From Maribacter algarum (ex Zhang et al. 2020) (GTDB lineage Bacteria > Bacteroidota > Bacteroidia > Flavobacteriales > Flavobacteriaceae), in contig NZ_VATY01000002.1 in NCBI RefSeq assembly GCF_005885635.1, positions 124,001-188,000 on the forward strand: a DNA stretch of 64,000 nt, read 5' to 3'. Shown one piece after another: positions 1 to 64,000 of this stretch. Both the position numbers and the translations under genes were made by a program. The notes below the pieces were generated by a model that did no database searches, was not told the origin of the DNA, and saw only the letters and a list, made by a program, of their open reading frames with translations. Each line of letters starts with the position of its first letter. The stretch's first letter is position 1.

Positions 1-1706
1 GCCAAGGCCGAAATCCTAGGTTCTAAGGCCATTTTATCACCCAGAATTACAGGTACATAAGACAGGTGGGCCAAGCGATTAATCATACCACTTTCAAAAG
101 TTAAGAATTCACCGCCCCAAATATTACCATCATCACCGTAACCGGTTCCATCCCAAATGACTCCTAGGACTTCTTCCGGTTTAGTTTGTAGTTCATGTTC
201 CGATAAAATTGCTGCGAAATGTGCATAATGATGTTGTATGGATACGAGTTTTGCTCCATGGGTAGTCGCCAACTGTTTCCCATATTCAGTGGAATAATAA
301 TTTGGGTGCATATCAACGAGGATTACCTCAGGCTGACAATTCAGCAAGTTCATGAAATGCCTAAGCGTTCTTTTATAACTCTCAGTACTTTCGAAAAAGG
401 CTAAATCCCCCAAATACTGACTTAAATAAAACAAGCTTTGGAAAAGCAATCCAAAAACACTTTTTTGAGAAGCACCCATTGCCAAGATTGTATTGCTTTC
501 ACAATTTGATATCGGACCAAAATAGTTTGGTGCCAAACCTCGGGATCTTCGGATAAGTATCGGTTGCTTTTTTATTGAGCTAAAACGCAGTACGCTATCA
601 TCTTGAGATGTTACGATTTCACGATCATTGCTAAGCACATAATCCCAAATACCAGCTAGTTCGGAAAACACTTTTATATCTTCAAAGACAATGGAAGCAT
701 TGCTGAGGTTTGCACTGGTTGCAATTATTGGTTTTCCATATGCTTGTAATAGAAGTTCATATAAAGGAGTGTAGGGCAACATTACACCTATTTGGTCCAG
801 ACCGGGTGCTACATCATTTAGCGCAATGCTGGCTTGTTTCTTTTTCAATCGTAATAGGACAATTGGAGCTACTTCGCCGGTGAGCGATTTACTTTCAGTA
901 GCGGAAATTATAAGCTCTTGTTCGGCGTAGGATGCATTGGGATACATGCATGCAAATGGCTTTGAAGGCCTGTGTTTCCGTTTTCTTAAGATTTTGATGG
1001 TTTCCGCATTAGAAGCATCACAGGTTAGGAGGTAGCCTCCAATCCCCTTGATTGCTACAATTTTTCCTTCCTTCCATAAAGCAACAACTTTCTTAATTAC
1101 CAATTTCGAATCGGGTTCAATTTCCTCCCTTAAGTTGTTCATCAGGCTTAATCGAACCCCACAATCACTACAGGAATTGGTCTGGGAATGATATCGTCTA
1201 TCCTTTGGATTTGAATACTCCTCACCACAAGTCGGACACATTTTAAAATCATCCATTGCAATACACTCTCTTTCAAAAGGGAGTTTTTTGATTAAGGAAT
1301 AGCGCGGGCCACATTCCGTACAAGTAATAAATGAATAATATCCCCTTCGATTAGAGTTATTCAAGACTTCTTTTCGACAGTTTTTGCAGATGGCAAAATC
1401 TGGCGGAAGCATCATTGCCGCAGTTTTTGCTTCTTTTTTTTGTAAAATTTGGAAGCCTTCAAAACTTCGGTCATCCATTTCATAAAGCTCATGTCCAGTA
1501 ATTTTCGCCAAAGTGGGCGCAGCTTCAATTAGTTTTTTGTAAAACGGAATTGCCACTTCTTTGCTAGCCAAAAATTCAATATGCACTCCATTAAGATCAT
1601 TGTATACTATTCCGTTCAGTTTCTGTTTGGCAGCTAATCGGTATACATACGGCCGAAACCCTACTCCTTGTACTCTTCCAGTAATATGTATGTGCCAATT
1701 ATTCAT
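1..1706 (-). CDS. hypF: Carbamoyltransferase HypF, [NiFe]-hydrogenase maturation (partial, C-terminus beyond window)
   Basis: Reading the minus strand from an ATG at 1706 gives an uninterrupted frame of about 568 codons running off the left edge. HypF makes the cyano ligands of [NiFe] hydrogenase by carbamoylating the HypE C-terminus. Visible domains in order: an N-terminal acylphosphatase domain (GRVQGVGFRP at residues 10-19); the double zinc-finger region with C107/C110, C129/C132, C157/C160 and C179/C182 in the usual CxxC-x18-CxxC spacing; a YrdC-like domain (about 195-390); and the start of the Kae1-like domain with DMHPNYYS near residue 465 and a QHHYAH motif just after. The family is usually about 750-770 residues, so roughly 200 are missing to the left. 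It is transcribed away from the alginate locus and probably belongs to a neighbouring hydrogenase cluster. No frameshift seen. Confidence 0.95.
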   Translation of the reverse strand, partial: MNNWHIHITGRVQGVGFRPYVYRLAAKQKLNGIVYNDLNGVHIEFLASKEVAIPFYKKLIEAAPTLAKITGHELYEMDDRSFEGFQILQKKEAKTAAMMLPPDFAICKNCRKEVLNNSNRRGYYSFITCTECGPRYSLIKKLPFERECIAMDDFKMCPTCGEEYSNPKDRRYHSQTNSCSDCGVRLSLMNNLREEIEPDSKLVIKKVVALWKEGKIVAIKGIGGYLLTCDASNAETIKILRKRKHRPSKPFACMYPNASYAEQELIISATESKSLTGEVAPIVLLRLKKKQASIALNDVAPGLDQIGVMLPYTPLYELLLQAYGKPIIATSANLSNASIVFEDIKVFSELAGIWDYVLSNDREIVTSQDDSVLRFSSIKKQPILIRRSRGLAPNYFGPISNCESNTILAMGASQKSVFGLLFQSLFYLSQYLGDLAFFESTESYKRTLRHFMNLLNCQPEVILVDMHPNYYSTEYGKQLATTHGAKLVSIQHHYAHFAAILSEHELQTKPEEVLGVIWDGTGYGDDGNIWGGEFLTFESGMINRLAHLSYVPVILGDKMALEPRISAL

Positions 1707-2369
1707 TAGCCACCAATATAGGAAATTATCATACGGATACAGTTCGTATAACAAGATGAAAAAAAGAAGTTAACAGGAAGTGAGAAGGAAAATTGCTTTA
1801 CTACATTTCAGTAAAATTTGAAAGTATTTAGTTTCAAATAATTCTATTTTACGATATTTATAAAATCAATAAAGTACCAATAGAAATAATATAAGATGAT
1901 TATTTATATCGATTTATTATGCAATTCAGTATAGTAATAGTCGCATAAAATTTGCATCGAATAGTGCCATTTTAAACCGAATTTGAGTTCGGTTAATCTT
2001 TTAAAATAAAATATATAAATTACTGATAGTTAAAATATTGTGATGATGGAATTAGCTCTCTCATCCCGACAAAAGTCAGTGCAGTTTTTGAACTGGTTTT
2101 TTTGTTTATCAAGATAGCAATGCCATTGCGAATTAATAATTGATCTGCCAGAACATAGCTTAACTGCTAAATATAGTATTAAAATTACCAGATAAGATTA
2201 TTTCAAAATCTTATCTTTTCGCTCTAATAGAATTCGAATTGCAAAGAATACCTAAACGATATTTATTTCGTTATGAGAGTGTATTTGTAGCAAAATGGAA
2301 TGTTTTTTGTGAAAGTGCTTTGTAGTGTTTTCCAATCAGATAATAAATAATTGCTTAATGAATTTTTCA
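1707..2369. other. Divergent intergenic region between hypF and the first PL7 lyase
   Basis: About 660 bp of AT-rich sequence with no convincing gene. It holds an imperfect inverted repeat (AACCGAA at 1975-1981 and TTCGGTT at 1988-1994). A near match to the Bacteroidetes -7 element (TGTATTTG, 2280-2287) lies about 90 bp before the PL7 start. The TGGTTAACCA-type operator seen at the other lyase promoters is absent. Confidence 0.5.
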
Positions 2370-3401
<1,032 letters not shown>

Positions 3402-3424
3402 AAGCTATCGATAAATAAAATATG

Positions 3425-3448
3425 AGCCCTAATTTTTTAGGGCTTTTT
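3425..3448 (+). terminator. Rho-independent terminator after the PL7 gene
   Basis: Stem AGCCCT (3425-3430), an 8-nt loop, AGGGCT (3439-3444), running into a T tract, 24 bp after the PL7 stop. Confidence 0.85.
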
Positions 3449-3540
3449 GCTCGATAATCGAGATTTTAAATGCTCCGACGCTTGGTCGAAATCAATGTTA
3501 ATTTTCCATCCAATGCCTCGTGGGCTTGGCCCGAGGTTAT

Positions 3541-4251
3541 TTACCTTTTCTTCCAAGTTTCAAAATCTAATATAACTTGTTCATCAGTTATGGGATAGAG
3601 TCCAATAATTGCTTCTCCTCTAGCAACACGTTCAAAAACGAATTCTTCATACAAAGTCATTTGCAAACATTCATCTGCTACTTCATTTGCTATATTGCCA
3701 GGAATGACCATAACTCCGTCGTCGTCACCGACCAAAATATCCCCTGGAAAAACCGCAACATCCCCACATCCAATAGGCTCATTAATAGCGATAGCTTGAT
3801 GTAGGGTCAAATTTGTTGGAGCAGAAGGCCTATTATGGTATGAAGGCATATCTAAATCTGCAATTTCAGCGGAATCTCTGAAACCACCATCGGTTACTAA
3901 TCCGGCAACACCGCGCTTCATTAGTCTAGTTGCTAAAATAGAACCTGCGGAAGCAGCTCTTGCATCTTTTCTACTATCTATAACTAAGACCGCCCCTTCT
4001 GGGCATTCCTCAACCGCAACCCGTTGCAAATGTTTCGGGTCTTTAAAAACCGAAATCGGATTTAAATCTTCACGCGCAGGAATATATCTCAGCGTATATG
4101 CTTCACCGACCATTGTTGGTTTGCCTAGTTTGAGGGGCTTCACGTTTTGAATGAATTGATTTTTCAAACCTTTTTTAAAAAGGCATGTTGCGATGGTTGC
4201 CGTACTCACTTTTTTTAACTTCTCTTTTGTAGATTTTGATGCTCCTGCCAT
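3541..4251 (-). CDS. RraA-like family protein (HMG/CHA aldolase fold)
   Basis: 236 residues of the RraA/dimethylmenaquinone-methyltransferase-like superfamily. Members include RNase E inhibitor RraA and class II pyruvate aldolases acting on 4-hydroxy-4-methyl-2-oxoglutarate-type substrates. The family hallmark GGxRD is present (GGFRD, with R125 and D126, the pyruvate- and metal-binding pair of the aldolases), as are GSILATRLMKRG at about 103-114 and a C-terminal GLYP. Because those residues are kept, an aldolase or lyase on a 2-keto acid is more likely than an RNase regulator; the substrate is unknown. The ATG at 4251 lies 24 bp after the stop of the isomerase-like gene, so the two form a minus-strand operon that starts next to an alginate-type operator. 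A role in uronate-derived keto acid metabolism is inference. Confidence 0.8.
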   Translation of the reverse strand: MAGASKSTKEKLKKVSTATIATCLFKKGLKNQFIQNVKPLKLGKPTMVGEAYTLRYIPAREDLNPISVFKDPKHLQRVAVEECPEGAVLVIDSRKDARAASAGSILATRLMKRGVAGLVTDGGFRDSAEIADLDMPSYHNRPSAPTNLTLHQAIAINEPIGCGDVAVFPGDILVGDDDGVMVIPGNIANEVADECLQMTLYEEFVFERVARGEAIIGLYPITDEQVILDFETWKKR

Positions 4252-4275
4252 GATATTTTACCCTATTGCTTAAAA

Positions 4276-5244
4276 TTATTCAGCTTGTTGCCATGCTTTT
4301 CTTAAAAAAGTCAAGTCCTTTTTCATTTGAGCAAAAACTTCCTTTTTATCAATCGTGATTTTAGAATCACCATGTTCTGCCCCTCCTAAATCGTATTCCA
4401 AGTGAAGTGACATTGGTACGTTAATTTCATATTTTTTTAGCAATTTAAAATAGGAATCGAAATCAACTATACCTTCTCCTAACGGAACATTTATTGGCTG
4501 CCATTTTCCATCTTTTTGTCCCCACTTAAAATCCTTGATATCTATGCTATTGATATAGGATTGAACAAGGCGAAGACCAAGTTGCCAACTACCACCACCT
4601 TCTGCAATGGCATGTCGGATATCATATTGACAGCCCATATGCAGGGAAGATGTTTTCTTTAAAATTTCTGGAATATCCCAAATTGGGGCACCGACATGAT
4701 TGCCAAAATGATTTTGATACCCACCGTATAATCCTAATTTTTTGTTCAGCGTCTCCAAAGCCGCTAATTTTTGTGCATGGACTTCAATACTTTCCGGAAT
4801 CGTTATTTTTTCAGGATAGGTCAACCAGCCTGTACGATAATGTGTCAATCCCAAGGCGCTTGCCGTTTCAAGAACCTCTTTACTCTGAGGGTCATTTGAA
4901 TCGATAATGTTGGTAGTCATCATGGTAGTTTGTAAACCAAACTTCTTCATAGCCTCAACTGCTTTAGGTAAATCCTCAATAGAGCGTTCCGGCAAAACGT
5001 GACCTTTTGGCCTTACGGTTAAATCAAGGCCATCAAACCCAATTTCTGCCGCAGCTTCGGACATATTATTATAATCGAGAAACTGTAAATGTTTAGAGAA
5101 CAAATTTACCTGGATGTCATCTTTATTGCCTGGCAGGGAATCAAGGAGAGAATTGTCAAAGCCCATTAGTGGAATACTACCCAATGCAGCTGCCGATAAC
5201 TTTGTGAAATTTCTTCTCGATATACCCTCTTTGTCATTTTTCAT
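4276..5244 (-). CDS. Sugar phosphate isomerase/epimerase-like TIM-barrel protein, exported
   Basis: 322 residues with the start at ATG 5244; an upstream TTG at 5250 would add two residues. The N-terminus carries SRRNFTKLSAAALG, a twin-arginine-type signal, so export to the periplasm is likely. The rest matches the xylose-isomerase-like/AP-endonuclease-2 TIM barrel: GFDGLDLTVRPKGHVLPE near residue 70, a GGYQNHFG stretch, QYDIRHA, SIDIKDFKW and a late HLEYDLGG, which supply the His/Glu/Asp metal ligands typical of the fold. It is first in a minus-strand operon with the RraA-like gene, divergent from the PL6 lyase. The substrate cannot be told; an epimerase or isomerase for an algal sugar or keto acid is plausible. 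Confidence 0.75.
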   Translation of the reverse strand: MKNDKEGISRRNFTKLSAAALGSIPLMGFDNSLLDSLPGNKDDIQVNLFSKHLQFLDYNNMSEAAAEIGFDGLDLTVRPKGHVLPERSIEDLPKAVEAMKKFGLQTTMMTTNIIDSNDPQSKEVLETASALGLTHYRTGWLTYPEKITIPESIEVHAQKLAALETLNKKLGLYGGYQNHFGNHVGAPIWDIPEILKKTSSLHMGCQYDIRHAIAEGGGSWQLGLRLVQSYINSIDIKDFKWGQKDGKWQPINVPLGEGIVDFDSYFKLLKKYEINVPMSLHLEYDLGGAEHGDSKITIDKKEVFAQMKKDLTFLRKAWQQAE

Positions 5245-5284
5245 AATCAAGTGTACTTTTATCAGTATAATTTATGTTAAAAAC

Positions 5285-5335
5285 TTGCGGGTCTTACAAA
5301 TATATGTATTTTTGGTAAACCAAACTGGTTAACCA
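5285..5335 (+). promoter_or_regulatory. Promoter with double AusR-type operator, PL6 operon (and possibly the divergent pair)
   Basis: TTG at 5285-5287, 19 bp, then TATTTTTG at 5307-5314 fits the Bacteroidetes TTG/TAnnTTTG promoter. Two operator copies, TGGTAAACCA (5313-5322) and TGGTTAACCA (5326-5335), start 13 bp apart and overlap the -7 box. On the minus strand a perfect TATATTTG (5304 to 5297) could serve the isomerase/RraA operon from the same site. Confidence 0.8.
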
Positions 5336-5408
5336 ATTTTTGAATTTGAATTGTTAATTTATACTGTTAATATAATTCTCTTAAAACGAAGAATATACCT
5401 CATAAAAA

Positions 5409-7730
5409 ATGAAGAAATCATTAACTGTTATTGCGCTACTTTTTTTATTTCTGGCGTGTAGTGAAAAATCAAATTTAAATGCCATCAAGGTAAATAATCC
5501 AGATGAGCTAACTAAAGCTATAGATAGTGCCAAAGCCGGAGATAACATTGTGTTAGCGAATGGAATTTGGAAAGACGTTCAAATAAAATTTAGAGGAAAA
5601 GGGACAAAAGATAATCCCATAACAATTTCTGCTGAAACGCCTGGCAAGGTTACTATTGAAGGGCAATCTTATTTAAAATTTGGAGGGGAATATTTAGTGG
5701 TAGAAGGGTTGTACTTTAAAAATGGATTTTCACCATCTAATGCAGTCATCGATTTTAAAATAGGCCATAAAGATGCGCCAGATGAAATTTCAAACAACTG
5801 CAAAGTCTCCAATTGTGTAATAGAAGATTTTAATAAGCCTAAAAGGGATGATAGTGATTTATGGGTCCAGTTTTGGGGGCGACATAATGAGTTGAGCAAT
5901 TCTTACATCGCAGGAAAAACAAATAGAGGTCCAACCGTAAGAGTTAGTATAGCGGGTATTGAAAGCATAAACAATTACCATCAAATCATAAACAATCATT
6001 TTGGCCCACGTCCAGTTAAAGGTGGTCCAAGTGGAGAAACTATTCAATTAGGTGATAGTTACACGTCTATGTCGCCAAGTCATACAACAGTTGCCAATAA
6101 TTTGTTTGAAGAATGCAACGGAGAAGTAGAGGTTATTTCGAGCAAAACCAATTTCAATGTATTTAAAAATAACGTGTTCTATAAAAGTGAAGGTTCTTTA
6201 GTAACTCGACATGGTAACTACGTTTCGGTAGACGGAAATTATTTTATTGGAGATGGTGTCAACGAAAATTATGGGGGAATTAGAATCATTAATACGGGCC
6301 ATTGGGTAGTCAATAACTATTTCTATGGACTAAAAGGAAAAAGCTTTAGAAGTCCGTTGGCAGTAATGAATGGTATTCCCAAGTCTCCATTAAACCGGTA
6401 CAATCAAGTAACCGATGTAGTGGTGGCTTATAACACTTATGTTAACTGTGCCTCGCCTTGGCAATTTGGTGTTGGGCAAAATTTAGCCCAATCTGATGTG
6501 TTGCCAAAATCTGAAATCCGTTCGGCTAGGGCAATTAGAACTACAGTTGCTAATAATATTGTATACAATGAAAAAGGTCTGGAATCTATTGTAGTTGAAA
6601 ATGATAAAGCAGATGGTGTAACCTTCAAAAATAACATCATCAATAATCAAGGTGTGAAATTTAAAGATTTTGACGGAGGTATAACTGAAGCTTCATTAGA
6701 GCTCAGACCGTTAACTGATAATATATTCATTCCTGTAGGAATACCCGATGATTTTGAAGCTTTTGAGGGCTTTGATTTTAATACGATTGAAACTGATTTA
6801 TTGGGAGTTTCTAGAAAAGAGGACAAGAGCATTGGCGCTATAACAGGTAAAAATGTTTCCAACCCAAATATTTTAGATAAAACAAAATATGGTGCTTCTT
6901 GGTATTCTAATGAAGTTGAGGCAAGAGAACCGGTAACACATGTGGTAACTAAGGCTGAAGAATTACAGACGAAACTAAATGAAGCCAGTAATGGGGATAT
7001 TATTGCGTTATCTGCAGGAGTATATACAGTAAATGAATCTCTGGTAGTTAATAAATCAATTACCATTCAATCTGAAGGAAAAGCACAGCTTGTTTATGCG
7101 GGATTAGCGAATACCCCATTATTTTCATTACAACCTTATGGAAAGTTAACCGTAAACAATGTCGTTTTAAAAGGAAACGATTCGAATTATGCTTTTGCTA
7201 GTTTAAAAGAAAATATGTCCAACCATTTTGGCTTAACGGTTACTAATACTGAAATCAGCAATTTTAACTATGTCTTGAAGGCTTATAAAGAATCTTTTGC
7301 TGAACGCATAACTTTTGAAAATACTTCGATTTCTAATTGTGAAAACGGCATAGAATTATCTGAAGAAAAAAATGACAAAGGCGATTATAACACAGAATAT
7401 TTAACCATTAACAGCTGTAATTTCGACAACGTTAAACAAAACGTTGTCGATTATTACAGAGGTGGCTATGATGAGTCTACCATTGGTGGCAACCTTTTGG
7501 TAACTAATAGCACATTTACGAATTGTGGCGCAAAAGAGAAAAACAAAAGGTTACTAAACCATAACGGAATTATAAATGTGAACATCACTAAAAACACATT
7601 CAAAAACAATGCAGTACAATTTGTATCTATTTTATGGGGAGCAAAAAATAACGTGGAATCTGAAAACAGTATAACTAATTCAGGGCAACTAAAAACGGAA
7701 GAAAATTTAGTGATGAAATTAATGTACTAA
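5409..7730 (+). CDS. PL6 alginate lyase, two-domain lipoprotein
   Basis: 773 residues, a parallel beta-helix lyase of family PL6 (chondroitinase-B fold) that cleaves alginate, often G-rich or MG. The lipoprotein signal is MKKSLTVIALLFLFLACSEK with Cys17. The N-terminal catalytic domain starts with the VNNPDELTKAIDSAKAGD region. It carries the catalytic Lys in ISSK (K246) and Arg in VTRHG (R267), with the 21-residue spacing found in characterised PL6 enzymes such as AlyGC. The second half (from about 510) is a further beta-helix repeat domain with NITKNTF-like turns, giving the full two-domain architecture rather than the short PL6 form. It opens an operon 78 bp downstream of a double operator, with a PL7 lyase 25 bp behind it. 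Likely outer-membrane anchored. Confidence 0.92.
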   Translation: MKKSLTVIALLFLFLACSEKSNLNAIKVNNPDELTKAIDSAKAGDNIVLANGIWKDVQIKFRGKGTKDNPITISAETPGKVTIEGQSYLKFGGEYLVVEGLYFKNGFSPSNAVIDFKIGHKDAPDEISNNCKVSNCVIEDFNKPKRDDSDLWVQFWGRHNELSNSYIAGKTNRGPTVRVSIAGIESINNYHQIINNHFGPRPVKGGPSGETIQLGDSYTSMSPSHTTVANNLFEECNGEVEVISSKTNFNVFKNNVFYKSEGSLVTRHGNYVSVDGNYFIGDGVNENYGGIRIINTGHWVVNNYFYGLKGKSFRSPLAVMNGIPKSPLNRYNQVTDVVVAYNTYVNCASPWQFGVGQNLAQSDVLPKSEIRSARAIRTTVANNIVYNEKGLESIVVENDKADGVTFKNNIINNQGVKFKDFDGGITEASLELRPLTDNIFIPVGIPDDFEAFEGFDFNTIETDLLGVSRKEDKSIGAITGKNVSNPNILDKTKYGASWYSNEVEAREPVTHVVTKAEELQTKLNEASNGDIIALSAGVYTVNESLVVNKSITIQSEGKAQLVYAGLANTPLFSLQPYGKLTVNNVVLKGNDSNYAFASLKENMSNHFGLTVTNTEISNFNYVLKAYKESFAERITFENTSISNCENGIELSEEKNDKGDYNTEYLTINSCNFDNVKQNVVDYYRGGYDESTIGGNLLVTNSTFTNCGAKEKNKRLLNHNGIINVNITKNTFKNNAVQFVSILWGAKNNVESENSITNSGQLKTEENLVMKLMY

Positions 7731-7755
7731 CAGATTCAAGAAAATCTATTTTAAA

Positions 7756-8781
7756 ATGAAGAATGCAGTCTTTACCGTGATTATACTTTTAGGACTAGTT
7801 GCTTGTAAAAACAATTCTAAAGCTACTTCTGAAGCAACTGATAAGAGTGAAGTTGAAAAAAAATACCCAAGTGATGTTATTCCGTTTATGGATGAATGGA
7901 AAATTCTTTGTGGAGATGGTACACGTTCTGAAGATTTGATGAATTTTGAAAAGAAAGACTTTTTCTATGTGGAAAATGATGGAGAAACCCATTGGGTCGT
8001 GTATAAAACTCCGAACGCCGGAATTACTTCAAGAACTTCAAGCAACACACGAACAGAGCTGGGTCAAAAAACACATTGGATTCCTGAAACGGGTGGCAAA
8101 CTAAAAGGGACTTTAAAAGTAATGCATGTGTCGACTACCGGAGATGCTACCAAAGCTTCATCTTTTTCAACCGTTATCGGACAGATACATAGTGATGAAG
8201 GGCATGAAAATGAACCCTTGAAAATCTACTATAAAAAATTTCCTGGCCATGAAAAAGGGTCCGTCTTCTGGAACTATGAAATCAATACAGAAGGAGATAA
8301 TATCGGACGATTTGATTATTCTACCGCCGTTTGGGGTTATAATTTTTCTGATGTTGGTTCAAGTGCGAATGAATATCCGAAAGAACCTGAAGATGGCATT
8401 GCTTTAGGCGAAGAGTTTAGTTATGAGGTAAACGTTTACAAGGGTATGATGCATTTGACTTTTACCACCGAAGGACGTGAGGTAAAAAAATTCGCAAAGA
8501 ACTTATTGAAATCCGATTTTGCGACTAGAAAAGATATTCCAGAACAGGTACTGAAAGTATACGCAAATAGAGAAAAAGGTGGTGGCGTAGAACGTGATAC
8601 CGCCTATGCCGGCGAGATTCAGTATTTTAAGCAAGGTTGTTATAATCAAGCGAATGCCAAGTCCACCAACTCAGAAATTTATGGTGGCGACATTGCCAAA
8701 CAATATGCCAACGGTAGTTATGCTGAGGTTTGGTTTAGAGAAGCTACGGTAGGAGCGGCGACTGAGCCTACACGGAATTAA
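7756..8781 (+). CDS. PL7 alginate lyase, lipoprotein
   Basis: 341 residues with lipoprotein signal MKNAVFTVIILLGLVACKN. PL7 catalytic motifs are complete: RTEL with R99, QIH with Q143 and H145, and KQGCYNQ with Y296. Insertions such as the FPGHEKGSVFWNYEINTEG block (about residues 158-176) and the long C-terminal part make it larger than a minimal PL7 jelly roll; it resembles the exolytic AlyA5-type enzymes of Zobellia (family inference, not proven). It is clearly paralogous to the lyase at 17460, sharing that block and the EPEDGIALGEEFSY stretch. Second gene of the PL6 operon. A hairpin immediately follows its stop, before the symporter gene. Confidence 0.9.
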   Translation: MKNAVFTVIILLGLVACKNNSKATSEATDKSEVEKKYPSDVIPFMDEWKILCGDGTRSEDLMNFEKKDFFYVENDGETHWVVYKTPNAGITSRTSSNTRTELGQKTHWIPETGGKLKGTLKVMHVSTTGDATKASSFSTVIGQIHSDEGHENEPLKIYYKKFPGHEKGSVFWNYEINTEGDNIGRFDYSTAVWGYNFSDVGSSANEYPKEPEDGIALGEEFSYEVNVYKGMMHLTFTTEGREVKKFAKNLLKSDFATRKDIPEQVLKVYANREKGGGVERDTAYAGEIQYFKQGCYNQANAKSTNSEIYGGDIAKQYANGSYAEVWFREATVGAATEPTRN

Positions 8782-8803
8782 TTTCCTCGCTAAGCGAAGA
8801 AAT
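8781..8803 (+). repeat. Intercistronic inverted repeat between PL7 and symporter genes
   Basis: ATTTCCTCGC (8781-8790), loop TAA, GCGAAGAAAT (8794-8803): a 10-bp stem with one C/A mismatch that begins at the last base of the PL7 stop codon. There is no T tract, so it looks more like an mRNA-stability or processing hairpin than a terminator. Confidence 0.5.
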
Positions 8804-8826
8804 GAAAATAATTGAACCAGCCACAT

Positions 8827-10605
8827 ATGATTTCCTTTTACGACAACATGGTCATTGCGGCCTACTTTCTCTTGATGATTGCCGTAGGTGTGGTGTTCAA
8901 GCGTATGAACAAGAACACCAGTGACTATTTTCGTGGGGGTGGAAGTATGCTTTGGTGGCTTGTAGGGGCAACTACTTTTATGTCATTTATTAGCGCGGTT
9001 ACCTATACCGGAGCCGCTGGAAAGGCCTACGAAACGGGCACTTTTGTTTTTGTGGTCTATATGGCCAATGGAGTCGGTTTTTTTATAAGTTTCCTTTATT
9101 TTTCAAAGCGTTTCCGCCAGACCAGAGTAGTTACAGCTATTGAAGTGGTCAGAGAGCGTTTTGGAAGGGTAAATGAACAATTTTTTACTTGGCTTGTGGT
9201 GCCTTTTGGAGTAATTCATGGCGGCGTTTGGCTCTATGGTTTGGGGATTATCGTTTCAACTGTTTTTGGTGTTAGTATGGAAATGACCGTACTTGCAGTA
9301 GGTATAACAGTACTATTTATAACACTCTTAGGCGGTTCATGGGCAGTAGTTGCCAGTGATTTTATGCAGTTGATGATTATGGTGCCGGTCGCCATAATCT
9401 TAGCTTTTTTATCCTTAAAAGAATTAGGTGGGGTGGGAAATTTTCTAGAGCAACTGCCTACCTCACAATACAATTGGTCAGAGCTGGCCGATAGTAAAAT
9501 CGTATGGCTTTGGTTCATCGCCTCCTTTTGCAAACAGTTTTTTTCAGTGAATAACACCAATGATGGCTATCGCTTTTTAGCGGTCAAGGATTCCAATCAA
9601 GCTCGAAAGGCTTCCTTAATGGCTTCTATTTTATTTTTTACGGTAACCTTTATTTGGTTTATACCTCCAATGGCCGCATCAATTCTATTTCCAGATGTAT
9701 CAGCAGTTGAAGCTCTTAAACCACTAGGCGAAAAAGCCGTAGATGGTATTTATTTGGCAATGGGAATTGAATTGCTTCCAGTCGGAATGATAGGCGTGAT
9801 GATATGTGCCATATTTGCGGCTACGATGTCATCTATGGATAGTACGCTCAATCGCAATGCAGGTATTTTTGTGCGTAACTTCTATAAACCCATCCTTAGA
9901 AAATCGGCAAACGAAAAGGAATTATTTCGGGTCTCTTTGATTACCACGGTGGTTTTAGGATGTTTAGTGATTCTTTCAGCAATTTTCTTTAGCGAATTAG
10001 AAGGAATAAACCTGTTCGATATCAACATGCGACTTGGGGCAATGATTTCGCTTCCCTTTATGATTCCGTTGACTTGGGGTATGGTTTTCCAAGACACACC
10101 ACGATGGGCCGGATGGTCGACCGTCTTATTGGGCATGCTGATTTCTTACATTATCCAAACACATATTGGCCCTGAAATATTGTTAGAATTCATAGGTGTG
10201 GATACCCCTTGGTCTAATCGTGAACTAATTGATGTTATGTTCTTTTCAAATGTGTTCGCGGTAATTGTACTCTGTAGTCTCTGGTTCTTAGGTGCGCGTC
10301 TATTTAGAAATACTTCCCCGGAAACCTATCTTCAAGAAGTCAAAGAATTTTTCGTAAAAATCAATACCCCTATTGATTATGAAAAGGAACATGGTCATAA
10401 GGGTTATGATATGCAACAGTTCAAGATTTTAGGAAATATGTGCCTGGTTTATGGTACTTTCCTATCGGCATTGGTATTAATTCCGAACGATCTAACAGGA
10501 AGACTATGTTTCGTTTTCATCGGTGGAATTATGCTTACGGTCGGATTTATTTTTAAAAAGAAATACAAAAAAAGCAAGTTGGAATCAAAAGGGATATCAG
10601 GATGA
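8827..10605 (+). CDS. Sodium:solute symporter (SSS family), 1
   Basis: 592 residues from the ATG at 8827 (a TTG 15 bp upstream is less likely). About 13-14 hydrophobic segments, with the SSS-type start MISFYDNMVIAAYFLLMIAVG and the conserved TSDYFRGGGSMLWWLVGATTFMSFISAVTYTGAAGKAYETG region (in pieces around residues 32-72), the family's sodium/substrate-binding first helices. The ATMSSMDSTLNRNAGIF stretch near 340 is another SSS hallmark. It imports a small sugar acid or sugar with Na+ across the inner membrane; its coupling to a mannonate dehydratase gene (4-bp ATGA overlap) suggests a hexuronate or hexonate. Paralogue of the symporter at 12986. Confidence 0.88.
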   Translation: MISFYDNMVIAAYFLLMIAVGVVFKRMNKNTSDYFRGGGSMLWWLVGATTFMSFISAVTYTGAAGKAYETGTFVFVVYMANGVGFFISFLYFSKRFRQTRVVTAIEVVRERFGRVNEQFFTWLVVPFGVIHGGVWLYGLGIIVSTVFGVSMEMTVLAVGITVLFITLLGGSWAVVASDFMQLMIMVPVAIILAFLSLKELGGVGNFLEQLPTSQYNWSELADSKIVWLWFIASFCKQFFSVNNTNDGYRFLAVKDSNQARKASLMASILFFTVTFIWFIPPMAASILFPDVSAVEALKPLGEKAVDGIYLAMGIELLPVGMIGVMICAIFAATMSSMDSTLNRNAGIFVRNFYKPILRKSANEKELFRVSLITTVVLGCLVILSAIFFSELEGINLFDINMRLGAMISLPFMIPLTWGMVFQDTPRWAGWSTVLLGMLISYIIQTHIGPEILLEFIGVDTPWSNRELIDVMFFSNVFAVIVLCSLWFLGARLFRNTSPETYLQEVKEFFVKINTPIDYEKEHGHKGYDMQQFKILGNMCLVYGTFLSALVLIPNDLTGRLCFVFIGGIMLTVGFIFKKKYKKSKLESKGISG

Positions 10606-11819
10606 AAATAAAAGAAATAAAAGTTTTTGTTTGTTGCCCGGGCCGCAATTTCGTTACAGTCAAGGTTATCACTGAAGACGGCACATATGGACTGGGCGAT
10701 GGTACAGTCAACGGTAGGGAATTAGCGGTGGTTTCGTATTTAGAAGAACATGTTGTTCCCTGTCTTATCGGGAAGGATGCCCATCAAATCGAAGATATTT
10801 GGCAGTACCTGTATAAAGGAGCCTATTGGCAAAATGGAGCTATTAGTATCGCTGCGATTAGCGCTATTGATATGGCACTTTGGGATATTAAAGGGAAGTT
10901 GGCTAAGATGCCCGTCTATCTATTGCTTGGTGGGAAAAGTAGAAAAGGAGTAACGGTTTATGTACATGCCAATGGGGAGACGATAGATGAAGTTATAGGC
11001 AATTTGGGAGCCTATATTAAACAAGGTTACAAAGCAGTAAGATTGCAATGCGCGCTTCCAAATTCTAAAGGTACGTATGGTACCATGGAAGGAAAAAAGA
11101 ATTATTACGAATTGCAAGGCAACAGACCCTTACCGCCAGAAAATGAATGGTCGACGACGAAGTACCTCAATTTTATTCCTGAACTTTTTAAGAAGGCTAG
11201 GGAAAAGTTTGGTTACGAGATAGAACTATGTCACGATGTTCATAGCAGAATAACGCCTATTGAAGCGGCTAGATTGGGGAAATTATTGGAGCCTTACCAG
11301 CTATTGTTTTTAGAGGATGCCGTTACTACGGAAAACCAGGAAGGCTACAAAATCCTTAGGGAACAAACACATATCCCCTTGGCGACAGGGGAAAAGTTCA
11401 ATACCCTTTGGGATGCCAAAGAGATGATACAAAACCAATGGATAGATTATGTACGCACCGCGGCGACACATGGAGGCGGTTTGACCGCACTGCGAAGATT
11501 GGCGGATTTTGCTTCTTTATATCATGTGCGTACCGCACCCCACGGAGCACCTGATTTATCTCCCATTTGTTTGATGGCGCACATGCATTTTAACCTATGG
11601 GCTCCCAATTTTGGTATTCAAGAATTTGTCGGTTTTGGTACGCCCGAGATAAACGAAGTTTTTCAATATCAAGTTGAAATGAAAGAAGGTTTGTTATATA
11701 TGGATGACCAACCGGGATTGGGTATTGATTTTGACGAGGAAGCTGCAAAGAAGCATCCCTACAAGAGGTCCTACCTTCCTGTAAATCGTTTGGAGGACGG
11801 TACCTTATGGAACTGGTAA
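10602..11819 (+). CDS. manD: D-mannonate dehydratase (enolase superfamily, ManD/RspA type)
   Basis: 405 residues. It would convert D-mannonate to 2-keto-3-deoxygluconate (KDG). It starts on the ATGA overlap with the symporter. The mandelate-racemase-like fold is clear: CCPGRNFVTVKV at the N-terminus, IEDIWQYLYKGAYW at 63-76, then the ManD catalytic set D212 and H214 in CHDVHSR, E238 in FLEDA, E264 in ATGEKF and H314 in APHGAP. These match the ManD/RspA subgroup rather than galactonate or gluconate dehydratases. Some RspA-type members have low activity, so the exact substrate remains an inference, but KDG is also the product of the alginate pathway encoded downstream (kdgK, kdgA), which makes mannonate a sensible substrate. 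Confidence 0.85.
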   Translation: MKIKEIKVFVCCPGRNFVTVKVITEDGTYGLGDGTVNGRELAVVSYLEEHVVPCLIGKDAHQIEDIWQYLYKGAYWQNGAISIAAISAIDMALWDIKGKLAKMPVYLLLGGKSRKGVTVYVHANGETIDEVIGNLGAYIKQGYKAVRLQCALPNSKGTYGTMEGKKNYYELQGNRPLPPENEWSTTKYLNFIPELFKKAREKFGYEIELCHDVHSRITPIEAARLGKLLEPYQLLFLEDAVTTENQEGYKILREQTHIPLATGEKFNTLWDAKEMIQNQWIDYVRTAATHGGGLTALRRLADFASLYHVRTAPHGAPDLSPICLMAHMHFNLWAPNFGIQEFVGFGTPEINEVFQYQVEMKEGLLYMDDQPGLGIDFDEEAAKKHPYKRSYLPVNRLEDGTLWNW

Positions 11820-11833
11820 AAAAATAGCTCAAA

Positions 11834-12973
11834 ATGAATAGAAAGTTAAAAGTTCTTGTTTCAGGAACTGGATTTGCAGGACAAGGACATACAGATGCCT
11901 TTCGAGCAGTAGGTGCTGAAGTGGTAGGCATTGTTGGTAGAACACCTCATGTAGTGGCCGAGGTGGCACAAAAAATGGACATACCCTTTTCGGGCACAAA
12001 CTGGCAAGAAGCATTGGAAGCATGCCAACCTGATATTGTTTCAATAGGCACTCCTGGTGGGGCGCATTATGAAACGATTAAGCAATCCATTGAATTCGGT
12101 TGCCATGTCTATAGCGATAAGCCATTAACCGTTGATGGAGATTCTGCTATAAAACTGTATGAACTTGCCAAAACGAAAAATGTAAAAACTGCCTTTGCAT
12201 CTAGTTTTCGGTATATGCCGCATGTTTTGCATGCGAAACGGCTCGTAGCAAATGGTGCAATTGGCGAACCTGTTGAAGCCGAGTTTATGTCACACTTCCA
12301 TTTAGAGCGAGATATTCCCTTCGGATGGTCCCATCGAAAGGAGGATGGAGGCGGTCGTTTGAATAACAACTTTACCCATATGATGTCGATTGCCACCTCG
12401 GTAATCGGTGAAAAGATTCTATCGATAATCGGAGAGGTTCGTGATGACTTGGGGAAAGCGCCTATTGTAAAAGGTGTACATAATTTTAAAACACGACGAG
12501 ACTACATTCCTAAAGATTTAAATGACCCTAATCTTGAATGGGGAGAAAGTAATGTGGAATGGTCGTATACCGTGATGGCAAAACTGGAAAGTGAATTTGC
12601 CGCAAAACCGGTTTCTGTATTGTTTAAACACGGCGGACTAAACCCTAGATTTAATGAAGACCACATTGTATTTTATGGCACGAAGGGAGCTGTCTACATT
12701 AAAGGTCATTACGGTATGGGGCCTTTGTATATATGGGATGAAAGTAAAACTTGGCAAGAGCTGCCATTACCCCAAGATATTGTCGACGACCAACCAAAAG
12801 TTGACGGAGATACGGAGCGCAATTGGCAATATTTAGCTCGCGAATTTGTAAAAGATATTGAAGGACAAGCTTTTGCTCCGTATCAAACTTTTAAAGAAGG
12901 AAGTCAGTACCAACAACTCATTGATATCATTAGAAAGAATGACAACTGGACAGATGTTATTCATCTGCAATAA
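11834..12973 (+). CDS. Gfo/Idh/MocA family NAD(P)-dependent oxidoreductase
   Basis: 379 residues with an N-terminal Rossmann fold (VSGTGFAGQGH, residues 9-19) and the family's catalytic-lysine motif as SDKP near 93-96 (usually EKP). A C-terminal alpha/beta substrate domain contains GGGRLNNNFTHMM near 175-187, whose His is the usual second catalytic residue. Such enzymes oxidise or reduce sugars, inositols or uronates. It sits 14 bp after manD and 12 bp before a second symporter, so it is co-transcribed. A reaction linking a uronate with the mannonate used by ManD would fit the context, but substrate and direction cannot be read from the sequence. Confidence 0.85.
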   Translation: MNRKLKVLVSGTGFAGQGHTDAFRAVGAEVVGIVGRTPHVVAEVAQKMDIPFSGTNWQEALEACQPDIVSIGTPGGAHYETIKQSIEFGCHVYSDKPLTVDGDSAIKLYELAKTKNVKTAFASSFRYMPHVLHAKRLVANGAIGEPVEAEFMSHFHLERDIPFGWSHRKEDGGGRLNNNFTHMMSIATSVIGEKILSIIGEVRDDLGKAPIVKGVHNFKTRRDYIPKDLNDPNLEWGESNVEWSYTVMAKLESEFAAKPVSVLFKHGGLNPRFNEDHIVFYGTKGAVYIKGHYGMGPLYIWDESKTWQELPLPQDIVDDQPKVDGDTERNWQYLAREFVKDIEGQAFAPYQTFKEGSQYQQLIDIIRKNDNWTDVIHLQ

Positions 12974-12985
12974 ACCCGCAACCCT

Positions 12986-14746
12986 ATGTTCTACGACTAT
13001 ATCGTAATTGCAATTTACTTTGTATTGATCCTTGCAATTGGGGTGGTATTTTCACGAATGGCAAGTAAGTCTACTAGCGATTATTTTCGAGGTGGTGGTA
13101 GAATGTTGTGGTGGATGGTAGGAGCTACCGCTTTTATGGCACAGTTTTCAGCCGTAACTTTTACCGGGGCAGCAGGTAAGGCATTTGCCGACGGGTTTGC
13201 TATAGTTGCCGTGTATATCGGAAATACCTTTGCCTTCTTTTGTGGTTATGCCTTCTTCGCACATCGGTTTCGACAAATGCGGGTAGATACGCCTACTGAA
13301 GGAATCAAAAGACGCTTCGGTCCTGAGAACGAAACTTTTTTTTCATGGGCGTTGATTGCTTTTTCCTTTTTAAATGCAGGAGTTTGGTTAAATGCATTAG
13401 GGGTCTTTACCAGTGCAGTTTTTGATGCAGATATCTCTGTTACCATTATTGGTATTGGTTTGACCGTACTTTTTGTGTCGGTACTTTCAGGAGCTTGGGG
13501 AGTTGTTGCTTCCGACTTTGTTCAAACTTTGGTAGTGGCGGTCGTTTCAATCGCCTGCGCGATAGTAGCATTGGTGATGGTAGATGGTCCTGTGAACTTG
13601 GTCAAAAATTTTCCAGGAGGATTTCTAATAGGTCCGAATATGAACTACCCCCTGATATTATTTGGAACTTTCATTTTCTTTTTACCGAAGCAGATAATTA
13701 CGATGATGAATCTTCACGATTCCTTTCGATGGCTCAATGCAAAAGATTCCTTCAATGCCCGTAAAGCGGCCTTATTGGCCATGACCCTTATGGGGGTGGG
13801 AAGTATTATTTGGTTTATTCCCCCATGGGCCGCAGCTACGTTGTACCCTGATGCTCCGGCAGATTATGCACAATTAGGGAACAAGGCGGCAGATGCGGTC
13901 TATCTTGTATTTGCTCGCAATGCGATGCCCATTGGAACCGTCGGACTATTAATGGCAGGACTTTTTGCGGCCTCCATGTCTTCCATGGACTCTGCGCTAA
14001 ATAAAAATGCAGGAATCTTTATCCGAAGTATTTACCAACCTTTTCTAGCTAAAAGGAGCAAACAAAGAAGTGACAAGAAACTATTACGAATAAGCCAATT
14101 GGTAAGTCTTATAAGTGGAATCGGTGTTATTACCGCCGCGTTATTTTTTGCTTCCCTTAAAAAATTAAGCCTATTTGAATTGATGATGTCCGTTTCAACC
14201 ATGGTTCAAGTACCGATGATGGTGCCTTTGGTTGTTGGTATTGTTGTGAAAAAAACACCCAAATGGGCTCCGTGGGCAACAATTGCTGTTGGCTTTCTTG
14301 TTTCTTGGCTGGTTATGAATGTCTTTACCGCAGAAGTTTGCGCTGGCTTATTCGGTATCGAATCGCTAACAGCTAGGGAAATTATTGATATGAATATCAT
14401 TTTGACCATTGCAGGGCATGTATTTATAACCGCTGGTTTTTTCTGGGCAACCTCTTTATTTTATAATGAAGCAAAGGATACAAACAAACTAGAAACCGAT
14501 CGCTTTTTTGAAGATTTGCAACGGCCCGTTATTGCAGATGATAAACAAGATGCTGTGGATAAACAACAAAGAAGAAAACTAGGAGGTATGGTCATGACCA
14601 TGAGTGTAGGGATTCTATTAATGACACTGATTCCCAATCCGGTTTGGGGGCGAATGATGTTTGTGATTTGTTCGCTGATTATATTTATGATTGGCTTTTT
14701 ATTACGTAGGAGTGCCAAAAGTAATCTCTCCACTACAAAAGCTTAA
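12986..14746 (+). CDS. Sodium:solute symporter (SSS family), 2
   Basis: 586 residues and multiple membrane helices, starting MFYDYIVIAIYFVLILAIGVV. It shares TSDYFRGGGRMLWWMVGAT and AASMSSMDSALNKNAGIFIRS with the symporter at 8827, so the two are paralogues of one subfamily flanking manD and the oxidoreductase. Having two similar permeases in one operon suggests two related substrates, for example different saturated uronates or short uronate species. Inner-membrane Na+-coupled uptake is established for the family; the substrate is inferred only. Confidence 0.88.
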   Translation: MFYDYIVIAIYFVLILAIGVVFSRMASKSTSDYFRGGGRMLWWMVGATAFMAQFSAVTFTGAAGKAFADGFAIVAVYIGNTFAFFCGYAFFAHRFRQMRVDTPTEGIKRRFGPENETFFSWALIAFSFLNAGVWLNALGVFTSAVFDADISVTIIGIGLTVLFVSVLSGAWGVVASDFVQTLVVAVVSIACAIVALVMVDGPVNLVKNFPGGFLIGPNMNYPLILFGTFIFFLPKQIITMMNLHDSFRWLNAKDSFNARKAALLAMTLMGVGSIIWFIPPWAAATLYPDAPADYAQLGNKAADAVYLVFARNAMPIGTVGLLMAGLFAASMSSMDSALNKNAGIFIRSIYQPFLAKRSKQRSDKKLLRISQLVSLISGIGVITAALFFASLKKLSLFELMMSVSTMVQVPMMVPLVVGIVVKKTPKWAPWATIAVGFLVSWLVMNVFTAEVCAGLFGIESLTAREIIDMNIILTIAGHVFITAGFFWATSLFYNEAKDTNKLETDRFFEDLQRPVIADDKQDAVDKQQRRKLGGMVMTMSVGILLMTLIPNPVWGRMMFVICSLIIFMIGFLLRRSAKSNLSTTKA

Positions 14747-14750
14747 TGAT

Positions 14751-15578
14751 ATGAATTTGATAAAAGTCATACTAGTATTGTTTTTAATTTCATGCTGTGG
14801 CTCGTGTACTGAGCAAAAGGTATTGCTTTCTCATGGCATAGATGAATCGGCAGGTGGCGGAGAGGCGTATATTATTACTACTCCCGTGGCAACGTATTTT
14901 CTTGAAAAATCCGGCGGTGGCTTATCCAGTATGTTAGACAAGGATGGCATAGATTGGATTGGTTTTCATAACATAGAAGGTTCTGCTCATAAAGGTGAAT
15001 ACAGGGGTTTTCCAAATGCCATTCATAAACAAGACGGTAGTTATTTTCATGCAATGAATGCAAAAACCAACCCTTCTTCTTCAGTTGTGAAGATTGAATC
15101 GAATGACCATATTCAAATTGTATTTACTTCGGATAATGGGAAATGGGAAGGTCAATGGGATTTTTATGCTGACCGCTGCGATTTTACCATGACCAAGATT
15201 AGTGACGGTTACTATTATTGGGTACAATATGAAGGGGTACCCGGAGGAGAAATGGACACTACAGATTTTTGGTTTTCCTCGGCAGAAGAGAAAAAGCATC
15301 CCATAGAGGAATCTTTTAATGGCGATTTGCCTTCGCCAGAATGGATGGCCTTTGGTGATGAAAATGCGCCACGAATGTTATATATGCTGCATCATGAAGA
15401 CGATGAACATTCTGATAATTACGTGTATCGAAAAGATATGACCGTATTGGGATTTGGCAGACAAAATGGAGAACAAACCACCAAGCATTTAACAACCGTT
15501 CAGACCTTTTCAATCGGCTTCGTGGAATCCACCAAGTATTCGGTAGTTAATCAAATCATTGGGCAGGTACTTGATTGA
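14751..15578 (+). CDS. Uncharacterised lipoprotein, beta-rich
   Basis: I do not recognise a family. The ATG at 14751, 4 bp after the symporter stop, gives 275 residues; a TTG further upstream would overlap the symporter and is rejected. The N-terminus MNLIKVILVLFLISCCGSC is a lipoprotein signal with several possible lipidated Cys. The mature part is rich in aromatic and acidic residues and looks all-beta: ATYFLEKSGGGLSSMLDKDG, WIGFHN and GKWEGQWDFYADRCDFTM (starting about residues 45, 66 and 127), with a YYYWVQYEGVPGGEMD segment near 155. A mutarotase-like or glycan-binding beta-sandwich would fit, but this is a guess. It is translated with the mannonate/symporter operon, which points to a periplasmic role in handling the same sugar. 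Confidence 0.7.
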   Translation: MNLIKVILVLFLISCCGSCTEQKVLLSHGIDESAGGGEAYIITTPVATYFLEKSGGGLSSMLDKDGIDWIGFHNIEGSAHKGEYRGFPNAIHKQDGSYFHAMNAKTNPSSSVVKIESNDHIQIVFTSDNGKWEGQWDFYADRCDFTMTKISDGYYYWVQYEGVPGGEMDTTDFWFSSAEEKKHPIEESFNGDLPSPEWMAFGDENAPRMLYMLHHEDDEHSDNYVYRKDMTVLGFGRQNGEQTTKHLTTVQTFSIGFVESTKYSVVNQIIGQVLD

Positions 15579-15641
15579 ATAAACGTGTTTTATCCAAAGA
15601 ATAGCGTATATTTTTAGTCTAGATTTTATTATTAATGATTT

Positions 15642-17312
15642 ATGAATAAAGCAATTCACAAAGTCACCATTCTGTTATGCATTACCGCAATGGCTCTTGG
15701 CAGTGTGTTTATGAGTTGTGAAAGTTCGAAGTCAGAAGAACGACCAGAGTTTGAAAAGCCAAAATTCATAATCCAATTAGAAAAAACACGCTTACTCGTG
15801 AGTGAAGTGGTTCGGAATTTGGACGAACCTTGGGAAATTACCTGGGGAGGTGATGACCATTTATGGTTCACCGAAAAAAAAGGAAATGTTCTACGAATGA
15901 ACCCCAACACGGGACAGGTCAAAAAAGTGCTAAATGTTCCCAACGTATATTCCGAGGGAAATACCCCCGGCTTATTGGGTTTGGTTTTGGGTCCAGATTT
16001 TAAGAATGAGCCTTATGTATACATGCATTATACCTACATTGATTCATCTATAACTGATCAATTCGATAGGAGGGGTAGTCCCAATTTTGTAAGATCTAAG
16101 GTCGAACGCTACACCTATTTCCAGAAGGAGGACACTTTAAAAGAACCCGAGCTGATCTTACCTAAAATACCTGGGTTTAGGGCACATAACGGCTCTAGGC
16201 TTGCCATAAGCGAAGACGACAAGCTTCTTTTTACAATTGGCGATGTGGGCAATTCCGAGAATGCCCAGACAATACAGAGCCTTCCGGGGAAAGTACTACG
16301 AATGAATCTTGATGGCAGCGTTCCAAAAGATAATCCCATTGCGGGAAGCTATTTCTACTCAATGGGCCATCGAAATTCTCAGGGACTTGTAGCTGCAAAC
16401 GGGAAAATCTACTCATCAGAACACGGGCCGAATAACGATGATGAAATAAATATAATAGAACCTGGTGGAAACTATGGCTGGCCCTTTGTTGAAGGGTATT
16501 GTGATAAAGAAAACGAAATGGCCTTCTGTGATTCTGTCAAAGTTACCGAGCCGATTTATGATTGGACACCCACAATAGCTCCGGCTGGTTTGGACTTTTA
16601 TGCAAATGCTGCAATTCCCGAGTGGAAAAACAATCTCATGCTAGCTACCCTGAAAGGACAGGCACTTTGGTTATTTGAACTTGATGATTCTGGCGAGAAG
16701 ATAGTCGAGGAAAGGGTCTATCTGCAGAAACAGTTTGGGAGGATACGGGATTTGTGTATTTCGTCAACGGGTGAAGTGTATTTGATTACCAGTAACACGG
16801 ACTGGAATGTAAGCCGATATAATTGGTTATATGGTGATATCCCCAAAGACGGGAACGACCGCGTGCTCAAAATAGCGGTAATTCAAGAGGATGAGAATGA
16901 TAAGTATGACCACTTAATGACATTTGTTGAAGATAGTGAGCCAGAGCGAATGTTGATTCAGTATGGTCGTGCCGGGCTTTCAGATGTGCCTGGGGCATAT
17001 ACTTTCAGTAATAACTGTGCACCATGTCATGTGAATACCGGAATAGGAATACCGGAATTTACCCCTCCCCTTTTAGGAACTGCTACGGTAGCCAACAAGC
17101 AGAAACTTATAGCGACAACACTTTTTGGATTGTCAGGAGAAATAGAGGTAAAAGGTAAAAAATACAATGACGTTATGCCGGGCTTTGCGGCTGGCCTCAC
17201 AAATCAGGAATTAAAAGACCTACTTAATTATGTGCGAACAAGTCTCAATACTCATAAAGATTCTATAACCATTTCGGAGATTGAGGAAATACGAAAAGGT
17301 AGATCTTTCTGA
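15642..17312 (+). CDS. PQQ-type soluble sugar dehydrogenase fused to cytochrome c domain, lipoprotein
   Basis: 556 residues. The signal peptide ends in GSVFMSCESSK, a lipoprotein. The main part (about 50-420) is the six-bladed propeller of the soluble aldose dehydrogenase (GSDH/YliI-like) family, with WEITWGGDDHLWFTEKKGNVLR, a PGLLGL segment, the RAHNGS motif that carries the catalytic His, and EHGPNNDDEINIIEPGGNYGWP. The C-terminus is a monohaem cytochrome c domain: C459-A-P-C462-H463 and a likely distal Met in VMPGF (M512). Such fusions oxidise a sugar in the periplasm and pass electrons through the attached haem. It follows the unknown lipoprotein by 63 bp. The substrate is unknown; PQQ synthesis genes are not in the window. 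Confidence 0.85.
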   Translation: MNKAIHKVTILLCITAMALGSVFMSCESSKSEERPEFEKPKFIIQLEKTRLLVSEVVRNLDEPWEITWGGDDHLWFTEKKGNVLRMNPNTGQVKKVLNVPNVYSEGNTPGLLGLVLGPDFKNEPYVYMHYTYIDSSITDQFDRRGSPNFVRSKVERYTYFQKEDTLKEPELILPKIPGFRAHNGSRLAISEDDKLLFTIGDVGNSENAQTIQSLPGKVLRMNLDGSVPKDNPIAGSYFYSMGHRNSQGLVAANGKIYSSEHGPNNDDEINIIEPGGNYGWPFVEGYCDKENEMAFCDSVKVTEPIYDWTPTIAPAGLDFYANAAIPEWKNNLMLATLKGQALWLFELDDSGEKIVEERVYLQKQFGRIRDLCISSTGEVYLITSNTDWNVSRYNWLYGDIPKDGNDRVLKIAVIQEDENDKYDHLMTFVEDSEPERMLIQYGRAGLSDVPGAYTFSNNCAPCHVNTGIGIPEFTPPLLGTATVANKQKLIATTLFGLSGEIEVKGKKYNDVMPGFAAGLTNQELKDLLNYVRTSLNTHKDSITISEIEEIRKGRSF

Positions 17313-17350
17313 TTATTCTTGGTATTACCAATCGTTTTAATGTTAAAAAT

Positions 17351-17401
17351 TTGTGAGTCTTACAATTATGTGTATTTTTGGTAAACCAATCTGGTAAACC
17401 A
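17351..17401 (+). promoter_or_regulatory. Promoter with double AusR-type operator, PL7 gene at 17460
   Basis: TTG at 17351-17353, 19 bp, TATTTTTG at 17373-17380; operator copies TGGTAAACCA at 17379-17388 and 17392-17401, 13 bp apart. The surrounding sequence closely resembles the PL6 promoter at 5285 (TTGnGnGTCTTACAA-like), suggesting a shared origin. Confidence 0.82.
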
Positions 17402-17459
17402 ATTTAATAGAATTAATCGAACATTCTTTTTATCCCGCAAAAAATCTAGACTTTATAGT

Positions 17460-18566
17460 ATGAGAATCAAAATATCCAATTCCAGTATTTACATCAGTAC
17501 GATAGTGACAAGTATAATGCTGCTATGCTCTAGCTGCGGCGATAAAAACAAAAAAGAAAACCTTGAAAGGGATTCAGATAATACGGCTGGGGTTACCAAA
17601 GCGAATGATGTTATACCTTTTTTCCAACATTGGAATTTAATCTTAGGCGACGGTTCTAATGCTGGTCAGGCGGTTGACTACGAGCATAAGGATTTCTTCT
17701 ACACCACAAATGATGACAATAGTGACTGGGTCGTATTTAAAACACCAAATGGGGGAGACACTCATGGCACCTCTAACAACACAAGAACCGAATTGGCACA
17801 GGTAAAAAAATGGTATCCGAAAACTGCCAATGATAAATTGTCCGCAACACTCAAGGTAATGAACGTATCTGCTACTGGTGATGCTCGTGTAGCTTCAACC
17901 TATTCGGTAGTGGTCGGACAAATACACAGTGCGAATGGACATGAGAACGAGCCGTTAAAAATATTTTACAAAAAATTTCCGGGGCATGAAAAAGGCTCTG
18001 TATTTTGGCATTATGAGATAAATACAGAGGGGGGTGATAATTCCGGGAGATGGGATTTTTCCTCAGCAGTTTGGGGGCATGACTTTTCGGTTGTTGGGGC
18101 GGAAGCAAACACCTACCCTGAAGAACCTGAAGACGGTATTGCTTTGGGAGAAGAATTTAGTTATCAAATTGAGGTTAAGGATGGTATGATGAACTTATAT
18201 TTTTCTAGTAAAGGTCATGAAACCAAAACGTTTACAAAGAACTTAGTTGAATCAGAATACACTACAACTGATGATATGCCTGAGCAAACAAGAAAATTAT
18301 TTGTCCCAATTGGGCAAGATGGGGTAGAGCGTTCAACTGCATATTCAGGTGAGGGTTTATTTTTTAAATTGGGTTGTTACAATCAAACAAATGGAAAATC
18401 CCCAGAAGAAAATCAAAATTGGTGTTCGGGTGCAGAAACGCATGGTGGGGACATTCAAAAACAATATGCAGACGGAAATTATGCGGAAGTATGGTTTAAA
18501 ACTGCCGATATATCTATAAGTGATGCTGCCGTTTCCAATGAAGGTTATTTCCTTAAAAATGACTAA
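17460..18566 (+). CDS. PL7 alginate lyase, lipoprotein
   Basis: 368 residues. The N-terminal signal ends MLLCSSCGDKNKK, a lipoprotein. PL7 catalytic residues are present: R109 in TRTEL, Q154 and H156 in QIH, Y307 in LGCYNQ. It is the paralogue of the lyase at 7756: both have the FPGHEKGSVFW and EPEDGIALGEEFSY stretches and a C-terminal GGDIQKQYADGNYAEVWF-like end. It is monocistronic or leads into the PL17 operon, which has its own operator 25 bp after this stop. Likely an outer-membrane or periplasm-facing lyase for oligoalginate; exo action is suggested only by likeness to AlyA5-type enzymes. Confidence 0.9.
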   Translation: MRIKISNSSIYISTIVTSIMLLCSSCGDKNKKENLERDSDNTAGVTKANDVIPFFQHWNLILGDGSNAGQAVDYEHKDFFYTTNDDNSDWVVFKTPNGGDTHGTSNNTRTELAQVKKWYPKTANDKLSATLKVMNVSATGDARVASTYSVVVGQIHSANGHENEPLKIFYKKFPGHEKGSVFWHYEINTEGGDNSGRWDFSSAVWGHDFSVVGAEANTYPEEPEDGIALGEEFSYQIEVKDGMMNLYFSSKGHETKTFTKNLVESEYTTTDDMPEQTRKLFVPIGQDGVERSTAYSGEGLFFKLGCYNQTNGKSPEENQNWCSGAETHGGDIQKQYADGNYAEVWFKTADISISDAAVSNEGYFLKND

Positions 18567-18589
18567 ATCAGGTAGTTTACAAATAGTTG

Positions 18590-18618
18590 TATATTTGGTC
18601 AGCCAGATTGGTTAACCA
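18590..18618 (+). promoter_or_regulatory. Promoter with double AusR-type operator, PL17-kdgF-SDR operon
   Basis: TATATTTG at 18590-18597 with operator copies TGGTCAGCCA (18596-18605) and TGGTTAACCA (18609-18618), again 13 bp apart. No clear TTG at -33. The second copy ends 20 bp before the chosen ATG at 18639, so the 5' leader is very short. Confidence 0.78.
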
Positions 18619-18638
18619 ATTTGAACTCCATAAAACAA

Positions 18639-20888
18639 ATGAACAAAAAGAAGACCAATACTTATTTGATGTGCCTTTTGATTTTGACCTTAAGTATATC
18701 CACTTCGTCAATCCAAGCTCAAGAGCACCCGAAATTAATTCTTACCAAAGCTGGTGTTGAAAAAATCAGGGCTGAATTGGGCAAGGTGCCATTATTCGAT
18801 GCATCTTTGGAACAACTGAAAAAGGAGGTGGATGCTGAAATAGCGCTAGGTATTGATACTCCAGTCCCAAAGGATTATTCTGGTGGATACACCCATGCGC
18901 GACATAAAAAGAATTGGATAGTTCTTCAAAAAGCGGGCGTGCTTTTCCAGATTTTGGAAGATGAAGAATATGCGATTTACGTTCGCGATATGTTGTTGCA
19001 GTATGCGGAGTTGTATCCTACCTTACCAGCGCACCCTAAGACACGTTCTTATGCTAGAGGCAAATTGTTTTGGCAATGTCTGAATGATTCCAATTGGTTG
19101 GTATATGTCAGTCAGGCTTATGATTGTGTTTATGATTTTCTGACCAAAAAAGAACGCAAGAACTTAGAGGAAAATTTATTTCGACCTTTTGCAGATTGGA
19201 TATCTGTGAAAAATCCGCAGTTCTACAACCGTGTGCACAACCATAGTACTTGGGGAAATGCCGCTGTGGGTATGATTGGTTTGGTTATGGGCGACGATGA
19301 ATTAGTAGATAGGGCTTTGTACGGACTCAAAAATGCTCCAGTAAATACCGGAGAAAAAGATAATGATGGCGGCTTTATTTATTCAGAGGATGGTAAAGCG
19401 GGTTTTTTGGCCAATCTTGATGAGCCCTTCTCTCCAGATGGCTATTATACGGAAGGACCGTATTACCAACGCTATGCGATGTATCCTTTCCTGATTTTTG
19501 CCGAAGGATTGGAAAACGTGAAACCAGAGTTGAAAATTTTAGAATATAAAGATGGGGTTTTACTTAAAGCGGTTAACGCACTTTTAAACCTTTCAGATGC
19601 CGATGGCGAATTCTTTCCACTTAACGATGGACAAAAAGGAATGTCTATTTATACTTCTTCCCTAGTAAGTGCGGTAGATATTGCTTATCACCACGGGGGA
19701 AACAATCCACAGTTATTAAGTATAGCTAAAGAACAAGGCAAGGTATTATTGGATGATTCCGGTCTGGCCGTTGCAATTGGTCTTAGAGATGGCGAGGCAA
19801 CACCATTTGAAAAAAAGTCAATCAATTTGTCTGACGGTCCCAAAGGAGAACAAGGTGGCGTTGGGATTTTGCGCTACGGGAACGAAGATTTGACTTTGGT
19901 ATTTAAATATGCCGCACAGGGCTTAAGTCACGGCCACTACGACAAATTATCTTATTCCTTTTTTGAAAAGGGAGATGAGGTCTTACAAGATTATGGACTG
20001 TCAAGGTTTGTGAATATTGAACAAAAAGGTGGCGGTAATTACCTAAAGGAAAACAAGAGCTGGGCGAAACAGACCATCGCACATAATACCTTGGTTCAGA
20101 ATGAGACTTCTCATTTTAAAGGGAAGTATGAAATCGGCAGCAAGCACCATTCAGAATTATACTTTTTTGATGAATCTCAAAGTGAAGTACAGGTAGTAAG
20201 TGCAAAAGAAAGTAATGCGTATCCGGGTACCGAAATGCATCGCACTATAGCCTTGATAAAAGGATATGGTTTTGAAAAGCCTTTTCTGTTGGATATTTTG
20301 AAAGTTAACTCCGACAGTACCAATCAATATGATCTGCCTTTTTACTTTATGGGACAAGTGATTCAAACCAATTTTGAGTATAAAACTCCCAAAGAGCTAT
20401 ATCCTTTAGGAAAAAAACATGGGTACCAACATTTATGGATGGAAGGCTTGGGTAAGGCGAGTGAAGATAACTCGAAGTTTAGCTGGATGAATGAGCGACG
20501 CTTTTATACACTTACCACCATAACAACTACTGCTGATGAAATGCGATTTGTTCGTATAGGGGCGAATGACCCAGAGTTTAACCTAAGGCGCGATGCTGGA
20601 TTAATACTCCGTAGAAAAGATACTCAGCATACCACTTTTGTGTCGGTACTAGAATCGCATGGTAGTTATAGTCCTGTTTCAGAGTTCGCCGTGAATTCAA
20701 AAAGTAACATTGCATCGGTAAACATGGTACATGATGGCACTAAGTATACAGCGCTGGCCATAGAAGATTTAAGAGGTGAGAAACACTTGTTCATACTTTC
20801 AAATAAAGATGCAAGCAATTCTAGTAAACATAAATTAAACATTAATGGGAATGATTATTCGTGGTCAGGACCTTATTATTTCAAATAA
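18639..20888 (+). CDS. PL17 oligoalginate lyase (exolytic)
   Basis: 749 residues from ATG 18639 (a TTG at 18621 lies on the operator flank). The signal peptide ends near SSIQAQEHPK, most likely type I cleavage, so periplasmic. PL17 enzymes have an (alpha/alpha)6 toroid plus beta-sheet domain and split unsaturated oligoalginate to monouronates. Visible landmarks: KLILTKAGVEKIR at the start, VHNHSTWGNA with N201 and H202 (the numbering coincides with the catalytic pair of Alg17c), YYTEGPYYQRYAM around 269-281 carrying the catalytic Tyr, and LSHGHYDKLSYSFF near 430-445 in the heparinase II/III-like domain with zinc-ligand His. It heads the operon with kdgF 11 bp downstream, matching product and next step. 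Confidence 0.93.
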   Translation: MNKKKTNTYLMCLLILTLSISTSSIQAQEHPKLILTKAGVEKIRAELGKVPLFDASLEQLKKEVDAEIALGIDTPVPKDYSGGYTHARHKKNWIVLQKAGVLFQILEDEEYAIYVRDMLLQYAELYPTLPAHPKTRSYARGKLFWQCLNDSNWLVYVSQAYDCVYDFLTKKERKNLEENLFRPFADWISVKNPQFYNRVHNHSTWGNAAVGMIGLVMGDDELVDRALYGLKNAPVNTGEKDNDGGFIYSEDGKAGFLANLDEPFSPDGYYTEGPYYQRYAMYPFLIFAEGLENVKPELKILEYKDGVLLKAVNALLNLSDADGEFFPLNDGQKGMSIYTSSLVSAVDIAYHHGGNNPQLLSIAKEQGKVLLDDSGLAVAIGLRDGEATPFEKKSINLSDGPKGEQGGVGILRYGNEDLTLVFKYAAQGLSHGHYDKLSYSFFEKGDEVLQDYGLSRFVNIEQKGGGNYLKENKSWAKQTIAHNTLVQNETSHFKGKYEIGSKHHSELYFFDESQSEVQVVSAKESNAYPGTEMHRTIALIKGYGFEKPFLLDILKVNSDSTNQYDLPFYFMGQVIQTNFEYKTPKELYPLGKKHGYQHLWMEGLGKASEDNSKFSWMNERRFYTLTTITTTADEMRFVRIGANDPEFNLRRDAGLILRRKDTQHTTFVSVLESHGSYSPVSEFAVNSKSNIASVNMVHDGTKYTALAIEDLRGEKHLFILSNKDASNSSKHKLNINGNDYSWSGPYYFK

Positions 20889-20899
20889 AAATTAAGATT

Positions 20900-21274
20900 A
20901 TGAAACGATTTAGTAAAAAATATGTCATCACAAAAGACATGGATTGGGAAGAACTTGGTGGAGGAGTATCAAGAAAGTTCTTAGGGTATGACAACCAGAT
21001 TATGATGGTAAAAGTAAAATTTGAAAAAGGAGCATTGGGTTCTCCACATCAACATTTTCACACACAAGCTACCTATTGTGTTTCAGGAAAATTTGAGTTT
21101 GAAATTGATGGGGTAAAACAAATTGTAGAAGGGGGCGATGGTGTTTACATCGAACCAAACTTATTACATAGCGCTGTTTGTTTAGAGGAAGGAATCCTCA
21201 TCGACACCTTTAGTCCGGTAAGGGAGGACTTTTTAAGTGGTGACGGAGTCTCTTATTTTGGTGACAAGAAATAA
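20900..21274 (+). CDS. kdgF: KdgF, unsaturated uronate-linearising cupin
   Basis: 124 residues from ATG 20900. KdgF speeds ring opening of the 4,5-unsaturated monouronate made by PL17 to the linear keto form (DEH). It is a single cupin domain with the metal site in PHQHFHTQATY (H50, H52, Q56) and H90 in PNLLHSAV. The C-terminal end DTFSPVREDFLSG is typical of KdgF. Length is normal for the family. It sits between the PL17 lyase and two SDR reductases in one operon, exactly the pathway order. Confidence 0.93.
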   Translation: MKRFSKKYVITKDMDWEELGGGVSRKFLGYDNQIMMVKVKFEKGALGSPHQHFHTQATYCVSGKFEFEIDGVKQIVEGGDGVYIEPNLLHSAVCLEEGILIDTFSPVREDFLSGDGVSYFGDKK

Positions 21275-21294
21275 AAAATACTTATTAAATCAAT

Positions 21295-22059
21295 ATGAAT
21301 AACAAACTAAGCGGAAAAAACATTCTCGTTACTGCAGGAGCCCAAGGTATTGGGGAGTCGATAACTAAACACTTTATTGACAACGGTGCCAATGTAGCGA
21401 TACATTATTTTTCAAGTGCCGATACCGCCAACCAATTGACTGATTATGCAGATAGCAAAGGTCAAAAAGCGCTAGCCGTAAGTGGCGATTTAACAAAAGA
21501 AGCTGATGCAAATGCTTTGGTTGAAAAAACAGTTGAGGCATTAGGAAGTCTAGATATCCTAATTAACAACGCAGGTTCTCTTGTTGCCCGAAAAAGATTG
21601 GAAGAACTGGAAGCAGAGTTCTGGCATCGAGTAATGGATATCAATATGACCTCCATGCTTTTCGTAACACGAGCCGCAGCACCTTATTTGGCAAAGAATG
21701 AGAATAGCAGTATTGTCAATTTGGCCTCGCTTGCCGGTCGAAAAGGTGGTCACGCAGGATCTTTGGCTTATGCTACTAGTAAAGGAGCAATATTAACATT
21801 TACTAGGGCATTGGCTTCAGAATTAGGCCCGCAAGGTACGCGCGTGAATGCGGTAGCGCCCGGTCTTATTCTTGGAACTTCTTTTCACAATACACATACA
21901 ACAAAAGAATCCGCATCAAAAACAATTGCAGGTATTCCTATTGAACGTGCGGGCAATGCATCGGATGTGGCAAGGGCAGTGGTATATTTAGCATCTGAGT
22001 ATGACGGTTTTATTACTGGGGCGACCCTAGATATTAATGGAGGTGTATATAATATGTAA
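21295..22059 (+). CDS. Short-chain dehydrogenase/reductase (candidate DEH reductase)
   Basis: 254-residue classical SDR: cofactor loop TAGAQGIG (13-20), NNAG at 91-94, catalytic S145, Y159 and K163 in YATSK, and a C-terminal ITGATLDINGGVY. The probable reaction is NAD(P)H-dependent reduction of 4-deoxy-L-erythro-5-hexoseulose uronate (DEH) to KDG, inferred from its place between kdgF and another SDR. It is 20 bp after kdgF and 17 bp before the next SDR. The loop has TAG where most SDRs have TGG or TGA, a minor variation. Cofactor choice (NADH or NADPH) cannot be fixed from the sequence with confidence. Confidence 0.85.
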   Translation: MNNKLSGKNILVTAGAQGIGESITKHFIDNGANVAIHYFSSADTANQLTDYADSKGQKALAVSGDLTKEADANALVEKTVEALGSLDILINNAGSLVARKRLEELEAEFWHRVMDINMTSMLFVTRAAAPYLAKNENSSIVNLASLAGRKGGHAGSLAYATSKGAILTFTRALASELGPQGTRVNAVAPGLILGTSFHNTHTTKESASKTIAGIPIERAGNASDVARAVVYLASEYDGFITGATLDINGGVYNM

Positions 22060-22076
22060 TTAAGACAAAAACAACT

Positions 22077-22829
22077 ATGGATTTAAAAGGAAAAGTGGCC
22101 ATTGTAACCGGCGGAACAAGAGATATAGGAAGAGCAATTAGTATACGTTTGGCCAGGGAAGGCGTAAAAGTGGTCGCCAATTATTTCAATAATGCCGAGA
22201 ATGCCCAAATAACGATGAGGGAAATTGAAGCGGTTAAAGGAACCGGTATTATCGTCAAAGGTGATATGACTCAAAAAGCTGATGTCGATCATCTGATAAA
22301 AGAAACTAGAGCGGCTTTCGGAGATACTATTGATATCGTCGTCAATAATGCTGGAGGTTTAGTCGCGCGAAAAACCATTGATGAAATGGATGAGGCTTTC
22401 TTTAATAAAGTAATGTTCTTAAATCTGAACTCTACATTTTTAGTGTCGCAAGCAGCTTTGCCTTATATGGGCTCTGGAGGTTCGATAGTTAACATTGCAT
22501 CGCAAGCCGGTAGAGATGGTGGCGGTGGTGGTTCTCTGGCCTATGCTACCTCAAAAGGAGCCGTAATAACTTTCACTCGTGGATTGGCCAAAGAAGTAGG
22601 CCCTAGAAATATACGGGTAAACTCACTTTGCCCCGGTATGATCGCTACAAAATTCCATGATGATTTTACAAAAGATGAGGTTCGTAAAAAAGTGGAAGGC
22701 ATGACGCCTCTACGCCGACAAGGTACTGCAGATGAAATTGCCAATACAGTTGCTTGTCTAGCCTCCTCGGAAACCTCTTTTATGACGGGTGCGAATGTGG
22801 ATATAAATGGCGGACTTATTTTTTCTTAG
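22077..22829 (+). CDS. Short-chain dehydrogenase/reductase, second copy
   Basis: 250-residue classical SDR with TGGTRDIG (11-18), NNAGG at 90-94, S142, Y156 and K160 in YATSKGA, and ending MTGANVDINGGLIFS. It is related to the SDR just upstream (shared LVARK after NNAG, SLAYATSKGA, DINGG) but clearly diverged, an old duplication. It closes the PL17-kdgF-SDR-SDR operon. It may reduce DEH or a related uronate aldehyde, or the pair may differ in cofactor, as parallel NADH- and NADPH-linked DEH reductases are known in alginate degraders. Confidence 0.85.
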   Translation: MDLKGKVAIVTGGTRDIGRAISIRLAREGVKVVANYFNNAENAQITMREIEAVKGTGIIVKGDMTQKADVDHLIKETRAAFGDTIDIVVNNAGGLVARKTIDEMDEAFFNKVMFLNLNSTFLVSQAALPYMGSGGSIVNIASQAGRDGGGGGSLAYATSKGAVITFTRGLAKEVGPRNIRVNSLCPGMIATKFHDDFTKDEVRKKVEGMTPLRRQGTADEIANTVACLASSETSFMTGANVDINGGLIFS

Positions 22830-22943
22830 GCCCAAAATACACTTTTTAAGAATTCCCTAATCTGATAGTACCCTTATTAATAGGTTCCTAAAAATTCAAA
22901 TCATAAAATTTGAATTTAATTTTTATTTAACATTCTAATAACA
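22830..22943. other. Upstream part of the SusC1 control region (gap 22830-23281)
   Basis: No gene between 22830 and 23281. From 22871 to 22987 the sequence is about 91 percent identical, without gaps, to 32831-32947 upstream of SusC2 (11 mismatches in 117 by my count). It contains AAATTCAAA/TTTGAATTT (about 22892-22917), an inverted repeat only partly kept in the second copy. Promoter, operators and leader hairpins in this gap are listed separately. Confidence 0.7.
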
Positions 22944-22985
22944 TATATTTGGTCAACCAAATTGGTTAACCAGTATGGAAAACCA
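22944..22985 (+). promoter_or_regulatory. Promoter with triple AusR-type operator, SusC1 operon
   Basis: TATATTTG at 22944-22951, then TGGTCAACCA (22950-22959), TGGTTAACCA (22963-22972) and TGGAAAACCA (22976-22985), exactly 13 bp apart. With the start expected a few bp past the -7 box, the array covers about the first 30 transcribed bases. Confidence 0.85.
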
Positions 22986-23061
22986 ATTTTAATTACTCAA
23001 AAACCTAGCTACTAACTATAACTAACTCAATGAACAAATAACACTTCACAAAAACAAAAAA

Positions 23062-23117
23062 GACGGGTGAATGCCCATCACTCAAGACTAGATTACTTCA
23101 CTCTGAAGGGAAGTAAT
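23062..23117 (+). ncRNA. SusC1 5' leader with two hairpins (candidate RNA element)
   Basis: The expected leader is about 320 nt. Hairpin 1: GACGGG (23062-23067) with CCCATC (23074-23079), 6-nt loop, one C/A mismatch. Hairpin 2: ATTACTTC (23092-23099) with GAAGTAAT (23110-23117). Both recur at the matching place in the SusC2 leader. Function unknown. Confidence 0.45.
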
Positions 23118-23281
23118 TTCAAGAACAATTAAGAATCACTAGTTACGAGCTCTTAACAAGCACAATTTATTTCCTTGACCTTTTTGTGTTGTATTAGTCA
23201 AGAGATTAGCAACTATACTATTTCATAATAGAAATATCGGCTTGATAGCCGAAGGACAGTAATAACTTAATTTTAACACAA

Positions 23282-26200
23282 ATGAATTTAAAAAAGAATT
23301 TAATGCTTATTGCGATGTTGTGTATCAGCATGGCAATGTTTGCTCAAGACAACTATACCTTGTCGGGCACAACTGCTGATGAGGCAGGTGTACCTGTTCC
23401 TGGGGTCAATGTTGTTATAGTAAACACCACGACCGGAACATCTTCCGATTTTGATGGTAATTTTGAGATTTCGGTTTCTGATGGAGACGTGCTTCAATTC
23501 ACTTCTCTAGGGTTCGAAAGTCAACTAATCGCGATAAGTGGTCAGACTAACCTAAATGTGGTTATGATAGAAGACGCAGCCCAACTAGATGAGGTTGTTG
23601 TGGTAGGTTATGGCACCCAGAAAAAGTCAACTGTTACCGGGTCGATTTCCAAGGTAGTAAATGAAACTTTGGATCAGATTGCTGTATCAAGGGTAGACGA
23701 TGCTCTTATCGGTCAGGTTTCCGGTGTAAACATTCAGGCTACAAATGCTGAAGCCGGTGGAGCACCAACAATTACCATTAGGGGTGTTGGGTCAATTGCT
23801 GCGGATTCAGGTCCGGCATTGGTTGTTGACGGTATTGTTGTAAGTTCAGAATTTCTTGGAAATCTTGACATGAACGACGTAGAGTCTTTTGAAGTTTTAA
23901 AAGATGCTGCTTCGGCTGCAATTTATGGTAGTGAAGGTGCAAACGGGGTCATTTTAATTACTACTAAAAGTGGTAAGGCCGGAAAAACAAAATTCAGTTA
24001 CCAAACCTACACTGGATATAAGCAGGCACATGGTAGTGATGATTACAGAAAGGATATTGACGAGTGGTTTAAACTTGAACAATCGGTTGCTGGCACGCTT
24101 TCCGAAGAATCACAATATATTAAGCTTTTGGTAGAAACAACCGGAGTAAATAGAGATTGGCAAGATGTTTTCTTTGATGGAGGTAATGTTATTAGTCATT
24201 CGCTATCTGCAAGAGGGGGAACGGAGGATACCAAGTTTAGTACTTCCTTGAGATACCTCCACGATGAAGGTGTTGTGATAACTGACGATTACAAATTGTA
24301 TACTGGTAATATAAAGATCAATTCGAAAATTGGTAAAAAGGCTAAGTTTGGTGTTAGTATTACTCCTTCTTATACCAAGCAAAGACGTTTACCAACATCG
24401 ATTCACAATCCAACGCGTCAATCACCTTGGTTGCCTATCTATCATACGGAAGAATCATTGCAGTTTATTAATCGTGATAATTACCCAAATGTTGGTGTCG
24501 GGGATTACTTTTTGGAAAATCATTTAGTTGAATTGGATTTAGATGGAGATGGTAGTGATTCCAGACCCCGTACATCTGGTGATTCTAATCCGTACCAACA
24601 ATATGTTGAGAGAGAACATTACGATGTTAACACTAAACTATTCGGCTCAACATACTTGAGTTATGAAATTATAGATGGTCTGACAGCAAAAACATCTTTG
24701 GGTGTAACTATCGATCAGAGAAAACAAACAAGATGGGATGGCACCAATTATCACGCAGCTGGTGCAAGTAGATCTGCTTATGGGTTGAATAATAGATATA
24801 GAACAAGATTGATTAATGATAACACCCTAAATTATACTAAGAATTTTGGCGATCATGATCTTAATCTATTAGGAGGTGTAACCATTCAGAAAAGAAGAGC
24901 TGAGTTTAGCACCGTAACTAGCAGCGGTTTTACCGATGATCGACTTAAGAACATAAATGGAGCTAATCCTGAAAATACTATTGTAACAGAATTTAATACA
25001 AACCGTAGTAAGTTGGGATTTTTTGCAAGAGTTAATTATTCTTTTGCAGATAAGTATTTATTCAATGCATCCTTTAGACGAGACGGTAGTTCAGTATTTG
25101 GTGTTGACTCCAAATGGGGTAATTTCCCTGCTGTATCCGTAGGTTGGAATGTCGCCAAAGAAAATTTCCTGGCAAATAGCGATTTTGTTAGCAATCTGAA
25201 GTTTAGAGCTAGTTATGGACTTACAGGTTCTGAGAATTTCAATGTTGGAAACGCTCTTACAAATGCATGGCCTTATCTAGCGTTGAATCAAAATACGAAC
25301 TACGGTACCACGCAAGGCGCTTCCCCACTTAATATTGCAAATCCTGATTTGCAGTGGGAAGCTTCCAAAGAATTGACCATAGGTTTAGACTATGGGTTTG
25401 CAGGCAATAGAATATCAGGTTCAATTGATTATTATCAAAGGAATAGTGATGAGTTGCTTTTGAACAACCCCGTTTCATATCTTACTGGGTTTAACCAAGG
25501 TATTGTAAACTTAGGTGAAGTTCAAAACAGAGGATTGGAATTTGAATTAAGAACAAGAAACATTGTTACCGAAAATTTCAGATGGAATTCTACATTGATC
25601 GCCTCAACTAATCAAAATGAACTATTGAGTTTTGGTGATTCCAATAACGCCTTAATTTCAGATACCTATGGTAGAAACTCACAATGGATAAACCGAATAG
25701 GTGAACCTATTTCTTCTTACTGGGGCTTTGTTGTTGACGAGGAGCGTTTTGATGAAACTTCTTTTAGAACAACTTATGTTAACAGCCCGTGGAATAGAAT
25801 AAACGGGGAGTCTAGAGCAACAATTGTAAAAGACTTAAACGGCGACGGTTTAATTACTGATGAGGATAAAACCATTTTAGGAGATCCTTATCCAGATTTG
25901 GTATATAGTTTTACCAATGATTTTAAATTTGGTGACTTTGACTTTTCCTTTATGGTACAAGGGAGTCTTGGTGCGCAGGTAAATAATATTGGTGATGAAT
26001 ACTTCTTCAATTGGTTTGGGAATACCACAAGAGGTACAGGTGCTCAGGAAGCTGTAGCCGATGGTCTTGTGCCCGATGTGTCTTTCATTCAAAGAAAGGT
26101 GGTAACTAGCGATGTTATTGCCAGTGCAGACTACTTTTCTTTGAGAAATGTAAACTTGGGATATAACTTCTCAAAGGATCTCATATCCCGAATAGGATTG

Positions 26201-26374
26201 GATGGTTTAAGACTTTATGCTACTGGGCAGAATTTATTATACATTACTGCTGATGATTATCACGGTTTTAATCCAGAGCATGATGACAACGGTAATGTAA
26301 GGGCGTTTGGATCACAAAGAGCAGGTACGCCGATATTCAAAACATTTACAGTTGGTATGAACATTGACTTTTAA
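23282..26374 (+). CDS. SusC-like TonB-dependent outer-membrane transporter, 1
   Basis: 1030 residues. A type I signal peptide ends MAMFAQDN. Domains in order: carboxypeptidase-like regulatory domain (about 25-100, GTTADEAGVPVPGVNVVI, DFDGNFEI), the SusC signature DEVVVVGYGTQKKSTVTGS near 112-130, the TonB plug (LKDAASAAIYGSEGANGVILITTKSG) and a long C-terminal barrel ending in NIDF, the terminal aromatic expected of outer-membrane proteins. It imports alginate oligosaccharides together with the SusD partner 19 bp downstream. First gene of an operon SusC-SusD-PKD-PKD-PL7 driven from a triple operator. Confidence 0.95.
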   Translation: MNLKKNLMLIAMLCISMAMFAQDNYTLSGTTADEAGVPVPGVNVVIVNTTTGTSSDFDGNFEISVSDGDVLQFTSLGFESQLIAISGQTNLNVVMIEDAAQLDEVVVVGYGTQKKSTVTGSISKVVNETLDQIAVSRVDDALIGQVSGVNIQATNAEAGGAPTITIRGVGSIAADSGPALVVDGIVVSSEFLGNLDMNDVESFEVLKDAASAAIYGSEGANGVILITTKSGKAGKTKFSYQTYTGYKQAHGSDDYRKDIDEWFKLEQSVAGTLSEESQYIKLLVETTGVNRDWQDVFFDGGNVISHSLSARGGTEDTKFSTSLRYLHDEGVVITDDYKLYTGNIKINSKIGKKAKFGVSITPSYTKQRRLPTSIHNPTRQSPWLPIYHTEESLQFINRDNYPNVGVGDYFLENHLVELDLDGDGSDSRPRTSGDSNPYQQYVEREHYDVNTKLFGSTYLSYEIIDGLTAKTSLGVTIDQRKQTRWDGTNYHAAGASRSAYGLNNRYRTRLINDNTLNYTKNFGDHDLNLLGGVTIQKRRAEFSTVTSSGFTDDRLKNINGANPENTIVTEFNTNRSKLGFFARVNYSFADKYLFNASFRRDGSSVFGVDSKWGNFPAVSVGWNVAKENFLANSDFVSNLKFRASYGLTGSENFNVGNALTNAWPYLALNQNTNYGTTQGASPLNIANPDLQWEASKELTIGLDYGFAGNRISGSIDYYQRNSDELLLNNPVSYLTGFNQGIVNLGEVQNRGLEFELRTRNIVTENFRWNSTLIASTNQNELLSFGDSNNALISDTYGRNSQWINRIGEPISSYWGFVVDEERFDETSFRTTYVNSPWNRINGESRATIVKDLNGDGLITDEDKTILGDPYPDLVYSFTNDFKFGDFDFSFMVQGSLGAQVNNIGDEYFFNWFGNTTRGTGAQEAVADGLVPDVSFIQRKVVTSDVIASADYFSLRNVNLGYNFSKDLISRIGLDGLRLYATGQNLLYITADDYHGFNPEHDDNGNVRAFGSQRAGTPIFKTFTVGMNIDF

Positions 26375-26393
26375 TTTTAGTAAAGAATATATT

Positions 26394-27857
26394 ATGAAAC
26401 ATATAAAATATCTAATTTTTGCTACAGGGTTTCTTTTTCTCTCCTGTGATACCGAAGAGTTTTTAAATCCAGTTCCGGATTCTGTTGTTACCGTAGATTC
26501 ATTCTTTCAAACGGATGCCGATGTATTCTCAGGAATTATGGGAATTTACGATGCGCTCCAAGGTGTAAATGATGCTACCGACTCTAATGAAGCAAGAACG
26601 AATAGAGGCGTACAATTTGAGCACCTTTTGACAGAACATAGAACTGATAATACAAGAAACGCTACCACTGAAGGTTCAAAAGCGGATTTTCATAGGTACC
26701 TTGTTAATGCGAACAATGTAGAGTCTGAAGATTACTATGCCTCTATGTATGAGGTCATTTTTAGAGCGAACAACATCTTAAACTTTATTGAAATTGCAGA
26801 AGCCGGTAATCAGGCAAGGTATACTGCTGAAGCTAAATTTTTAAGAGCTTACGCGTATTTCAAATTAGTTCGGTTGTATAGTGATGTTCCTTTGATAACT
26901 GAAGTTGTAGCTCCAGATGACAAGGAAACACCTTTTATTAGAACAGCTGAAGCAGAGATTTATACTCAGATCATTTCAGATTTGCAAGAGGCAATCAATG
27001 TTTTGGATAATTCAAATGTTATAAGAGCTTCTAAAGCGGCTGCACAAGGTATTTTGGCTAAGGTATACCTAACTCAGGATAGCCCTAACTATGCTGGTGC
27101 ACGACAGCTATGTGAAGACATAGTTAACAGTGGTAATTTCTCGCTAGAGCCTGACTTTTATGATGTATTTTATACAGGTTTCGATTCTGGTGAAGTTGAT
27201 GCTTCTGCAAATAGTGAAGTTATATTTGCTATTCAATATATTTCAGGTAATCAGTTAGAAAGCCAAGGTTTTTCAGCTGAATTTACTTCAGCTACCCGTA
27301 TTGGTGCTGAAGATGGTCAAAATATTGTAAACGACAACCTTATCGCTGATTTTGCGTCAGCCGGTGGTGATAGAACAGATCTATCATATGCCACATTTGG
27401 GCTTTCGAATGAGGTTATCAAATTTTTACCAGAAGGATCTGATATAACTACAACGCCACCAAGTTATGGCGCAGGCCGTGATGCCGGTAACGATTACATC
27501 GCATTACGTTATGCCGATGTATTGTTAATGCATGTAGAAGCTATAATGGCTGGGGCAGCATCTACGAGCGATCCCGCAGCGCTGACATCTTTTCAGATGG
27601 TAAGGGATAGAGCAGGTTTAACCACCGCGGTAAGCTCAATTACGCAAGATGACCTTTTGTTGGAAAGAAGAGTAGAGTTGGCTTTTGAAAACCAACGCTG
27701 GTTCGACTTACTTAGATTTGGTGTGGCAGAATCTGTTTTAAGTGCACACGCAACCGAAATGGATTATGTATTTGACGCAAGAAAACTTTTATTGCCAATT
27801 CCCGCTAGTGAAATTAATCTTAGTGGAGGTCTTCTAACACAAAATCCAGGATACTAA
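26394..27857 (+). CDS. SusD-like surface glycan-binding lipoprotein, 1
   Basis: 487 residues from ATG 26394, with the upstream in-frame start overlapping SusC rejected. The lipoprotein signal is MKHIKYLIFATGFLFLSCDTEEFLNP. The RagB/SusD fold of TPR-like helices is indicated by AKFLRAYAYFKLVRLYSDVPLI near 143-164, the late ADVLLMHVEAIM and the RRVELAFENQRWFDLLRFG block near 435-453, ending in LTQNPGY. It caps the SusC1 barrel and binds alginate chains at the cell surface. Confidence 0.95.
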   Translation: MKHIKYLIFATGFLFLSCDTEEFLNPVPDSVVTVDSFFQTDADVFSGIMGIYDALQGVNDATDSNEARTNRGVQFEHLLTEHRTDNTRNATTEGSKADFHRYLVNANNVESEDYYASMYEVIFRANNILNFIEIAEAGNQARYTAEAKFLRAYAYFKLVRLYSDVPLITEVVAPDDKETPFIRTAEAEIYTQIISDLQEAINVLDNSNVIRASKAAAQGILAKVYLTQDSPNYAGARQLCEDIVNSGNFSLEPDFYDVFYTGFDSGEVDASANSEVIFAIQYISGNQLESQGFSAEFTSATRIGAEDGQNIVNDNLIADFASAGGDRTDLSYATFGLSNEVIKFLPEGSDITTTPPSYGAGRDAGNDYIALRYADVLLMHVEAIMAGAASTSDPAALTSFQMVRDRAGLTTAVSSITQDDLLLERRVELAFENQRWFDLLRFGVAESVLSAHATEMDYVFDARKLLLPIPASEINLSGGLLTQNPGY

Positions 27858-27875
27858 AATTCAAAAATTCAAACT

Positions 27876-28682
27876 ATGAAAAATAAAGCGAAATTTTTCC
27901 GTAAAATAACCTTGGTCTTCATGACAGCTATTTTTTCTGTTAGCTGTGTTGGTACCGACCTTTTTAGAGATGATTTGCCCGATACAGGTTCTAAAGCAGA
28001 CACCGTATTTCCAGAAGCAAACTTTGATTATACAGCAGATCAAGATGATTTTAGAGTAATCAATTTCACCGATCTTTCTACAGAAGCAAATACGTACACA
28101 TGGGATTTTGGAGGAGGAGCTACCTCAACCGACAGAGACCCTACACATACTTTTGCAGGAGAAGGTACTTTTCCCGTTACCTTGGTTGCATCTGATGCTA
28201 ATGGTGAAACATCTTCAATTACCTTAGACGTTGTAGTTGTCGACGAGTTGGTTGCAGCTTTTCAATGTCCTGACTTTTTATGTGACCCAAGAACACCCTG
28301 GGGTGGTGGTAGAGGTACAAGTACCTATTCTGCTAGTAGTTCACCAACACCTCCAGAAGGAAATGGGGCTGCCAAAATAAGTAGTTCTTCACAATTTCTT
28401 GATCAAACTATTCGTGTGGTCGCTGGGGCACAGTACAGAATAACATTTTGGTATGTAAGTAAAACTACTGGTAGTTCTGCAGGTCAGCTCTTAATTGAAG
28501 ATGGAGATACTGGTGTGGACTTCCTAAGCGAAGATGTTCCATTAACCTCTCAATCTACTGCTTATGTAGAATACTCCGTTTCATTTGCAACAGGAGATGA
28601 CACGGAAAACATGAGGTTCAATATTGAATACGATGGTACAGAATGTAGATATTCTAAAATCAGTATAGAAAGACTTGATTAA
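27876..28682 (+). CDS. PKD-domain lipoprotein, putative surface glycan-binding protein
   Basis: 268 residues with lipoprotein signal ending AIFSVSCVGTD. It has one PKD domain (about 48-128; TYTWDFGGGATSTDRDPTHTF is its core, about residues 73-93, followed by GTFPVTLVASDANG), then a C-terminal beta-sandwich of about 130 residues (AQYRITFWYVSKTTG, AYVEYSVSFATGDD) resembling carbohydrate-binding modules. It occupies the SusE/SusF-like place after SusD, 18 bp downstream. Expected to bind alginate at the cell surface; no catalytic motif seen. Confidence 0.8.
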   Translation: MKNKAKFFRKITLVFMTAIFSVSCVGTDLFRDDLPDTGSKADTVFPEANFDYTADQDDFRVINFTDLSTEANTYTWDFGGGATSTDRDPTHTFAGEGTFPVTLVASDANGETSSITLDVVVVDELVAAFQCPDFLCDPRTPWGGGRGTSTYSASSSPTPPEGNGAAKISSSSQFLDQTIRVVAGAQYRITFWYVSKTTGSSAGQLLIEDGDTGVDFLSEDVPLTSQSTAYVEYSVSFATGDDTENMRFNIEYDGTECRYSKISIERLD

Positions 28683-28789
28683 GTTTAATGTCTATAGTAA
28701 TATGTCTCAGATAACTGTAAGATTCGTGCTTTACCTAGCATGACCGTATTGGACAGAGATAAACAAAAAAATAAACAAACAAAAATATT

Positions 28790-30214
28790 ATGAATTCATT
28801 AAAAAAAGGAATAGGCACCTTGCTAATAGTAGGCCTTATGATTGTGTCATGTGATGACGAGGGTTATATCCCAATTGCACCAGACGATTCATTTGTCGGT
28901 AAGACAGCAGCAGTGTTTTCCAGTTTTTCAACGTCGACGGACGGTGATGGTACAATTGTAACGGTAAAGCCACTTACGGTAGGTGTTGATTCTTATGTAG
29001 TAGATTTTGGTGATGGCAGTAGTACAGTTACCGCAGCACAAGGAGAGACGGTCACTCACGATTATTCCAATAAAGATGCTTCGACGGATTATACAATATC
29101 CGTAACTGCTGCAGGTATAACTAAAACTACAGATATAACGGTGGACCACACCGTGCAACCTATTGGAACTGCTCCTTCATCACCTTCCGGGAAAAGATAT
29201 AATTTGTTGAATATTTTTACTGATGCTACTTCCTTTGGTTCGGCAGGGACGGGAGGTAAAGTTATAGCATTGGAATCTGGGAACAATTTACTTGAATTTT
29301 CTAGACTGCATAGTGATACTGGGGTTGTATCATTGAGTGATGAAATAGTTGCTACAGATGCTTTTTATAGTGGTGTAGGTTCGTCAGAAATTCATTTTGA
29401 CGTGTATTCTAATTTTGCAGAAGGTATTGATAAATTGAAAATAACTTTAGTTGACAGCACGAATTCCGTTAGCCATGTTATTGATGATTTAGATTTAACG
29501 GATGGTGAATGGACTAGTTTTGATTTCAATTTAGATACAGATTTCTCATCACCTGTTGTTCAATTTGAAACAATAGTATTTGAAGTAGCTTCTAGTGGAA
29601 CTACAAACGATCATGCAACTATTTATGTGGATAATATCTATATGCCTAGAATGACTGGCTCGACTATTATTAATGGAGATTTCGAGGATGGTCAAGATTT
29701 CTGGAAATGGGGAAAATTTACTGATGGAACTACGAACCCTTTCGGTTCAAGTTCAGATGGTTCTGACTTCGATATCGACGGAAATGATACTGGAGGTAAA
29801 ACAAGAGGAGCAAAATGGTCTTCAAGTCAGTCTGCTGGGGAGTTTAGATCTTCTAGTTCTAGATTCGCGTATCAAGAGTTGGTCTTAACCCCTGGTGCTA
29901 ATTATATTTTGCAGTATCAATATGCTATTAAAGATGATAGTGGAACTGACCCTGTTGGAGGAAGAAGGGTAGTAGGTTTGATATTAGATCAGCATTATGA
30001 TGATGGAGCTGATGCTGCCGCTAATCTTGGTAATAATTTAGGGTTTGATGAAGGGTTCGTAGCTGAAGGGAAATTCTCAGATACAAACAACGATTTTGGA
30101 ACATTGGTTCAAATTCCATTTACCGCCAATATCAGCGGCGAAGTAGCTGTAATGTTTTATGCAGTGAGTCCCAAAGACGCCTATATTGACAATGTAAAGG
30201 TGATTGCTTTATAA
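28790..30214 (+). CDS. PKD/CBM-like lipoprotein, putative surface glycan-binding protein
   Basis: 474 residues with lipoprotein signal LLIVGLMIVSCDDEGY. A PKD-like domain (about 40-125, SYVVDFGDGSSTVTAAQGETVTHDY in parts) is followed by two beta-sandwich modules: about 140-285 (SEIHFDVYSNFAEGIDKLKIT, ending AHTIYVDNIYMPR-like) and about 285-474 (NGDFEDGQDFWKWGKF to AYIDNVKVIAL), both like CBM4/9/16-type carbohydrate-binding domains. It lies 107 bp after the first PKD protein and 11 bp before the PL7 gene. Its place suggests a cell-surface alginate-binding role, but the domain calls are by eye. Confidence 0.75.
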   Translation: MNSLKKGIGTLLIVGLMIVSCDDEGYIPIAPDDSFVGKTAAVFSSFSTSTDGDGTIVTVKPLTVGVDSYVVDFGDGSSTVTAAQGETVTHDYSNKDASTDYTISVTAAGITKTTDITVDHTVQPIGTAPSSPSGKRYNLLNIFTDATSFGSAGTGGKVIALESGNNLLEFSRLHSDTGVVSLSDEIVATDAFYSGVGSSEIHFDVYSNFAEGIDKLKITLVDSTNSVSHVIDDLDLTDGEWTSFDFNLDTDFSSPVVQFETIVFEVASSGTTNDHATIYVDNIYMPRMTGSTIINGDFEDGQDFWKWGKFTDGTTNPFGSSSDGSDFDIDGNDTGGKTRGAKWSSSQSAGEFRSSSSRFAYQELVLTPGANYILQYQYAIKDDSGTDPVGGRRVVGLILDQHYDDGADAAANLGNNLGFDEGFVAEGKFSDTNNDFGTLVQIPFTANISGEVAVMFYAVSPKDAYIDNVKVIAL

Positions 30215-30225
30215 TTTTACTTTTG

Positions 30226-31137
30226 ATGAAAAGTTTCCGAAAAGGACTTTTAGTATGTACAGTACTAATGTTCGTATCTGTCAACGCTACTTCTCAAAGT
30301 AAGAAAAGTAGCGTTACAGCATCGGAAACAAGAGTTGAAAAACCTAAAAAAAGAAAAAGGAAAGTAAAACTTCCTGAAATTGATTTAAGTAATTGGAAGG
30401 TTACCATACCAGCAGGTGAGGGAAAAGGTGGTGCAACCAGCATTGAACCGCCAGCGATTTTGGATTATGCCAATAATGATGTCCTAAGGCCATTTATGTA
30501 TAATGATTCTGCTTCTGGAGCTTTAGTATTTTATGCCTACCCAACCGATGCGACCACTGCTAACACGAAGTATTCTCGGACAGAACTTCGAGAACAAATG
30601 GAACCCGGAAACGACAAAGTTAATTGGACATTTGCTGAAGGAGCTAATCTAAAGGCAAAAATGGCAATGGATGAGGTTTCAAGAGCAGACGATGGAAAGT
30701 ATCATAAGGTAATTATAGCACAGATACATGGTCGATTAACAAATGAACAGCGTGAATTGATAGGGCAAAAAGACAATAATGCTCCACCTATTTTAAAAAT
30801 TTATTGGCAAAATGGAAAAATCCGAGTAAAAACCAAGGTTTTGAAATATGCTGGTGTTAATCAAAAAGGCATCCTATATAAGGAGGCATGGACTGATGAC
30901 GAAGGCAAAAATTTTGAACAGGAAGTTGGCTTCAGAAAATTTGCGCTTGAGATAAATGTTACGGATGGAAAAATGGTAGTGTCATTAAATAAGCATGAAT
31001 TTTTTGTTTATGATAGTGCTAGTATTAAAAGATGGGGAGTTTTTGAAAACTACTTTAAAGTTGGAAATTATTTTCAGTCAAGAGACAAGGGAGCCTTTGC
31101 AAAGGTAAAGCTCTATGAACTCAGTGTAAATCATTAA
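30226..31137 (+). CDS. PL7 alginate lyase, secreted (non-lipoprotein)
   Basis: 303 residues from ATG 30226. The signal MKSFRKGLLVCTVLMFVSVNATSQS lacks a lipobox Cys at the right place, so type I cleavage and periplasmic or secreted location are likely. A basic linker KPKKRKRKVK (about 41-50) precedes the PL7 domain. Catalytic residues: R118 in SRTELRE, Q166 and H168 in AQIHG, Y282 in FKVGNYFQ, where the motif is KVGNY rather than KAGVY, as in a different PL7 branch from the other three lyases here. It is last in the SusC1 operon. A decayed copy of the same gene follows about 175 bp downstream. Confidence 0.9.
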   Translation: MKSFRKGLLVCTVLMFVSVNATSQSKKSSVTASETRVEKPKKRKRKVKLPEIDLSNWKVTIPAGEGKGGATSIEPPAILDYANNDVLRPFMYNDSASGALVFYAYPTDATTANTKYSRTELREQMEPGNDKVNWTFAEGANLKAKMAMDEVSRADDGKYHKVIIAQIHGRLTNEQRELIGQKDNNAPPILKIYWQNGKIRVKTKVLKYAGVNQKGILYKEAWTDDEGKNFEQEVGFRKFALEINVTDGKMVVSLNKHEFFVYDSASIKRWGVFENYFKVGNYFQSRDKGAFAKVKLYELSVNH

Positions 31138-31311
31138 TTGTGTTGGTGAATGGTTTTGAAAAAGTTCATAGGTAAAACTTCCATGAATCAAATAGCTTCT
31201 AGCCTTGAGTTATTTTCAGTTTTTTTCATAATCATACGTCCTTTACGGAAATGACAAAAAAAGGTGTAGTAGAAAAGAAATGCCAGAGGTACTAGTTGAT
31301 ACAGATAATCC

Positions 31312-31586
31312 TATCAAGAAGAATCATCATTTGTACTTCTGGAAATTGATTTAAATAACTGGAAGGAAACATTATTACCTAGTACTGAAAACAGAAAACT
31401 AATCAGAGTTGAACCGCTAGAAATATTGAATTACGTTGCCATTGAGGTTTTAAAACCTTTGACGATATTCACATAGTAAAATGGGTTGTCCTTGAAAATT
31501 ATTTTAAACTAGGAAATTATTTTTAAACAACGGACTCTGAAGCCTTTTGCAAGATTAAATTTTATGATTTATTGATTCAATATTGA
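31312..31586 (+). pseudogene. Decayed, internally deleted duplicate of the PL7 gene at 30226
   Basis: From about 31342 a frame reads LEIDLNNWKETLLPSTEN, IRVEPLEILNYV, EVLKP and then a stop near 31474. This aligns with PEIDLSNWKVTIPAGEGK, TSIEPPAILDYANNDVLRP of the intact PL7. It resumes as VKWVVLENYFKLGNYF, a stop, then AFCKIKFYDL, matching IKRWGVFENYFKVGNYFQ and AFAKVKLYEL at the C-terminus. About 150 central residues, including the Arg and Gln-His catalytic motifs, are deleted and the rest has stops, so it is non-functional. It evidences a past tandem duplication of the lyase gene. Outer limits are approximate. Confidence 0.82.
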
Positions 31587-31653
31587 AAAGTAAGCTCGCA
31601 TAGCTAAGGCTATTAATAGGTAATTTATAGAGTTGTTTGAGTTAGTTTTTTAA

Positions 31654-31689
31654 GACATCTAGCCGGTCTATATGACCGGTAATGATGTC
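31654..31689 (+). terminator. Hairpin terminator downstream of the SusC1 operon
   Basis: Nested inverted repeat: GACATC (31654-31659), CCGGTC (31663-31668), loop TATAT, GACCGG (31674-31679), GATGTC (31684-31689), preceded by GAGTTAGTTTTTT. The same GAGTTAG...CCGG hairpin arrangement occurs at 37785-37830 before the second GntR gene. The T tract after it is poor. Confidence 0.55.
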
Positions 31690-31753
31690 ATTAACTTTAG
31701 GGAAGGTGATTTATAACTATAATTTAGCTCCTTTTGACCTAAAGGTCTGGCTC

Positions 31754-31775
31754 AATAAGGTTTTAGCCTTATTTT
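31754..31775 (+). promoter_or_regulatory. Hairpin just upstream of GntR gene 1
   Basis: AATAAGG (31754-31760), loop TTTTAG, CCTTATT (31767-31773), then TTT. A 7-bp perfect stem followed by T residues 43 bp before the start codon; it could be a terminator or attenuator. The following TTTTAACCAATTAACTGG resembles only a degraded operator half-site. Confidence 0.45.
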
Positions 31776-31817
31776 AACCAATTAACTGGGATAGCAAATC
31801 GAAACTAATATCTATTT

Positions 31818-32522
31818 ATGAAGATTGAAATACTAACACGACCTGAAAATCAAGAAATTCAAACTGACATCATTACCAAAATTAGGGATTTGATGAATTA
31901 CAAAAATCTTGAACCGGGGGACAAGCTACCTTCAGAGCGAATGCTATCTGAGAAATTTGGTGTTAGTAGAAGTAATGTTAGAGAGGCCATTCAAAAACTG
32001 GAATTTTATGGTTTACTAACGTCCAAGCCTCAAAGTGGCACTTTTGTAGCAGATATTGGTCAAGTAGCCATGAATGGTATGATGGAGTATATTTTAAGAT
32101 TAGAGGAACCGGATTTCAAGTCCTTGGTGGAAACTAGAATTTTACTTGAATTAAAGACTGTGCGGTTAGCTGCTCTAAGGAGGACAGAAGAAGATTTGAT
32201 ACAATTGAAGAAAGCTTTAGAGGCTTATGCTGAAAAAGTTGAAAATGGAGAAGATGCGGTACAGGAAGATTTGCTTTTTCATTTAGCAATTGCAAAAGCA
32301 AGCGGCAACAGTACAATGAATACTTTTATGTTAATTATTACCCCTGAGATTATAACTAAGTTTGAAGAGCACCATGTTTGTGACAAGGGTTTAGCATTTT
32401 CAGGAATCAAAGAACATCAAGATATATATGATGCAATAAAAGACCAAAAGCCCAAATTAGCTAAAGAAAAAATGAAGGTGCATTTTAAGACACTATATCA
32501 ATATTGTTATAATATAGATTGA
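31818..32522 (+). CDS. GntR-family (FadR/FCD) regulator 1, AusR-like
   Basis: 234 residues. N-terminal winged helix (about 15-78: KLPSERMLSEKFGVSRSNVREA, with HTH 40-60) and C-terminal FCD ligand domain with the expected metal/ligand set D151, H155, H200 and H222. It closely resembles the type of regulator (AusR) shown in Zobellia to repress alginate genes by binding one to three operator copies, released by alginate breakdown products. About 31 differences in 233 positions separate it from the copy at 37968 (near 87 percent identity by eye), and the helix-turn-helix differs at only three sites (M/Q42, K/R46, S/T52), so both probably see the same operator. It lies between the SusC1 operon and SusC2. 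Its own promoter has no clear operator. Confidence 0.88.
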   Translation: MKIEILTRPENQEIQTDIITKIRDLMNYKNLEPGDKLPSERMLSEKFGVSRSNVREAIQKLEFYGLLTSKPQSGTFVADIGQVAMNGMMEYILRLEEPDFKSLVETRILLELKTVRLAALRRTEEDLIQLKKALEAYAEKVENGEDAVQEDLLFHLAIAKASGNSTMNTFMLIITPEIITKFEEHHVCDKGLAFSGIKEHQDIYDAIKDQKPKLAKEKMKVHFKTLYQYCYNID

Positions 32523-32903
32523 GAAAATTAAAGATAAGATTGTACGATTTTCATTTTTCATATTAATAAGATAGATATGTAATTGTTGACTGTACAAATT
32601 CTAAGGTTATTAAACGTTCACTACTATTTCCAAAACATTCGCCAGTCTTCAAGTTTCTTTCAGCAAAGACAGCTCTAAGTCATAAATGTCAATTGAGGTT
32701 ATTCAAATACTAAGGTTTGCTTAGCCTTAGAAATACCTCCTATAATTCGAGCAAATACATAATCTCAAGAAGGGAATTAACTTTGAATATCTCAAATATA
32801 CCTAGTTGAGGTTTTCGTAACTCAATGACTACCTTATTGTTAGGTTCTCAAAAATTCAAATCATAAAATTGAAAATTAATTTTTATTTAACAAACTAATA
32901 ACA
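32523..32903. other. Region between GntR gene 1 and the SusC2 promoter
   Basis: No gene seen. The start (32530-32580) resembles the sequence after the second GntR gene (38690-38730; shared AAAGATAAnATTGnACGATTTT), marking the duplicated unit. From 32831 the sequence is nearly identical to that upstream of SusC1. Confidence 0.6.
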
Positions 32904-32958
32904 TATATTTGGTAAACCAAATTGGTTAACCAGTATGGAAAACCAATATGGATAACCA
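32904..32958 (+). promoter_or_regulatory. Promoter with quadruple AusR-type operator, SusC2 operon
   Basis: TATATTTG at 32904-32911, then four operators in a strict 13-bp period: TGGTAAACCA (32910-32919), TGGTTAACCA (32923-32932), TGGAAAACCA (32936-32945) and TGGATAACCA (32949-32958). The first three align base for base with the SusC1 array; the fourth is extra. Confidence 0.85.
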
Positions 32959-33030
32959 ATTTGTAGACGATCTTATACTAATGAACTCTAATCAAAAAAC
33001 GCTAATGAAATAGTAAACTAACTGCACAAA

Positions 33031-33090
33031 AAAAGGACAGGTGCACGCCTATCCTTTTAAACAAATTACTTCAGTTTGAAGGGAAGTAAT
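33031..33090 (+). ncRNA. SusC2 5' leader with two hairpins (candidate RNA element)
   Basis: Hairpin 1: 33031-33041 pairs with 33048-33058 (AAAAGGAcAGG/CCTaTCCTTTT) around loop TGCACG, with a C/A mismatch at the same place as in the SusC1 leader. Hairpin 2: ATTACTTC (33065-33072) with GAAGTAAT (33083-33090). About 155 nt before the start codon in a leader of about 325 nt. Confidence 0.5.
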
Positions 33091-33245
33091 ACGATATGAC
33101 ACCATTAATGCCATAATCGTCAAATTTATAATAAAATTTGAATTCTAAGAATAGGCATCTATGGCAAATTGCATTAACATAAACAGGAATTGTTAAAATG
33201 TTAAAAAGTAAAATTGACTAACTATTTATCTAAAACTTAAATTTT

Positions 33246-36200
33246 ATGAAGATTACGTTATTAAAAAGGCTGTTATTGTTTGGAGCACTTATTTGTCTCT
33301 CCGCTGTTTCGGCTCAGACGGTATCGGGTACGGTTGCTGATTCTAGTGGCCCATTGCCTGGGGCGAGTGTAGTGGTTAAAGGAACCACCAATGGTACACA
33401 GACCGATTTCGATGGGAATTATTCCATAGACAATGTTGGCAGTGGAGCTACCCTAGTATTTAGCTACATCGGATACGCTAATCAGGAAATCGCTGTTGGC
33501 GGTCAAAACACTATTAATGTAGTTCTGGCAGAGGATGCTAGCCAACTTGAAGAAGTTGTAGTAGTAGGTTATGGAACACAAAAAAGAGCAAACATATCTG
33601 GTTCGGTCGCTAAAGTCGGAGGTGCTGAAGTTGCTGCGATTCAAGCAGCGCGTGTCGACGATGCTTTGGCGGGTAAGTTACCAGGGGTATTGATTCAAAA
33701 TCAAAGTGGTGAACCAGGTGCAGATCCAAAGATTCAAGTAAGGGCAGCATCATCACTCTCAGGAGACTCAAGTCCCCTAATTGTAGTAGATGGATATCCT
33801 ATTTCCGGAAGTCTAGCTACAGTGAATCCAAATGATATTCAAAGTTTGGAGGTTTTAAAAGATGCCGCTTCGGCAGCTATTTATGGATCTAGGGGTGCAA
33901 ATGGTGTTATCTTGGTAACTACCAAAAAAGGTAGATCAGGTAAAGCGAATTTTAGTTATAACGCATACACAAGCTTCTCACAAAAATATGTAAAGGACAT
34001 TGAAATGCTTAAGACGGCTTCAGAATGGGCCGATGAATTGGAAACAAGTGCCTACGACCTTTCTGAAGTGGATCCCGGTTTGTTGAATTATAGACTTAAC
34101 GCTCTTAGAAATGCTCCTGATGTCGTAAGTATGGAAGATTGGCTTTTTCAAAATGGTAATACCCAAAGTCATGACTTTAGTGTAAGTGGTGGTAGTGAAG
34201 ATTTAAGAGCTTTCGCTTCTGTTGGTTATCAGAATACCGAGGGTATCGTAAGAGGACAAGGCTTTGAAAGAATCAATGCACGTTTGAACGTCGATGCCAA
34301 TTTAGGTGAAAGAATCCAAGCCGGAGTTAATTTCAATGGATTCTATGGTAAGCAAGATATTGTTCCGCATGATATGAGGGACCTCTTAAGAGCATATAGT
34401 ATTCATCCAATTTACCATACTCAGGCGTCTATTGATTTCGTACAACAATTGGATGCTCAAAGACAGGCTCTGTTCGATGCAACTGGAGGGGCGAATATTC
34501 CAGGTGCTTTTTCTCAACCCTTTGATAATGGATATAGGGGAACGGGCAATATTAACTCCAGTATATTTACCCTACAACCTGGCGATATTGCGCACGAATG
34601 GCATTATGGTAGAGCTCAAAATGGTATCGGGGGGTCAGGAGATGCAGGTCCGGCGGCAAAATTTGACAATGCACGCAGATACCAAACGACATATTTTGGT
34701 AACGTAAGCTCTTATCTCCAATATGAGATTTTAGATGGGTTGAATATCAAAACCGTTCTGGGTGGAGATTTCAGGGATACTGAGACCTATTATTATCAAG
34801 GAACTTTGGCGGATGCTCGCGAACGTACGAATCAATCTGATTTGGATATCTCCAATATAAGAAGATCATCGGTTTTAAGTGAGACAACCTTGAACTTTGC
34901 CAAAGTGATTGGCAAACATGATATAGCAGCAGTAGCTGGATTTGAATTTCAAAATAATTATATTAAAGGAATAAGTTCCACCGGAACGAATGTGCCAATT
35001 GGTCTTCCTCAAAATTATGGACTGTTTGCCCCTGAAGATGTAATTTCAGTAGAGACAGACGCGACCATATCAAGAAGGAGTGTATTTGGTAGAGTTAATT
35101 ATGCCTTTGACAATCGTTATTTATTAACTGCATCGATAAGAAGAGACGGTGATTCACGTTTTGGGGCAAACAATAGATTCGCAACATTCCCTGCCCTTTC
35201 TGTAGGTTGGAACATTCATAATGAATCTTTTCTAAAGGATAATGAAACACTCAGCCAATTCAAATTGAGGTTTAGTACAGGTTCCTTAGGAACTACGTCC
35301 TTCTTAGGTCCATACAATGCACTGAGCTTATTAGGAGCGGCACCAACTGCCAATGGAACAGGATTTCTTATACCCAATGATGTGGCTAACCCAGATTTAA
35401 CTTGGCAAACCAATACGGAAACGAACTTTGGTGCTGATTTAGGTTTTTTCAACAATCGTTTAAGAATTGGGGTAGATTATTACACGTCTGATATTGAAGA
35501 CATGTTAATCAACCAAAGTGTATCTGAAGTTTTCGGTACGCCTTCTGTAGTACTAAACCGTGGTAATATAACAAGTTCTGGTTTAGAATTGGATTTAAAT
35601 GCCAGTATTATCCAAGGGAGCGATTTGTCTTGGAGCGTAGGTGCTAACATATCTACAGTTAATCAGGAAATAACTAGCCTAGGTGATTTGGACGAACTCC
35701 CTCGAACAGTTTACGGTGGACCGAGTGGTAGAGGCCCAGAGTTTAGAAATTATGTAGGCGGAGAACTTGGAGAAATGTGGGGTTATGCAGTTACTGGAGA
35801 AGTAGAAACCATACATATTGCTGATCCGTCAAGAAATATTGGATTCGGTAGCTCGGAATGGTACGTTGTAGACCAAAATGGTGATGGCGAAATTACATAT
35901 GAAGGTGATTATGTCAAATTAGGATCTGCTACTCCAGATTTTTACTATGGTATTACAAGTAATTTGAACTATAAGGCTTTTGATTTGTCACTACAGTTCC
36001 AGGGGTCACAAGGAGCGGAGGTTTATAACATCGATCCGATTTACTGGAAATCACAATTTGGTGGTAGAGTACGTGATAGTTTTGACGCTGATGGTGATGG
36101 TATTGCAGATGCGAATGGCCAACATTATGTTCAGACTAGAAATGCACATGGTTCAGGTATTCAAGATGCTTCTTACTTTGCATTGAGAAATCTGACTTTA

Positions 36201-36431
36201 GGGTATACCGTTGATTCGGATGTGACGAGCAAAATAGGTCTTAGTTCTTTAAGGATCTATGCTGCTGGTACCAATTTATTATATCTATTTGGTGATAATT
36301 ATACCTCGTTTAACCCAGAAGGTGTTGAAACAACCAATGGAGGGTATTTAGGCCCTACGACCTACGGGTACCAAGAAGGTGCGAGCCCGATTGTAAGAAG
36401 CTTTACGCTTGGTTTGAATGTTAATTTTTAA
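33246..36431 (+). CDS. SusC-like TonB-dependent outer-membrane transporter, 2
   Basis: 1061 residues with signal LICLSAVSAQTV. Carboxypeptidase-like domain (about 24-100; GPLPGASVVVKGTTNGTQTDF), SusC signature LEEVVVVGYGTQKRANISGS (about 101-120), plug with VLKDAASAAIYGSRGANGVILVTTKKG, and a barrel ending GLNVNF. It is clearly diverged from SusC1 over the barrel although the two promoters are nearly identical, suggesting different oligomer preference. SusD2 follows after 2 bp. Under a quadruple operator. Confidence 0.95.
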   Translation: MKITLLKRLLLFGALICLSAVSAQTVSGTVADSSGPLPGASVVVKGTTNGTQTDFDGNYSIDNVGSGATLVFSYIGYANQEIAVGGQNTINVVLAEDASQLEEVVVVGYGTQKRANISGSVAKVGGAEVAAIQAARVDDALAGKLPGVLIQNQSGEPGADPKIQVRAASSLSGDSSPLIVVDGYPISGSLATVNPNDIQSLEVLKDAASAAIYGSRGANGVILVTTKKGRSGKANFSYNAYTSFSQKYVKDIEMLKTASEWADELETSAYDLSEVDPGLLNYRLNALRNAPDVVSMEDWLFQNGNTQSHDFSVSGGSEDLRAFASVGYQNTEGIVRGQGFERINARLNVDANLGERIQAGVNFNGFYGKQDIVPHDMRDLLRAYSIHPIYHTQASIDFVQQLDAQRQALFDATGGANIPGAFSQPFDNGYRGTGNINSSIFTLQPGDIAHEWHYGRAQNGIGGSGDAGPAAKFDNARRYQTTYFGNVSSYLQYEILDGLNIKTVLGGDFRDTETYYYQGTLADARERTNQSDLDISNIRRSSVLSETTLNFAKVIGKHDIAAVAGFEFQNNYIKGISSTGTNVPIGLPQNYGLFAPEDVISVETDATISRRSVFGRVNYAFDNRYLLTASIRRDGDSRFGANNRFATFPALSVGWNIHNESFLKDNETLSQFKLRFSTGSLGTTSFLGPYNALSLLGAAPTANGTGFLIPNDVANPDLTWQTNTETNFGADLGFFNNRLRIGVDYYTSDIEDMLINQSVSEVFGTPSVVLNRGNITSSGLELDLNASIIQGSDLSWSVGANISTVNQEITSLGDLDELPRTVYGGPSGRGPEFRNYVGGELGEMWGYAVTGEVETIHIADPSRNIGFGSSEWYVVDQNGDGEITYEGDYVKLGSATPDFYYGITSNLNYKAFDLSLQFQGSQGAEVYNIDPIYWKSQFGGRVRDSFDADGDGIADANGQHYVQTRNAHGSGIQDASYFALRNLTLGYTVDSDVTSKIGLSSLRIYAAGTNLLYLFGDNYTSFNPEGVETTNGGYLGPTTYGYQEGASPIVRSFTLGLNVNF

Positions 36432-36433
36432 AA

Positions 36434-37771
36434 ATGGAAAAAATGAAATATATATCTATAGTAATTGCATCGTTGTTTTTGATAACAGCATGTGATAATG
36501 ATTTAGATCAAATACCTCCTAAACAAATCGAAGCATCGAATTTGACGGATTATAATGGAGCCTTGAATGCTGCATATCATTATCAAACAGGTACACCCAC
36601 ACCATTGGCAATAATGGGTGATTTTAGAGCTGACAATATGTTAATGGACGAAGAACCTTATCCTGCATTTGACAGATTCAATTCCGATTTGGCTGGTGGA
36701 GATTTAGTAGAGCAATTTTTTCGCCCATTCTATAGCAATTTGTACAAGGCAATCTTAAGTGCAAATAATGTTATTAATAATTCATCAGATGCCACTCAGG
36801 TCGCTGAAGCTCGGTTTTTAAGAGGTTTATCATACTTTAAGCTTGTAATGGTCTTTGGTGATGTAACCGTGAATTTATCGGAGTCTCCAGATACATCGGA
36901 CTCATCTATTTTAGTGAGACAGGCGGCTACTGAGGTGTACAATAGTGTGATTATTCCTGACTTACAAGCTGCAGCATCTGGTTTGGACAATTCTGGAGTT
37001 TCGAACGGACGTGTGTCTCAGATTGCAGCTCGAGGTTTTCTTGGTAAAGTTTACATGTATAGAGGTGATTATAGTAGTGCCGCTACCGAGCTGGCAGCAG
37101 TTATCAACACCGCTGAGGCTGCAGGTGTTAGTTTAGAAACCGACATTGCTAATGTTGTAGCTGATGGTAATTCGGAAGTACTTTTTGCGACATCAAGGTC
37201 GAGTTCTATTCCTAGCGTTTACACCGCTGGTACTGGTTTTCCAGGATGGTTTAGTGGAGGTGACACAAAATCTCTTACACCGCTAGATCCAGATTTGGTC
37301 GCTGCCTTCGATGCTGTCGCCAATGATACACTGGTCGGTGGCGATTTAAGAAGAGCTTTAACAATTGATGAAGGAGCAAGTATAGGGCTGAAATACCCCG
37401 AAAATCTTGAACAGGATTTCATAGAAATGAGATTATCTGATGTCATTCTTATGTATGCTGAGGCATTGAACGAAACAGGTTCATCGGCAGCTGAAGTCTT
37501 AGGTCTTTTAGATGATATAAGAACTCGTGCGGGATTAAATGCTTTGGATCCAGCAGCCATTAATACCCAAGCTTTGGTTAAGCAGGCTTTAGCTGACGAA
37601 AGAAGATTGGAATTGGCCTTTGAAGGTCACAGATGGTTTGATTTGGTGAGAACCGGTACCGTTGATGCTGAAATGGGAGAGACTATTAATAGTAATTATC
37701 ATGTATTTCCAATTCCAAATTCGGAAGTATTAGCAAGCGGTGGAGCAATTACCCAAAACCCAGGATATTAA
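36434..37771 (+). CDS. SusD-like surface glycan-binding lipoprotein, 2
   Basis: 445 residues with lipoprotein signal SIVIASLFLITACDNDLDQIPP. SusD/RagB landmarks: ARFLRGLSYFKLVMVFGDV near 120-138, SDVILMYAEALNE near 335 and DERRLELAFEGHRWFDLVRTG near 393-413, ending ITQNPGY as in SusD1. It is shorter than SusD1. Unlike the SusC1 operon, no PKD or lyase gene follows; the transcript probably ends at the hairpin at 37803. Confidence 0.95.
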   Translation: MEKMKYISIVIASLFLITACDNDLDQIPPKQIEASNLTDYNGALNAAYHYQTGTPTPLAIMGDFRADNMLMDEEPYPAFDRFNSDLAGGDLVEQFFRPFYSNLYKAILSANNVINNSSDATQVAEARFLRGLSYFKLVMVFGDVTVNLSESPDTSDSSILVRQAATEVYNSVIIPDLQAAASGLDNSGVSNGRVSQIAARGFLGKVYMYRGDYSSAATELAAVINTAEAAGVSLETDIANVVADGNSEVLFATSRSSSIPSVYTAGTGFPGWFSGGDTKSLTPLDPDLVAAFDAVANDTLVGGDLRRALTIDEGASIGLKYPENLEQDFIEMRLSDVILMYAEALNETGSSAAEVLGLLDDIRTRAGLNALDPAAINTQALVKQALADERRLELAFEGHRWFDLVRTGTVDAEMGETINSNYHVFPIPNSEVLASGGAITQNPGY

Positions 37772-37802
37772 AATTGTTAGTTGAGTTAGTTTTTTGAAGA
37801 AT

Positions 37803-37838
37803 TTACCGGTCTGATTTTCTGGGCCGGTAAGTTTTCTT
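37803..37838 (+). terminator. Terminator after SusD2
   Basis: TTACCGG (37803-37809) and CCGGTAA (37824-37830) around a 14-nt loop, followed by GTTTTCTTT. Positional and sequence counterpart of the hairpin at 31654, with the shared upstream GAGTTAGTTTTTT. Confidence 0.7.
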
Positions 37839-37912
37839 TATCTCAAAAATTAGCATTATGGTCTTGGTTTTTAACAAATAGGTGAATAATTTTTTTACTT
37901 AGGTATTTTTCA

Positions 37913-37941
37913 TAGTTTTAACAAACCAATCTGGTTAACCA
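37913..37941 (+). promoter_or_regulatory. Promoter with one good and one degenerate AusR-type operator, GntR gene 2
   Basis: TAGTTTTA (37913-37920), an imperfect -7 box, then TAACAAACCA (37919-37928, degraded left half) and TGGTTAACCA (37932-37941), keeping the 13-bp spacing. It lies 27 bp before the ATG and suggests weak autoregulation. Confidence 0.65.
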
Positions 37942-37967
37942 ATTTTTTGAAATTCCGTAATTGTTGT

Positions 37968-38669
37968 ATGAAAATAGAAATCCTTACTAAAAGTGAAAAT
38001 AGAGAAATCCAAAATGAAATAATAGCAAAGATTCGGGATTTGATGAATTATAAAAATCTCGAACCCGGTGATAAATTACCTTCAGAACGGCAGCTATCGG
38101 AGAGATTCGGGGTAAGTCGTACCAATGTAAGAGAAGCTATTCAAAAATTGGAATTCTATGGAATACTTAAATCGAAACCTCAGAGCGGAACCTTTGTAGC
38201 CGATATCGGTCAGGTTGCGATGAATGGTATGATGGAGGATATTTTGAGATTGGAAGAACCCGATTTCAAATCTTTAGTAGAAACTAGAATATTACTTGAG
38301 CTAAAGACTGTAAGACTCGCCGCGCAAAGGAGAACAGAGGAAGATTTGAAACAAATGAAGATGGCCTTGGAGGCGTATAGTCAAAAAGTTAATAATGGAG
38401 AGGATGCGGTTCAAGAAGATCTCCTTTTTCATTTGGCTATTGCAAAGGCAAGTGGTAATAGTACGATGAATACATTTATGTTGATTATTACACCGGAGAT
38501 TATTACAAATTTTGAAAAGTACCATGTCTGTGATAAGGGTATGGCCTTTATGGGAATTCAAGAACATCAAGACATATATGATGCCATAGAAGCGCAAGAC
38601 CCGCAGTTAGCCAAGAAAAAAATGAAAGTACATTTTAAAGCTTTATATCAATATTGTTATAACATTTAG
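37968..38669 (+). CDS. GntR-family (FadR/FCD) regulator 2, AusR-like
   Basis: 233 residues from ATG 37968 (an in-frame TTG 21 bp upstream lies next to the operator). Same architecture as the regulator at 31818: winged helix with KLPSERQLSERFGVSRTNVREA and an FCD domain with D151, H155, H200 and H222. It differs mostly in the N-terminal ten residues, the linker (120-142) and surface positions of the FCD domain (181-217). Unlike copy 1, its promoter carries an operator, so this copy may be the autoregulated repressor of the locus. The next gene, an MFS transporter, starts 245 bp on. Confidence 0.88.
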   Translation: MKIEILTKSENREIQNEIIAKIRDLMNYKNLEPGDKLPSERQLSERFGVSRTNVREAIQKLEFYGILKSKPQSGTFVADIGQVAMNGMMEDILRLEEPDFKSLVETRILLELKTVRLAAQRRTEEDLKQMKMALEAYSQKVNNGEDAVQEDLLFHLAIAKASGNSTMNTFMLIITPEIITNFEKYHVCDKGMAFMGIQEHQDIYDAIEAQDPQLAKKKMKVHFKALYQYCYNI

Positions 38670-38914
38670 AAGAACATAAATACCCAAAAAGATAAAATTG
38701 CACGATTTTGTCTTTTCTATTATGGTAAAATGAAGGGAATTAATACTTAAAATTTAACTATTCAGATTCAATTTTAATTGAACTTCCGTGTCAATTGCTT
38801 CTAGAGATTTTAGCTGAAGCTTGAGTAAAATAAATGCATAGACAAGCATATCGCTTGCTGATTTACTATTGTCCATTCGAGACAAATATTATTAGAATTA
38901 AAAAATAAAAAGCA

Positions 38915-40216
38915 ATGAAATTCAAAGGACTAAGATGGTGGGTTATTGGCTTGATTGCCTTGGCTACTGTTATAAATTATATTGATCGCCAGTCAATTGG
39001 AGTGCTTTGGCCAGATATTGCTGATGATTTATTTCCTGATAATAGCACTGATGAGCGCAAAGAAATTTTTGCAACCATCTCTGTTATTTTCATGTTCTCA
39101 TATGCTTTTGGCCAAGCTATTTTTGGAAAGATACTTGATTGGGTGGGTACACGACTTGGTTTTGCGATATCTATCGCGGTATGGTCCATTGCGACAGCAC
39201 TTCATGCATTGGCCCGCGGGGTCTTAAGTTTTGGAATTTTTCGTTCTATCTTAGGAATTGCAGAAGCAGGAAACTGGCCAGGGGCTGCTAAAGCAAATGC
39301 TGAATGGTTTCCTACGCAAGAGCGGGCCTTTGCCCAAGGTCTTTTCAATTCTGGAGCCGCAGTTGGAGGAATAGTTGCTATTCCGGTGATTGCATTTTTG
39401 ACTGTCTATTTTAGTTGGCAAATGATTTTTGTGTTGGTCGGATTAATAGGCTTATTATGGTTAATTCCTTGGATGATAATAGTAAAAGCACCACCAAAAA
39501 AGCACCCTTGGTTGTCAGAAGAGGAACGCCAGTATATCTTAACAGGTCAGCAAAATCAAGATATAGATGAAGATGGTACGCACGATGAGGGTTACAATCC
39601 AAATACAGGAAAGCTTTTATCGCACAAACAAAGTTGGGGAGTTATTATTGCCTCTGCGGCCATCGACCCAATCTGGTGGTTATTTGTAGTATGGATTCCT
39701 ATTTACCTAAATGAGGTATATGGTATGGATGTAAAAACGATAGGCATTTACGGATGGGTTCCTTATGTAGGAGCAATGCTAGGAGCTTGGTTCGGTGGAC
39801 TTTTTGCCCAAAACCGCTTAAAGGCAGGCTGGACAGTCGATAAAACACGAAAGGTTGTGATTACTATTGGATGTTTAATTATGTTACCTAGCTTATTGGC
39901 AATGGCAAACCCGGGAGGACCAACCTCAGCTGTTCTTATAATGGCCGTTATTTTATTTGGCTTTCAAACTGCAATTGGAAACGTTCAGACATTACCGAGT
40001 GATTTTTTCGGTGGAAAAACGGTTGGGACCTTATCAGGGATTGCAGGAATGGCGGCTAAATTAACAGCTGCAGGATTAATTTATTTAGTCCCTTGGCTTA
40101 CCTCTGGTGGAAATTATACACCTGCATTTGTGATAGGCGCTACCATGGCCATAATCGCTTTGGCAAGTGTCTGGATATTATGTCCGAAAATTGAACCCCT
40201 TAAAAGTAAAATTTAA
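38915..40216 (+). CDS. MFS transporter of the hexuronate/anion:cation symporter type
   Basis: 433 residues with about 12 membrane helices. The first helix MKFKGLRWWVIGLIALATVINYIDRQSIGV (in parts) with NYIDRQ is characteristic of the ACS branch of MFS (ExuT and relatives). AEAGNWPGAAKANAEWFP near 113-130 is another hallmark. It probably carries unsaturated monouronate or DEH/KDG over the inner membrane, as homologues do in alginate loci. It is followed after 21 bp by an SDR gene, so transporter and reductase are co-expressed. No operator repeat was seen in the 245 bp upstream. Confidence 0.9.
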   Translation: MKFKGLRWWVIGLIALATVINYIDRQSIGVLWPDIADDLFPDNSTDERKEIFATISVIFMFSYAFGQAIFGKILDWVGTRLGFAISIAVWSIATALHALARGVLSFGIFRSILGIAEAGNWPGAAKANAEWFPTQERAFAQGLFNSGAAVGGIVAIPVIAFLTVYFSWQMIFVLVGLIGLLWLIPWMIIVKAPPKKHPWLSEEERQYILTGQQNQDIDEDGTHDEGYNPNTGKLLSHKQSWGVIIASAAIDPIWWLFVVWIPIYLNEVYGMDVKTIGIYGWVPYVGAMLGAWFGGLFAQNRLKAGWTVDKTRKVVITIGCLIMLPSLLAMANPGGPTSAVLIMAVILFGFQTAIGNVQTLPSDFFGGKTVGTLSGIAGMAAKLTAAGLIYLVPWLTSGGNYTPAFVIGATMAIIALASVWILCPKIEPLKSKI

Positions 40217-40237
40217 ATAGATCAAATTATAGATAAT

Positions 40238-40999
40238 ATGAGTGCAACAGGAAAAGTAGCAGTAGTAACAGGTGCGACCGGAGGAATCGGTTTTGAAGTA
40301 GCAAAAAGACTAGGTAAAGACGGATATACAGTTGTTTTAAACGGTATTGAAGATGCAGTAGGAGCTAAAAGAGTCGAAGAACTTACTGCTGAAGGCATTA
40401 CTGCCGAGTATATGGGTTTTGATGTTACGAGCGAAGAAGCGGTAACTTCAAATATTGTAGCAATTGGAGAAAAGTATGGAAAAATCGATGTTCTTGTAAA
40501 TAATGCAGGGGGCTTAGGTGGAAGATCTAGGTTCGAGGAAATGACCACTGAGTTTTACAGGAAGGTAATGGCTTTAAATCTTGATTCTGTATTTTTTGCC
40601 TCTAGAGCTGCCATCCCTTTTCTTAAAAAGGGAGAGCATCCTTCGATAATTAATTATACCTCAAATGCAGGGTGGACAGCTGGTGGACCTGGAGCAGGAA
40701 TCTACGGAACATCAAAAGCAGGAGTTCATGCCATTACTAGAGCCTTGGCTAAAGATTTAGCTGAATATGGAATTCGCGCAAATGCGGTATCCCCTGGTAC
40801 GATTGACACACCTTTTCATGCTCAAATTAAAGCTACTAAACCTGAGGTTTTTGCTTCTTGGGCAAACAACATTATGCTGGGGAGACTTGGTCAACCAGAA
40901 GATGTAGCTGGAGTTGTTTCTTTCTTAGCAAGTAAGGATGCTTCGTTTATTACTGCCGAAACCATCCAAATTGGTGGTGGACAAGCTTTAGGAATTTAA
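40238..40999 (+). CDS. Short-chain dehydrogenase/reductase, third copy (candidate DEH reductase)
   Basis: 253 residues, with TGATGGIG (11-18), NNAGG at 88-92, S142, Y156 and K160 in YGTSKAG, and ending TAETIQIGGGQALGI. It is only distantly related to the tandem SDRs at 21295 and 22077. Its place between a hexuronate-type transporter and kdgK/kdgA makes reduction of DEH to KDG the best guess. The C-terminus with IGGGQ in place of DINGG marks a separate SDR branch. Confidence 0.87.
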   Translation: MSATGKVAVVTGATGGIGFEVAKRLGKDGYTVVLNGIEDAVGAKRVEELTAEGITAEYMGFDVTSEEAVTSNIVAIGEKYGKIDVLVNNAGGLGGRSRFEEMTTEFYRKVMALNLDSVFFASRAAIPFLKKGEHPSIINYTSNAGWTAGGPGAGIYGTSKAGVHAITRALAKDLAEYGIRANAVSPGTIDTPFHAQIKATKPEVFASWANNIMLGRLGQPEDVAGVVSFLASKDASFITAETIQIGGGQALGI

Positions 41000-41044
41000 A
41001 TAGTATCCCCTATAATATATTTAACTTAAAATTATTCCCTCATT

Positions 41045-41077
41045 GCTGAAACAAACCTGCCAATAGGCGGGTTCAGC
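41045..41077 (+). repeat. Two-stem hairpin between the SDR and kdgK genes
   Basis: GCTGAA (41045-41050) pairs with TTCAGC (41072-41077), and CCTGCC (41056-41061) with GGCGGG (41066-41071, one mismatch) inside it. No clear T tract follows on the plus strand, so terminator, processing site or stabiliser are all possible. Confidence 0.5.
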
Positions 41078-41109
41078 ATTGGGAATGGAATGATAATGAA
41101 TTAGTAGAA

Positions 41110-42150
41110 ATGAAAAAAGTAATAACTTTCGGAGAAATAATGCTCCGTTTAGCGCCTCCAGGATATCTTAGGTTTTCTCAGGCCAATAGTTTTGATGTGG
41201 TGTATGGTGGTGGAGAATCCAACGTAGCTGTTTCTTTGGCGAATTATGGGGTTCCAGTAGACTTCGTAACACGTTTGCCTAAAAATGATATTGGAGATTG
41301 CGCGCTAATGGAAATGCGAAAAAGAGGTGTAAATACACAGAATATTGTTTTTGGAGGCGACCGCTTGGGAATATATTTCCTAGAGACAGGTGCAGTGAGT
41401 AGGGGAAGTAAAGTGGTTTATGACCGAGCACATTCCGCCATTGCCGAAATCAAATCAGGAATGATTGATTGGGAGAAAGTATTCGATGGCGCGGGATGGT
41501 TCCATTGGACAGGAATTACCCCTGCGATTTCGCAGGGTGCGGCAGATGTTTGCTTAGAAGCTGTTAAAGCAGCAAGTGATTTGGGAATTACGATTTCCAC
41601 GGACTTGAATTACCGAGCGAAACTATGGAACTATGGAGGAGATAGAGAAGCCATAATGACTGAAATCACTTCCTATTGTGATATCATCTTAGGAAACGAA
41701 GAAGATGCAGAAAAGCACTTTGGTATTCATCCGGAAGGATTGGATGTTCATAAAGACGGTCATGATGTTAAGGCCGAAGCTTTTCTATCAGTTTGCAAAC
41801 AGATGATGAAAAAATTCCCAAAGGCAAAAAAGGTAATTACAACCCTCAGAGGTTCCATTTCCGCATCGCACAATACATGGGCGGGCGTATTATGGGATGG
41901 TTCAAAGATGTACGAAACCCGTCAATACCAGATTACTGATATTGTAGACCGAGTAGGCGGAGGCGATTCTTTTATGGGTGGATTAATCTACGGATTACTG
42001 AAGTACCCTGAAGATGACCAGAATGCACTTGATTTTGCCGTAGCTGCATCATGTTTGAAGCACACCATAAAAGGTGACGCCAATTTAGTAACGGTAGCTG
42101 AGGTAGAAAAACTAATGGGTGGTGATGCTTCGGGTAGAGTAGCAAGATAG
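41110..42150 (+). CDS. kdgK: 2-keto-3-deoxygluconate kinase (PfkB family)
   Basis: 346 residues. It phosphorylates KDG to KDPG with ATP in the cytoplasm. PfkB/ribokinase fold: TFGEIMLRLAPPG near 6-18 typical of KDG kinases, GGGESNVAVSLANYG (34-48), STDLNYRAKLW near 160, and the C-terminal anion hole with catalytic base in RVGGGDSFMGG (D286; GGGD replaces the more common GAGD). It begins an operon with kdgA, 52 bp downstream, and two NRAMP-like transporters. Confidence 0.94.
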   Translation: MKKVITFGEIMLRLAPPGYLRFSQANSFDVVYGGGESNVAVSLANYGVPVDFVTRLPKNDIGDCALMEMRKRGVNTQNIVFGGDRLGIYFLETGAVSRGSKVVYDRAHSAIAEIKSGMIDWEKVFDGAGWFHWTGITPAISQGAADVCLEAVKAASDLGITISTDLNYRAKLWNYGGDREAIMTEITSYCDIILGNEEDAEKHFGIHPEGLDVHKDGHDVKAEAFLSVCKQMMKKFPKAKKVITTLRGSISASHNTWAGVLWDGSKMYETRQYQITDIVDRVGGGDSFMGGLIYGLLKYPEDDQNALDFAVAASCLKHTIKGDANLVTVAEVEKLMGGDASGRVAR

Positions 42151-42202
42151 TCTCTCTAAAAATTACTATTCCTACAAACCAAAAATCAAATAGTCCATAT
42201 AT

Positions 42203-42871
42203 ATGGCTCAATATTCAAGAATAGAAGTAGCAACGGTAATGAAGGAATCAGGAATGGTTCCTTTGTTTTACCATCCTAATGTTGAATTGGGAGAAAAAGT
42301 TTTAAAAGCCTGCTATGATGGAGGGGCGAGATTAATGGAATTCACCGCTCGAGGCGATTTCGCTTTTGAAGTGTTTTCAGCATTGAACAAGTATGCTATA
42401 AAAGAACTCCCTGGGATGATTATGGGTGTTGGCTCTATTACCGATGCGGGTGCGGCTAGCATGTTCATGCAGATGGGAGCAAATTTTATAGTCACTCCAT
42501 CCTTACGGGAAGATATTGCAATGGTCTGTAATCGCAGAAAAGTTCTTTGGTCTCCAGGTTGTGGTTCACTCACTGAAATCAACAATGCGGAGGAGTTAGG
42601 TTGTGAAATCGTAAAACTCTTCCCAGGTTCAACCTACGGCCCTGGATTTGTCAAAGCTATAAAAGGCCCACAGCCGTGGACAAGTGTTATGCCTACAGGA
42701 GGTGTTAGCACTGAAGAGTCTAATCTTAAAGGTTGGTTTGATGCAGGGGTAACTTGCGTGGGCATGGGCTCCAAATTGATTAGCAAGGATATCTTGGTCA
42801 ATGAAGATTATGAAGGTCTAAAACAAAAGGTTTCACAAACTTTGGCGCTAATCTCCAAGCTACGGGTCTAG
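42203..42871 (+). CDS. kdgA: KDPG aldolase (2-dehydro-3-deoxy-phosphogluconate aldolase)
   Basis: 222 residues, class I aldolase TIM barrel splitting KDPG into pyruvate and glyceraldehyde-3-phosphate. Schiff-base lysine K138 in EIVKLFPG; the general acid/base Glu is E46 in LMEFTARG; SPGCGS at 117-122 and PTGGVS at 164-169 form the phosphate and substrate sites. Ends the alginate pathway in the window and feeds central metabolism. Followed after 19 bp by an NRAMP-like gene. Confidence 0.94.
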   Translation: MAQYSRIEVATVMKESGMVPLFYHPNVELGEKVLKACYDGGARLMEFTARGDFAFEVFSALNKYAIKELPGMIMGVGSITDAGAASMFMQMGANFIVTPSLREDIAMVCNRRKVLWSPGCGSLTEINNAEELGCEIVKLFPGSTYGPGFVKAIKGPQPWTSVMPTGGVSTEESNLKGWFDAGVTCVGMGSKLISKDILVNEDYEGLKQKVSQTLALISKLRV

Positions 42872-42890
42872 TTTTAAAACGTTTCAATTT

Positions 42891-44141
42891 ATGACATCAC
42901 CTAGTAGGTCACTTTCTGAAAGGATAAAAAAGGGACTGAAAAGTTATGGCCCCGCCTTTTTCATTATCGGCTATGTGGTAGGTACTGGTAGTGTTACTTC
43001 CATGGTGGTTTCGGGTGCCAATTATGGACTAAGTCTTTCATGGGCGCTTTTGCTTTCATGCTTTTTTACATATTTTCTTCTGGTAGCTATCAGTAAATTG
43101 ACCATTGTTTCAGGAGAGACGCTGATGTTCAATTTTAAAAAGGCTTTCGGAAGACCGTTGACCATTTTCATTATAACAGCATTATTGGTTTCCATAGTAT
43201 CATCCTGTATAGGAGTCATGGGAGTTGTGGCTGAGGTCACTATGGAATGGATATCTGTAAAAACATCGATTTCCTTTCTCAATGGTCCTATAATTGCCGT
43301 TTTCTTCATTGTTCTACTTATTAGCCTTTTTTGGACTGGTAAGCATGCCAATTTCATAAAGGCTATGAGTATTATGGTAGGCTTTATGGCATTTGCATTT
43401 CTCATTACAAGCGTATTGGTTGTTAAGGAAGCAGGAACATCATTACTTGATTTTTTTCCTGAATTACCAAATAGAGATAATACGGGACTCGTCATCGCGG
43501 GAATTGTAGGAACGACCATGGCTGGTGTATGTTTGGCTTCGCGCAGTATTTTGGTTCAAGAGCAAGGTTGGGGAGTAAACGATTTAGAAATTGAACGTAA
43601 GGATGCCATGTCCTCAATGGTAATGACATTTCTTATTAGTCTGGCGATTATGATTAGTGCAACTGGTACACTTTATTTTAATGACATGCCCGTAGATAAT
43701 GCCACAGATATGATGCAGGCGTTAGGTCCCTGGGCCGGAGATTTTGCGCTGACCCTATTCACTTTAGGAATTATTGGCGCTGGATTGTCATCTATCTTTC
43801 CAAATCTTTTGTTATTTCCCTGGTTGATTTCTGATTATTCAGGTACTGAAAGGAACATGAAAAAACCACTTTATAAACTATTGGTGGTACTGGTTGCCTT
43901 GTCTGGTTTGGCAATACCTTTATTAGGAGGAAAACCTGTCTGGATATTGATTGCCTCACAAGCGCTAAGTCCATTCGTGATGCCTTTAATCACTCTATTT
44001 TTATTGATATTACTTAATAGAACTAGTCTCATGAAAGAGCATAAAATTAGTGTTTGGATGAATATCGCATTGATGGCTACTTTTATTTTTAACTGCTTTA
44101 TGCTGTTTGTTGCTTTTAAGGGATTCCTGAATTTTCTCTAA
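42891..44141 (+). CDS. NRAMP-related membrane transporter lacking the canonical metal-site motif, 1
   Basis: 416 residues, about 11 hydrophobic helices, with GPAFFIIGYVVGTGSVTSMVVSGANYG at about 20-46 (quoted region; key part GTGS). In metal-transporting NRAMPs this helix has DPGN, whose Asp and Asn bind Mn/Fe; here it is GTGS. In helix 6 the usual MPH is GTTMAGVCLASR, without the Met-Pro-His. So the fold is NRAMP/APC-like but metal transport is doubtful. It sits 19 bp after kdgA and just before a paralogue. A sugar acid, organic acid or other cation could be carried; the sequence does not tell. Confidence 0.78.
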   Translation: MTSPSRSLSERIKKGLKSYGPAFFIIGYVVGTGSVTSMVVSGANYGLSLSWALLLSCFFTYFLLVAISKLTIVSGETLMFNFKKAFGRPLTIFIITALLVSIVSSCIGVMGVVAEVTMEWISVKTSISFLNGPIIAVFFIVLLISLFWTGKHANFIKAMSIMVGFMAFAFLITSVLVVKEAGTSLLDFFPELPNRDNTGLVIAGIVGTTMAGVCLASRSILVQEQGWGVNDLEIERKDAMSSMVMTFLISLAIMISATGTLYFNDMPVDNATDMMQALGPWAGDFALTLFTLGIIGAGLSSIFPNLLLFPWLISDYSGTERNMKKPLYKLLVVLVALSGLAIPLLGGKPVWILIASQALSPFVMPLITLFLLILLNRTSLMKEHKISVWMNIALMATFIFNCFMLFVAFKGFLNFL

Positions 44142-44181
44142 TAGCAAAATCGATTTTTTAGAACTGTAAATCTTTGGAAAA

Positions 44182-45468
44182 ATGAATACTACAACAGAAA
44201 ATGCCAATAGTAACAAATCGTTATTAAAGAAGATCATAGGTCTAGTTTTGGCCTTTGGACCCGGAATCTTTGCTATTGGATACACCATTGGTACAGGTAG
44301 CGTTACTTCAATGATTGTTGCCGGAAGTACATATGGCATGCAGTTGTTATGGGTCCTCTTATTGAGCTGTTTCTTTTCCGGAATTTTAATGTACGTCTAT
44401 GGAAATTATGCCCTGATTTCTGGTGAAACGGCATTATTTGCATTTAAAAAGCACTTGAAATGGGGTAAACTTATCGCTATTCTGATAATCATAGGAATCT
44501 CATTCGGACAATGGAACTCCCTTATGGGCATAATGGGTATTTCATCCAATATCATATATGAAATATTTGCTATTTACTTTCCGGGGATAGTACAATATAA
44601 ATACGAGACAGTGATTTTAATTGCTGTGGTGGTTACCGCAATTTTCTATGCTTTGCTCTTGGTGGGCAAGTATACCTTTTTTGAGAAAATCCTTGTCATT
44701 TTTGTTACCATAATGGGGCTTTCTTTTTTCATCTCACTTTTTATGGTTTATCCATTGCCTTCTGAAGTCGTACAAGGACTCATACCTTCAATTCCTAAGG
44801 TTGAAGGTGGTAAGATGTTGGTAGCCGCATTTGTTGGAACTACAATGGCGGCAGCGACTTTTTTGTCACGCCCTTTATTCGTTAAGGGTAAGGGTTGGAC
44901 TATCAAAAACCTCAAACAACAAAAGAAAGATGCTATTATCGCTGCGATACTAGTCTTTACAATTAGTGCGGCTGTGATGGCGGTAGCAAGTGGCGCTCTT
45001 TTTCATCAAGGAAAACCAGTAACGCAGGTATTGGATATGGTAAATACACTAGAACCCGTGGCTGGCAAGTTTGCCTTGACTCTTTTCTTTTTTGGAACTT
45101 TGAGTGCTGGTCTATCCTCAATTTTTCCAATTCTGCTAATAGCCCCAATTCTAATAGCAGATTATCAATCTGGGGAGTTGGATACTAGTTCCAAACAATT
45201 CAAAATTATTACCGCTTTTGCCTGCCTGTTTGCCTTAATTGTTCCTGTGTTTGGTTCAAATCCTGTGGAAATGCAGATTGTCTCACAAATATTTAATGTC
45301 TTCGTCTTACCACTGGTCATCTTGGGAATCATGTTATTGATTAATAATAGCAAACTTATGAAGGGTCATAAAACCAGTATCTGGATTAATATCGGGCTGG
45401 TACTGGCATTTATATTTTCATGCGTGATTTCTTATAATGGAGTAGCGGCCCTGTTGAATTATTTTTAA
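44182..45468 (+). CDS. NRAMP-related membrane transporter lacking the canonical metal-site motif, 2
   Basis: 428 residues, a paralogue of the gene 41 bp upstream: same GYTIGTGSVTSMIVAG first helix, GTTMAAATFLSRP in helix 6, and a similar C-terminus. Again no DPGN and no MPH. Last gene of the kdgK-kdgA cluster. Two adjacent paralogues could act as a heterodimer or serve two substrates. Confidence is high for the fold, low for the substrate. Confidence 0.78.
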   Translation: MNTTTENANSNKSLLKKIIGLVLAFGPGIFAIGYTIGTGSVTSMIVAGSTYGMQLLWVLLLSCFFSGILMYVYGNYALISGETALFAFKKHLKWGKLIAILIIIGISFGQWNSLMGIMGISSNIIYEIFAIYFPGIVQYKYETVILIAVVVTAIFYALLLVGKYTFFEKILVIFVTIMGLSFFISLFMVYPLPSEVVQGLIPSIPKVEGGKMLVAAFVGTTMAAATFLSRPLFVKGKGWTIKNLKQQKKDAIIAAILVFTISAAVMAVASGALFHQGKPVTQVLDMVNTLEPVAGKFALTLFFFGTLSAGLSSIFPILLIAPILIADYQSGELDTSSKQFKIITAFACLFALIVPVFGSNPVEMQIVSQIFNVFVLPLVILGIMLLINNSKLMKGHKTSIWINIGLVLAFIFSCVISYNGVAALLNYF

Positions 45469-45627
45469 GATTTGGCCCTTTCTCTTTTAGTTGCAATGGG
45501 AACTTGAAAGGTGGTATGAACCCTTTCTGTGCAACTCGATAAGAAAAGTTAGAAGTGGATACAAATAACTTTTTTTGTTTCTTCTTAAACAGTACTTTTA
45601 GTTTTTCAATGAGTAAATCAACCTTGC

Positions 45628-46500
45628 ATGGAATCCATTAAAAATTTAATTGAACTTTTAACCCTTAAAAAACTAGACGATAATATTTTCGAAGGCGAAA
45701 ATTATCAAGCACCCTGGGGTCGGGTTTTTGGAGGACAAGTATTGGGGCAATCCTTGCATGCTGCCTATCAAACGGTTCCAGAGGATAGAATAGCACATTC
45801 CTTACATGGTTATTTCATACTTGGTGGAGATTTAAAATACCCGATTAGATATGAAGTTGATACGATTCGGAATGGTGGAAGCTTTACTACGAGAAGGGTG
45901 GTCGCCTTGCAAAATGGCAAAGCTATTTTCAATATGGCGGCGTCTTTTCAGGTAAAGGCTGAAGGTGTTGATCATCAGATTCCAATGCCGAATTTGATAC
46001 CCCCAGAAAAACTTACAACGAGCCTAGAGCAGTTAGAAGAAATTAAAGACGCTTTTCCCAGTGCTTATCATCGGCTTAGGGCAATACAACCAAGAGTATT
46101 TGATTTCAAGCCAGTAGAAAAATTTACCACCCAGTTGGCAAAGAACGGTTCGCCTTTTTTCAACACTTGGTTACGAACCTCGGAAAAGACAGAAATTGAT
46201 TTAAGAATGCAGCACCAACTATTGGCCTATGCTTCGGACTACAACTTGTTGACTACCGCCACTTTACCACATCGGGAAACGCTTAACAAGGGCAAAACGT
46301 TTTATGCTAGTTTAGACCATGCTATCTGGTTTCATCGTGATTTTGATATTCAAGATTGGTTGTTATATAGTATGGATAGTCCGAGTGCTTCTAATTCCCG
46401 AGGATTCGCAAGAGGAAGTGTCTTTGATAGAAAAGGTGTTTTGGTCGCTTCGGTAGCACAGGAAGGATTGATGCGTCAAAGCTCGGAACAGTCCAAATGA
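45628..46500 (+). CDS. tesB: Acyl-CoA thioesterase II (TesB family)
   Basis: 290 residues, about the usual length, with a double hot-dog fold: PWGRVFGGQVLGQSLHAAYQTV near 29-50, HSLHGYFILGGD at 57-68, GGSFTTRRVVALQNGKAIFNMAASFQ near 83-108, and LDHAIWFHRDFDIQDWLLY near the C-terminus. It hydrolyses acyl-CoA to free acid and CoA in the cytoplasm. It lies 69 bp before an acyl-CoA ligase, an opposing activity, so the pair may tune acyl-CoA pools. Not obviously linked to alginate. Confidence 0.92.
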   Translation: MESIKNLIELLTLKKLDDNIFEGENYQAPWGRVFGGQVLGQSLHAAYQTVPEDRIAHSLHGYFILGGDLKYPIRYEVDTIRNGGSFTTRRVVALQNGKAIFNMAASFQVKAEGVDHQIPMPNLIPPEKLTTSLEQLEEIKDAFPSAYHRLRAIQPRVFDFKPVEKFTTQLAKNGSPFFNTWLRTSEKTEIDLRMQHQLLAYASDYNLLTTATLPHRETLNKGKTFYASLDHAIWFHRDFDIQDWLLYSMDSPSASNSRGFARGSVFDRKGVLVASVAQEGLMRQSSEQSK

Positions 46501-46568
46501 TTTGGTCAGGAGCTGTCAAATCGATACATTGTTGTTCCCTTTACAAAACTCAACTTAAAATCGTATAG

Positions 46569-48119
46569 ATGTTAAACCTCTCCGTCTTATTAGAGAACAG
46601 TGCCCAAAAATATGCCGACAAAACTGCTTTTACCTTTATGGATTCAAGTCTCAGTTTTGCCCAAATCAATGGTGCTGCCAATCAAGTTGCCAATGCATTG
46701 GTTAGCCTTGGAATTCGACCTGGCGACAAAATCGCTTTGAGTTGTTTCAATCTGCCGTACTTTCCTATTATTTATAATGGAATTCTAAAGGCTGGAGCTA
46801 CGGTGGTACCCTTAAGCGTTTTGTTGAAAGCAGATGAGATTCACTATCATTTAGAAAACAGTGATGCGAAGGCCTATTTCAGTTTTACAGGAACCGAAGA
46901 TTTACCTATGGGACAAATGGGTCATGAGGGTTTTCAAAAAACTGAAGCTTGCGAGCATTTTTTCATGATTATGCCGAAAAGTGATATGCCTTCAACTATA
47001 GAAGGTGTTGAAACGTTGGGAACTATGATGCGAGGTCAATCCCCAATTTTTGATACGGTTGAAACAAAATCTTCTGATACTGCGGTTATTATATATACCT
47101 CGGGTACTACAGGAAGACCCAAAGGTGCCGAATTGACACATTCAAATTTGTTCGCAAATACCGTTCTGAGTGCGGATTTGATTGATTGTAAACCTGAAGA
47201 TACTCTTCTGATTGTATTGCCGTTATTCCACATTTTTGCAATGACCGTAATGATGAACGCAGGTCTTTATAGAGGGGCTACCTCCATATTACTGCCACGC
47301 TTTGATGCTGAGGGGGTTTTGAGTTTGATGCACAAGCACAAAGTGACCATATTTGCTGGAGTCCCTACAATGTATTGGGGTCTTAATAGCTACCTAGATA
47401 CTAATGAGTTTAATATATCAACGATAAAGTCAACTTTAAAAACCTGTGCGTCTGGGGGAGCTTCACTTCCAGTTCCAGTGCTGGAGAAGTTCGAGAAAAC
47501 TTTTGACCTCACTATTCTCGAAGGTTATGGAATGTCCGAAGGTTCTCCCGTTGTAACATTCAATCAACTAGATGTGGGAAGAAAAATAGGTTCCGTCGGA
47601 ACTCCGGTTTGGGGAGTACAAGTGAAGTTAGTAAATGAAGAAGGAGAAGAAGTTCCTGTTGGTGAAAAAGGAGAACTCTTGTATAAAGGTCACAATGTAA
47701 TGAAGGGATATTATAAGAACCCAGAAGCAACGGCTAGAACAATAAAAAATGGCTGGCTGCATTCCGGCGATATTGCGGTGAAAGATGAAGACGGATTCTA
47801 TTTTATAGTTGACCGAACCAAGGATATGATTATACGTGGCGGACTCAATGTGTATCCAAGAGAGGTAGAAGAGGTGATGATGAAACATCCTGCTGTCTCA
47901 ATGGTTGCGGTGATTGGAGTTCCTGATGATGAAAAAGGAGAGGAAATCAAAGCATTTGTTCTGTTGAATGAAGGTCAAACTACAACCGAAGAAGAACTAA
48001 CGGAATACACCAAAGGAAATATAGCAGCATACAAGTATCCGAGAATCATAGAAATTACAAAAACACTACCCACAAGTGCGACAGGCAAAATCCTTAAAAA
48101 AGAACTTCGAAAGCTCTAG
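46569..48119 (+). CDS. Long-chain acyl-CoA synthetase (AMP-forming)
   Basis: 516 residues of the ANL superfamily. AMP-binding P-loop IIYTSGTTGRPKGAELTHSN near 175-194, the LEGYGMSEGSPVV motif near 318, and the C-terminal hinge/cap RTKDMIIRGGLNVYPREVEE with the catalytic Lys in TGKILKKELRK at the end. It activates a fatty or other carboxylic acid to its CoA ester. It follows the TesB gene by 68 bp on the same strand; its last bases form one arm of an inverted repeat. Confidence 0.92.
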   Translation: MLNLSVLLENSAQKYADKTAFTFMDSSLSFAQINGAANQVANALVSLGIRPGDKIALSCFNLPYFPIIYNGILKAGATVVPLSVLLKADEIHYHLENSDAKAYFSFTGTEDLPMGQMGHEGFQKTEACEHFFMIMPKSDMPSTIEGVETLGTMMRGQSPIFDTVETKSSDTAVIIYTSGTTGRPKGAELTHSNLFANTVLSADLIDCKPEDTLLIVLPLFHIFAMTVMMNAGLYRGATSILLPRFDAEGVLSLMHKHKVTIFAGVPTMYWGLNSYLDTNEFNISTIKSTLKTCASGGASLPVPVLEKFEKTFDLTILEGYGMSEGSPVVTFNQLDVGRKIGSVGTPVWGVQVKLVNEEGEEVPVGEKGELLYKGHNVMKGYYKNPEATARTIKNGWLHSGDIAVKDEDGFYFIVDRTKDMIIRGGLNVYPREVEEVMMKHPAVSMVAVIGVPDDEKGEEIKAFVLLNEGQTTTEEELTEYTKGNIAAYKYPRIIEITKTLPTSATGKILKKELRKL

Positions 48120-48136
48120 AGGATTTTTCCCTCTAG
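48116..48136 (+). terminator. Inverted repeat at the end of the acyl-CoA synthetase gene
   Basis: CTAGAGG (48116-48122), loop ATTTTTC, CCTCTAG (48130-48136): a perfect 7-bp stem that overlaps the stop codon and ends the operon. The following TTAAAATAAAA gives weak U content. Confidence 0.6.
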
Positions 48137-48189
48137 TTAAAATAAAAATGATATTTTACGTTTGAGTTTAGGTGGCATTGCTGTTAAAA

Positions 48190-48203
48190 GTGATAATTAT
48201 CAC
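48190..48203 (+). promoter_or_regulatory. Fur-box-like palindrome upstream of a TonB-dependent receptor
   Basis: Perfect palindrome GTGATAATTATCAC, 52 bp before the receptor start, with the GATAAT/ATTATC arms of Fur sites. A weak -7 candidate, TATCTTCG, is at 48226-48233. It suggests iron control of the receptor. Confidence 0.55.
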
Positions 48204-48254
48204 AATCTGTTGCTAAATTACTTTTTATCTTCGCCAACTTAAATCCGAACACCA

Positions 48255-51110
48255 ATGAATAAGACAAGCTTTCTTCTATTTCTTGTATTCTTTTTTACAC
48301 TTTCTACTTCCCTATTAGCCCAAGTAATGGTTAGTGGTACTGTGAATGATGAATCAGATGAGCCGCTTGTTGGGGCCAACATTCTTTTAAAGCCCTCAAA
48401 TCAATTTGGAGTTACTGATAGGAGTGGAAATTTTCAGATTGATGAGGTAAATTCCGGCGAATATATTATTGTTGTTAGCTATTTAGGGCTCAAAACTAGC
48501 ACAGAAACCATAACAGTAGGTACGGAAAACATTTCTTTGACATTTTCATTGGAAAAAGATCTTTTAAACCTTCAAAACGTAGTAGTTACCGGAAATTTTG
48601 ACCCACGTGTTCAATTGGAGTCCAGTACGGCGGTGACAACGCTTAGCTCAAAGGATTTAAAAAAAGTATTTTCACGTGGTACCGCAGATGTTTTACAGGC
48701 CATTCCTGGAACATTTACTGATCCATCGGCCGGTGAGGTTTTCACGAAAGTATATTCAAGAGGTATTTCAGCTTCGGCGGAGGATGATTTAGGATGGTAT
48801 TATGTTTCCCTTCAGGAAGACGGACTCCCAGTAAGTCTAGTTCAGCATTCTTACTACACTCCGGAACTCTTTCATCGTTTGGATTTAACAACTGACAAAG
48901 TAGAAGGAATCCGTGGTGGAAGCGCCGCAATAACCGCGCTAAATGCACCCGGCGGAATTTATAATTTTATATCAAAAGGAATAAGTAATGATTTTGCCGG
49001 CGAGGTTCAAGTTCAAGGTGGTTTACAGGGTGAAAGTAATCCATTTTACAGAGCTGACTTAGTATTTAGCGGTCCGCTAAGAAACAACTGGTTCTATTCA
49101 GCTGGCGGACATTATCGTCGTGATGAAGGCGCGCGAAATACTGATTTCACCTTTAGTAAAGGCGGACAAGCTAAGTTCAATTTAACCAAGGTCAATGATA
49201 AGGGATATTTTAAGTTCTACGGAAAAATATTGGATGATTTCACTAATAGATGGACAGGCGTTGCTGCCACCAATTGGAACGATCCACAAGCTGCTTTCGG
49301 TCAAGATTTTAATACAACGTCACTTTTAATGCCAGCCTTTTCAGCAAACATTCCAGATGGAAGGCGTTTGTCAGAAGGTGCCATAAATAATTTTGACCCA
49401 TCTCAAGGGGTTCATGCGCAGGATCGTGCCTTCGGAGTTGACTTGCTGCAAAGTTTAGGCAATGGGTGGTCAGTTCGAAATAATCTGAAATTCTCCAATA
49501 AAAGAGCAAATTGGCAGACTTCGATTAGTAACAATTTCGTTGGTCTTGATGATTTTCTTGTTTCTGCATTAAGTCGTGATTTTGCGACTTTGTTCGGAGG
49601 GGATTTTTCCGCTTTTGGAAACTTGGTTTTTCGAGATGCCCAAACCGGAAATGAAATCGCTCAAATCAATAATTTTGGTGCCTTGGGCATTTTTCAAGGT
49701 GACCCACCGAGTTTTGATTACTTGACTGATGGTCGACTTCCCAATGATGCGATTATGGGAACAGCCACTTGGTTAAAGGATAATACCGCAAAAGAATGGA
49801 TGAATCAACTAACCTTTCGAAAGAAATCTGAAAATCATGACTTTAATTTCGGACTGGCCGGCGGCTTTTCCAATTCAGAGATGTTTACTCAAGGTAGTTT
49901 TGCTTATGTTACCTATGAACCAAATCCGCGGATGCTTCGTGTAACGGTCGAAAATCCTGGTGCTCCTGTCTTGGAGTTATCTGACGAAAATGGAGTCAGT
50001 AATTACGGAGGGCTTTTTTATATAAACTCCCGTGCCAAGGTAAGTCAGATAGCTGCTTTTGCGAATGACCGTTGGAAAATTGCCGAGAAATTCCATCTTG
50101 ATTTAGGACTTCGATACGAAACAATAAACCATGATGGTAGCAACGACCGTTTTGCCCCATTTGCCCAGGACGGAGGCGTTGATGGAGATGCCACTACAAT
50201 TTATGATAATGGTGTTTTGGCTCCTACTGGAGAGCAAGATGAATTTGATTATAACTATTCTTATCTATCACATTCTATCGGTTTAAATTATAAATTTCAG
50301 GAAGATGCGGCCTTATTTGCTCGATTTACTGGGGGGAATAAAGCTCCGGAATTAAGTTATTATTACAATAACTTTTCAAACGTACCGGTTAACCAAAAAG
50401 GAGAGGTACAAAAAATCAATCAATTCGAGATGGGTTTGAAATGGAACTTATCCAACTTTTCCTTTACCACAACCGCTTTTTGGAGTCAACTTCGAAATAT
50501 TGGTGTAGGTAGTTTTGAATTTGATGGTGCTACAAGCACTGTTTTTTATACACCAATACAACTCAATAGCTCAAGGACAATTGGCTTGGAGTGGGAGAGT
50601 GCTTATGCCTTGACAACTGATTTAAGATTGACTTTCAATGGAGCATTACAAAATCCGATTGCGACGGATTGGACGATTTACGATGCCGCTGGTTCTGTCG
50701 ATACAGCTGACGATTCTATCGTAGATTATTCGGATAATGTGCTTCCGTTTAATCCAAAAGTAATGTTCAATTTAGGCACGGAATATCAGAAAGGAAACTT
50801 CGATGCCTTTCTTAGATGGCAATTTATGGGAGAACGTGAGGGGAATATTGCCAATGCCTTTCAACTGCCTTCTTACAATATTTTTAATGGAGGTCTTGGA
50901 TATTCCATAAACAAGAATTTATCAGCGAACTTAATTGTTACCAACCTTTTCAATTCAGCAGGTTTGGCCAATTTCTTTGGGGCGAATAGTTTTGGGGCCA
51001 ATGCAAACGGAGTAACCTCCGATTTTATACAGAACAATCCTGATGCTAGTTTTGTAGTTGTTCCTGTTTTGCCCAGAGGTAGTTTATTGAAATTGAGCTA
51101 TACGTTTTAG
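48255..51110 (+). CDS. TonB-dependent receptor (siderophore/FecA-like), not of the SusC type
   Basis: 951 residues with a signal peptide ending SLLAQVMV. A carboxypeptidase-like N-terminal domain (GTVNDESDEPLVGANILL, about 28-45), a TonB-box-like NVVVTGNFDPR, plug with VEGIRGGSAAITALNAPGGIYNF, and a 22-strand-type barrel ending LLKLSYTF. No SusC signature and no SusD partner, so small-ligand uptake such as ferric siderophore is more likely than glycan import. The palindrome upstream fits iron regulation. Barrel text is rich in NLGTEYQKGNFDAFLRWQF-like strands. Confidence 0.88.
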   Translation: MNKTSFLLFLVFFFTLSTSLLAQVMVSGTVNDESDEPLVGANILLKPSNQFGVTDRSGNFQIDEVNSGEYIIVVSYLGLKTSTETITVGTENISLTFSLEKDLLNLQNVVVTGNFDPRVQLESSTAVTTLSSKDLKKVFSRGTADVLQAIPGTFTDPSAGEVFTKVYSRGISASAEDDLGWYYVSLQEDGLPVSLVQHSYYTPELFHRLDLTTDKVEGIRGGSAAITALNAPGGIYNFISKGISNDFAGEVQVQGGLQGESNPFYRADLVFSGPLRNNWFYSAGGHYRRDEGARNTDFTFSKGGQAKFNLTKVNDKGYFKFYGKILDDFTNRWTGVAATNWNDPQAAFGQDFNTTSLLMPAFSANIPDGRRLSEGAINNFDPSQGVHAQDRAFGVDLLQSLGNGWSVRNNLKFSNKRANWQTSISNNFVGLDDFLVSALSRDFATLFGGDFSAFGNLVFRDAQTGNEIAQINNFGALGIFQGDPPSFDYLTDGRLPNDAIMGTATWLKDNTAKEWMNQLTFRKKSENHDFNFGLAGGFSNSEMFTQGSFAYVTYEPNPRMLRVTVENPGAPVLELSDENGVSNYGGLFYINSRAKVSQIAAFANDRWKIAEKFHLDLGLRYETINHDGSNDRFAPFAQDGGVDGDATTIYDNGVLAPTGEQDEFDYNYSYLSHSIGLNYKFQEDAALFARFTGGNKAPELSYYYNNFSNVPVNQKGEVQKINQFEMGLKWNLSNFSFTTTAFWSQLRNIGVGSFEFDGATSTVFYTPIQLNSSRTIGLEWESAYALTTDLRLTFNGALQNPIATDWTIYDAAGSVDTADDSIVDYSDNVLPFNPKVMFNLGTEYQKGNFDAFLRWQFMGEREGNIANAFQLPSYNIFNGGLGYSINKNLSANLIVTNLFNSAGLANFFGANSFGANANGVTSDFIQNNPDASFVVVPVLPRGSLLKLSYTF

Positions 51111-51285
51111 AAAGGACAAAATCTACTTCCTAGCAGCAAACCTTGGAGCAGCTAAAGCCGGATTATCGAGTAAAATATTTCATTCTTCTCCGTTTTATTC
51201 TTCACCATTTTAGAGGTAGTGGAAAAACTTTTGTTACTTGCGTTTTTTACCAACAAACGCAACAATTCCAAATTAAAATTTTAAA

Positions 51286-52218
51286 ATGATAAATAAAATA
51301 ACTGGACAAAAGAACGGACTTGCATTCGCAATTTTAAGTATCATCTTCTGTTTCTCTTGTTCTGATAAAACGAATAAAACCAATACAGCCGAGAGTGCCC
51401 AAAATGAAGAATATGTATGGACAGATTTGATTGATGAAGATCTTTCAAAATGGGATAACTATTTGAGTTTTAAACATCAGCTTGGCTATGACGGTAGCCA
51501 CCCTAAGGATTCCCTGGGCAATAAAATAGAACCTATTGGACTAAATCAACCGGGTTATGATGTGTTCACAACAGTTATTGAAGATGGCAAGCCCATCATA
51601 AAAGTAGGCGGCGAGTACTATGGGGCCCTGGCCACGAAGGAGGTTTATGAAAATTACCATTTTCAACTTAAATTCAAATGGGGCGATAAGAAATGGGTGC
51701 CAAGAGAAAATCGTTTAAAAGATTCTGGTATTTTATATCACTCAAATGGAGAGTTCGGAGTGGAACATTGGCGCTCATGGATGCTTTCACAAGAATTTCA
51801 AATTATGGAAGCCCATACAGGGGATTTTTGGAGCCAGGCAACATCCGCCGTAGATATTCGTGCCTATGCATCAGAATCGGGATTAAACCCGATGGCTTCT
51901 GAAAGTCAACCCTATTTGAGTTTTGGGGAAGGTGGCGAAGCAGGTAAGTATTGTTTAAGGAGCAATAACTATGAAAATGGACCGGATGAGTGGAACACCT
52001 TGGATTTGATTTGTTTTAATGGGAATAGCCTTCATATTGTAAACGGAGAAGTTGTTATGGTATTGCGAAACTCAAGATATGTCAACGAAGAGGGAGTCGT
52101 GGTTCCTATGAATAAAGGAAAAATTCAATTACAAAGTGAAGCTGCGGAATTGTTCTTTAAGGATGTAAAGATTAGAATGCTTGATGAGCTTTCTCCTGAG
52201 TATTCGAATTACTTCTAA
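51286..52218 (+). CDS. DUF1080 (3-keto-disaccharide hydrolase-type) lipoprotein
   Basis: 310 residues. The signal ends IIFCFSCSDKT, a lipoprotein. The domain is a concanavalin-like jelly roll: ENYHFQLKFKWGDKKWVPR near 123-141, DSGILYHSNGEFG near 146-158, SQEFQIMEAHTGDFW near 169-183, and the C-terminal GKIQLQSEAAELFFKDVKIR. Members of this family are periplasmic or surface proteins linked to sugar breakdown in Bacteroidetes and Planctomycetes; a 3-keto-glycoside hydrolase role is known for a few. Related to the protein at 59585. Confidence 0.85.
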   Translation: MINKITGQKNGLAFAILSIIFCFSCSDKTNKTNTAESAQNEEYVWTDLIDEDLSKWDNYLSFKHQLGYDGSHPKDSLGNKIEPIGLNQPGYDVFTTVIEDGKPIIKVGGEYYGALATKEVYENYHFQLKFKWGDKKWVPRENRLKDSGILYHSNGEFGVEHWRSWMLSQEFQIMEAHTGDFWSQATSAVDIRAYASESGLNPMASESQPYLSFGEGGEAGKYCLRSNNYENGPDEWNTLDLICFNGNSLHIVNGEVVMVLRNSRYVNEEGVVVPMNKGKIQLQSEAAELFFKDVKIRMLDELSPEYSNYF

Positions 52219-52313
52219 TTATTAAAAGTATGAAGTCTAGACCTTATGTTTTTTTTCTATTAAAGTCTATTAAGTGTTTTTTATTTTACTTCGAAATAAT
52301 TTTATAGAAATTA

Positions 52314-52340
52314 AAAAAGAGGGCTATATGCCCTCTTTCC
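52314..52340 (+). terminator. Rho-independent terminator after the DUF1080 gene (gap 52219-52569)
   Basis: AAAGAGGGC (52316-52324), loop TATAT, GCCCTCTTT (52330-52338), flanked by A and T runs; it could act on both strands. The rest of the 351-bp gap is AT-rich without other features. Confidence 0.88.
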
Positions 52341-52569
52341 TTTGAAATTCAAATATTCTGAATTTCTCCACCAACCAAACTTGAATACAAGTATATTTTT
52401 ACTTAAAATATAGTATTACCATTTTTTGAATATTAAATGAGACTATGATTTTTAGAGTGCAGTGTTTCTTTCACAGTTAACTTGGTTGTTTCTGATTGTA
52501 GTAGCCGCTCAAATTTCAATTCTGAATATTAAGTATATGCTAATTATTAATAATTGAATCCATTAGGTA

Positions 52570-52836
52570 TTATCTATTACTTTTTCTTAAGGCTATCTTC
52601 AAAGGAAATTCAGCTATTTTCGGTGTTTTATCTAGCAAGGTGTATGCAAAATGATACCCGTCTTTGAAAGTGATAATTTTATAAATATTTTCATCAAAAT
52701 CGATATCCAAACTAAAGGTTCCGTCAGGCAATGGATAAATGTCACGTACCTTTTCATTCATGATATTAAATAAGGTGACCTCTGTTTCTTTCAATGGAGT
52801 TCCCGTGAAATCATCGAAAATGAGGCCTTTTATCAT
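52570..52836 (-). CDS. Small protein resembling a carboxypeptidase-like regulatory domain
   Basis: 88 residues: IKGLIFDDFTGTPLKETEVTLF, then GTFSLDIDFDENIYKIITF and a basic tail ALRKSNR. This pattern (introductory strand, GTPL, later GTFSL) is that of the Ig-like CarboxypepD_reg domain seen at the N-terminus of TonB receptors. No signal peptide and no downstream barrel, so it is either a stand-alone small protein or a fragment. Isolated, on the opposite strand to its neighbours. Confidence 0.5.
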   Translation of the reverse strand: MIKGLIFDDFTGTPLKETEVTLFNIMNEKVRDIYPLPDGTFSLDIDFDENIYKIITFKDGYHFAYTLLDKTPKIAEFPLKIALRKSNR

Positions 52837-53297
52837 TTTGTTAAGTTCAAGACTTGGTTGAATCTATGTTAAAACATTCTTTAAATGCCTAATTAGCATC
52901 TATAATTGTGTAATTGTACAAATATAATAAATAAGAAAGAACCTACAAAAAAATATGTATTTACGATAATTATGTGAAGGAATAAAGATAGTTTGATAAA
53001 TAAGTCTATGGGATATAGACGAAAAATATTACAAATAAAAATAATTTCATTATTAGCGGCCAATACATCAGATAGTCAAAGATTGGATGACAAAATATTT
53101 GCACGTATCATATGGTTTTCCAATTGAAAACAGTTTGCTTTGAATACCCATGGAAATGGTAAAAATTATTGGTCCTATTCGTACTTTTTTAAATAAATAC
53201 TTCAAAATAGATATACCATATTCCAAATACTAAATCTCATAGAATATGATTTCAATCTTAACCCATTGTAGTATTTTAGCATACAACTGTTAGATAA
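52837..53297. other. Gene-free AT-rich stretch
   Basis: 461 bp without a convincing gene, operator repeat or strong hairpin. It contains the divergent start regions of the small minus-strand gene and the DUF255 gene. Confidence 0.6.
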
Positions 53298-55412
53298 ATG
53301 ATTTATATGCTTAAACCACTTAAATTCAACATCAAATTTTTTTTCATTGTATTGGTTATCCTCTTTTATTCTTGTAAAGAAGATAAAAAGACAGATAGTA
53401 CTTTCGCTTTTACCAATGATTTAATTCATGAGACGAGTCCGTATTTATTGCAGCATGCGCATAACCCGGTTAACTGGCGGGCCTGGAGTCCTGAAATATT
53501 TGAGGAAGCGCAAAAAGAAGATAAGTTGGTACTAATTAGCATCGGATATTCTTCTTGCCATTGGTGCCATGTGATGGAAAAAGAGACTTTTGAAGATGAA
53601 GAAGTTGCCAAAATAATGAATGAGAATTACATTAGTGTAAAGGTAGATCGTGAGGAACGGCCTGATGTGGATCAGGTATATCAAACGGCGATTCAACTCA
53701 TTGGTGAGAATGGGGGGTGGCCTTTGAATGCCATAACCCTTCCTAACGGAAAGCCACTTTATTTAGGCACTTACCTTCCAAAAGCACAATGGAATGAAGT
53801 GCTTCAAAAAGTGAATGCCCTTTACAGGGAAAATCCGGAGCAGGCAAATTCATATGCGGATGGATTATCCCAAGGAATTCAAGAAACCAATCTTCTAGAG
53901 ATTTCCTCAGAGTTTGAAAAACTTACTGTAGAATCCTTACAAGCTAGCATAGAAAACTGGAAGCCTCAATGGGATGCTGATTTAGGAGGAGATAAAGGAC
54001 TCCAAAAATTCATGTCGTTCAATGCACTGAACTTTTTGTTGGATTACGGAGTATTGACCAAAGATGCCGAAACTTTGAAGCATGTTGAAAACACCTTGAA
54101 TCAAATGGCGAACGGAGGTATCTATGACCATATAGGCGGAGGATTCTACAGATACAGTACTGACCCACAATGGAAAGTGCCTCATTTTGAAAAGATGCTA
54201 TACGACAATGCCCAAGCCGTTGGTCTTTATTCAAAAGCATACTCGGTTTTTGAAGAACCTATCTTTAAGGATATTGTTTTTGAAACAATTGCTTTTTTGG
54301 ATAGGGAAATGAAAAACCCTGAAGGCGGATACTATGCAACACTTGATGCCGATAGTGACGGGGAAGAAGGGAAGTTCTACGTTTGGAAACTAAAAGAATT
54401 GAATTCTGTATTAGGAAAAGATTTTGACCTTTTTGCCAAATACTTCAATGTACAGGAACAAAATGCTTGGGAAGAGGACAAGTATATTTTATATAAAGGT
54501 GGAGACGAGAAAGGATTTCTTGCGGAAAACGGAATGTCCACATCAGATTTTACGAAGCTTAAATCTGAATGGCGAACCAAGCTTTTGAAAGTGCGGGAAA
54601 CCAGGGTCAGACCGACTACCGATGATAAAATTTTGACCTCATGGAATGCGCTTTTAATTAAAGGTTTGACGAAGGCTTATGAAACCTTTGGAGAGGCTTC
54701 CCTCTTGAACAACGCAACGAGCATTTTTGATTTTATTCAATCGAAAAGCTATTCCAATGAAAAACTGTTGCATTCTTTCAAAGAAGGAAGCAAACAGGAA
54801 GCCTCTTTTTTAGAGGACTATACTTTTTTGGCAGATGCAAGTTTGGAGTTGTATAGTGCAACCACCGATGATAAATATCTTGACTTTTCAAAAGAACTTA
54901 CTCAGGTAGTCGAGCGTGATTTTACTGATGCGGCAACGGGAATGTACACCTTTAACAAAAACCAAGAATTAATCTCTAAGATCATTAAAACAAATGACGG
55001 GGATATTCCTTCTGCCAATTCTGTTATGGCCCATAATTTATTACGAATTGGCCATATCGATTATAACAAGGAATATCTTAACAAAGCCAAAACCATGCTA
55101 ACTACTTTGTTACCCAGAGTAAACGAATACCCGAACGGTTATGCACATTGGAATAGTTTGTTGGCAAATGTTACACACCCTTATTTTGAAATTGCAGTTA
55201 TTGGTAAAAATGCCGAGGAGTTGGTAAAAGAACTTCAGAAAAAAAATATTCCAAATGCCTTGATTGTTGGCAACACCTCCGAGAGTGAAGCTCCTTTGTT
55301 TAAGGACCGTTATTTCGAAGCAGAAACATTTATTTATGTCTGTCAGAATAGTACCTGCAAACTACCTGTTAAAACAGTTGCAGAAGCACTTGTTCAGATA
55401 AAGAATTTCTAA
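53298..55412 (+). CDS. Thioredoxin-domain/DUF255 protein (YyaL/SPATA20-like), lipoprotein
   Basis: 704 residues. The start at 53298, or the ATG three codons on, precedes a lipoprotein signal ending [11 protein letters not shown]. The thioredoxin-like DUF255 domain (about 40-200) has [35 protein letters not shown] with its CHWC pair, and [10 protein letters not shown]. The rest is an (alpha/alpha)6 toroid-like region with [27 protein letters not shown] near 275 and [12 protein letters not shown] near 435. The biochemical role of the family is unsettled; a cellobiose-epimerase-like barrel has been noted. Not obviously tied to its neighbours. Confidence 0.88.
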
Positions 55413-55531
55413 TCACTCTTAGACATTGGTGTAAGAGATTAAACCATTTGTTTACAAATTTCTTTTCGTACCGAATTATCTTCACTACGATTTTAATTGG
55501 CACCTAAGAGTGCCTGAAAAAATGGTACAAT

Positions 55532-57076
55532 ATGTTATTAAAACTTTCAGCGTTACCCACTTTCACTTCTGTTTTTTTGAGCATTTTATTCTTCTTCTTT
55601 ACAAGTTGTAATGAAAAAAATATTCCATCAAAAGTAGTTGAAGATGAACAGATTAAATATGAAGCGAATTGGGAATCGCTATCGAAACATATTGAAGCTC
55701 CCAATTGGTTTCAAGATGCTAAGTTCGGTATTTACTTTCACTGGGGCGTTTATTCGGTACCAGCCTATGGAAGTGAATGGTATGCTAGCAAAATGTATCA
55801 CCCAGGTACGTCAGAGTTTGAACATCATAAAAACACCTACGGACCTCAAAGTGAGTTTGGATATAAAGATTTTGTGCCGGACTTTACGGCTGAGCATTTT
55901 GATGCTGAGGAATGGGCCGCGCTTTTTAAGAAGTCCGGAGCTAAGTTTGCCGGTCCTGTAGCGCAGCACCACGACGGTTTTGCCATGTGGGATAGCGAGG
56001 TCAACCCTTGGAATGCAGCCGACAAGGGTCCAAAACGTGATATCACAGGTGAGTTGACGAAAGCACTTCGAAAGAATGATTTGAAGTTGATTACCACTTT
56101 TCATCATGCACGTAACCTGCAGCGGAATAAAGATAACCAAGACAATTGGAGAGGATTTAATAGCCATTTTCCGTATAATCCAGATTATGATACATCATCC
56201 GAAGACCCGGTAATTCGTAAGTTGTATGGAAATATTCCCACTGATGAATTTCATCAATATTGGTCTGATCAGATAACGGAAGTTTTAGATCAATACCAGC
56301 CAGATATTATCTGGTTCGATTCTTGGTTCAACTTCATTCCAGAAAAACGGGTGCAACAAATGTGCGCGGATTATTTTAATAAGGCCGCTAAAACCAATCA
56401 AGAAGTGGTTATTGCTTACAAACAATCCGACCTGCCTCTTGAGGTTGGTGTTCATGATATAGAGCAAGGCGGAAGAAAAGATATTTCTGAACGCACGTGG
56501 ATGACCGATATCACTTTAAGTTTTAAATCGTGGTGTTTTGTAGAAGGGCAAACCTACAAGCCCACTTCAATGGTTATGCGAAATCTTATTGATGTGGTAA
56601 GTAAGAACGGGGTTGTTTTGTTGAATATTTCTCCAAAGGCAGATGGAACCATTTCCGAAGAACAACGTAAGATATTACGAGAAATGGGCTCTTGGTTTTC
56701 AAAGTATGGAGAATCGATTTATGCCACAAAGCCTTGGGATTTATTCGGATTTGGAAACGCTAGTGCAGGGGAGGGGTCACATGGGGGACAATCTTCTACT
56801 GTAGAATATACTGCTAATGATATTCGTATTACCCAATCTAGGGACGAAAAAAGTCTGTACATGATTTTCTTAGGGAAACCAAAGGTTGGAGATACCATTA
56901 AATTGCACCTTATGGCAAAACATCGTTATGCCCCACATTCTCCCATTAAACGTATTTCGCTTTTAGGAACCGATATAGAGCCAGAATTTAATTTAGGCGA
57001 TACCCATTTTGAACTAACCATACCAGATGCTCCTATGGATGATATAGCGACAGTATTTAAGTTTGAATTAGAATAA
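55532..57076 (+). CDS. GH29 alpha-L-fucosidase, lipoprotein
   Basis: 514 residues. The signal ends LFFFFTSCNEKN, a lipoprotein. GH29 landmarks: FGIYFHWGVYSVPAYGSEWY near 66-85, QHHDGFAMWDSEVNPWNA near 144-161, and the nucleophile Asp in IIWFDSWFNF (D263). KNGVVLLNISPKADGTI near 351-367 is also typical. It removes alpha-linked fucose from glycans such as fucoidan or xyloglucan. A second GH29 gene at 62517 is related. Stop is 56 bp from the tail of the lactonase gene on the other strand. Confidence 0.92.
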   Translation: MLLKLSALPTFTSVFLSILFFFFTSCNEKNIPSKVVEDEQIKYEANWESLSKHIEAPNWFQDAKFGIYFHWGVYSVPAYGSEWYASKMYHPGTSEFEHHKNTYGPQSEFGYKDFVPDFTAEHFDAEEWAALFKKSGAKFAGPVAQHHDGFAMWDSEVNPWNAADKGPKRDITGELTKALRKNDLKLITTFHHARNLQRNKDNQDNWRGFNSHFPYNPDYDTSSEDPVIRKLYGNIPTDEFHQYWSDQITEVLDQYQPDIIWFDSWFNFIPEKRVQQMCADYFNKAAKTNQEVVIAYKQSDLPLEVGVHDIEQGGRKDISERTWMTDITLSFKSWCFVEGQTYKPTSMVMRNLIDVVSKNGVVLLNISPKADGTISEEQRKILREMGSWFSKYGESIYATKPWDLFGFGNASAGEGSHGGQSSTVEYTANDIRITQSRDEKSLYMIFLGKPKVGDTIKLHLMAKHRYAPHSPIKRISLLGTDIEPEFNLGDTHFELTIPDAPMDDIATVFKFELE

Positions 57077-57132
57077 GAATAGCGTTCTACCCAAAAGAGG
57101 AAGGTTTCTAAATTATTTTCAATACACAGGTG

Positions 57133-58236
57133 TTATTTCAGGGCAATTGAAATAATATGATCGTGGGCGGTCATATAAAGGGTCTTTTCATCTTTACCTA
57201 AAGCGCAATTTGCAGTAAGCTGACCTGTATGAACTCTAGCAAGGAGTTTACCGCTCATATTAAAAATTAATAACCCTTTAGGACCAGTTGCTAATACATA
57301 ACCTAATTTGGTGATTTTTATGCCGTCAGGTAAACCTTGATACCCTTCTTTACTTAAAAAATGGTCTACATTATAGAAGATTTTTTTGTTTTCTACTTTA
57401 CCAGGTGAAACGATTTCATATTCATAATAGGCCGCTTTTTCGATGTTAGAAACAGCTACAATTAATTTCTTTCCATCAGGAGAAATACATAGCCCATTTG
57501 GGTACTTTAGCGATTTATCCAATAGAACTAATTCCCCTGTTTTCAGTAAGCAGTATACCCCTTGAAAATCAAGTTCCTTATTAGGATCTTCCAGTAAGCC
57601 AGGTAGACCATATGGAGGGTCGGTGAAGTATAGATTGCCATCAGCATCAAAAGCACCGTCGTTAGGACTATTCAATCTTTTTCCTTCATAATTGTTTACT
57701 AGAATTTCATAGACCTCCTTTGGAGATGCCATCGGATTTTTCATTTTGCTAACAGCCCTATTACCATGTTGCATGAGCACTAGTTCTCCTTCGGCATTGA
57801 CTAATAAACCATTCGAACCTGGTTCTGCTCCACTGTAAGCATCTCCTGAAAAACCGGAGGGATGCAAATAGGTAACCGTATCTCTTTGAGCATCTAATCT
57901 GAAAACCTTATTATTTGGAATATCCGAAAACAACAAATAATTACCATCTTTTACCCAAACAGGTCCCTCGGTCCAGGTGAAACCATTTGCCAATATTTTT
58001 ATTTCCGTATCCTCATCAATAATATTAAGCGCTTTGTCATCAAGAATTTCAATAGCAAACAATGCCTTCATTTCTTCTTGAGAACGAGGTTGCCAATCCG
58101 TTCTTTGTTTTTTTAACTCATCTAGTGAGTATGTTATTTCATTACTCTCCTCATTTGATGCTTCTTCTTTTTTAACCTCTTTGCATGAATTTAAAAAGAG
58201 TATTGTAAGTGCTACTAGTACTAAATTCGTTTTCAT
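57133..58236 (-). CDS. SMP-30/gluconolactonase-like protein, lipoprotein
   Basis: 367 residues with the start at ATG 58236, 4 bp after the galactonate dehydratase stop. The lipoprotein signal is MKTNLVLVALTILFLNSCKE. Six-bladed propeller landmarks: FTWTEGPVWVKDGNYLLFSDIP near 88-109, GAEPGSNGLLVNAEGELVL, RLNSPNDGAFDADGNLYFTDPPYG near 190-213, and YPNGLCISPDGKKLIVAV near 248, the metal-binding Glu/Asn/Asp set. It would hydrolyse a sugar lactone to the aldonate that the dehydratase uses. Operon with dgoD. Confidence 0.9.
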   Translation of the reverse strand: MKTNLVLVALTILFLNSCKEVKKEEASNEESNEITYSLDELKKQRTDWQPRSQEEMKALFAIEILDDKALNIIDEDTEIKILANGFTWTEGPVWVKDGNYLLFSDIPNNKVFRLDAQRDTVTYLHPSGFSGDAYSGAEPGSNGLLVNAEGELVLMQHGNRAVSKMKNPMASPKEVYEILVNNYEGKRLNSPNDGAFDADGNLYFTDPPYGLPGLLEDPNKELDFQGVYCLLKTGELVLLDKSLKYPNGLCISPDGKKLIVAVSNIEKAAYYEYEIVSPGKVENKKIFYNVDHFLSKEGYQGLPDGIKITKLGYVLATGPKGLLIFNMSGKLLARVHTGQLTANCALGKDEKTLYMTAHDHIISIALK

Positions 58237-58240
58237 AAAT

Positions 58241-59401
58241 TTACCATTCATTAAAATTGCCGTCTTGGCCTCGCCAGATGGGGTTGCTCCAGTCATGACC
58301 AATCTTAGCACCTTCCTTTAGTTTTTCTTCGTTTATTTCTACACCTAATCCGGGTTTTTTAAATAAATCGACGTAGCCATCTGTAAGATCAAAGACTTCC
58401 GGGTTCAATACATAATCCAACAAGTCAAAACCCTGATTATAATGAATTCCAATACTGTTTTCTTGAATGATTGCGTTTGCCGAAACAAAATCTACCTGTA
58501 ACGCAGATGCCAAAGATATAGGTCCTAAAGGACAATGCGGTGCTAAAGTGACATCATAGGATTCGGCCATAGTTGCTATTCTTCTCACCTCAGAAATACC
58601 ACCTGCATGACTTAAATCGGGCTGAATGATATCAACAGTACCCTGTTCTAAAAGTGGTTTGAAATCCCATCGGGAGAACATTCGCTCACCCGTAGCAATT
58701 GGAATACTAGTGTAACTATAAATGTGCTTTAAGGCCTCATTGTTTTCACTCAATACAGGTTCTTCAATAAATAAGGGTTCAAATGGGGTCAATTCATCAA
58801 TGAGACGTTTGACCATACCTTTATGTACTCTTCCATGAAAATCAAGCCCGATATCCAAATCATACCCGAATTCTTCTCGTAATAATTTAATATTGTTAGC
58901 AACGGTCTTGACATCTTTCATTGATGCTATCCAGTCCATGCCTCCGGTAGCATTCATTTTGACTGCTTTAAAACCCATTTTCACTTTCTCATATGCCTGC
59001 TCTAACACCACCTCAGGGTTATCACCGCCAATCCAGCAATACATTTTCATTTTATGACGTACAGCACCGCCAAGAAGCTCGTAAACGGGAACTCCTAAGG
59101 CTTTTCCTTTAATATCCCATAAGGCTTGGTCAATTCCTGAAATAGCGCTCATCAAGATTGGACCTCCTCGATAAAACCCACCTCGGTATAGTACTTGCCA
59201 TATGTCTTCAATGTTATTTGCAGATTTTCCGTTGAGATATTTTCCCATCTCTTTAACACAGGCTTCAACGGTAGATGCCTTGCCTTCTACAACGGGTTCT
59301 CCCCATCCAATTATCCCTTCCCTGGTAGTGATTTTTAGAAATAGCCATCGTGGAGGTACTCTAAAAAGTTCAATTTTTTCAATGAGGAGTTCTTGCTTCA
59401 T
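58241..59401 (-). CDS. dgoD: D-galactonate dehydratase-type enolase-superfamily enzyme
   Basis: 386 residues, very close to the DgoD pattern: GFKAVKMNATGG near 143-154; catalytic/metal residues D187 and H189 in GLDFHGRV, E213 in FIEEPVL, E239 in ATGERMFSRWDF, H289 in LAPHCPLG; IQPDLSHAGGI near 259-269; and a C-terminal PIWRGQDGNFNEW. It dehydrates galactonate (or a close hexonate or 6-deoxyhexonate) to the 2-keto-3-deoxy acid. With the lactonase downstream and fucosidases around, a role in galactose or fucose oxidation is plausible; residues alone favour galactonate. Confidence 0.9.
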   Translation of the reverse strand: MKQELLIEKIELFRVPPRWLFLKITTREGIIGWGEPVVEGKASTVEACVKEMGKYLNGKSANNIEDIWQVLYRGGFYRGGPILMSAISGIDQALWDIKGKALGVPVYELLGGAVRHKMKMYCWIGGDNPEVVLEQAYEKVKMGFKAVKMNATGGMDWIASMKDVKTVANNIKLLREEFGYDLDIGLDFHGRVHKGMVKRLIDELTPFEPLFIEEPVLSENNEALKHIYSYTSIPIATGERMFSRWDFKPLLEQGTVDIIQPDLSHAGGISEVRRIATMAESYDVTLAPHCPLGPISLASALQVDFVSANAIIQENSIGIHYNQGFDLLDYVLNPEVFDLTDGYVDLFKKPGLGVEINEEKLKEGAKIGHDWSNPIWRGQDGNFNEW

Positions 59402-59584
59402 TTGTCTTTCGTGAATTCGTAAGGGTTTGAATGTATGAAAAAAGTGTTCTCTCGCAAAAAAACGTATTGCAAAAAGAACATATGTGCTACAAAAACGACT
59501 TTATGTTACCGCAGAATCGCTTGAATTATTGCAATTTGAGTTGGAATTAGCTGAGCATACTTCGAACAACATAAACTGTATATA

Positions 59585-60454
59585 TTGAAGACAAAAACCA
59601 TTTCCTTACTACTATTTCTAATTTTAATATTACCTATTTCAATAATTGCTCAGGATCTCAAATGGGAGTCGCTGCTGGACAAAAATCTTACCCAATGGGA
59701 TGTTTTTATTGGAGTGCCCCATCATACAGTAAAAGGTTTGGAAGGAGTTCCAAAAGGGGATGGTATGGAGGGAACCCCAATAGGTTTGAACAATGACCCG
59801 CTAAATGTATTTTCCACCGTAGAGGAAAAAGGGGAAGTTGTTCTTCATGTAAGTGGCGAAATTTACGGGGGACTCACTTCAAAAACCATTTATGAAAACT
59901 ATCATCTAAAATTAGACTTCAAATGGGGGGAGAAAAAGTGGGAACCAAGATTGAAAGATAAACGTGATAATGGTCTATTGTACCACTGCAATGGTGAGCA
60001 TGCTGCTTTTTGGAATGTTTGGATGGAATCACAAGAATTCCAGATTCAAGAGGGAGATATGGGTGATTATTTTGGATTGGCCGGTGGTGTAAATACTATT
60101 CTAGTTAAAAAGAACGAAGAGAATTTTTTTGAGTATAACCCTGAAGGAGAAGTAATACGACTTGGTATTGGTTTGGAGGGAAAGAACATGTACCGGGGAG
60201 TGCGTAGAGGGAATTTTGAAAAACCAAATGGGGAATGGAATACCCTTGAACTTGTTTGCTACAATGGGAAATCATATCACATTGTGAATGGACAAATCGT
60301 AATGGTTCTAGAAAAGGCAGAACGCAAAACGGAAGAAGGTTATGCTCAAGTGACAAGAGGGAAACTACAGTTGCAATCAGAAGCGGCTGAAGCTTTTTAT
60401 CGTAATATCAAGATTAAAAAAATCATCACCTTGCCTGATTTTTTAAAAGAGTAG
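59585..60454 (+). CDS. DUF1080 (3-keto-disaccharide hydrolase-type) secreted protein, TTG start
   Basis: 289 residues. No in-frame ATG precedes the signal peptide KTKTISLLLFLILILPISIIAQD (short parts), so translation most likely starts at TTG 59585. The jelly-roll domain resembles that at 51286: ENYHLKLDFKWGEKKWEPR, DNGLLYHCNGEHA, SQEFQIQEGDMGDYF, GKLQLQSEAAEAFYRNIKIK. Type I signal, hence periplasmic. Its stop lies one base from the end of the convergent PhyH gene. Function in glycan breakdown inferred from family and context only. Confidence 0.82.
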   Translation: MKTKTISLLLFLILILPISIIAQDLKWESLLDKNLTQWDVFIGVPHHTVKGLEGVPKGDGMEGTPIGLNNDPLNVFSTVEEKGEVVLHVSGEIYGGLTSKTIYENYHLKLDFKWGEKKWEPRLKDKRDNGLLYHCNGEHAAFWNVWMESQEFQIQEGDMGDYFGLAGGVNTILVKKNEENFFEYNPEGEVIRLGIGLEGKNMYRGVRRGNFEKPNGEWNTLELVCYNGKSYHIVNGQIVMVLEKAERKTEEGYAQVTRGKLQLQSEAAEAFYRNIKIKKIITLPDFLKE

Positions 60455-60455
60455 T

Positions 60456-61340
60456 TTACACTCCTTCAAAAAGTAAAGGGAAAAATTTTCCTTCCATTTT
60501 ATTTCCTTTTGAAATTGGTGGTACCCCAGCTAAAAGTTCATCATTTGTATTACTTACGGTACCATCGGCAAAAACGTTGAGCACAAAAGCCCTTCGGCTC
60601 ATTTCAGATTTGTTTTCATATGAACCATGAACCATCAGAGGATGGTGAAAAGTTGCGTAGCCTTTATTCAATTCTATGGCAACTGGTTTTTTAAACATCT
60701 CTTTTTGTTCATCGTTAAGATATTCCATAAGGCCATCCATATCTCCGGCTAGGGAAGGAGCATCCAGCAACCCCCATTTATGACTTTTAGGTATATAATG
60801 TAAACACCCATTTTCAGTGGAGGCATCGTCTAAACCGGTCCAACAAGTCAAGTGTTGCATTGCAATGGTACGTGTCCAGTACGAATAATCTTGGTGCCAT
60901 GCTACAACACCCCCGTGTTTGGCCGGTTTACAGAACAACTGGTCATGCCAAAAACGCACGGGCTTGTTCTCTAAAAGTTGATGAGCGGCCATCATGAACG
61001 CAGGATTCCATAATACATCATGAAAACCAGGAGTGATTCGCCAATGGCCTAAAGAATGGAATAAGACCGAATTCGGGTCTTCTGATTCATTACTATGAAA
61101 TTCATAGAAAAGCTCATGTGCTGGGTGTTTTGGGTCTATGATTTCCGCTAGATCCTTTCGCAAAACTTCAACTTGATTTTCATTCAAGAGTTTGATACCT
61201 GATAAGTAACCAAATTCATGAAAATGAGCCACTTGCTCTTCTGATAATCGGTATTGATTCCATTCTTCTGAAGATTTAGGAAGTTTAAAGAGGTCAGTAA
61301 CCATTTCATGGGTATCGGCGAAATCTTGTATTGCTGCCAT
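60456..61340 (-). CDS. Phytanoyl-CoA dioxygenase (PhyH) family protein
   Basis: 294 residues, Fe(II)/2-oxoglutarate-dependent oxygenase fold. Iron ligands: H149 and D151 in AWHQDYSYW and H238 in LMVHGS; R249/R250 would bind 2-oxoglutarate. The HYIPKSHKWG stretch (181-190) is typical of PhyH. The substrate is unknown; such genes recur in Bacteroidetes and Planctomycetes carbohydrate clusters. Divergent from an AraC regulator by 149 bp, so that regulator may control it. Confidence 0.88.
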   Translation of the reverse strand: MAAIQDFADTHEMVTDLFKLPKSSEEWNQYRLSEEQVAHFHEFGYLSGIKLLNENQVEVLRKDLAEIIDPKHPAHELFYEFHSNESEDPNSVLFHSLGHWRITPGFHDVLWNPAFMMAAHQLLENKPVRFWHDQLFCKPAKHGGVVAWHQDYSYWTRTIAMQHLTCWTGLDDASTENGCLHYIPKSHKWGLLDAPSLAGDMDGLMEYLNDEQKEMFKKPVAIELNKGYATFHHPLMVHGSYENKSEMSRRAFVLNVFADGTVSNTNDELLAGVPPISKGNKMEGKFFPLLFEGV

Positions 61341-61489
61341 AATGAATTCTTTTCTATGTTTTATATTTCAAAATTAGCTATTGCTTCGCATATTTTTTTA
61401 TGCAATATTGCATTAATACTATCCTATTTTGACTATTCTAAGAATAAATAGATGTATTTTAATTAAATTTAAGCTATTATCATAAAATT

Positions 61490-62353
61490 ATGAAAGCTCA
61501 ATTAGAGAAAGTAATAAGTCCACCTCAGGGCTCCTTTAAATGCTTTACTTATAAAGGTGAAACATTTGATGCCCCATGGCATTTTCACCCCGAGTATGAG
61601 CTTACCTACATTTCAAAGAGTAATGGTATGCGTTATGTGGGCGATAGTGTTATGGAGTTTGAATCAGGAGATTTGGTACTACTAGGGTCTAACCTACCAC
61701 ATTGTTGGAAAAACACGGAGCATCAAAAAGAACTTGCTGAATCAATAGTTGTACAATGGGGAGAAAATATTTTAGGGACTGGATGGGTGGAAAAAGAGGA
61801 GTTTATGGCGATAAAAAACTTGCTTGAGGTATCGTTATTGGGTATTAAGTTTAATAAAAGGACTTCTATCGAGATTGGACCAAGGCTACAAAATATGACA
61901 AAGTGCCCTCCTTTTCAAAAAATGATTTCCCTTCTAGAAATCCTGAATATTTTGGCTAAGAAAGAAGATTTTGAGCTATTATCCCGTGATACTTTTAACC
62001 AGAAACTGAATCAAGACTCAAATCGAAAAATTGATTTAATCCAAAACTATGTGAATGATAATTTTCAAAACCAAATCACATTAAAAGAAATTTCAAATCT
62101 CGTTTTAATGAACGAGGAAACGTTTTGTAGGTTTTTCAAACGCACCTTCGGAAAATCTTTTTTTACTTTTCTGAATGAATATAAAATCAAGTTAGCGAGT
62201 AAGCAACTTATCGAAACGAACAAGCAAGTTTCTGAAATTGCTTTCTTATGTGGATACGAAAGTCTTCCTTTTTTCTACAGGCAGTTTAAAAAGTTTATGA
62301 ATTGCACGCCCCTGGCATATCGAAAGAAATATGTTAGAGCATTTTCTTTTTAA
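61490..62353 (+). CDS. AraC-family transcriptional regulator with N-terminal cupin
   Basis: 287 residues: an N-terminal cupin-like sensor (about 15-100: HFHPEYELTYI, GDLVLLGSNLPHCW) and a C-terminal double HTH of the AraC type (about 188-284: QITLKEISNLVLMNEETFCRFFKRTFGKSF and VSEIAFLCGYESLPFFYRQFKKF in parts). It usually activates sugar-use genes on binding a sugar. Placed between the divergent PhyH gene and a GH29 fucosidase, it may control the fucose-related module. Confidence 0.9.
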   Translation: MKAQLEKVISPPQGSFKCFTYKGETFDAPWHFHPEYELTYISKSNGMRYVGDSVMEFESGDLVLLGSNLPHCWKNTEHQKELAESIVVQWGENILGTGWVEKEEFMAIKNLLEVSLLGIKFNKRTSIEIGPRLQNMTKCPPFQKMISLLEILNILAKKEDFELLSRDTFNQKLNQDSNRKIDLIQNYVNDNFQNQITLKEISNLVLMNEETFCRFFKRTFGKSFFTFLNEYKIKLASKQLIETNKQVSEIAFLCGYESLPFFYRQFKKFMNCTPLAYRKKYVRAFSF

Positions 62354-62516
62354 AGACGTACTCGTTTATATATGAGATGACTAGCTTATTTGTTTTTTAT
62401 GCAATAACCATATGTTGCATCTATAAGAACATTAGACGTTTCTGGTTTCCGATAAAAGTATCAATTTTGCGACAACGATTGGCGCTATATTACTAACATT
62501 AACCAACCTTCAATAT

Positions 62517-64000
62517 ATGATTTTTGTTAAAAGAATAATTGTTTTCCTTTTAATAGTCTCTGTATTTTCTTCTTGCGGAGATGAGACCAATAAGAAGATT
62601 GCAGAAAACAAAACCAATGATTCTATCCCTGTTTTCGAGGCGAATTGGGAATCCATCCTTAAAAATTACAAAGACCCAGAGTGGTTTAATCAGAAAAAAT
62701 TTGGAATTTTTATCCATTGGGGAGTTTATTCTGTACCTGCCCATGGTTCGGAATGGTACCCGAGAAGAATGTATATGGATACCGCAACTTTTAGTGCACA
62801 ATTGAAACTACAAAAAGAAGGTCCCAATGAAACTTATTTGTATCACCAAGAAAAGTGGGGTGATCAAAAAGAATTTGGTTATAAAGATTTCATTCCTATG
62901 TTCAAGGCCGAGAAGTTCGACCCTGTGGAATGGATTGATCTTTTTAAAAAAGCAGGGGCCAAATACGTTGTACCTGTTGCTGACCATCATGATGGATTTG
63001 CCATGTTCGACTCCAAGACTACCAAATGGAACGCTGTAAATATGGGCCCCAAAAGAGATGTTTTAGGAGAGCTTTTTAAAGAAGGTCGAAAGCAAGGTTT
63101 AATTATGGGAGCTTCATCTCATTATGCCTTTAATTGGTCTTTTTTCAATAAGAAAGATCACTTTGATACAGTTGATCCCGAGTTTTCGGATTTGTATTCC
63201 CCTAAAGGAAAAGATGTTACAGAGCCTGTTTCTGAAGAGTTCAAAAGAATGTGGTGGGATCGCACGACTGACCTAATCGATAACTATAAACCTGAAATTC
63301 TCTGGTTTGATTTTTATTTAGATATACCTGAGTATGAGGAATATCGTCCTAAAATAGCTGCTTACTATTACAATAAAGGTTTAGAGTGGGGCAAGGAAGT
63401 GGTTATCAATGATAAGAATTTGAATCATGAAGCGTTTCCGGAGGGAAGTGTGATTTATGATTTAGAACGAGGAAAACTACCCGGTATTCGAGAGCTTCCT
63501 TGGCAAACGGATACCTCTATTGGAAAGAGATCTTGGGGTTATGTTACGGATGAAGAACCTAAAACGGCCAACGAGTTGGTTGATGATTTAGTGGATATAG
63601 TGTCGAAAAACGGGAATCTTCTATTAAACATAGGGCCCAGGCCTGATGGAACAATTCCCGAAGATCAAAAAGAAACCTTATTGCAAATAGGTAGTTGGTT
63701 AGATATAAACGGAGAAGCTATTTACGATACCAAATACTGGAAAATTTTCGGCGAAGGACCAACGAAGCAAAAAGGAGGGTACATGTCCGAACACGATGTT
63801 CAAGGGTTTTTTACATCAAAAGATATTCGTTTTACACAAAAAGGAGATAAGCTATACGCCACTGTATTAGCTTGGCCTAAAGATGGTAAAGTTGATATAC
63901 AAGCCCTGGGAAGTGCAAGTGAGCATGCAAAAGATATAGAAATTAAAGGTGTTCGACTATTAGGTAGTGATGCCAAAGTGAATTTTGTTCAAAAAGAAAA
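62517..64000 (+). CDS. GH29 alpha-L-fucosidase, lipoprotein (partial, C-terminus beyond window)
   Basis: About 494 codons visible from ATG 62517, open at the right edge. The lipoprotein signal ends VSVFSSCGDET. GH29 landmarks: FGIFIHWGVYSVPAHGSEWY near 62-81, ADHHDGFAMFDSKTTKWNAV near 156-175, nucleophile Asp in ILWFDFYLD (D265), KNGNLLLNIGPRPDGTIPED near 364-383. Paralogue of the fucosidase at 55532, with an extra insertion near 90-110. Only the far C-terminus is missing, judged by the length of the paralogue. Confidence 0.92.
   Translation, partial: MIFVKRIIVFLLIVSVFSSCGDETNKKIAENKTNDSIPVFEANWESILKNYKDPEWFNQKKFGIFIHWGVYSVPAHGSEWYPRRMYMDTATFSAQLKLQKEGPNETYLYHQEKWGDQKEFGYKDFIPMFKAEKFDPVEWIDLFKKAGAKYVVPVADHHDGFAMFDSKTTKWNAVNMGPKRDVLGELFKEGRKQGLIMGASSHYAFNWSFFNKKDHFDTVDPEFSDLYSPKGKDVTEPVSEEFKRMWWDRTTDLIDNYKPEILWFDFYLDIPEYEEYRPKIAAYYYNKGLEWGKEVVINDKNLNHEAFPEGSVIYDLERGKLPGIRELPWQTDTSIGKRSWGYVTDEEPKTANELVDDLVDIVSKNGNLLLNIGPRPDGTIPEDQKETLLQIGSWLDINGEAIYDTKYWKIFGEGPTKQKGGYMSEHDVQGFFTSKDIRFTQKGDKLYATVLAWPKDGKVDIQALGSASEHAKDIEIKGVRLLGSDAKVNFVQKE

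Follow-up and report, generated by a model that had tools for sequence, protein, structure and literature searches.

Putative AusR-type operator arrays at the alginate promoters of Maribacter algarum and related Flavobacteriaceae

The alginate locus of Maribacter algarum carries short palindromes repeated at its promoters, which raises the question of what these repeats are and why their number differs from gene to gene. The window analysed here (the whole stretch of 64,000 nt; NZ_VATY01000002.1 positions 124,001 to 188,000, forward strand) contains lyase, SusC/D, pfkB-kinase and KDPG-aldolase family genes around two GntR+FCD proteins. The AusR operator system of Zobellia galactanivorans was reportedly described by Dudek et al. 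in NAR in 2020. According to the available portions of three papers (PMC7874173, PMC8286568 and PMC8073546), the operators recognised by Zobellia AusR may be single, double or triple, its binding is blocked by alginate intermediates, and AusR is duplicated at one locus in some Zobellia. The original prediction, made from the sequence of this locus, had given one to three operator copies for Zobellia, in agreement with the accessible text of PMC7874173.

Operator arrays in the window

Our pattern scan of the window reveals five full arrays of TGGTnnACCA-like units (2/2/2/3/4 copies) plus one half-degenerate pair, always with a 13-bp pitch (Table 1), and every unit position listed in the original prediction is correct. 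Among units with at least 8/9 matching letters, only three spacings between 8 and 40 bp occur in the window: 13 (8 pairs), 26 (3) and 39 bp (1). The motif TAnnTTTG is the flavobacterial sigma-A -7 box, and in all five full arrays it ends two letters into the first unit. Of the six promoters originally proposed, five stand as full promoters, while the sixth, that of the gntR gene itself, has one and a half copies: its box TAGTTTTA is altered in the last letter relative to TAnnTTTG, and its first copy has lost the left half and retains the right half ACCA, the same form as in relatives. Arrays of 2–4 units at five promoters, together with this pair at the gntR gene, are the pattern of an AusR-type regulon, with the GntR protein as the presumed binder.

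Table 1. Coordinates of putative operator arrays, regulator genes and leader elements in the window
Feature	Position	Strand	Context
-7 box TATTTTTG (5307-5314) + 2-copy array (5313-5322, 5326-5335)	5307..5335	+	upstream of PL6 lyase gene 5409-7730 and following genes
-7 box TATTTTTG overlapping 2-copy array (17379, 17392)	17373..17401	+	upstream of PL7 lyase 17460-18566
-7 box TATATTTG overlapping 2-copy array (18596 with one mismatch, 18609)	18590..18618	+	upstream of PL17-type lyase, cupin and two SDR genes
-7 box TATATTTG overlapping 3-copy array (22950, 22963, 22976)	22944..22985	+	upstream of susC1 23282-26374
micro upstream ORF (23030-23041), hairpin (from 23055) and second hairpin (23092-23117)	23030..23117	+	susC1 leader element
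GntR/FCD regulator 1	31818..32522	+	87% identical to regulator 2
-7 box TATATTTG overlapping 4-copy array (32910, 32923, 32936, 32949)	32904..32958	+	upstream of susC2 33246-36431
predicted micro upstream ORF ATG AAA TAG	33005..33013	+	susC2 leader; stop 14 nt before hairpin
terminator-like hairpin (33028-33058) and second hairpin (33065-33090)	33028..33090	+	conserved susC2 leader element
predicted DonS-like antisense RNA, about 89 nt	33028..33116	-	-7 box TAnnTTTG at 33121-33128, minus strand (CAAATTTA on plus)
weakened box TAGTTTTA (37913-37920), half-lost copy (37919-37928) and perfect copy (37932-37941)	37913..37941	+	promoter of GntR gene 37968-38669
GntR/FCD regulator 2, AusR-like	37968..38669	+	ATG start picked from homologues (ORF listed from 37947); putative autoregulation

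A chance origin of the arrays is ruled out by shuffles, the whole-genome count and the pitch across genomes. The unit TGGTNAACCA, with at most one mismatch on both strands, has 48 matches in the window versus a mean of 17.1 and a maximum of 30 in 100 dinucleotide shuffles. In the 5.1-Mb genome, the paired pattern TGGNNNNCCA-N3-TGGNNNNCCA has 8 matches, 8/8 of them inside the window, and its reversed control has 1. The composite TANNTTTGGTNNACCA with zero mismatch matches the genome five times: four matches lie in these arrays and the fifth (C14:370857) lies within a 540-aa reading frame that we read as a transporter. With at most one mismatch, TANNTTTGGTNNACCA gives 22+31 matches versus 26+36 for the reversed control, so that no single-copy targets elsewhere in the genome can be claimed. 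Perfect lone units also occur at 33707 and 40888, within reading frames, and appear chance-like.

Recurrence across genomes

We compared the distribution of paired sites and AusR-like proteins in 397 Flavobacteriaceae genomes. The pair pattern is present in 100 of these genomes (4 for the reversed control) and an AusR-like protein in 103; 94 contain both, 288 neither, 6 the pair only and 9 the protein only (p = 2e-72), i.e. the strict pair pattern is missing from 9/103 AusR-positive genomes. Of the 6 pair-only genomes, three (G196, G216 and G386) show spacings longer than 13 bp, one (G193) a 12-bp pitch and one (G154) a 13-bp match within a reading frame; the sixth is G356. The co-occurrence could partly reflect joint inheritance, because operators and regulator share one gene cluster. 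Across 296 Bacteroidota genomes, a composite promoter-operator pattern is found in 7, all from the 30 members of the same family.

The named loci, being the best 80 of 343 found, are biased to close relatives; they are also uneven, with many Maribacter and Arenibacter, they include no Zobellia record, and the rows are not independent. In these 80 loci the pitch is 13 bp in 160 pairs, 26 in 64 and 39 in 4, and no other spacing up to 45 occurs in more than 2 pairs. With the window included, the first unit is preceded by TAnnTTTG at an offset of -6 in 124/131 arrays, and each other upstream offset occurs at most twice. Both the co-occurrence in 397 genomes and this fixed -7 box overlap, along with the location at alginate operons and the GntR promoter, strongly support the originally proposed AusR-type operator reading.

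Copy number and gene class

The 131 array rows (window plus the best 80 of 343 loci) were reduced to 127 with a box of at least 5/6 letters and to 124 after removal of 3 duplicates: 73 susC, 25 lyase, 18 ausR, 4 labelled susD and 4 other. The 18 ausR rows are those with a first copy of at least 6/8 letters; half-lost ones were tallied separately among 83 ausR genes. In the four susD rows (Arenibacter) the units are degenerate and apparently lie inside susD; these rows are likely false positives. The comparison of 73 with 43 arrays leaves them and the 4 others out. At least 3 copies (3–4) are present in 61/73 susC arrays and 2 copies in 42/43 lyase/ausR arrays. Within the same locus, susC has more copies in 25/29 comparisons, an equal number in 3/29 and fewer in 1/29. 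Only 2 copies are present in 12/73 susC arrays in this set (named genera: Psychroserpens, Kordia, Polaribacter, Lacinutrix and Oceanihabitans), and copy grading is therefore not universal. The original suggestion that copy number may set repression strength thus gains indirect support, because copy number tracks gene class across genera.

Four-copy arrays are rare (3/397 genomes for the pattern used); outside the window they are present in L075, L084 and two further genomes. A link between a four-copy array and a second GntR gene was rejected: L084 has two regulators, the four-copy L075 has one, and genome G019 has one match, which contains a stop codon.

The two regulators and known systems

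Both regulators combine an N-terminal GntR winged helix (67.2 and 70.0 bits; curated cut-off 27) with a C-terminal FCD domain (87.1 and 93.9 bits; curated cut-off 24.3), as in the GntR/FCD subfamily. Arg 41, 51 and 55, which we take to be the equivalents of the FadR DNA contacts, are invariant across 18 regulator sequences. The closest solved relatives include PdhR and NanR, and FadR is more distant. No unit of at least 7/8 letters was found within 260 bp upstream of regulator 1.

The operators of FadR, PdhR and LldR have TGGT...ACCA with three bases in between. The sites described here resemble them in their half-sites and GntR/FCD proteins, but have two bases between TGGT and ACCA and are arranged in 13-bp arrays. 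Like Z. galactanivorans AusR, as described in the available sources, the M. algarum locus encodes a putative GntR-family repressor among its alginate genes, has several putative operator copies at each promoter and has alginate genes as presumed targets; unlike it, the window has a four-copy array and two regulators that are 87% identical. In E. coli, NanR binds (GGTATA)3 as three cooperative dimers, which requires a 32-residue N-terminal extension, according to the accessible part of PMC8012715. Our case is similar in that GntR/FCD dimers would sit side by side on close repeats at a catabolic promoter, but the repeat sequence differs and NanR dimers are about half a turn apart (same part of PMC8012715). 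A NanR-type extension (about 32 residues) is absent from both regulators, in which the GntR domain starts at about residue 15 after the ATG.

Proposed mechanism and alternatives

The arrays are very probably operators of an AusR-type GntR/FCD repressor, which we infer to be the counterpart of Zobellia AusR; binding, cooperativity, effector, start site and repression strength are likewise inferred. Each 10-bp palindrome would most likely be bound by one dimer. In F. psychrophilum, the -7 box occupies positions -12 to -5 relative to the start site. Here the start is predicted 5 nt past the G of TAnnTTTG, with copy 1 spanning -6 to +4 and copy 2 spanning +8 to +17. Copy 1 would cover the start site along with the last part of the -7 box, and copies 2–4 would lie within the first transcribed bases, so that bound dimers may stop RNA polymerase from either binding or escaping. 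The repressor is presumably released when a product of alginate breakdown binds its FCD domain. Copy number is graded, frequently one and a half at ausR, two at lyase operons and as a rule three to four at susC, which most likely corresponds to rising tightness. The original prediction also had several dimers wrapping around the start region; this geometry is a matter of arithmetic, 13 bp being about 86 degrees beyond one full turn.

It is very improbable that another regulator, from the alginate locus or elsewhere, binds the arrays while the GntR proteins have different targets. Such a reading draws on the fact that sites and GntR proteins are linked only via co-occurrence and location within one gene cluster, but it has to account for TGGT...ACCA half-sites, which are typical of FCD-type GntR proteins, and for a unit of at least 7/8 letters within 260 bp upstream of 65/83 ausR genes (a few of them chance-like). 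AusR itself is a precedent for a GntR protein with multi-copy operators (available part of PMC7874173). Pitch and copies could also have been spread when a piece of promoter was simply duplicated in tandem, with copy number having no role; this would explain the similar spacers between units and the likeness of promoters within a locus. We consider this very unlikely: copy number tracks gene class in most named genera (best 80 of 343 loci), and a half-lost first copy recurs at ausR promoters in many relatives (an intact copy adjoins it in 31/83 ausR genes). Furthermore, copy 2 is more often the perfect palindrome TGGTTAACCA than any other sequence (55/120), copy 1 is mainly TGGTAAACCA (80/120) and copy 3 is more varied, unlike recent duplicates.

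A further reading places the action of the array downstream of the start site, as a roadblock or through dual control, instead of at the covered -7 box; in its favour, copies 2–4 lie downstream of the predicted start. This is unlikely, given that the -7 box itself is overlapped by copy 1 in the 124 of 131 arrays noted above and that AusR is a repressor in the accessible literature (PMC7874173, PMC8286568 and PMC8073546); a mixture of box covering and roadblock is possible. Under the preferred AusR-type operator reading, a control model from a single species becomes a rule for dozens of marine genera that needs sequence alone: the regulon would be marked by TAnnTTTGGTnnACCA with 13-bp repeats after it. 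The array layout is common to many related marine bacteria, with sugar-importer genes usually highest in copies, and the grading that recurs, with the regulator presumably repressed most weakly, the lyases to a middling degree and the importer most tightly, offers a testable design for gene ordering in a polysaccharide locus.

Conserved susC leaders

This kind of operator is already known; more novel is a conserved leader of susC that bears the marks of a DonS-like antisense RNA and of a very short upstream ORF, which raises the question of RNA control in marine Bacteroidota next to a defined repressor. The proposal that Flavobacteriaceae place two or three gates on their alginate susC operons, namely (i) AusR-type arrays at the start site, (ii) a DonS-like antisense RNA of ~95 nt from the opposite strand of the leader and (iii) a 2–13 codon upstream ORF with its stop abutting a terminator-like hairpin, could in our judgement equally well hold or fail. 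DonS family RNAs are antisense on Bacteroides susC genes and 78–128 nt long (available parts of PMC7366714 and PMC11697453). The RNA predicted here is similarly antisense to the susC leader and 79–106 nt long (median 95); it differs from the DonS RNAs described there in being a prediction, in Flavobacteriaceae alginate loci, beside an AusR-type array.

A minus-strand -7 box is present in 53/73 susC leaders (window plus the best 80 of 343 loci) versus 5% in shuffles, and no clear -33 motif for the predicted RNA was seen in these leaders. The U run of the first susC2 hairpin is longer on the minus strand. The susC1 leader element scores lower (60.3 versus 86.1 bits for susC2), and an exact antisense -7 box was not found in it. 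Rfam gave no match at gathering in the window; of two weak matches in 32900-33260, the better one (minus-strand BTnc231, a Bacteroides sRNA; 18.4 bits, cut-off 80.4) was discounted.

The leader alignment (A3) comprises 69 distinct leaders out of the 73 (window plus the best 80 of 343 loci). The element is matched in 27/149 genomes, 27/27 of them AusR-positive, with one match per genome except two in the window's own genome. AusR-positive genomes without a match number 10/37, where 37 of 149 assumes that the genomes are G000-G148. The element was not seen as a general susC feature in this genome: at E of at most 10, the two alginate susC leaders (E 6.7e-9 and 4.5e-5) are among six matches. The third match (E 0.33) lies between reading frames read as rplQ and carA; of the remaining ones, two are on the minus strand at or beside the same places and one is at C14:213219 (E 5.1).

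Probable operator arrays of the alginate locus

The arrays of 10-bp palindromic units in the window most likely represent the operator of an AusR-type repressor, which is a known kind of operator. This putative AusR-type operator has a layout fixed across the family and a graded copy number. In the accessible parts of the literature on AusR and its operator, a printed operator sequence was not found, and the layout may partly be in print.

The window corresponds to C12:124001-188000 in a genome that comprises 5.1 Mb on 20 contigs. Its alginate locus encodes two SusC/SusD pairs, a PKD protein, sodium symporters, an MFS transporter, SDR enzymes, a pfkB-family kinase, a KDPG/KHG-aldolase family protein and two GntR/FCD regulators, together with lyases of the PL6, PL7 and PL17 kinds; the PL and pathway names are assigned from what is known of the protein families. 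The original prediction described near-identical palindromes at a 13-bp pitch in six arrays of this locus. The 10-base form TGGTnnACCA is indeed present at every position named, successive unit starts are exactly 13 bp apart in each array, and all eight whole-genome matches to the pair pattern TGGNNNNCCA-N3-TGGNNNNCCA lie within the window (reversed control: one match in the whole genome). Good units in the window are spaced 13, 26 or 39 bp apart only (range examined 8–40 bp).

We then compared 397 genomes of the Flavobacteriaceae. The paired pattern TGGTNAACCA-N0-30-TGGTNAACCA occurs in 100 of them (reversed control: 4/397), and the gap is 3 bases in nearly all cases among the matches listed (0–30 permitted). 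An AusR-like protein, defined by similarity to the second GntR protein of the window with E at most 1e-40, is present in 103 of the same genomes. Pair and protein occur together in 94 genomes, the pair only in six, the protein only in nine and neither in 288 (Fisher p = 2e-72, genomes treated as independent). Gap details cover five of the six pair-only genomes, the G356 match being absent from the matches listed: three (G196, G216 and G386) have longer gaps, G193 has a 12-bp pitch and the 13-bp pair of G154 is located in a reading frame. The two other sampled genomes of the window's genus (G050 and G270) have neither paired sites nor the protein; the alginate locus is thus not fixed in this genus.

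The same spacing recurs in the named loci (the best 80 of 343 around AusR-like genes; 1.56 Mb in total), 71 of which contain a 13-bp pair: 160 pairs are spaced at 13 bp, 64 at 26 bp and four at 39 bp, and every other spacing up to 45 bp has at most two. Of 296 Bacteroidota genomes, seven carry a −7 box combined with two units. All seven belong to the 30 Flavobacteriaceae in this set, and the remaining 266 genomes lack the combination.

Register on the promoter and copy number

The overlap with the −7 box claimed in the original prediction also stands: in 124 of 131 arrays, gathered without any promoter requirement, TAnnTTTG shares its last two letters with the start of unit 1, and any other upstream offset occurs at most twice. 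A T-rich stretch, TTT(T/G), occupies −29 to −26 relative to the first unit. Because the −7 box spans −12 to −5 relative to the start site in Flavobacterium psychrophilum (excerpt of PMC9723704), copy 1 is predicted to cover −6 to +4, copy 2 +8 to +17, copy 3 +21 to +30 and copy 4 +34 to +43. The first spacer is ATC, AAT, ATT or AAC in most arrays and ATTT directly follows the last unit in 50/120, so the full site may be ∼16 bp long with flanks shared between neighbours. Such a site could account for the 13-bp pitch better than the helical phasing proposed originally.

With duplicates removed, 61 of 73 susC arrays comprise at least three copies, whereas lyase or ausR arrays have two in 42 of 43 (Fisher p = 1.7e-19, rows not being independent). 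Among the named genera plus the window, the susC median is two in five, three in fifteen and four in one (the window), and the lyase/ausR median is two in all 12 groups having such arrays. Within the same locus, susC copies are higher in 25 of 29 comparisons, equal in three and lower in one. Four-copy arrays are rare (susC2 of the window, loci L075 and L084, and two further genomes of the 397). The perfect palindrome TGGTTAACCA is the most frequent form of copy 2 (55/120 arrays), with greater variation at copy 3, a pattern suggestive of nucleation of binding at copy 2.

At 31 of 83 ausR genes, a unit with 7 or 8 of 8 letters stands beside a neighbour of just 5/8, typically as TTTAACAAACCA-ATC-TGGTTAACCA. 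The neighbour scores 6/8 in 12 genes, 8/8 in six and 4/8 or below in 16, and the unit is absent at 18; the half-lost copy is therefore the most common form at ausR, although not universal. Its recurrence as first copy (TTTAACAAACCA) beside an intact one looks as if weak autoregulation were under selection.

Table. Features of the window and of one named locus.
Feature	Position	Remark
susC1 leader element and micro upstream ORF	23030-23117	
Stretch between PL7 lyase and regulator 1	31138-31817	∼680 bp in which no ORF of 100 aa is listed; may contain gene remnants
Regulator 1	31818-32522	Possible duplication beside susC2
susC2 leader element, micro upstream ORF and predicted antisense region	33005-33128	
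Half-lost pair at ausR	37913-37941	Same form as typical pair
Second susC of one locus (L116)	10941-11131 (L116)	Leader element and three-copy array, as in the window

The GntR regulators

Arg 41, 51 and 55, presumably equivalent to the DNA contacts of FadR, are invariant across 18 aligned sequences, including both GntR proteins of the window. Two regulator copies per fetched stretch are found only in the window and L084 among 81 loci; in Kriegella aquimaris and Arenibacter catalasegens the two regulator genes lie on separate contigs. The unit is absent from the 260 bp upstream of regulator 1, whose product is 87% identical to the second GntR protein; L084 shows this arrangement too, with a second regulator that lacks an operator of its own. 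Among proteins of solved structure, the closest in sequence include PdhR (1e-19), NanR (9e-16) and other GntR proteins. Three NanR dimers bind cooperatively to three close repeats via a 32-residue N-terminal extension (excerpt of PMC8012715). This extension is absent from the window proteins, so cooperativity here, if any, would need another contact.

A conserved leader of susC genes

The susC leader is a more novel lead than the operator; no flavobacterial alginate example of its features was found among the papers listed. Operator-bearing susC promoters (n = 73) open into a leader of ∼180–325 nt that shares, by alignment, the element AAAAAAAGGA-YRGG-tgcacg-CCY-ATCCTTTT followed by a second hairpin, ATTACTTC...GAAGGGAAGTAAT (rows are weak for loci L074, L083, L110 and the first copy of L116). 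Six of ten predicted pairs changed on both sides at least once, and one predicted pair is A-U in 40/69 and G-C in 26/69; the covariation term is small (−0.39). No Rfam family matches the leader at gathering. Confident matches of a covariance model in the whole window genome are the two alginate susC leaders only. Among 149 family genomes (handles taken as G000–G148; negatives partly outside the matches listed), some of which may be species used to build the model, 27 matched irrespective of a susC downstream and all 27 are AusR-positive; the other 10 of the 37 AusR-positive genomes went unmatched under filters that drop weak hits.

Signatures on the opposite strand point to a predicted DonS-like antisense RNA. 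Of the 73 leaders, 53 have a minus-strand TAnnTTTG 30–42 nt past the second hairpin (shuffles 5%; plus strand 1), and no −33 motif for this predicted promoter was evident on inspection of the leaders. The U tail would be longer on the minus strand than on the plus strand, since an A run (median 7) precedes the terminator-like leader hairpin and the T run has a median of 4. The predicted RNA is 79–106 nt long (median 95), within the 78–128 nt reported for DonS-type antisense RNAs on susC genes (excerpt of PMC7366714). The susC2 minus-strand RNA folds better than 200/200 shuffles (z −4.8); the plus-strand RNA also folds better than shuffles, by a smaller margin (z −2.9). Simple attenuation on the plus strand may be an alternative.

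Besides the predicted antisense RNA, 60 of 61 leaders that follow at least three copies of the operator contain a 2–13-codon upstream ORF whose end lies −4 to 14 nt from the hairpin (shuffles 17%), with all three stop codons represented; a narrower test gives 50/61 versus 13% in shuffles. Ten of the 12 two-copy leaders are without such an ORF, and their hairpin starts shortly after the operator.
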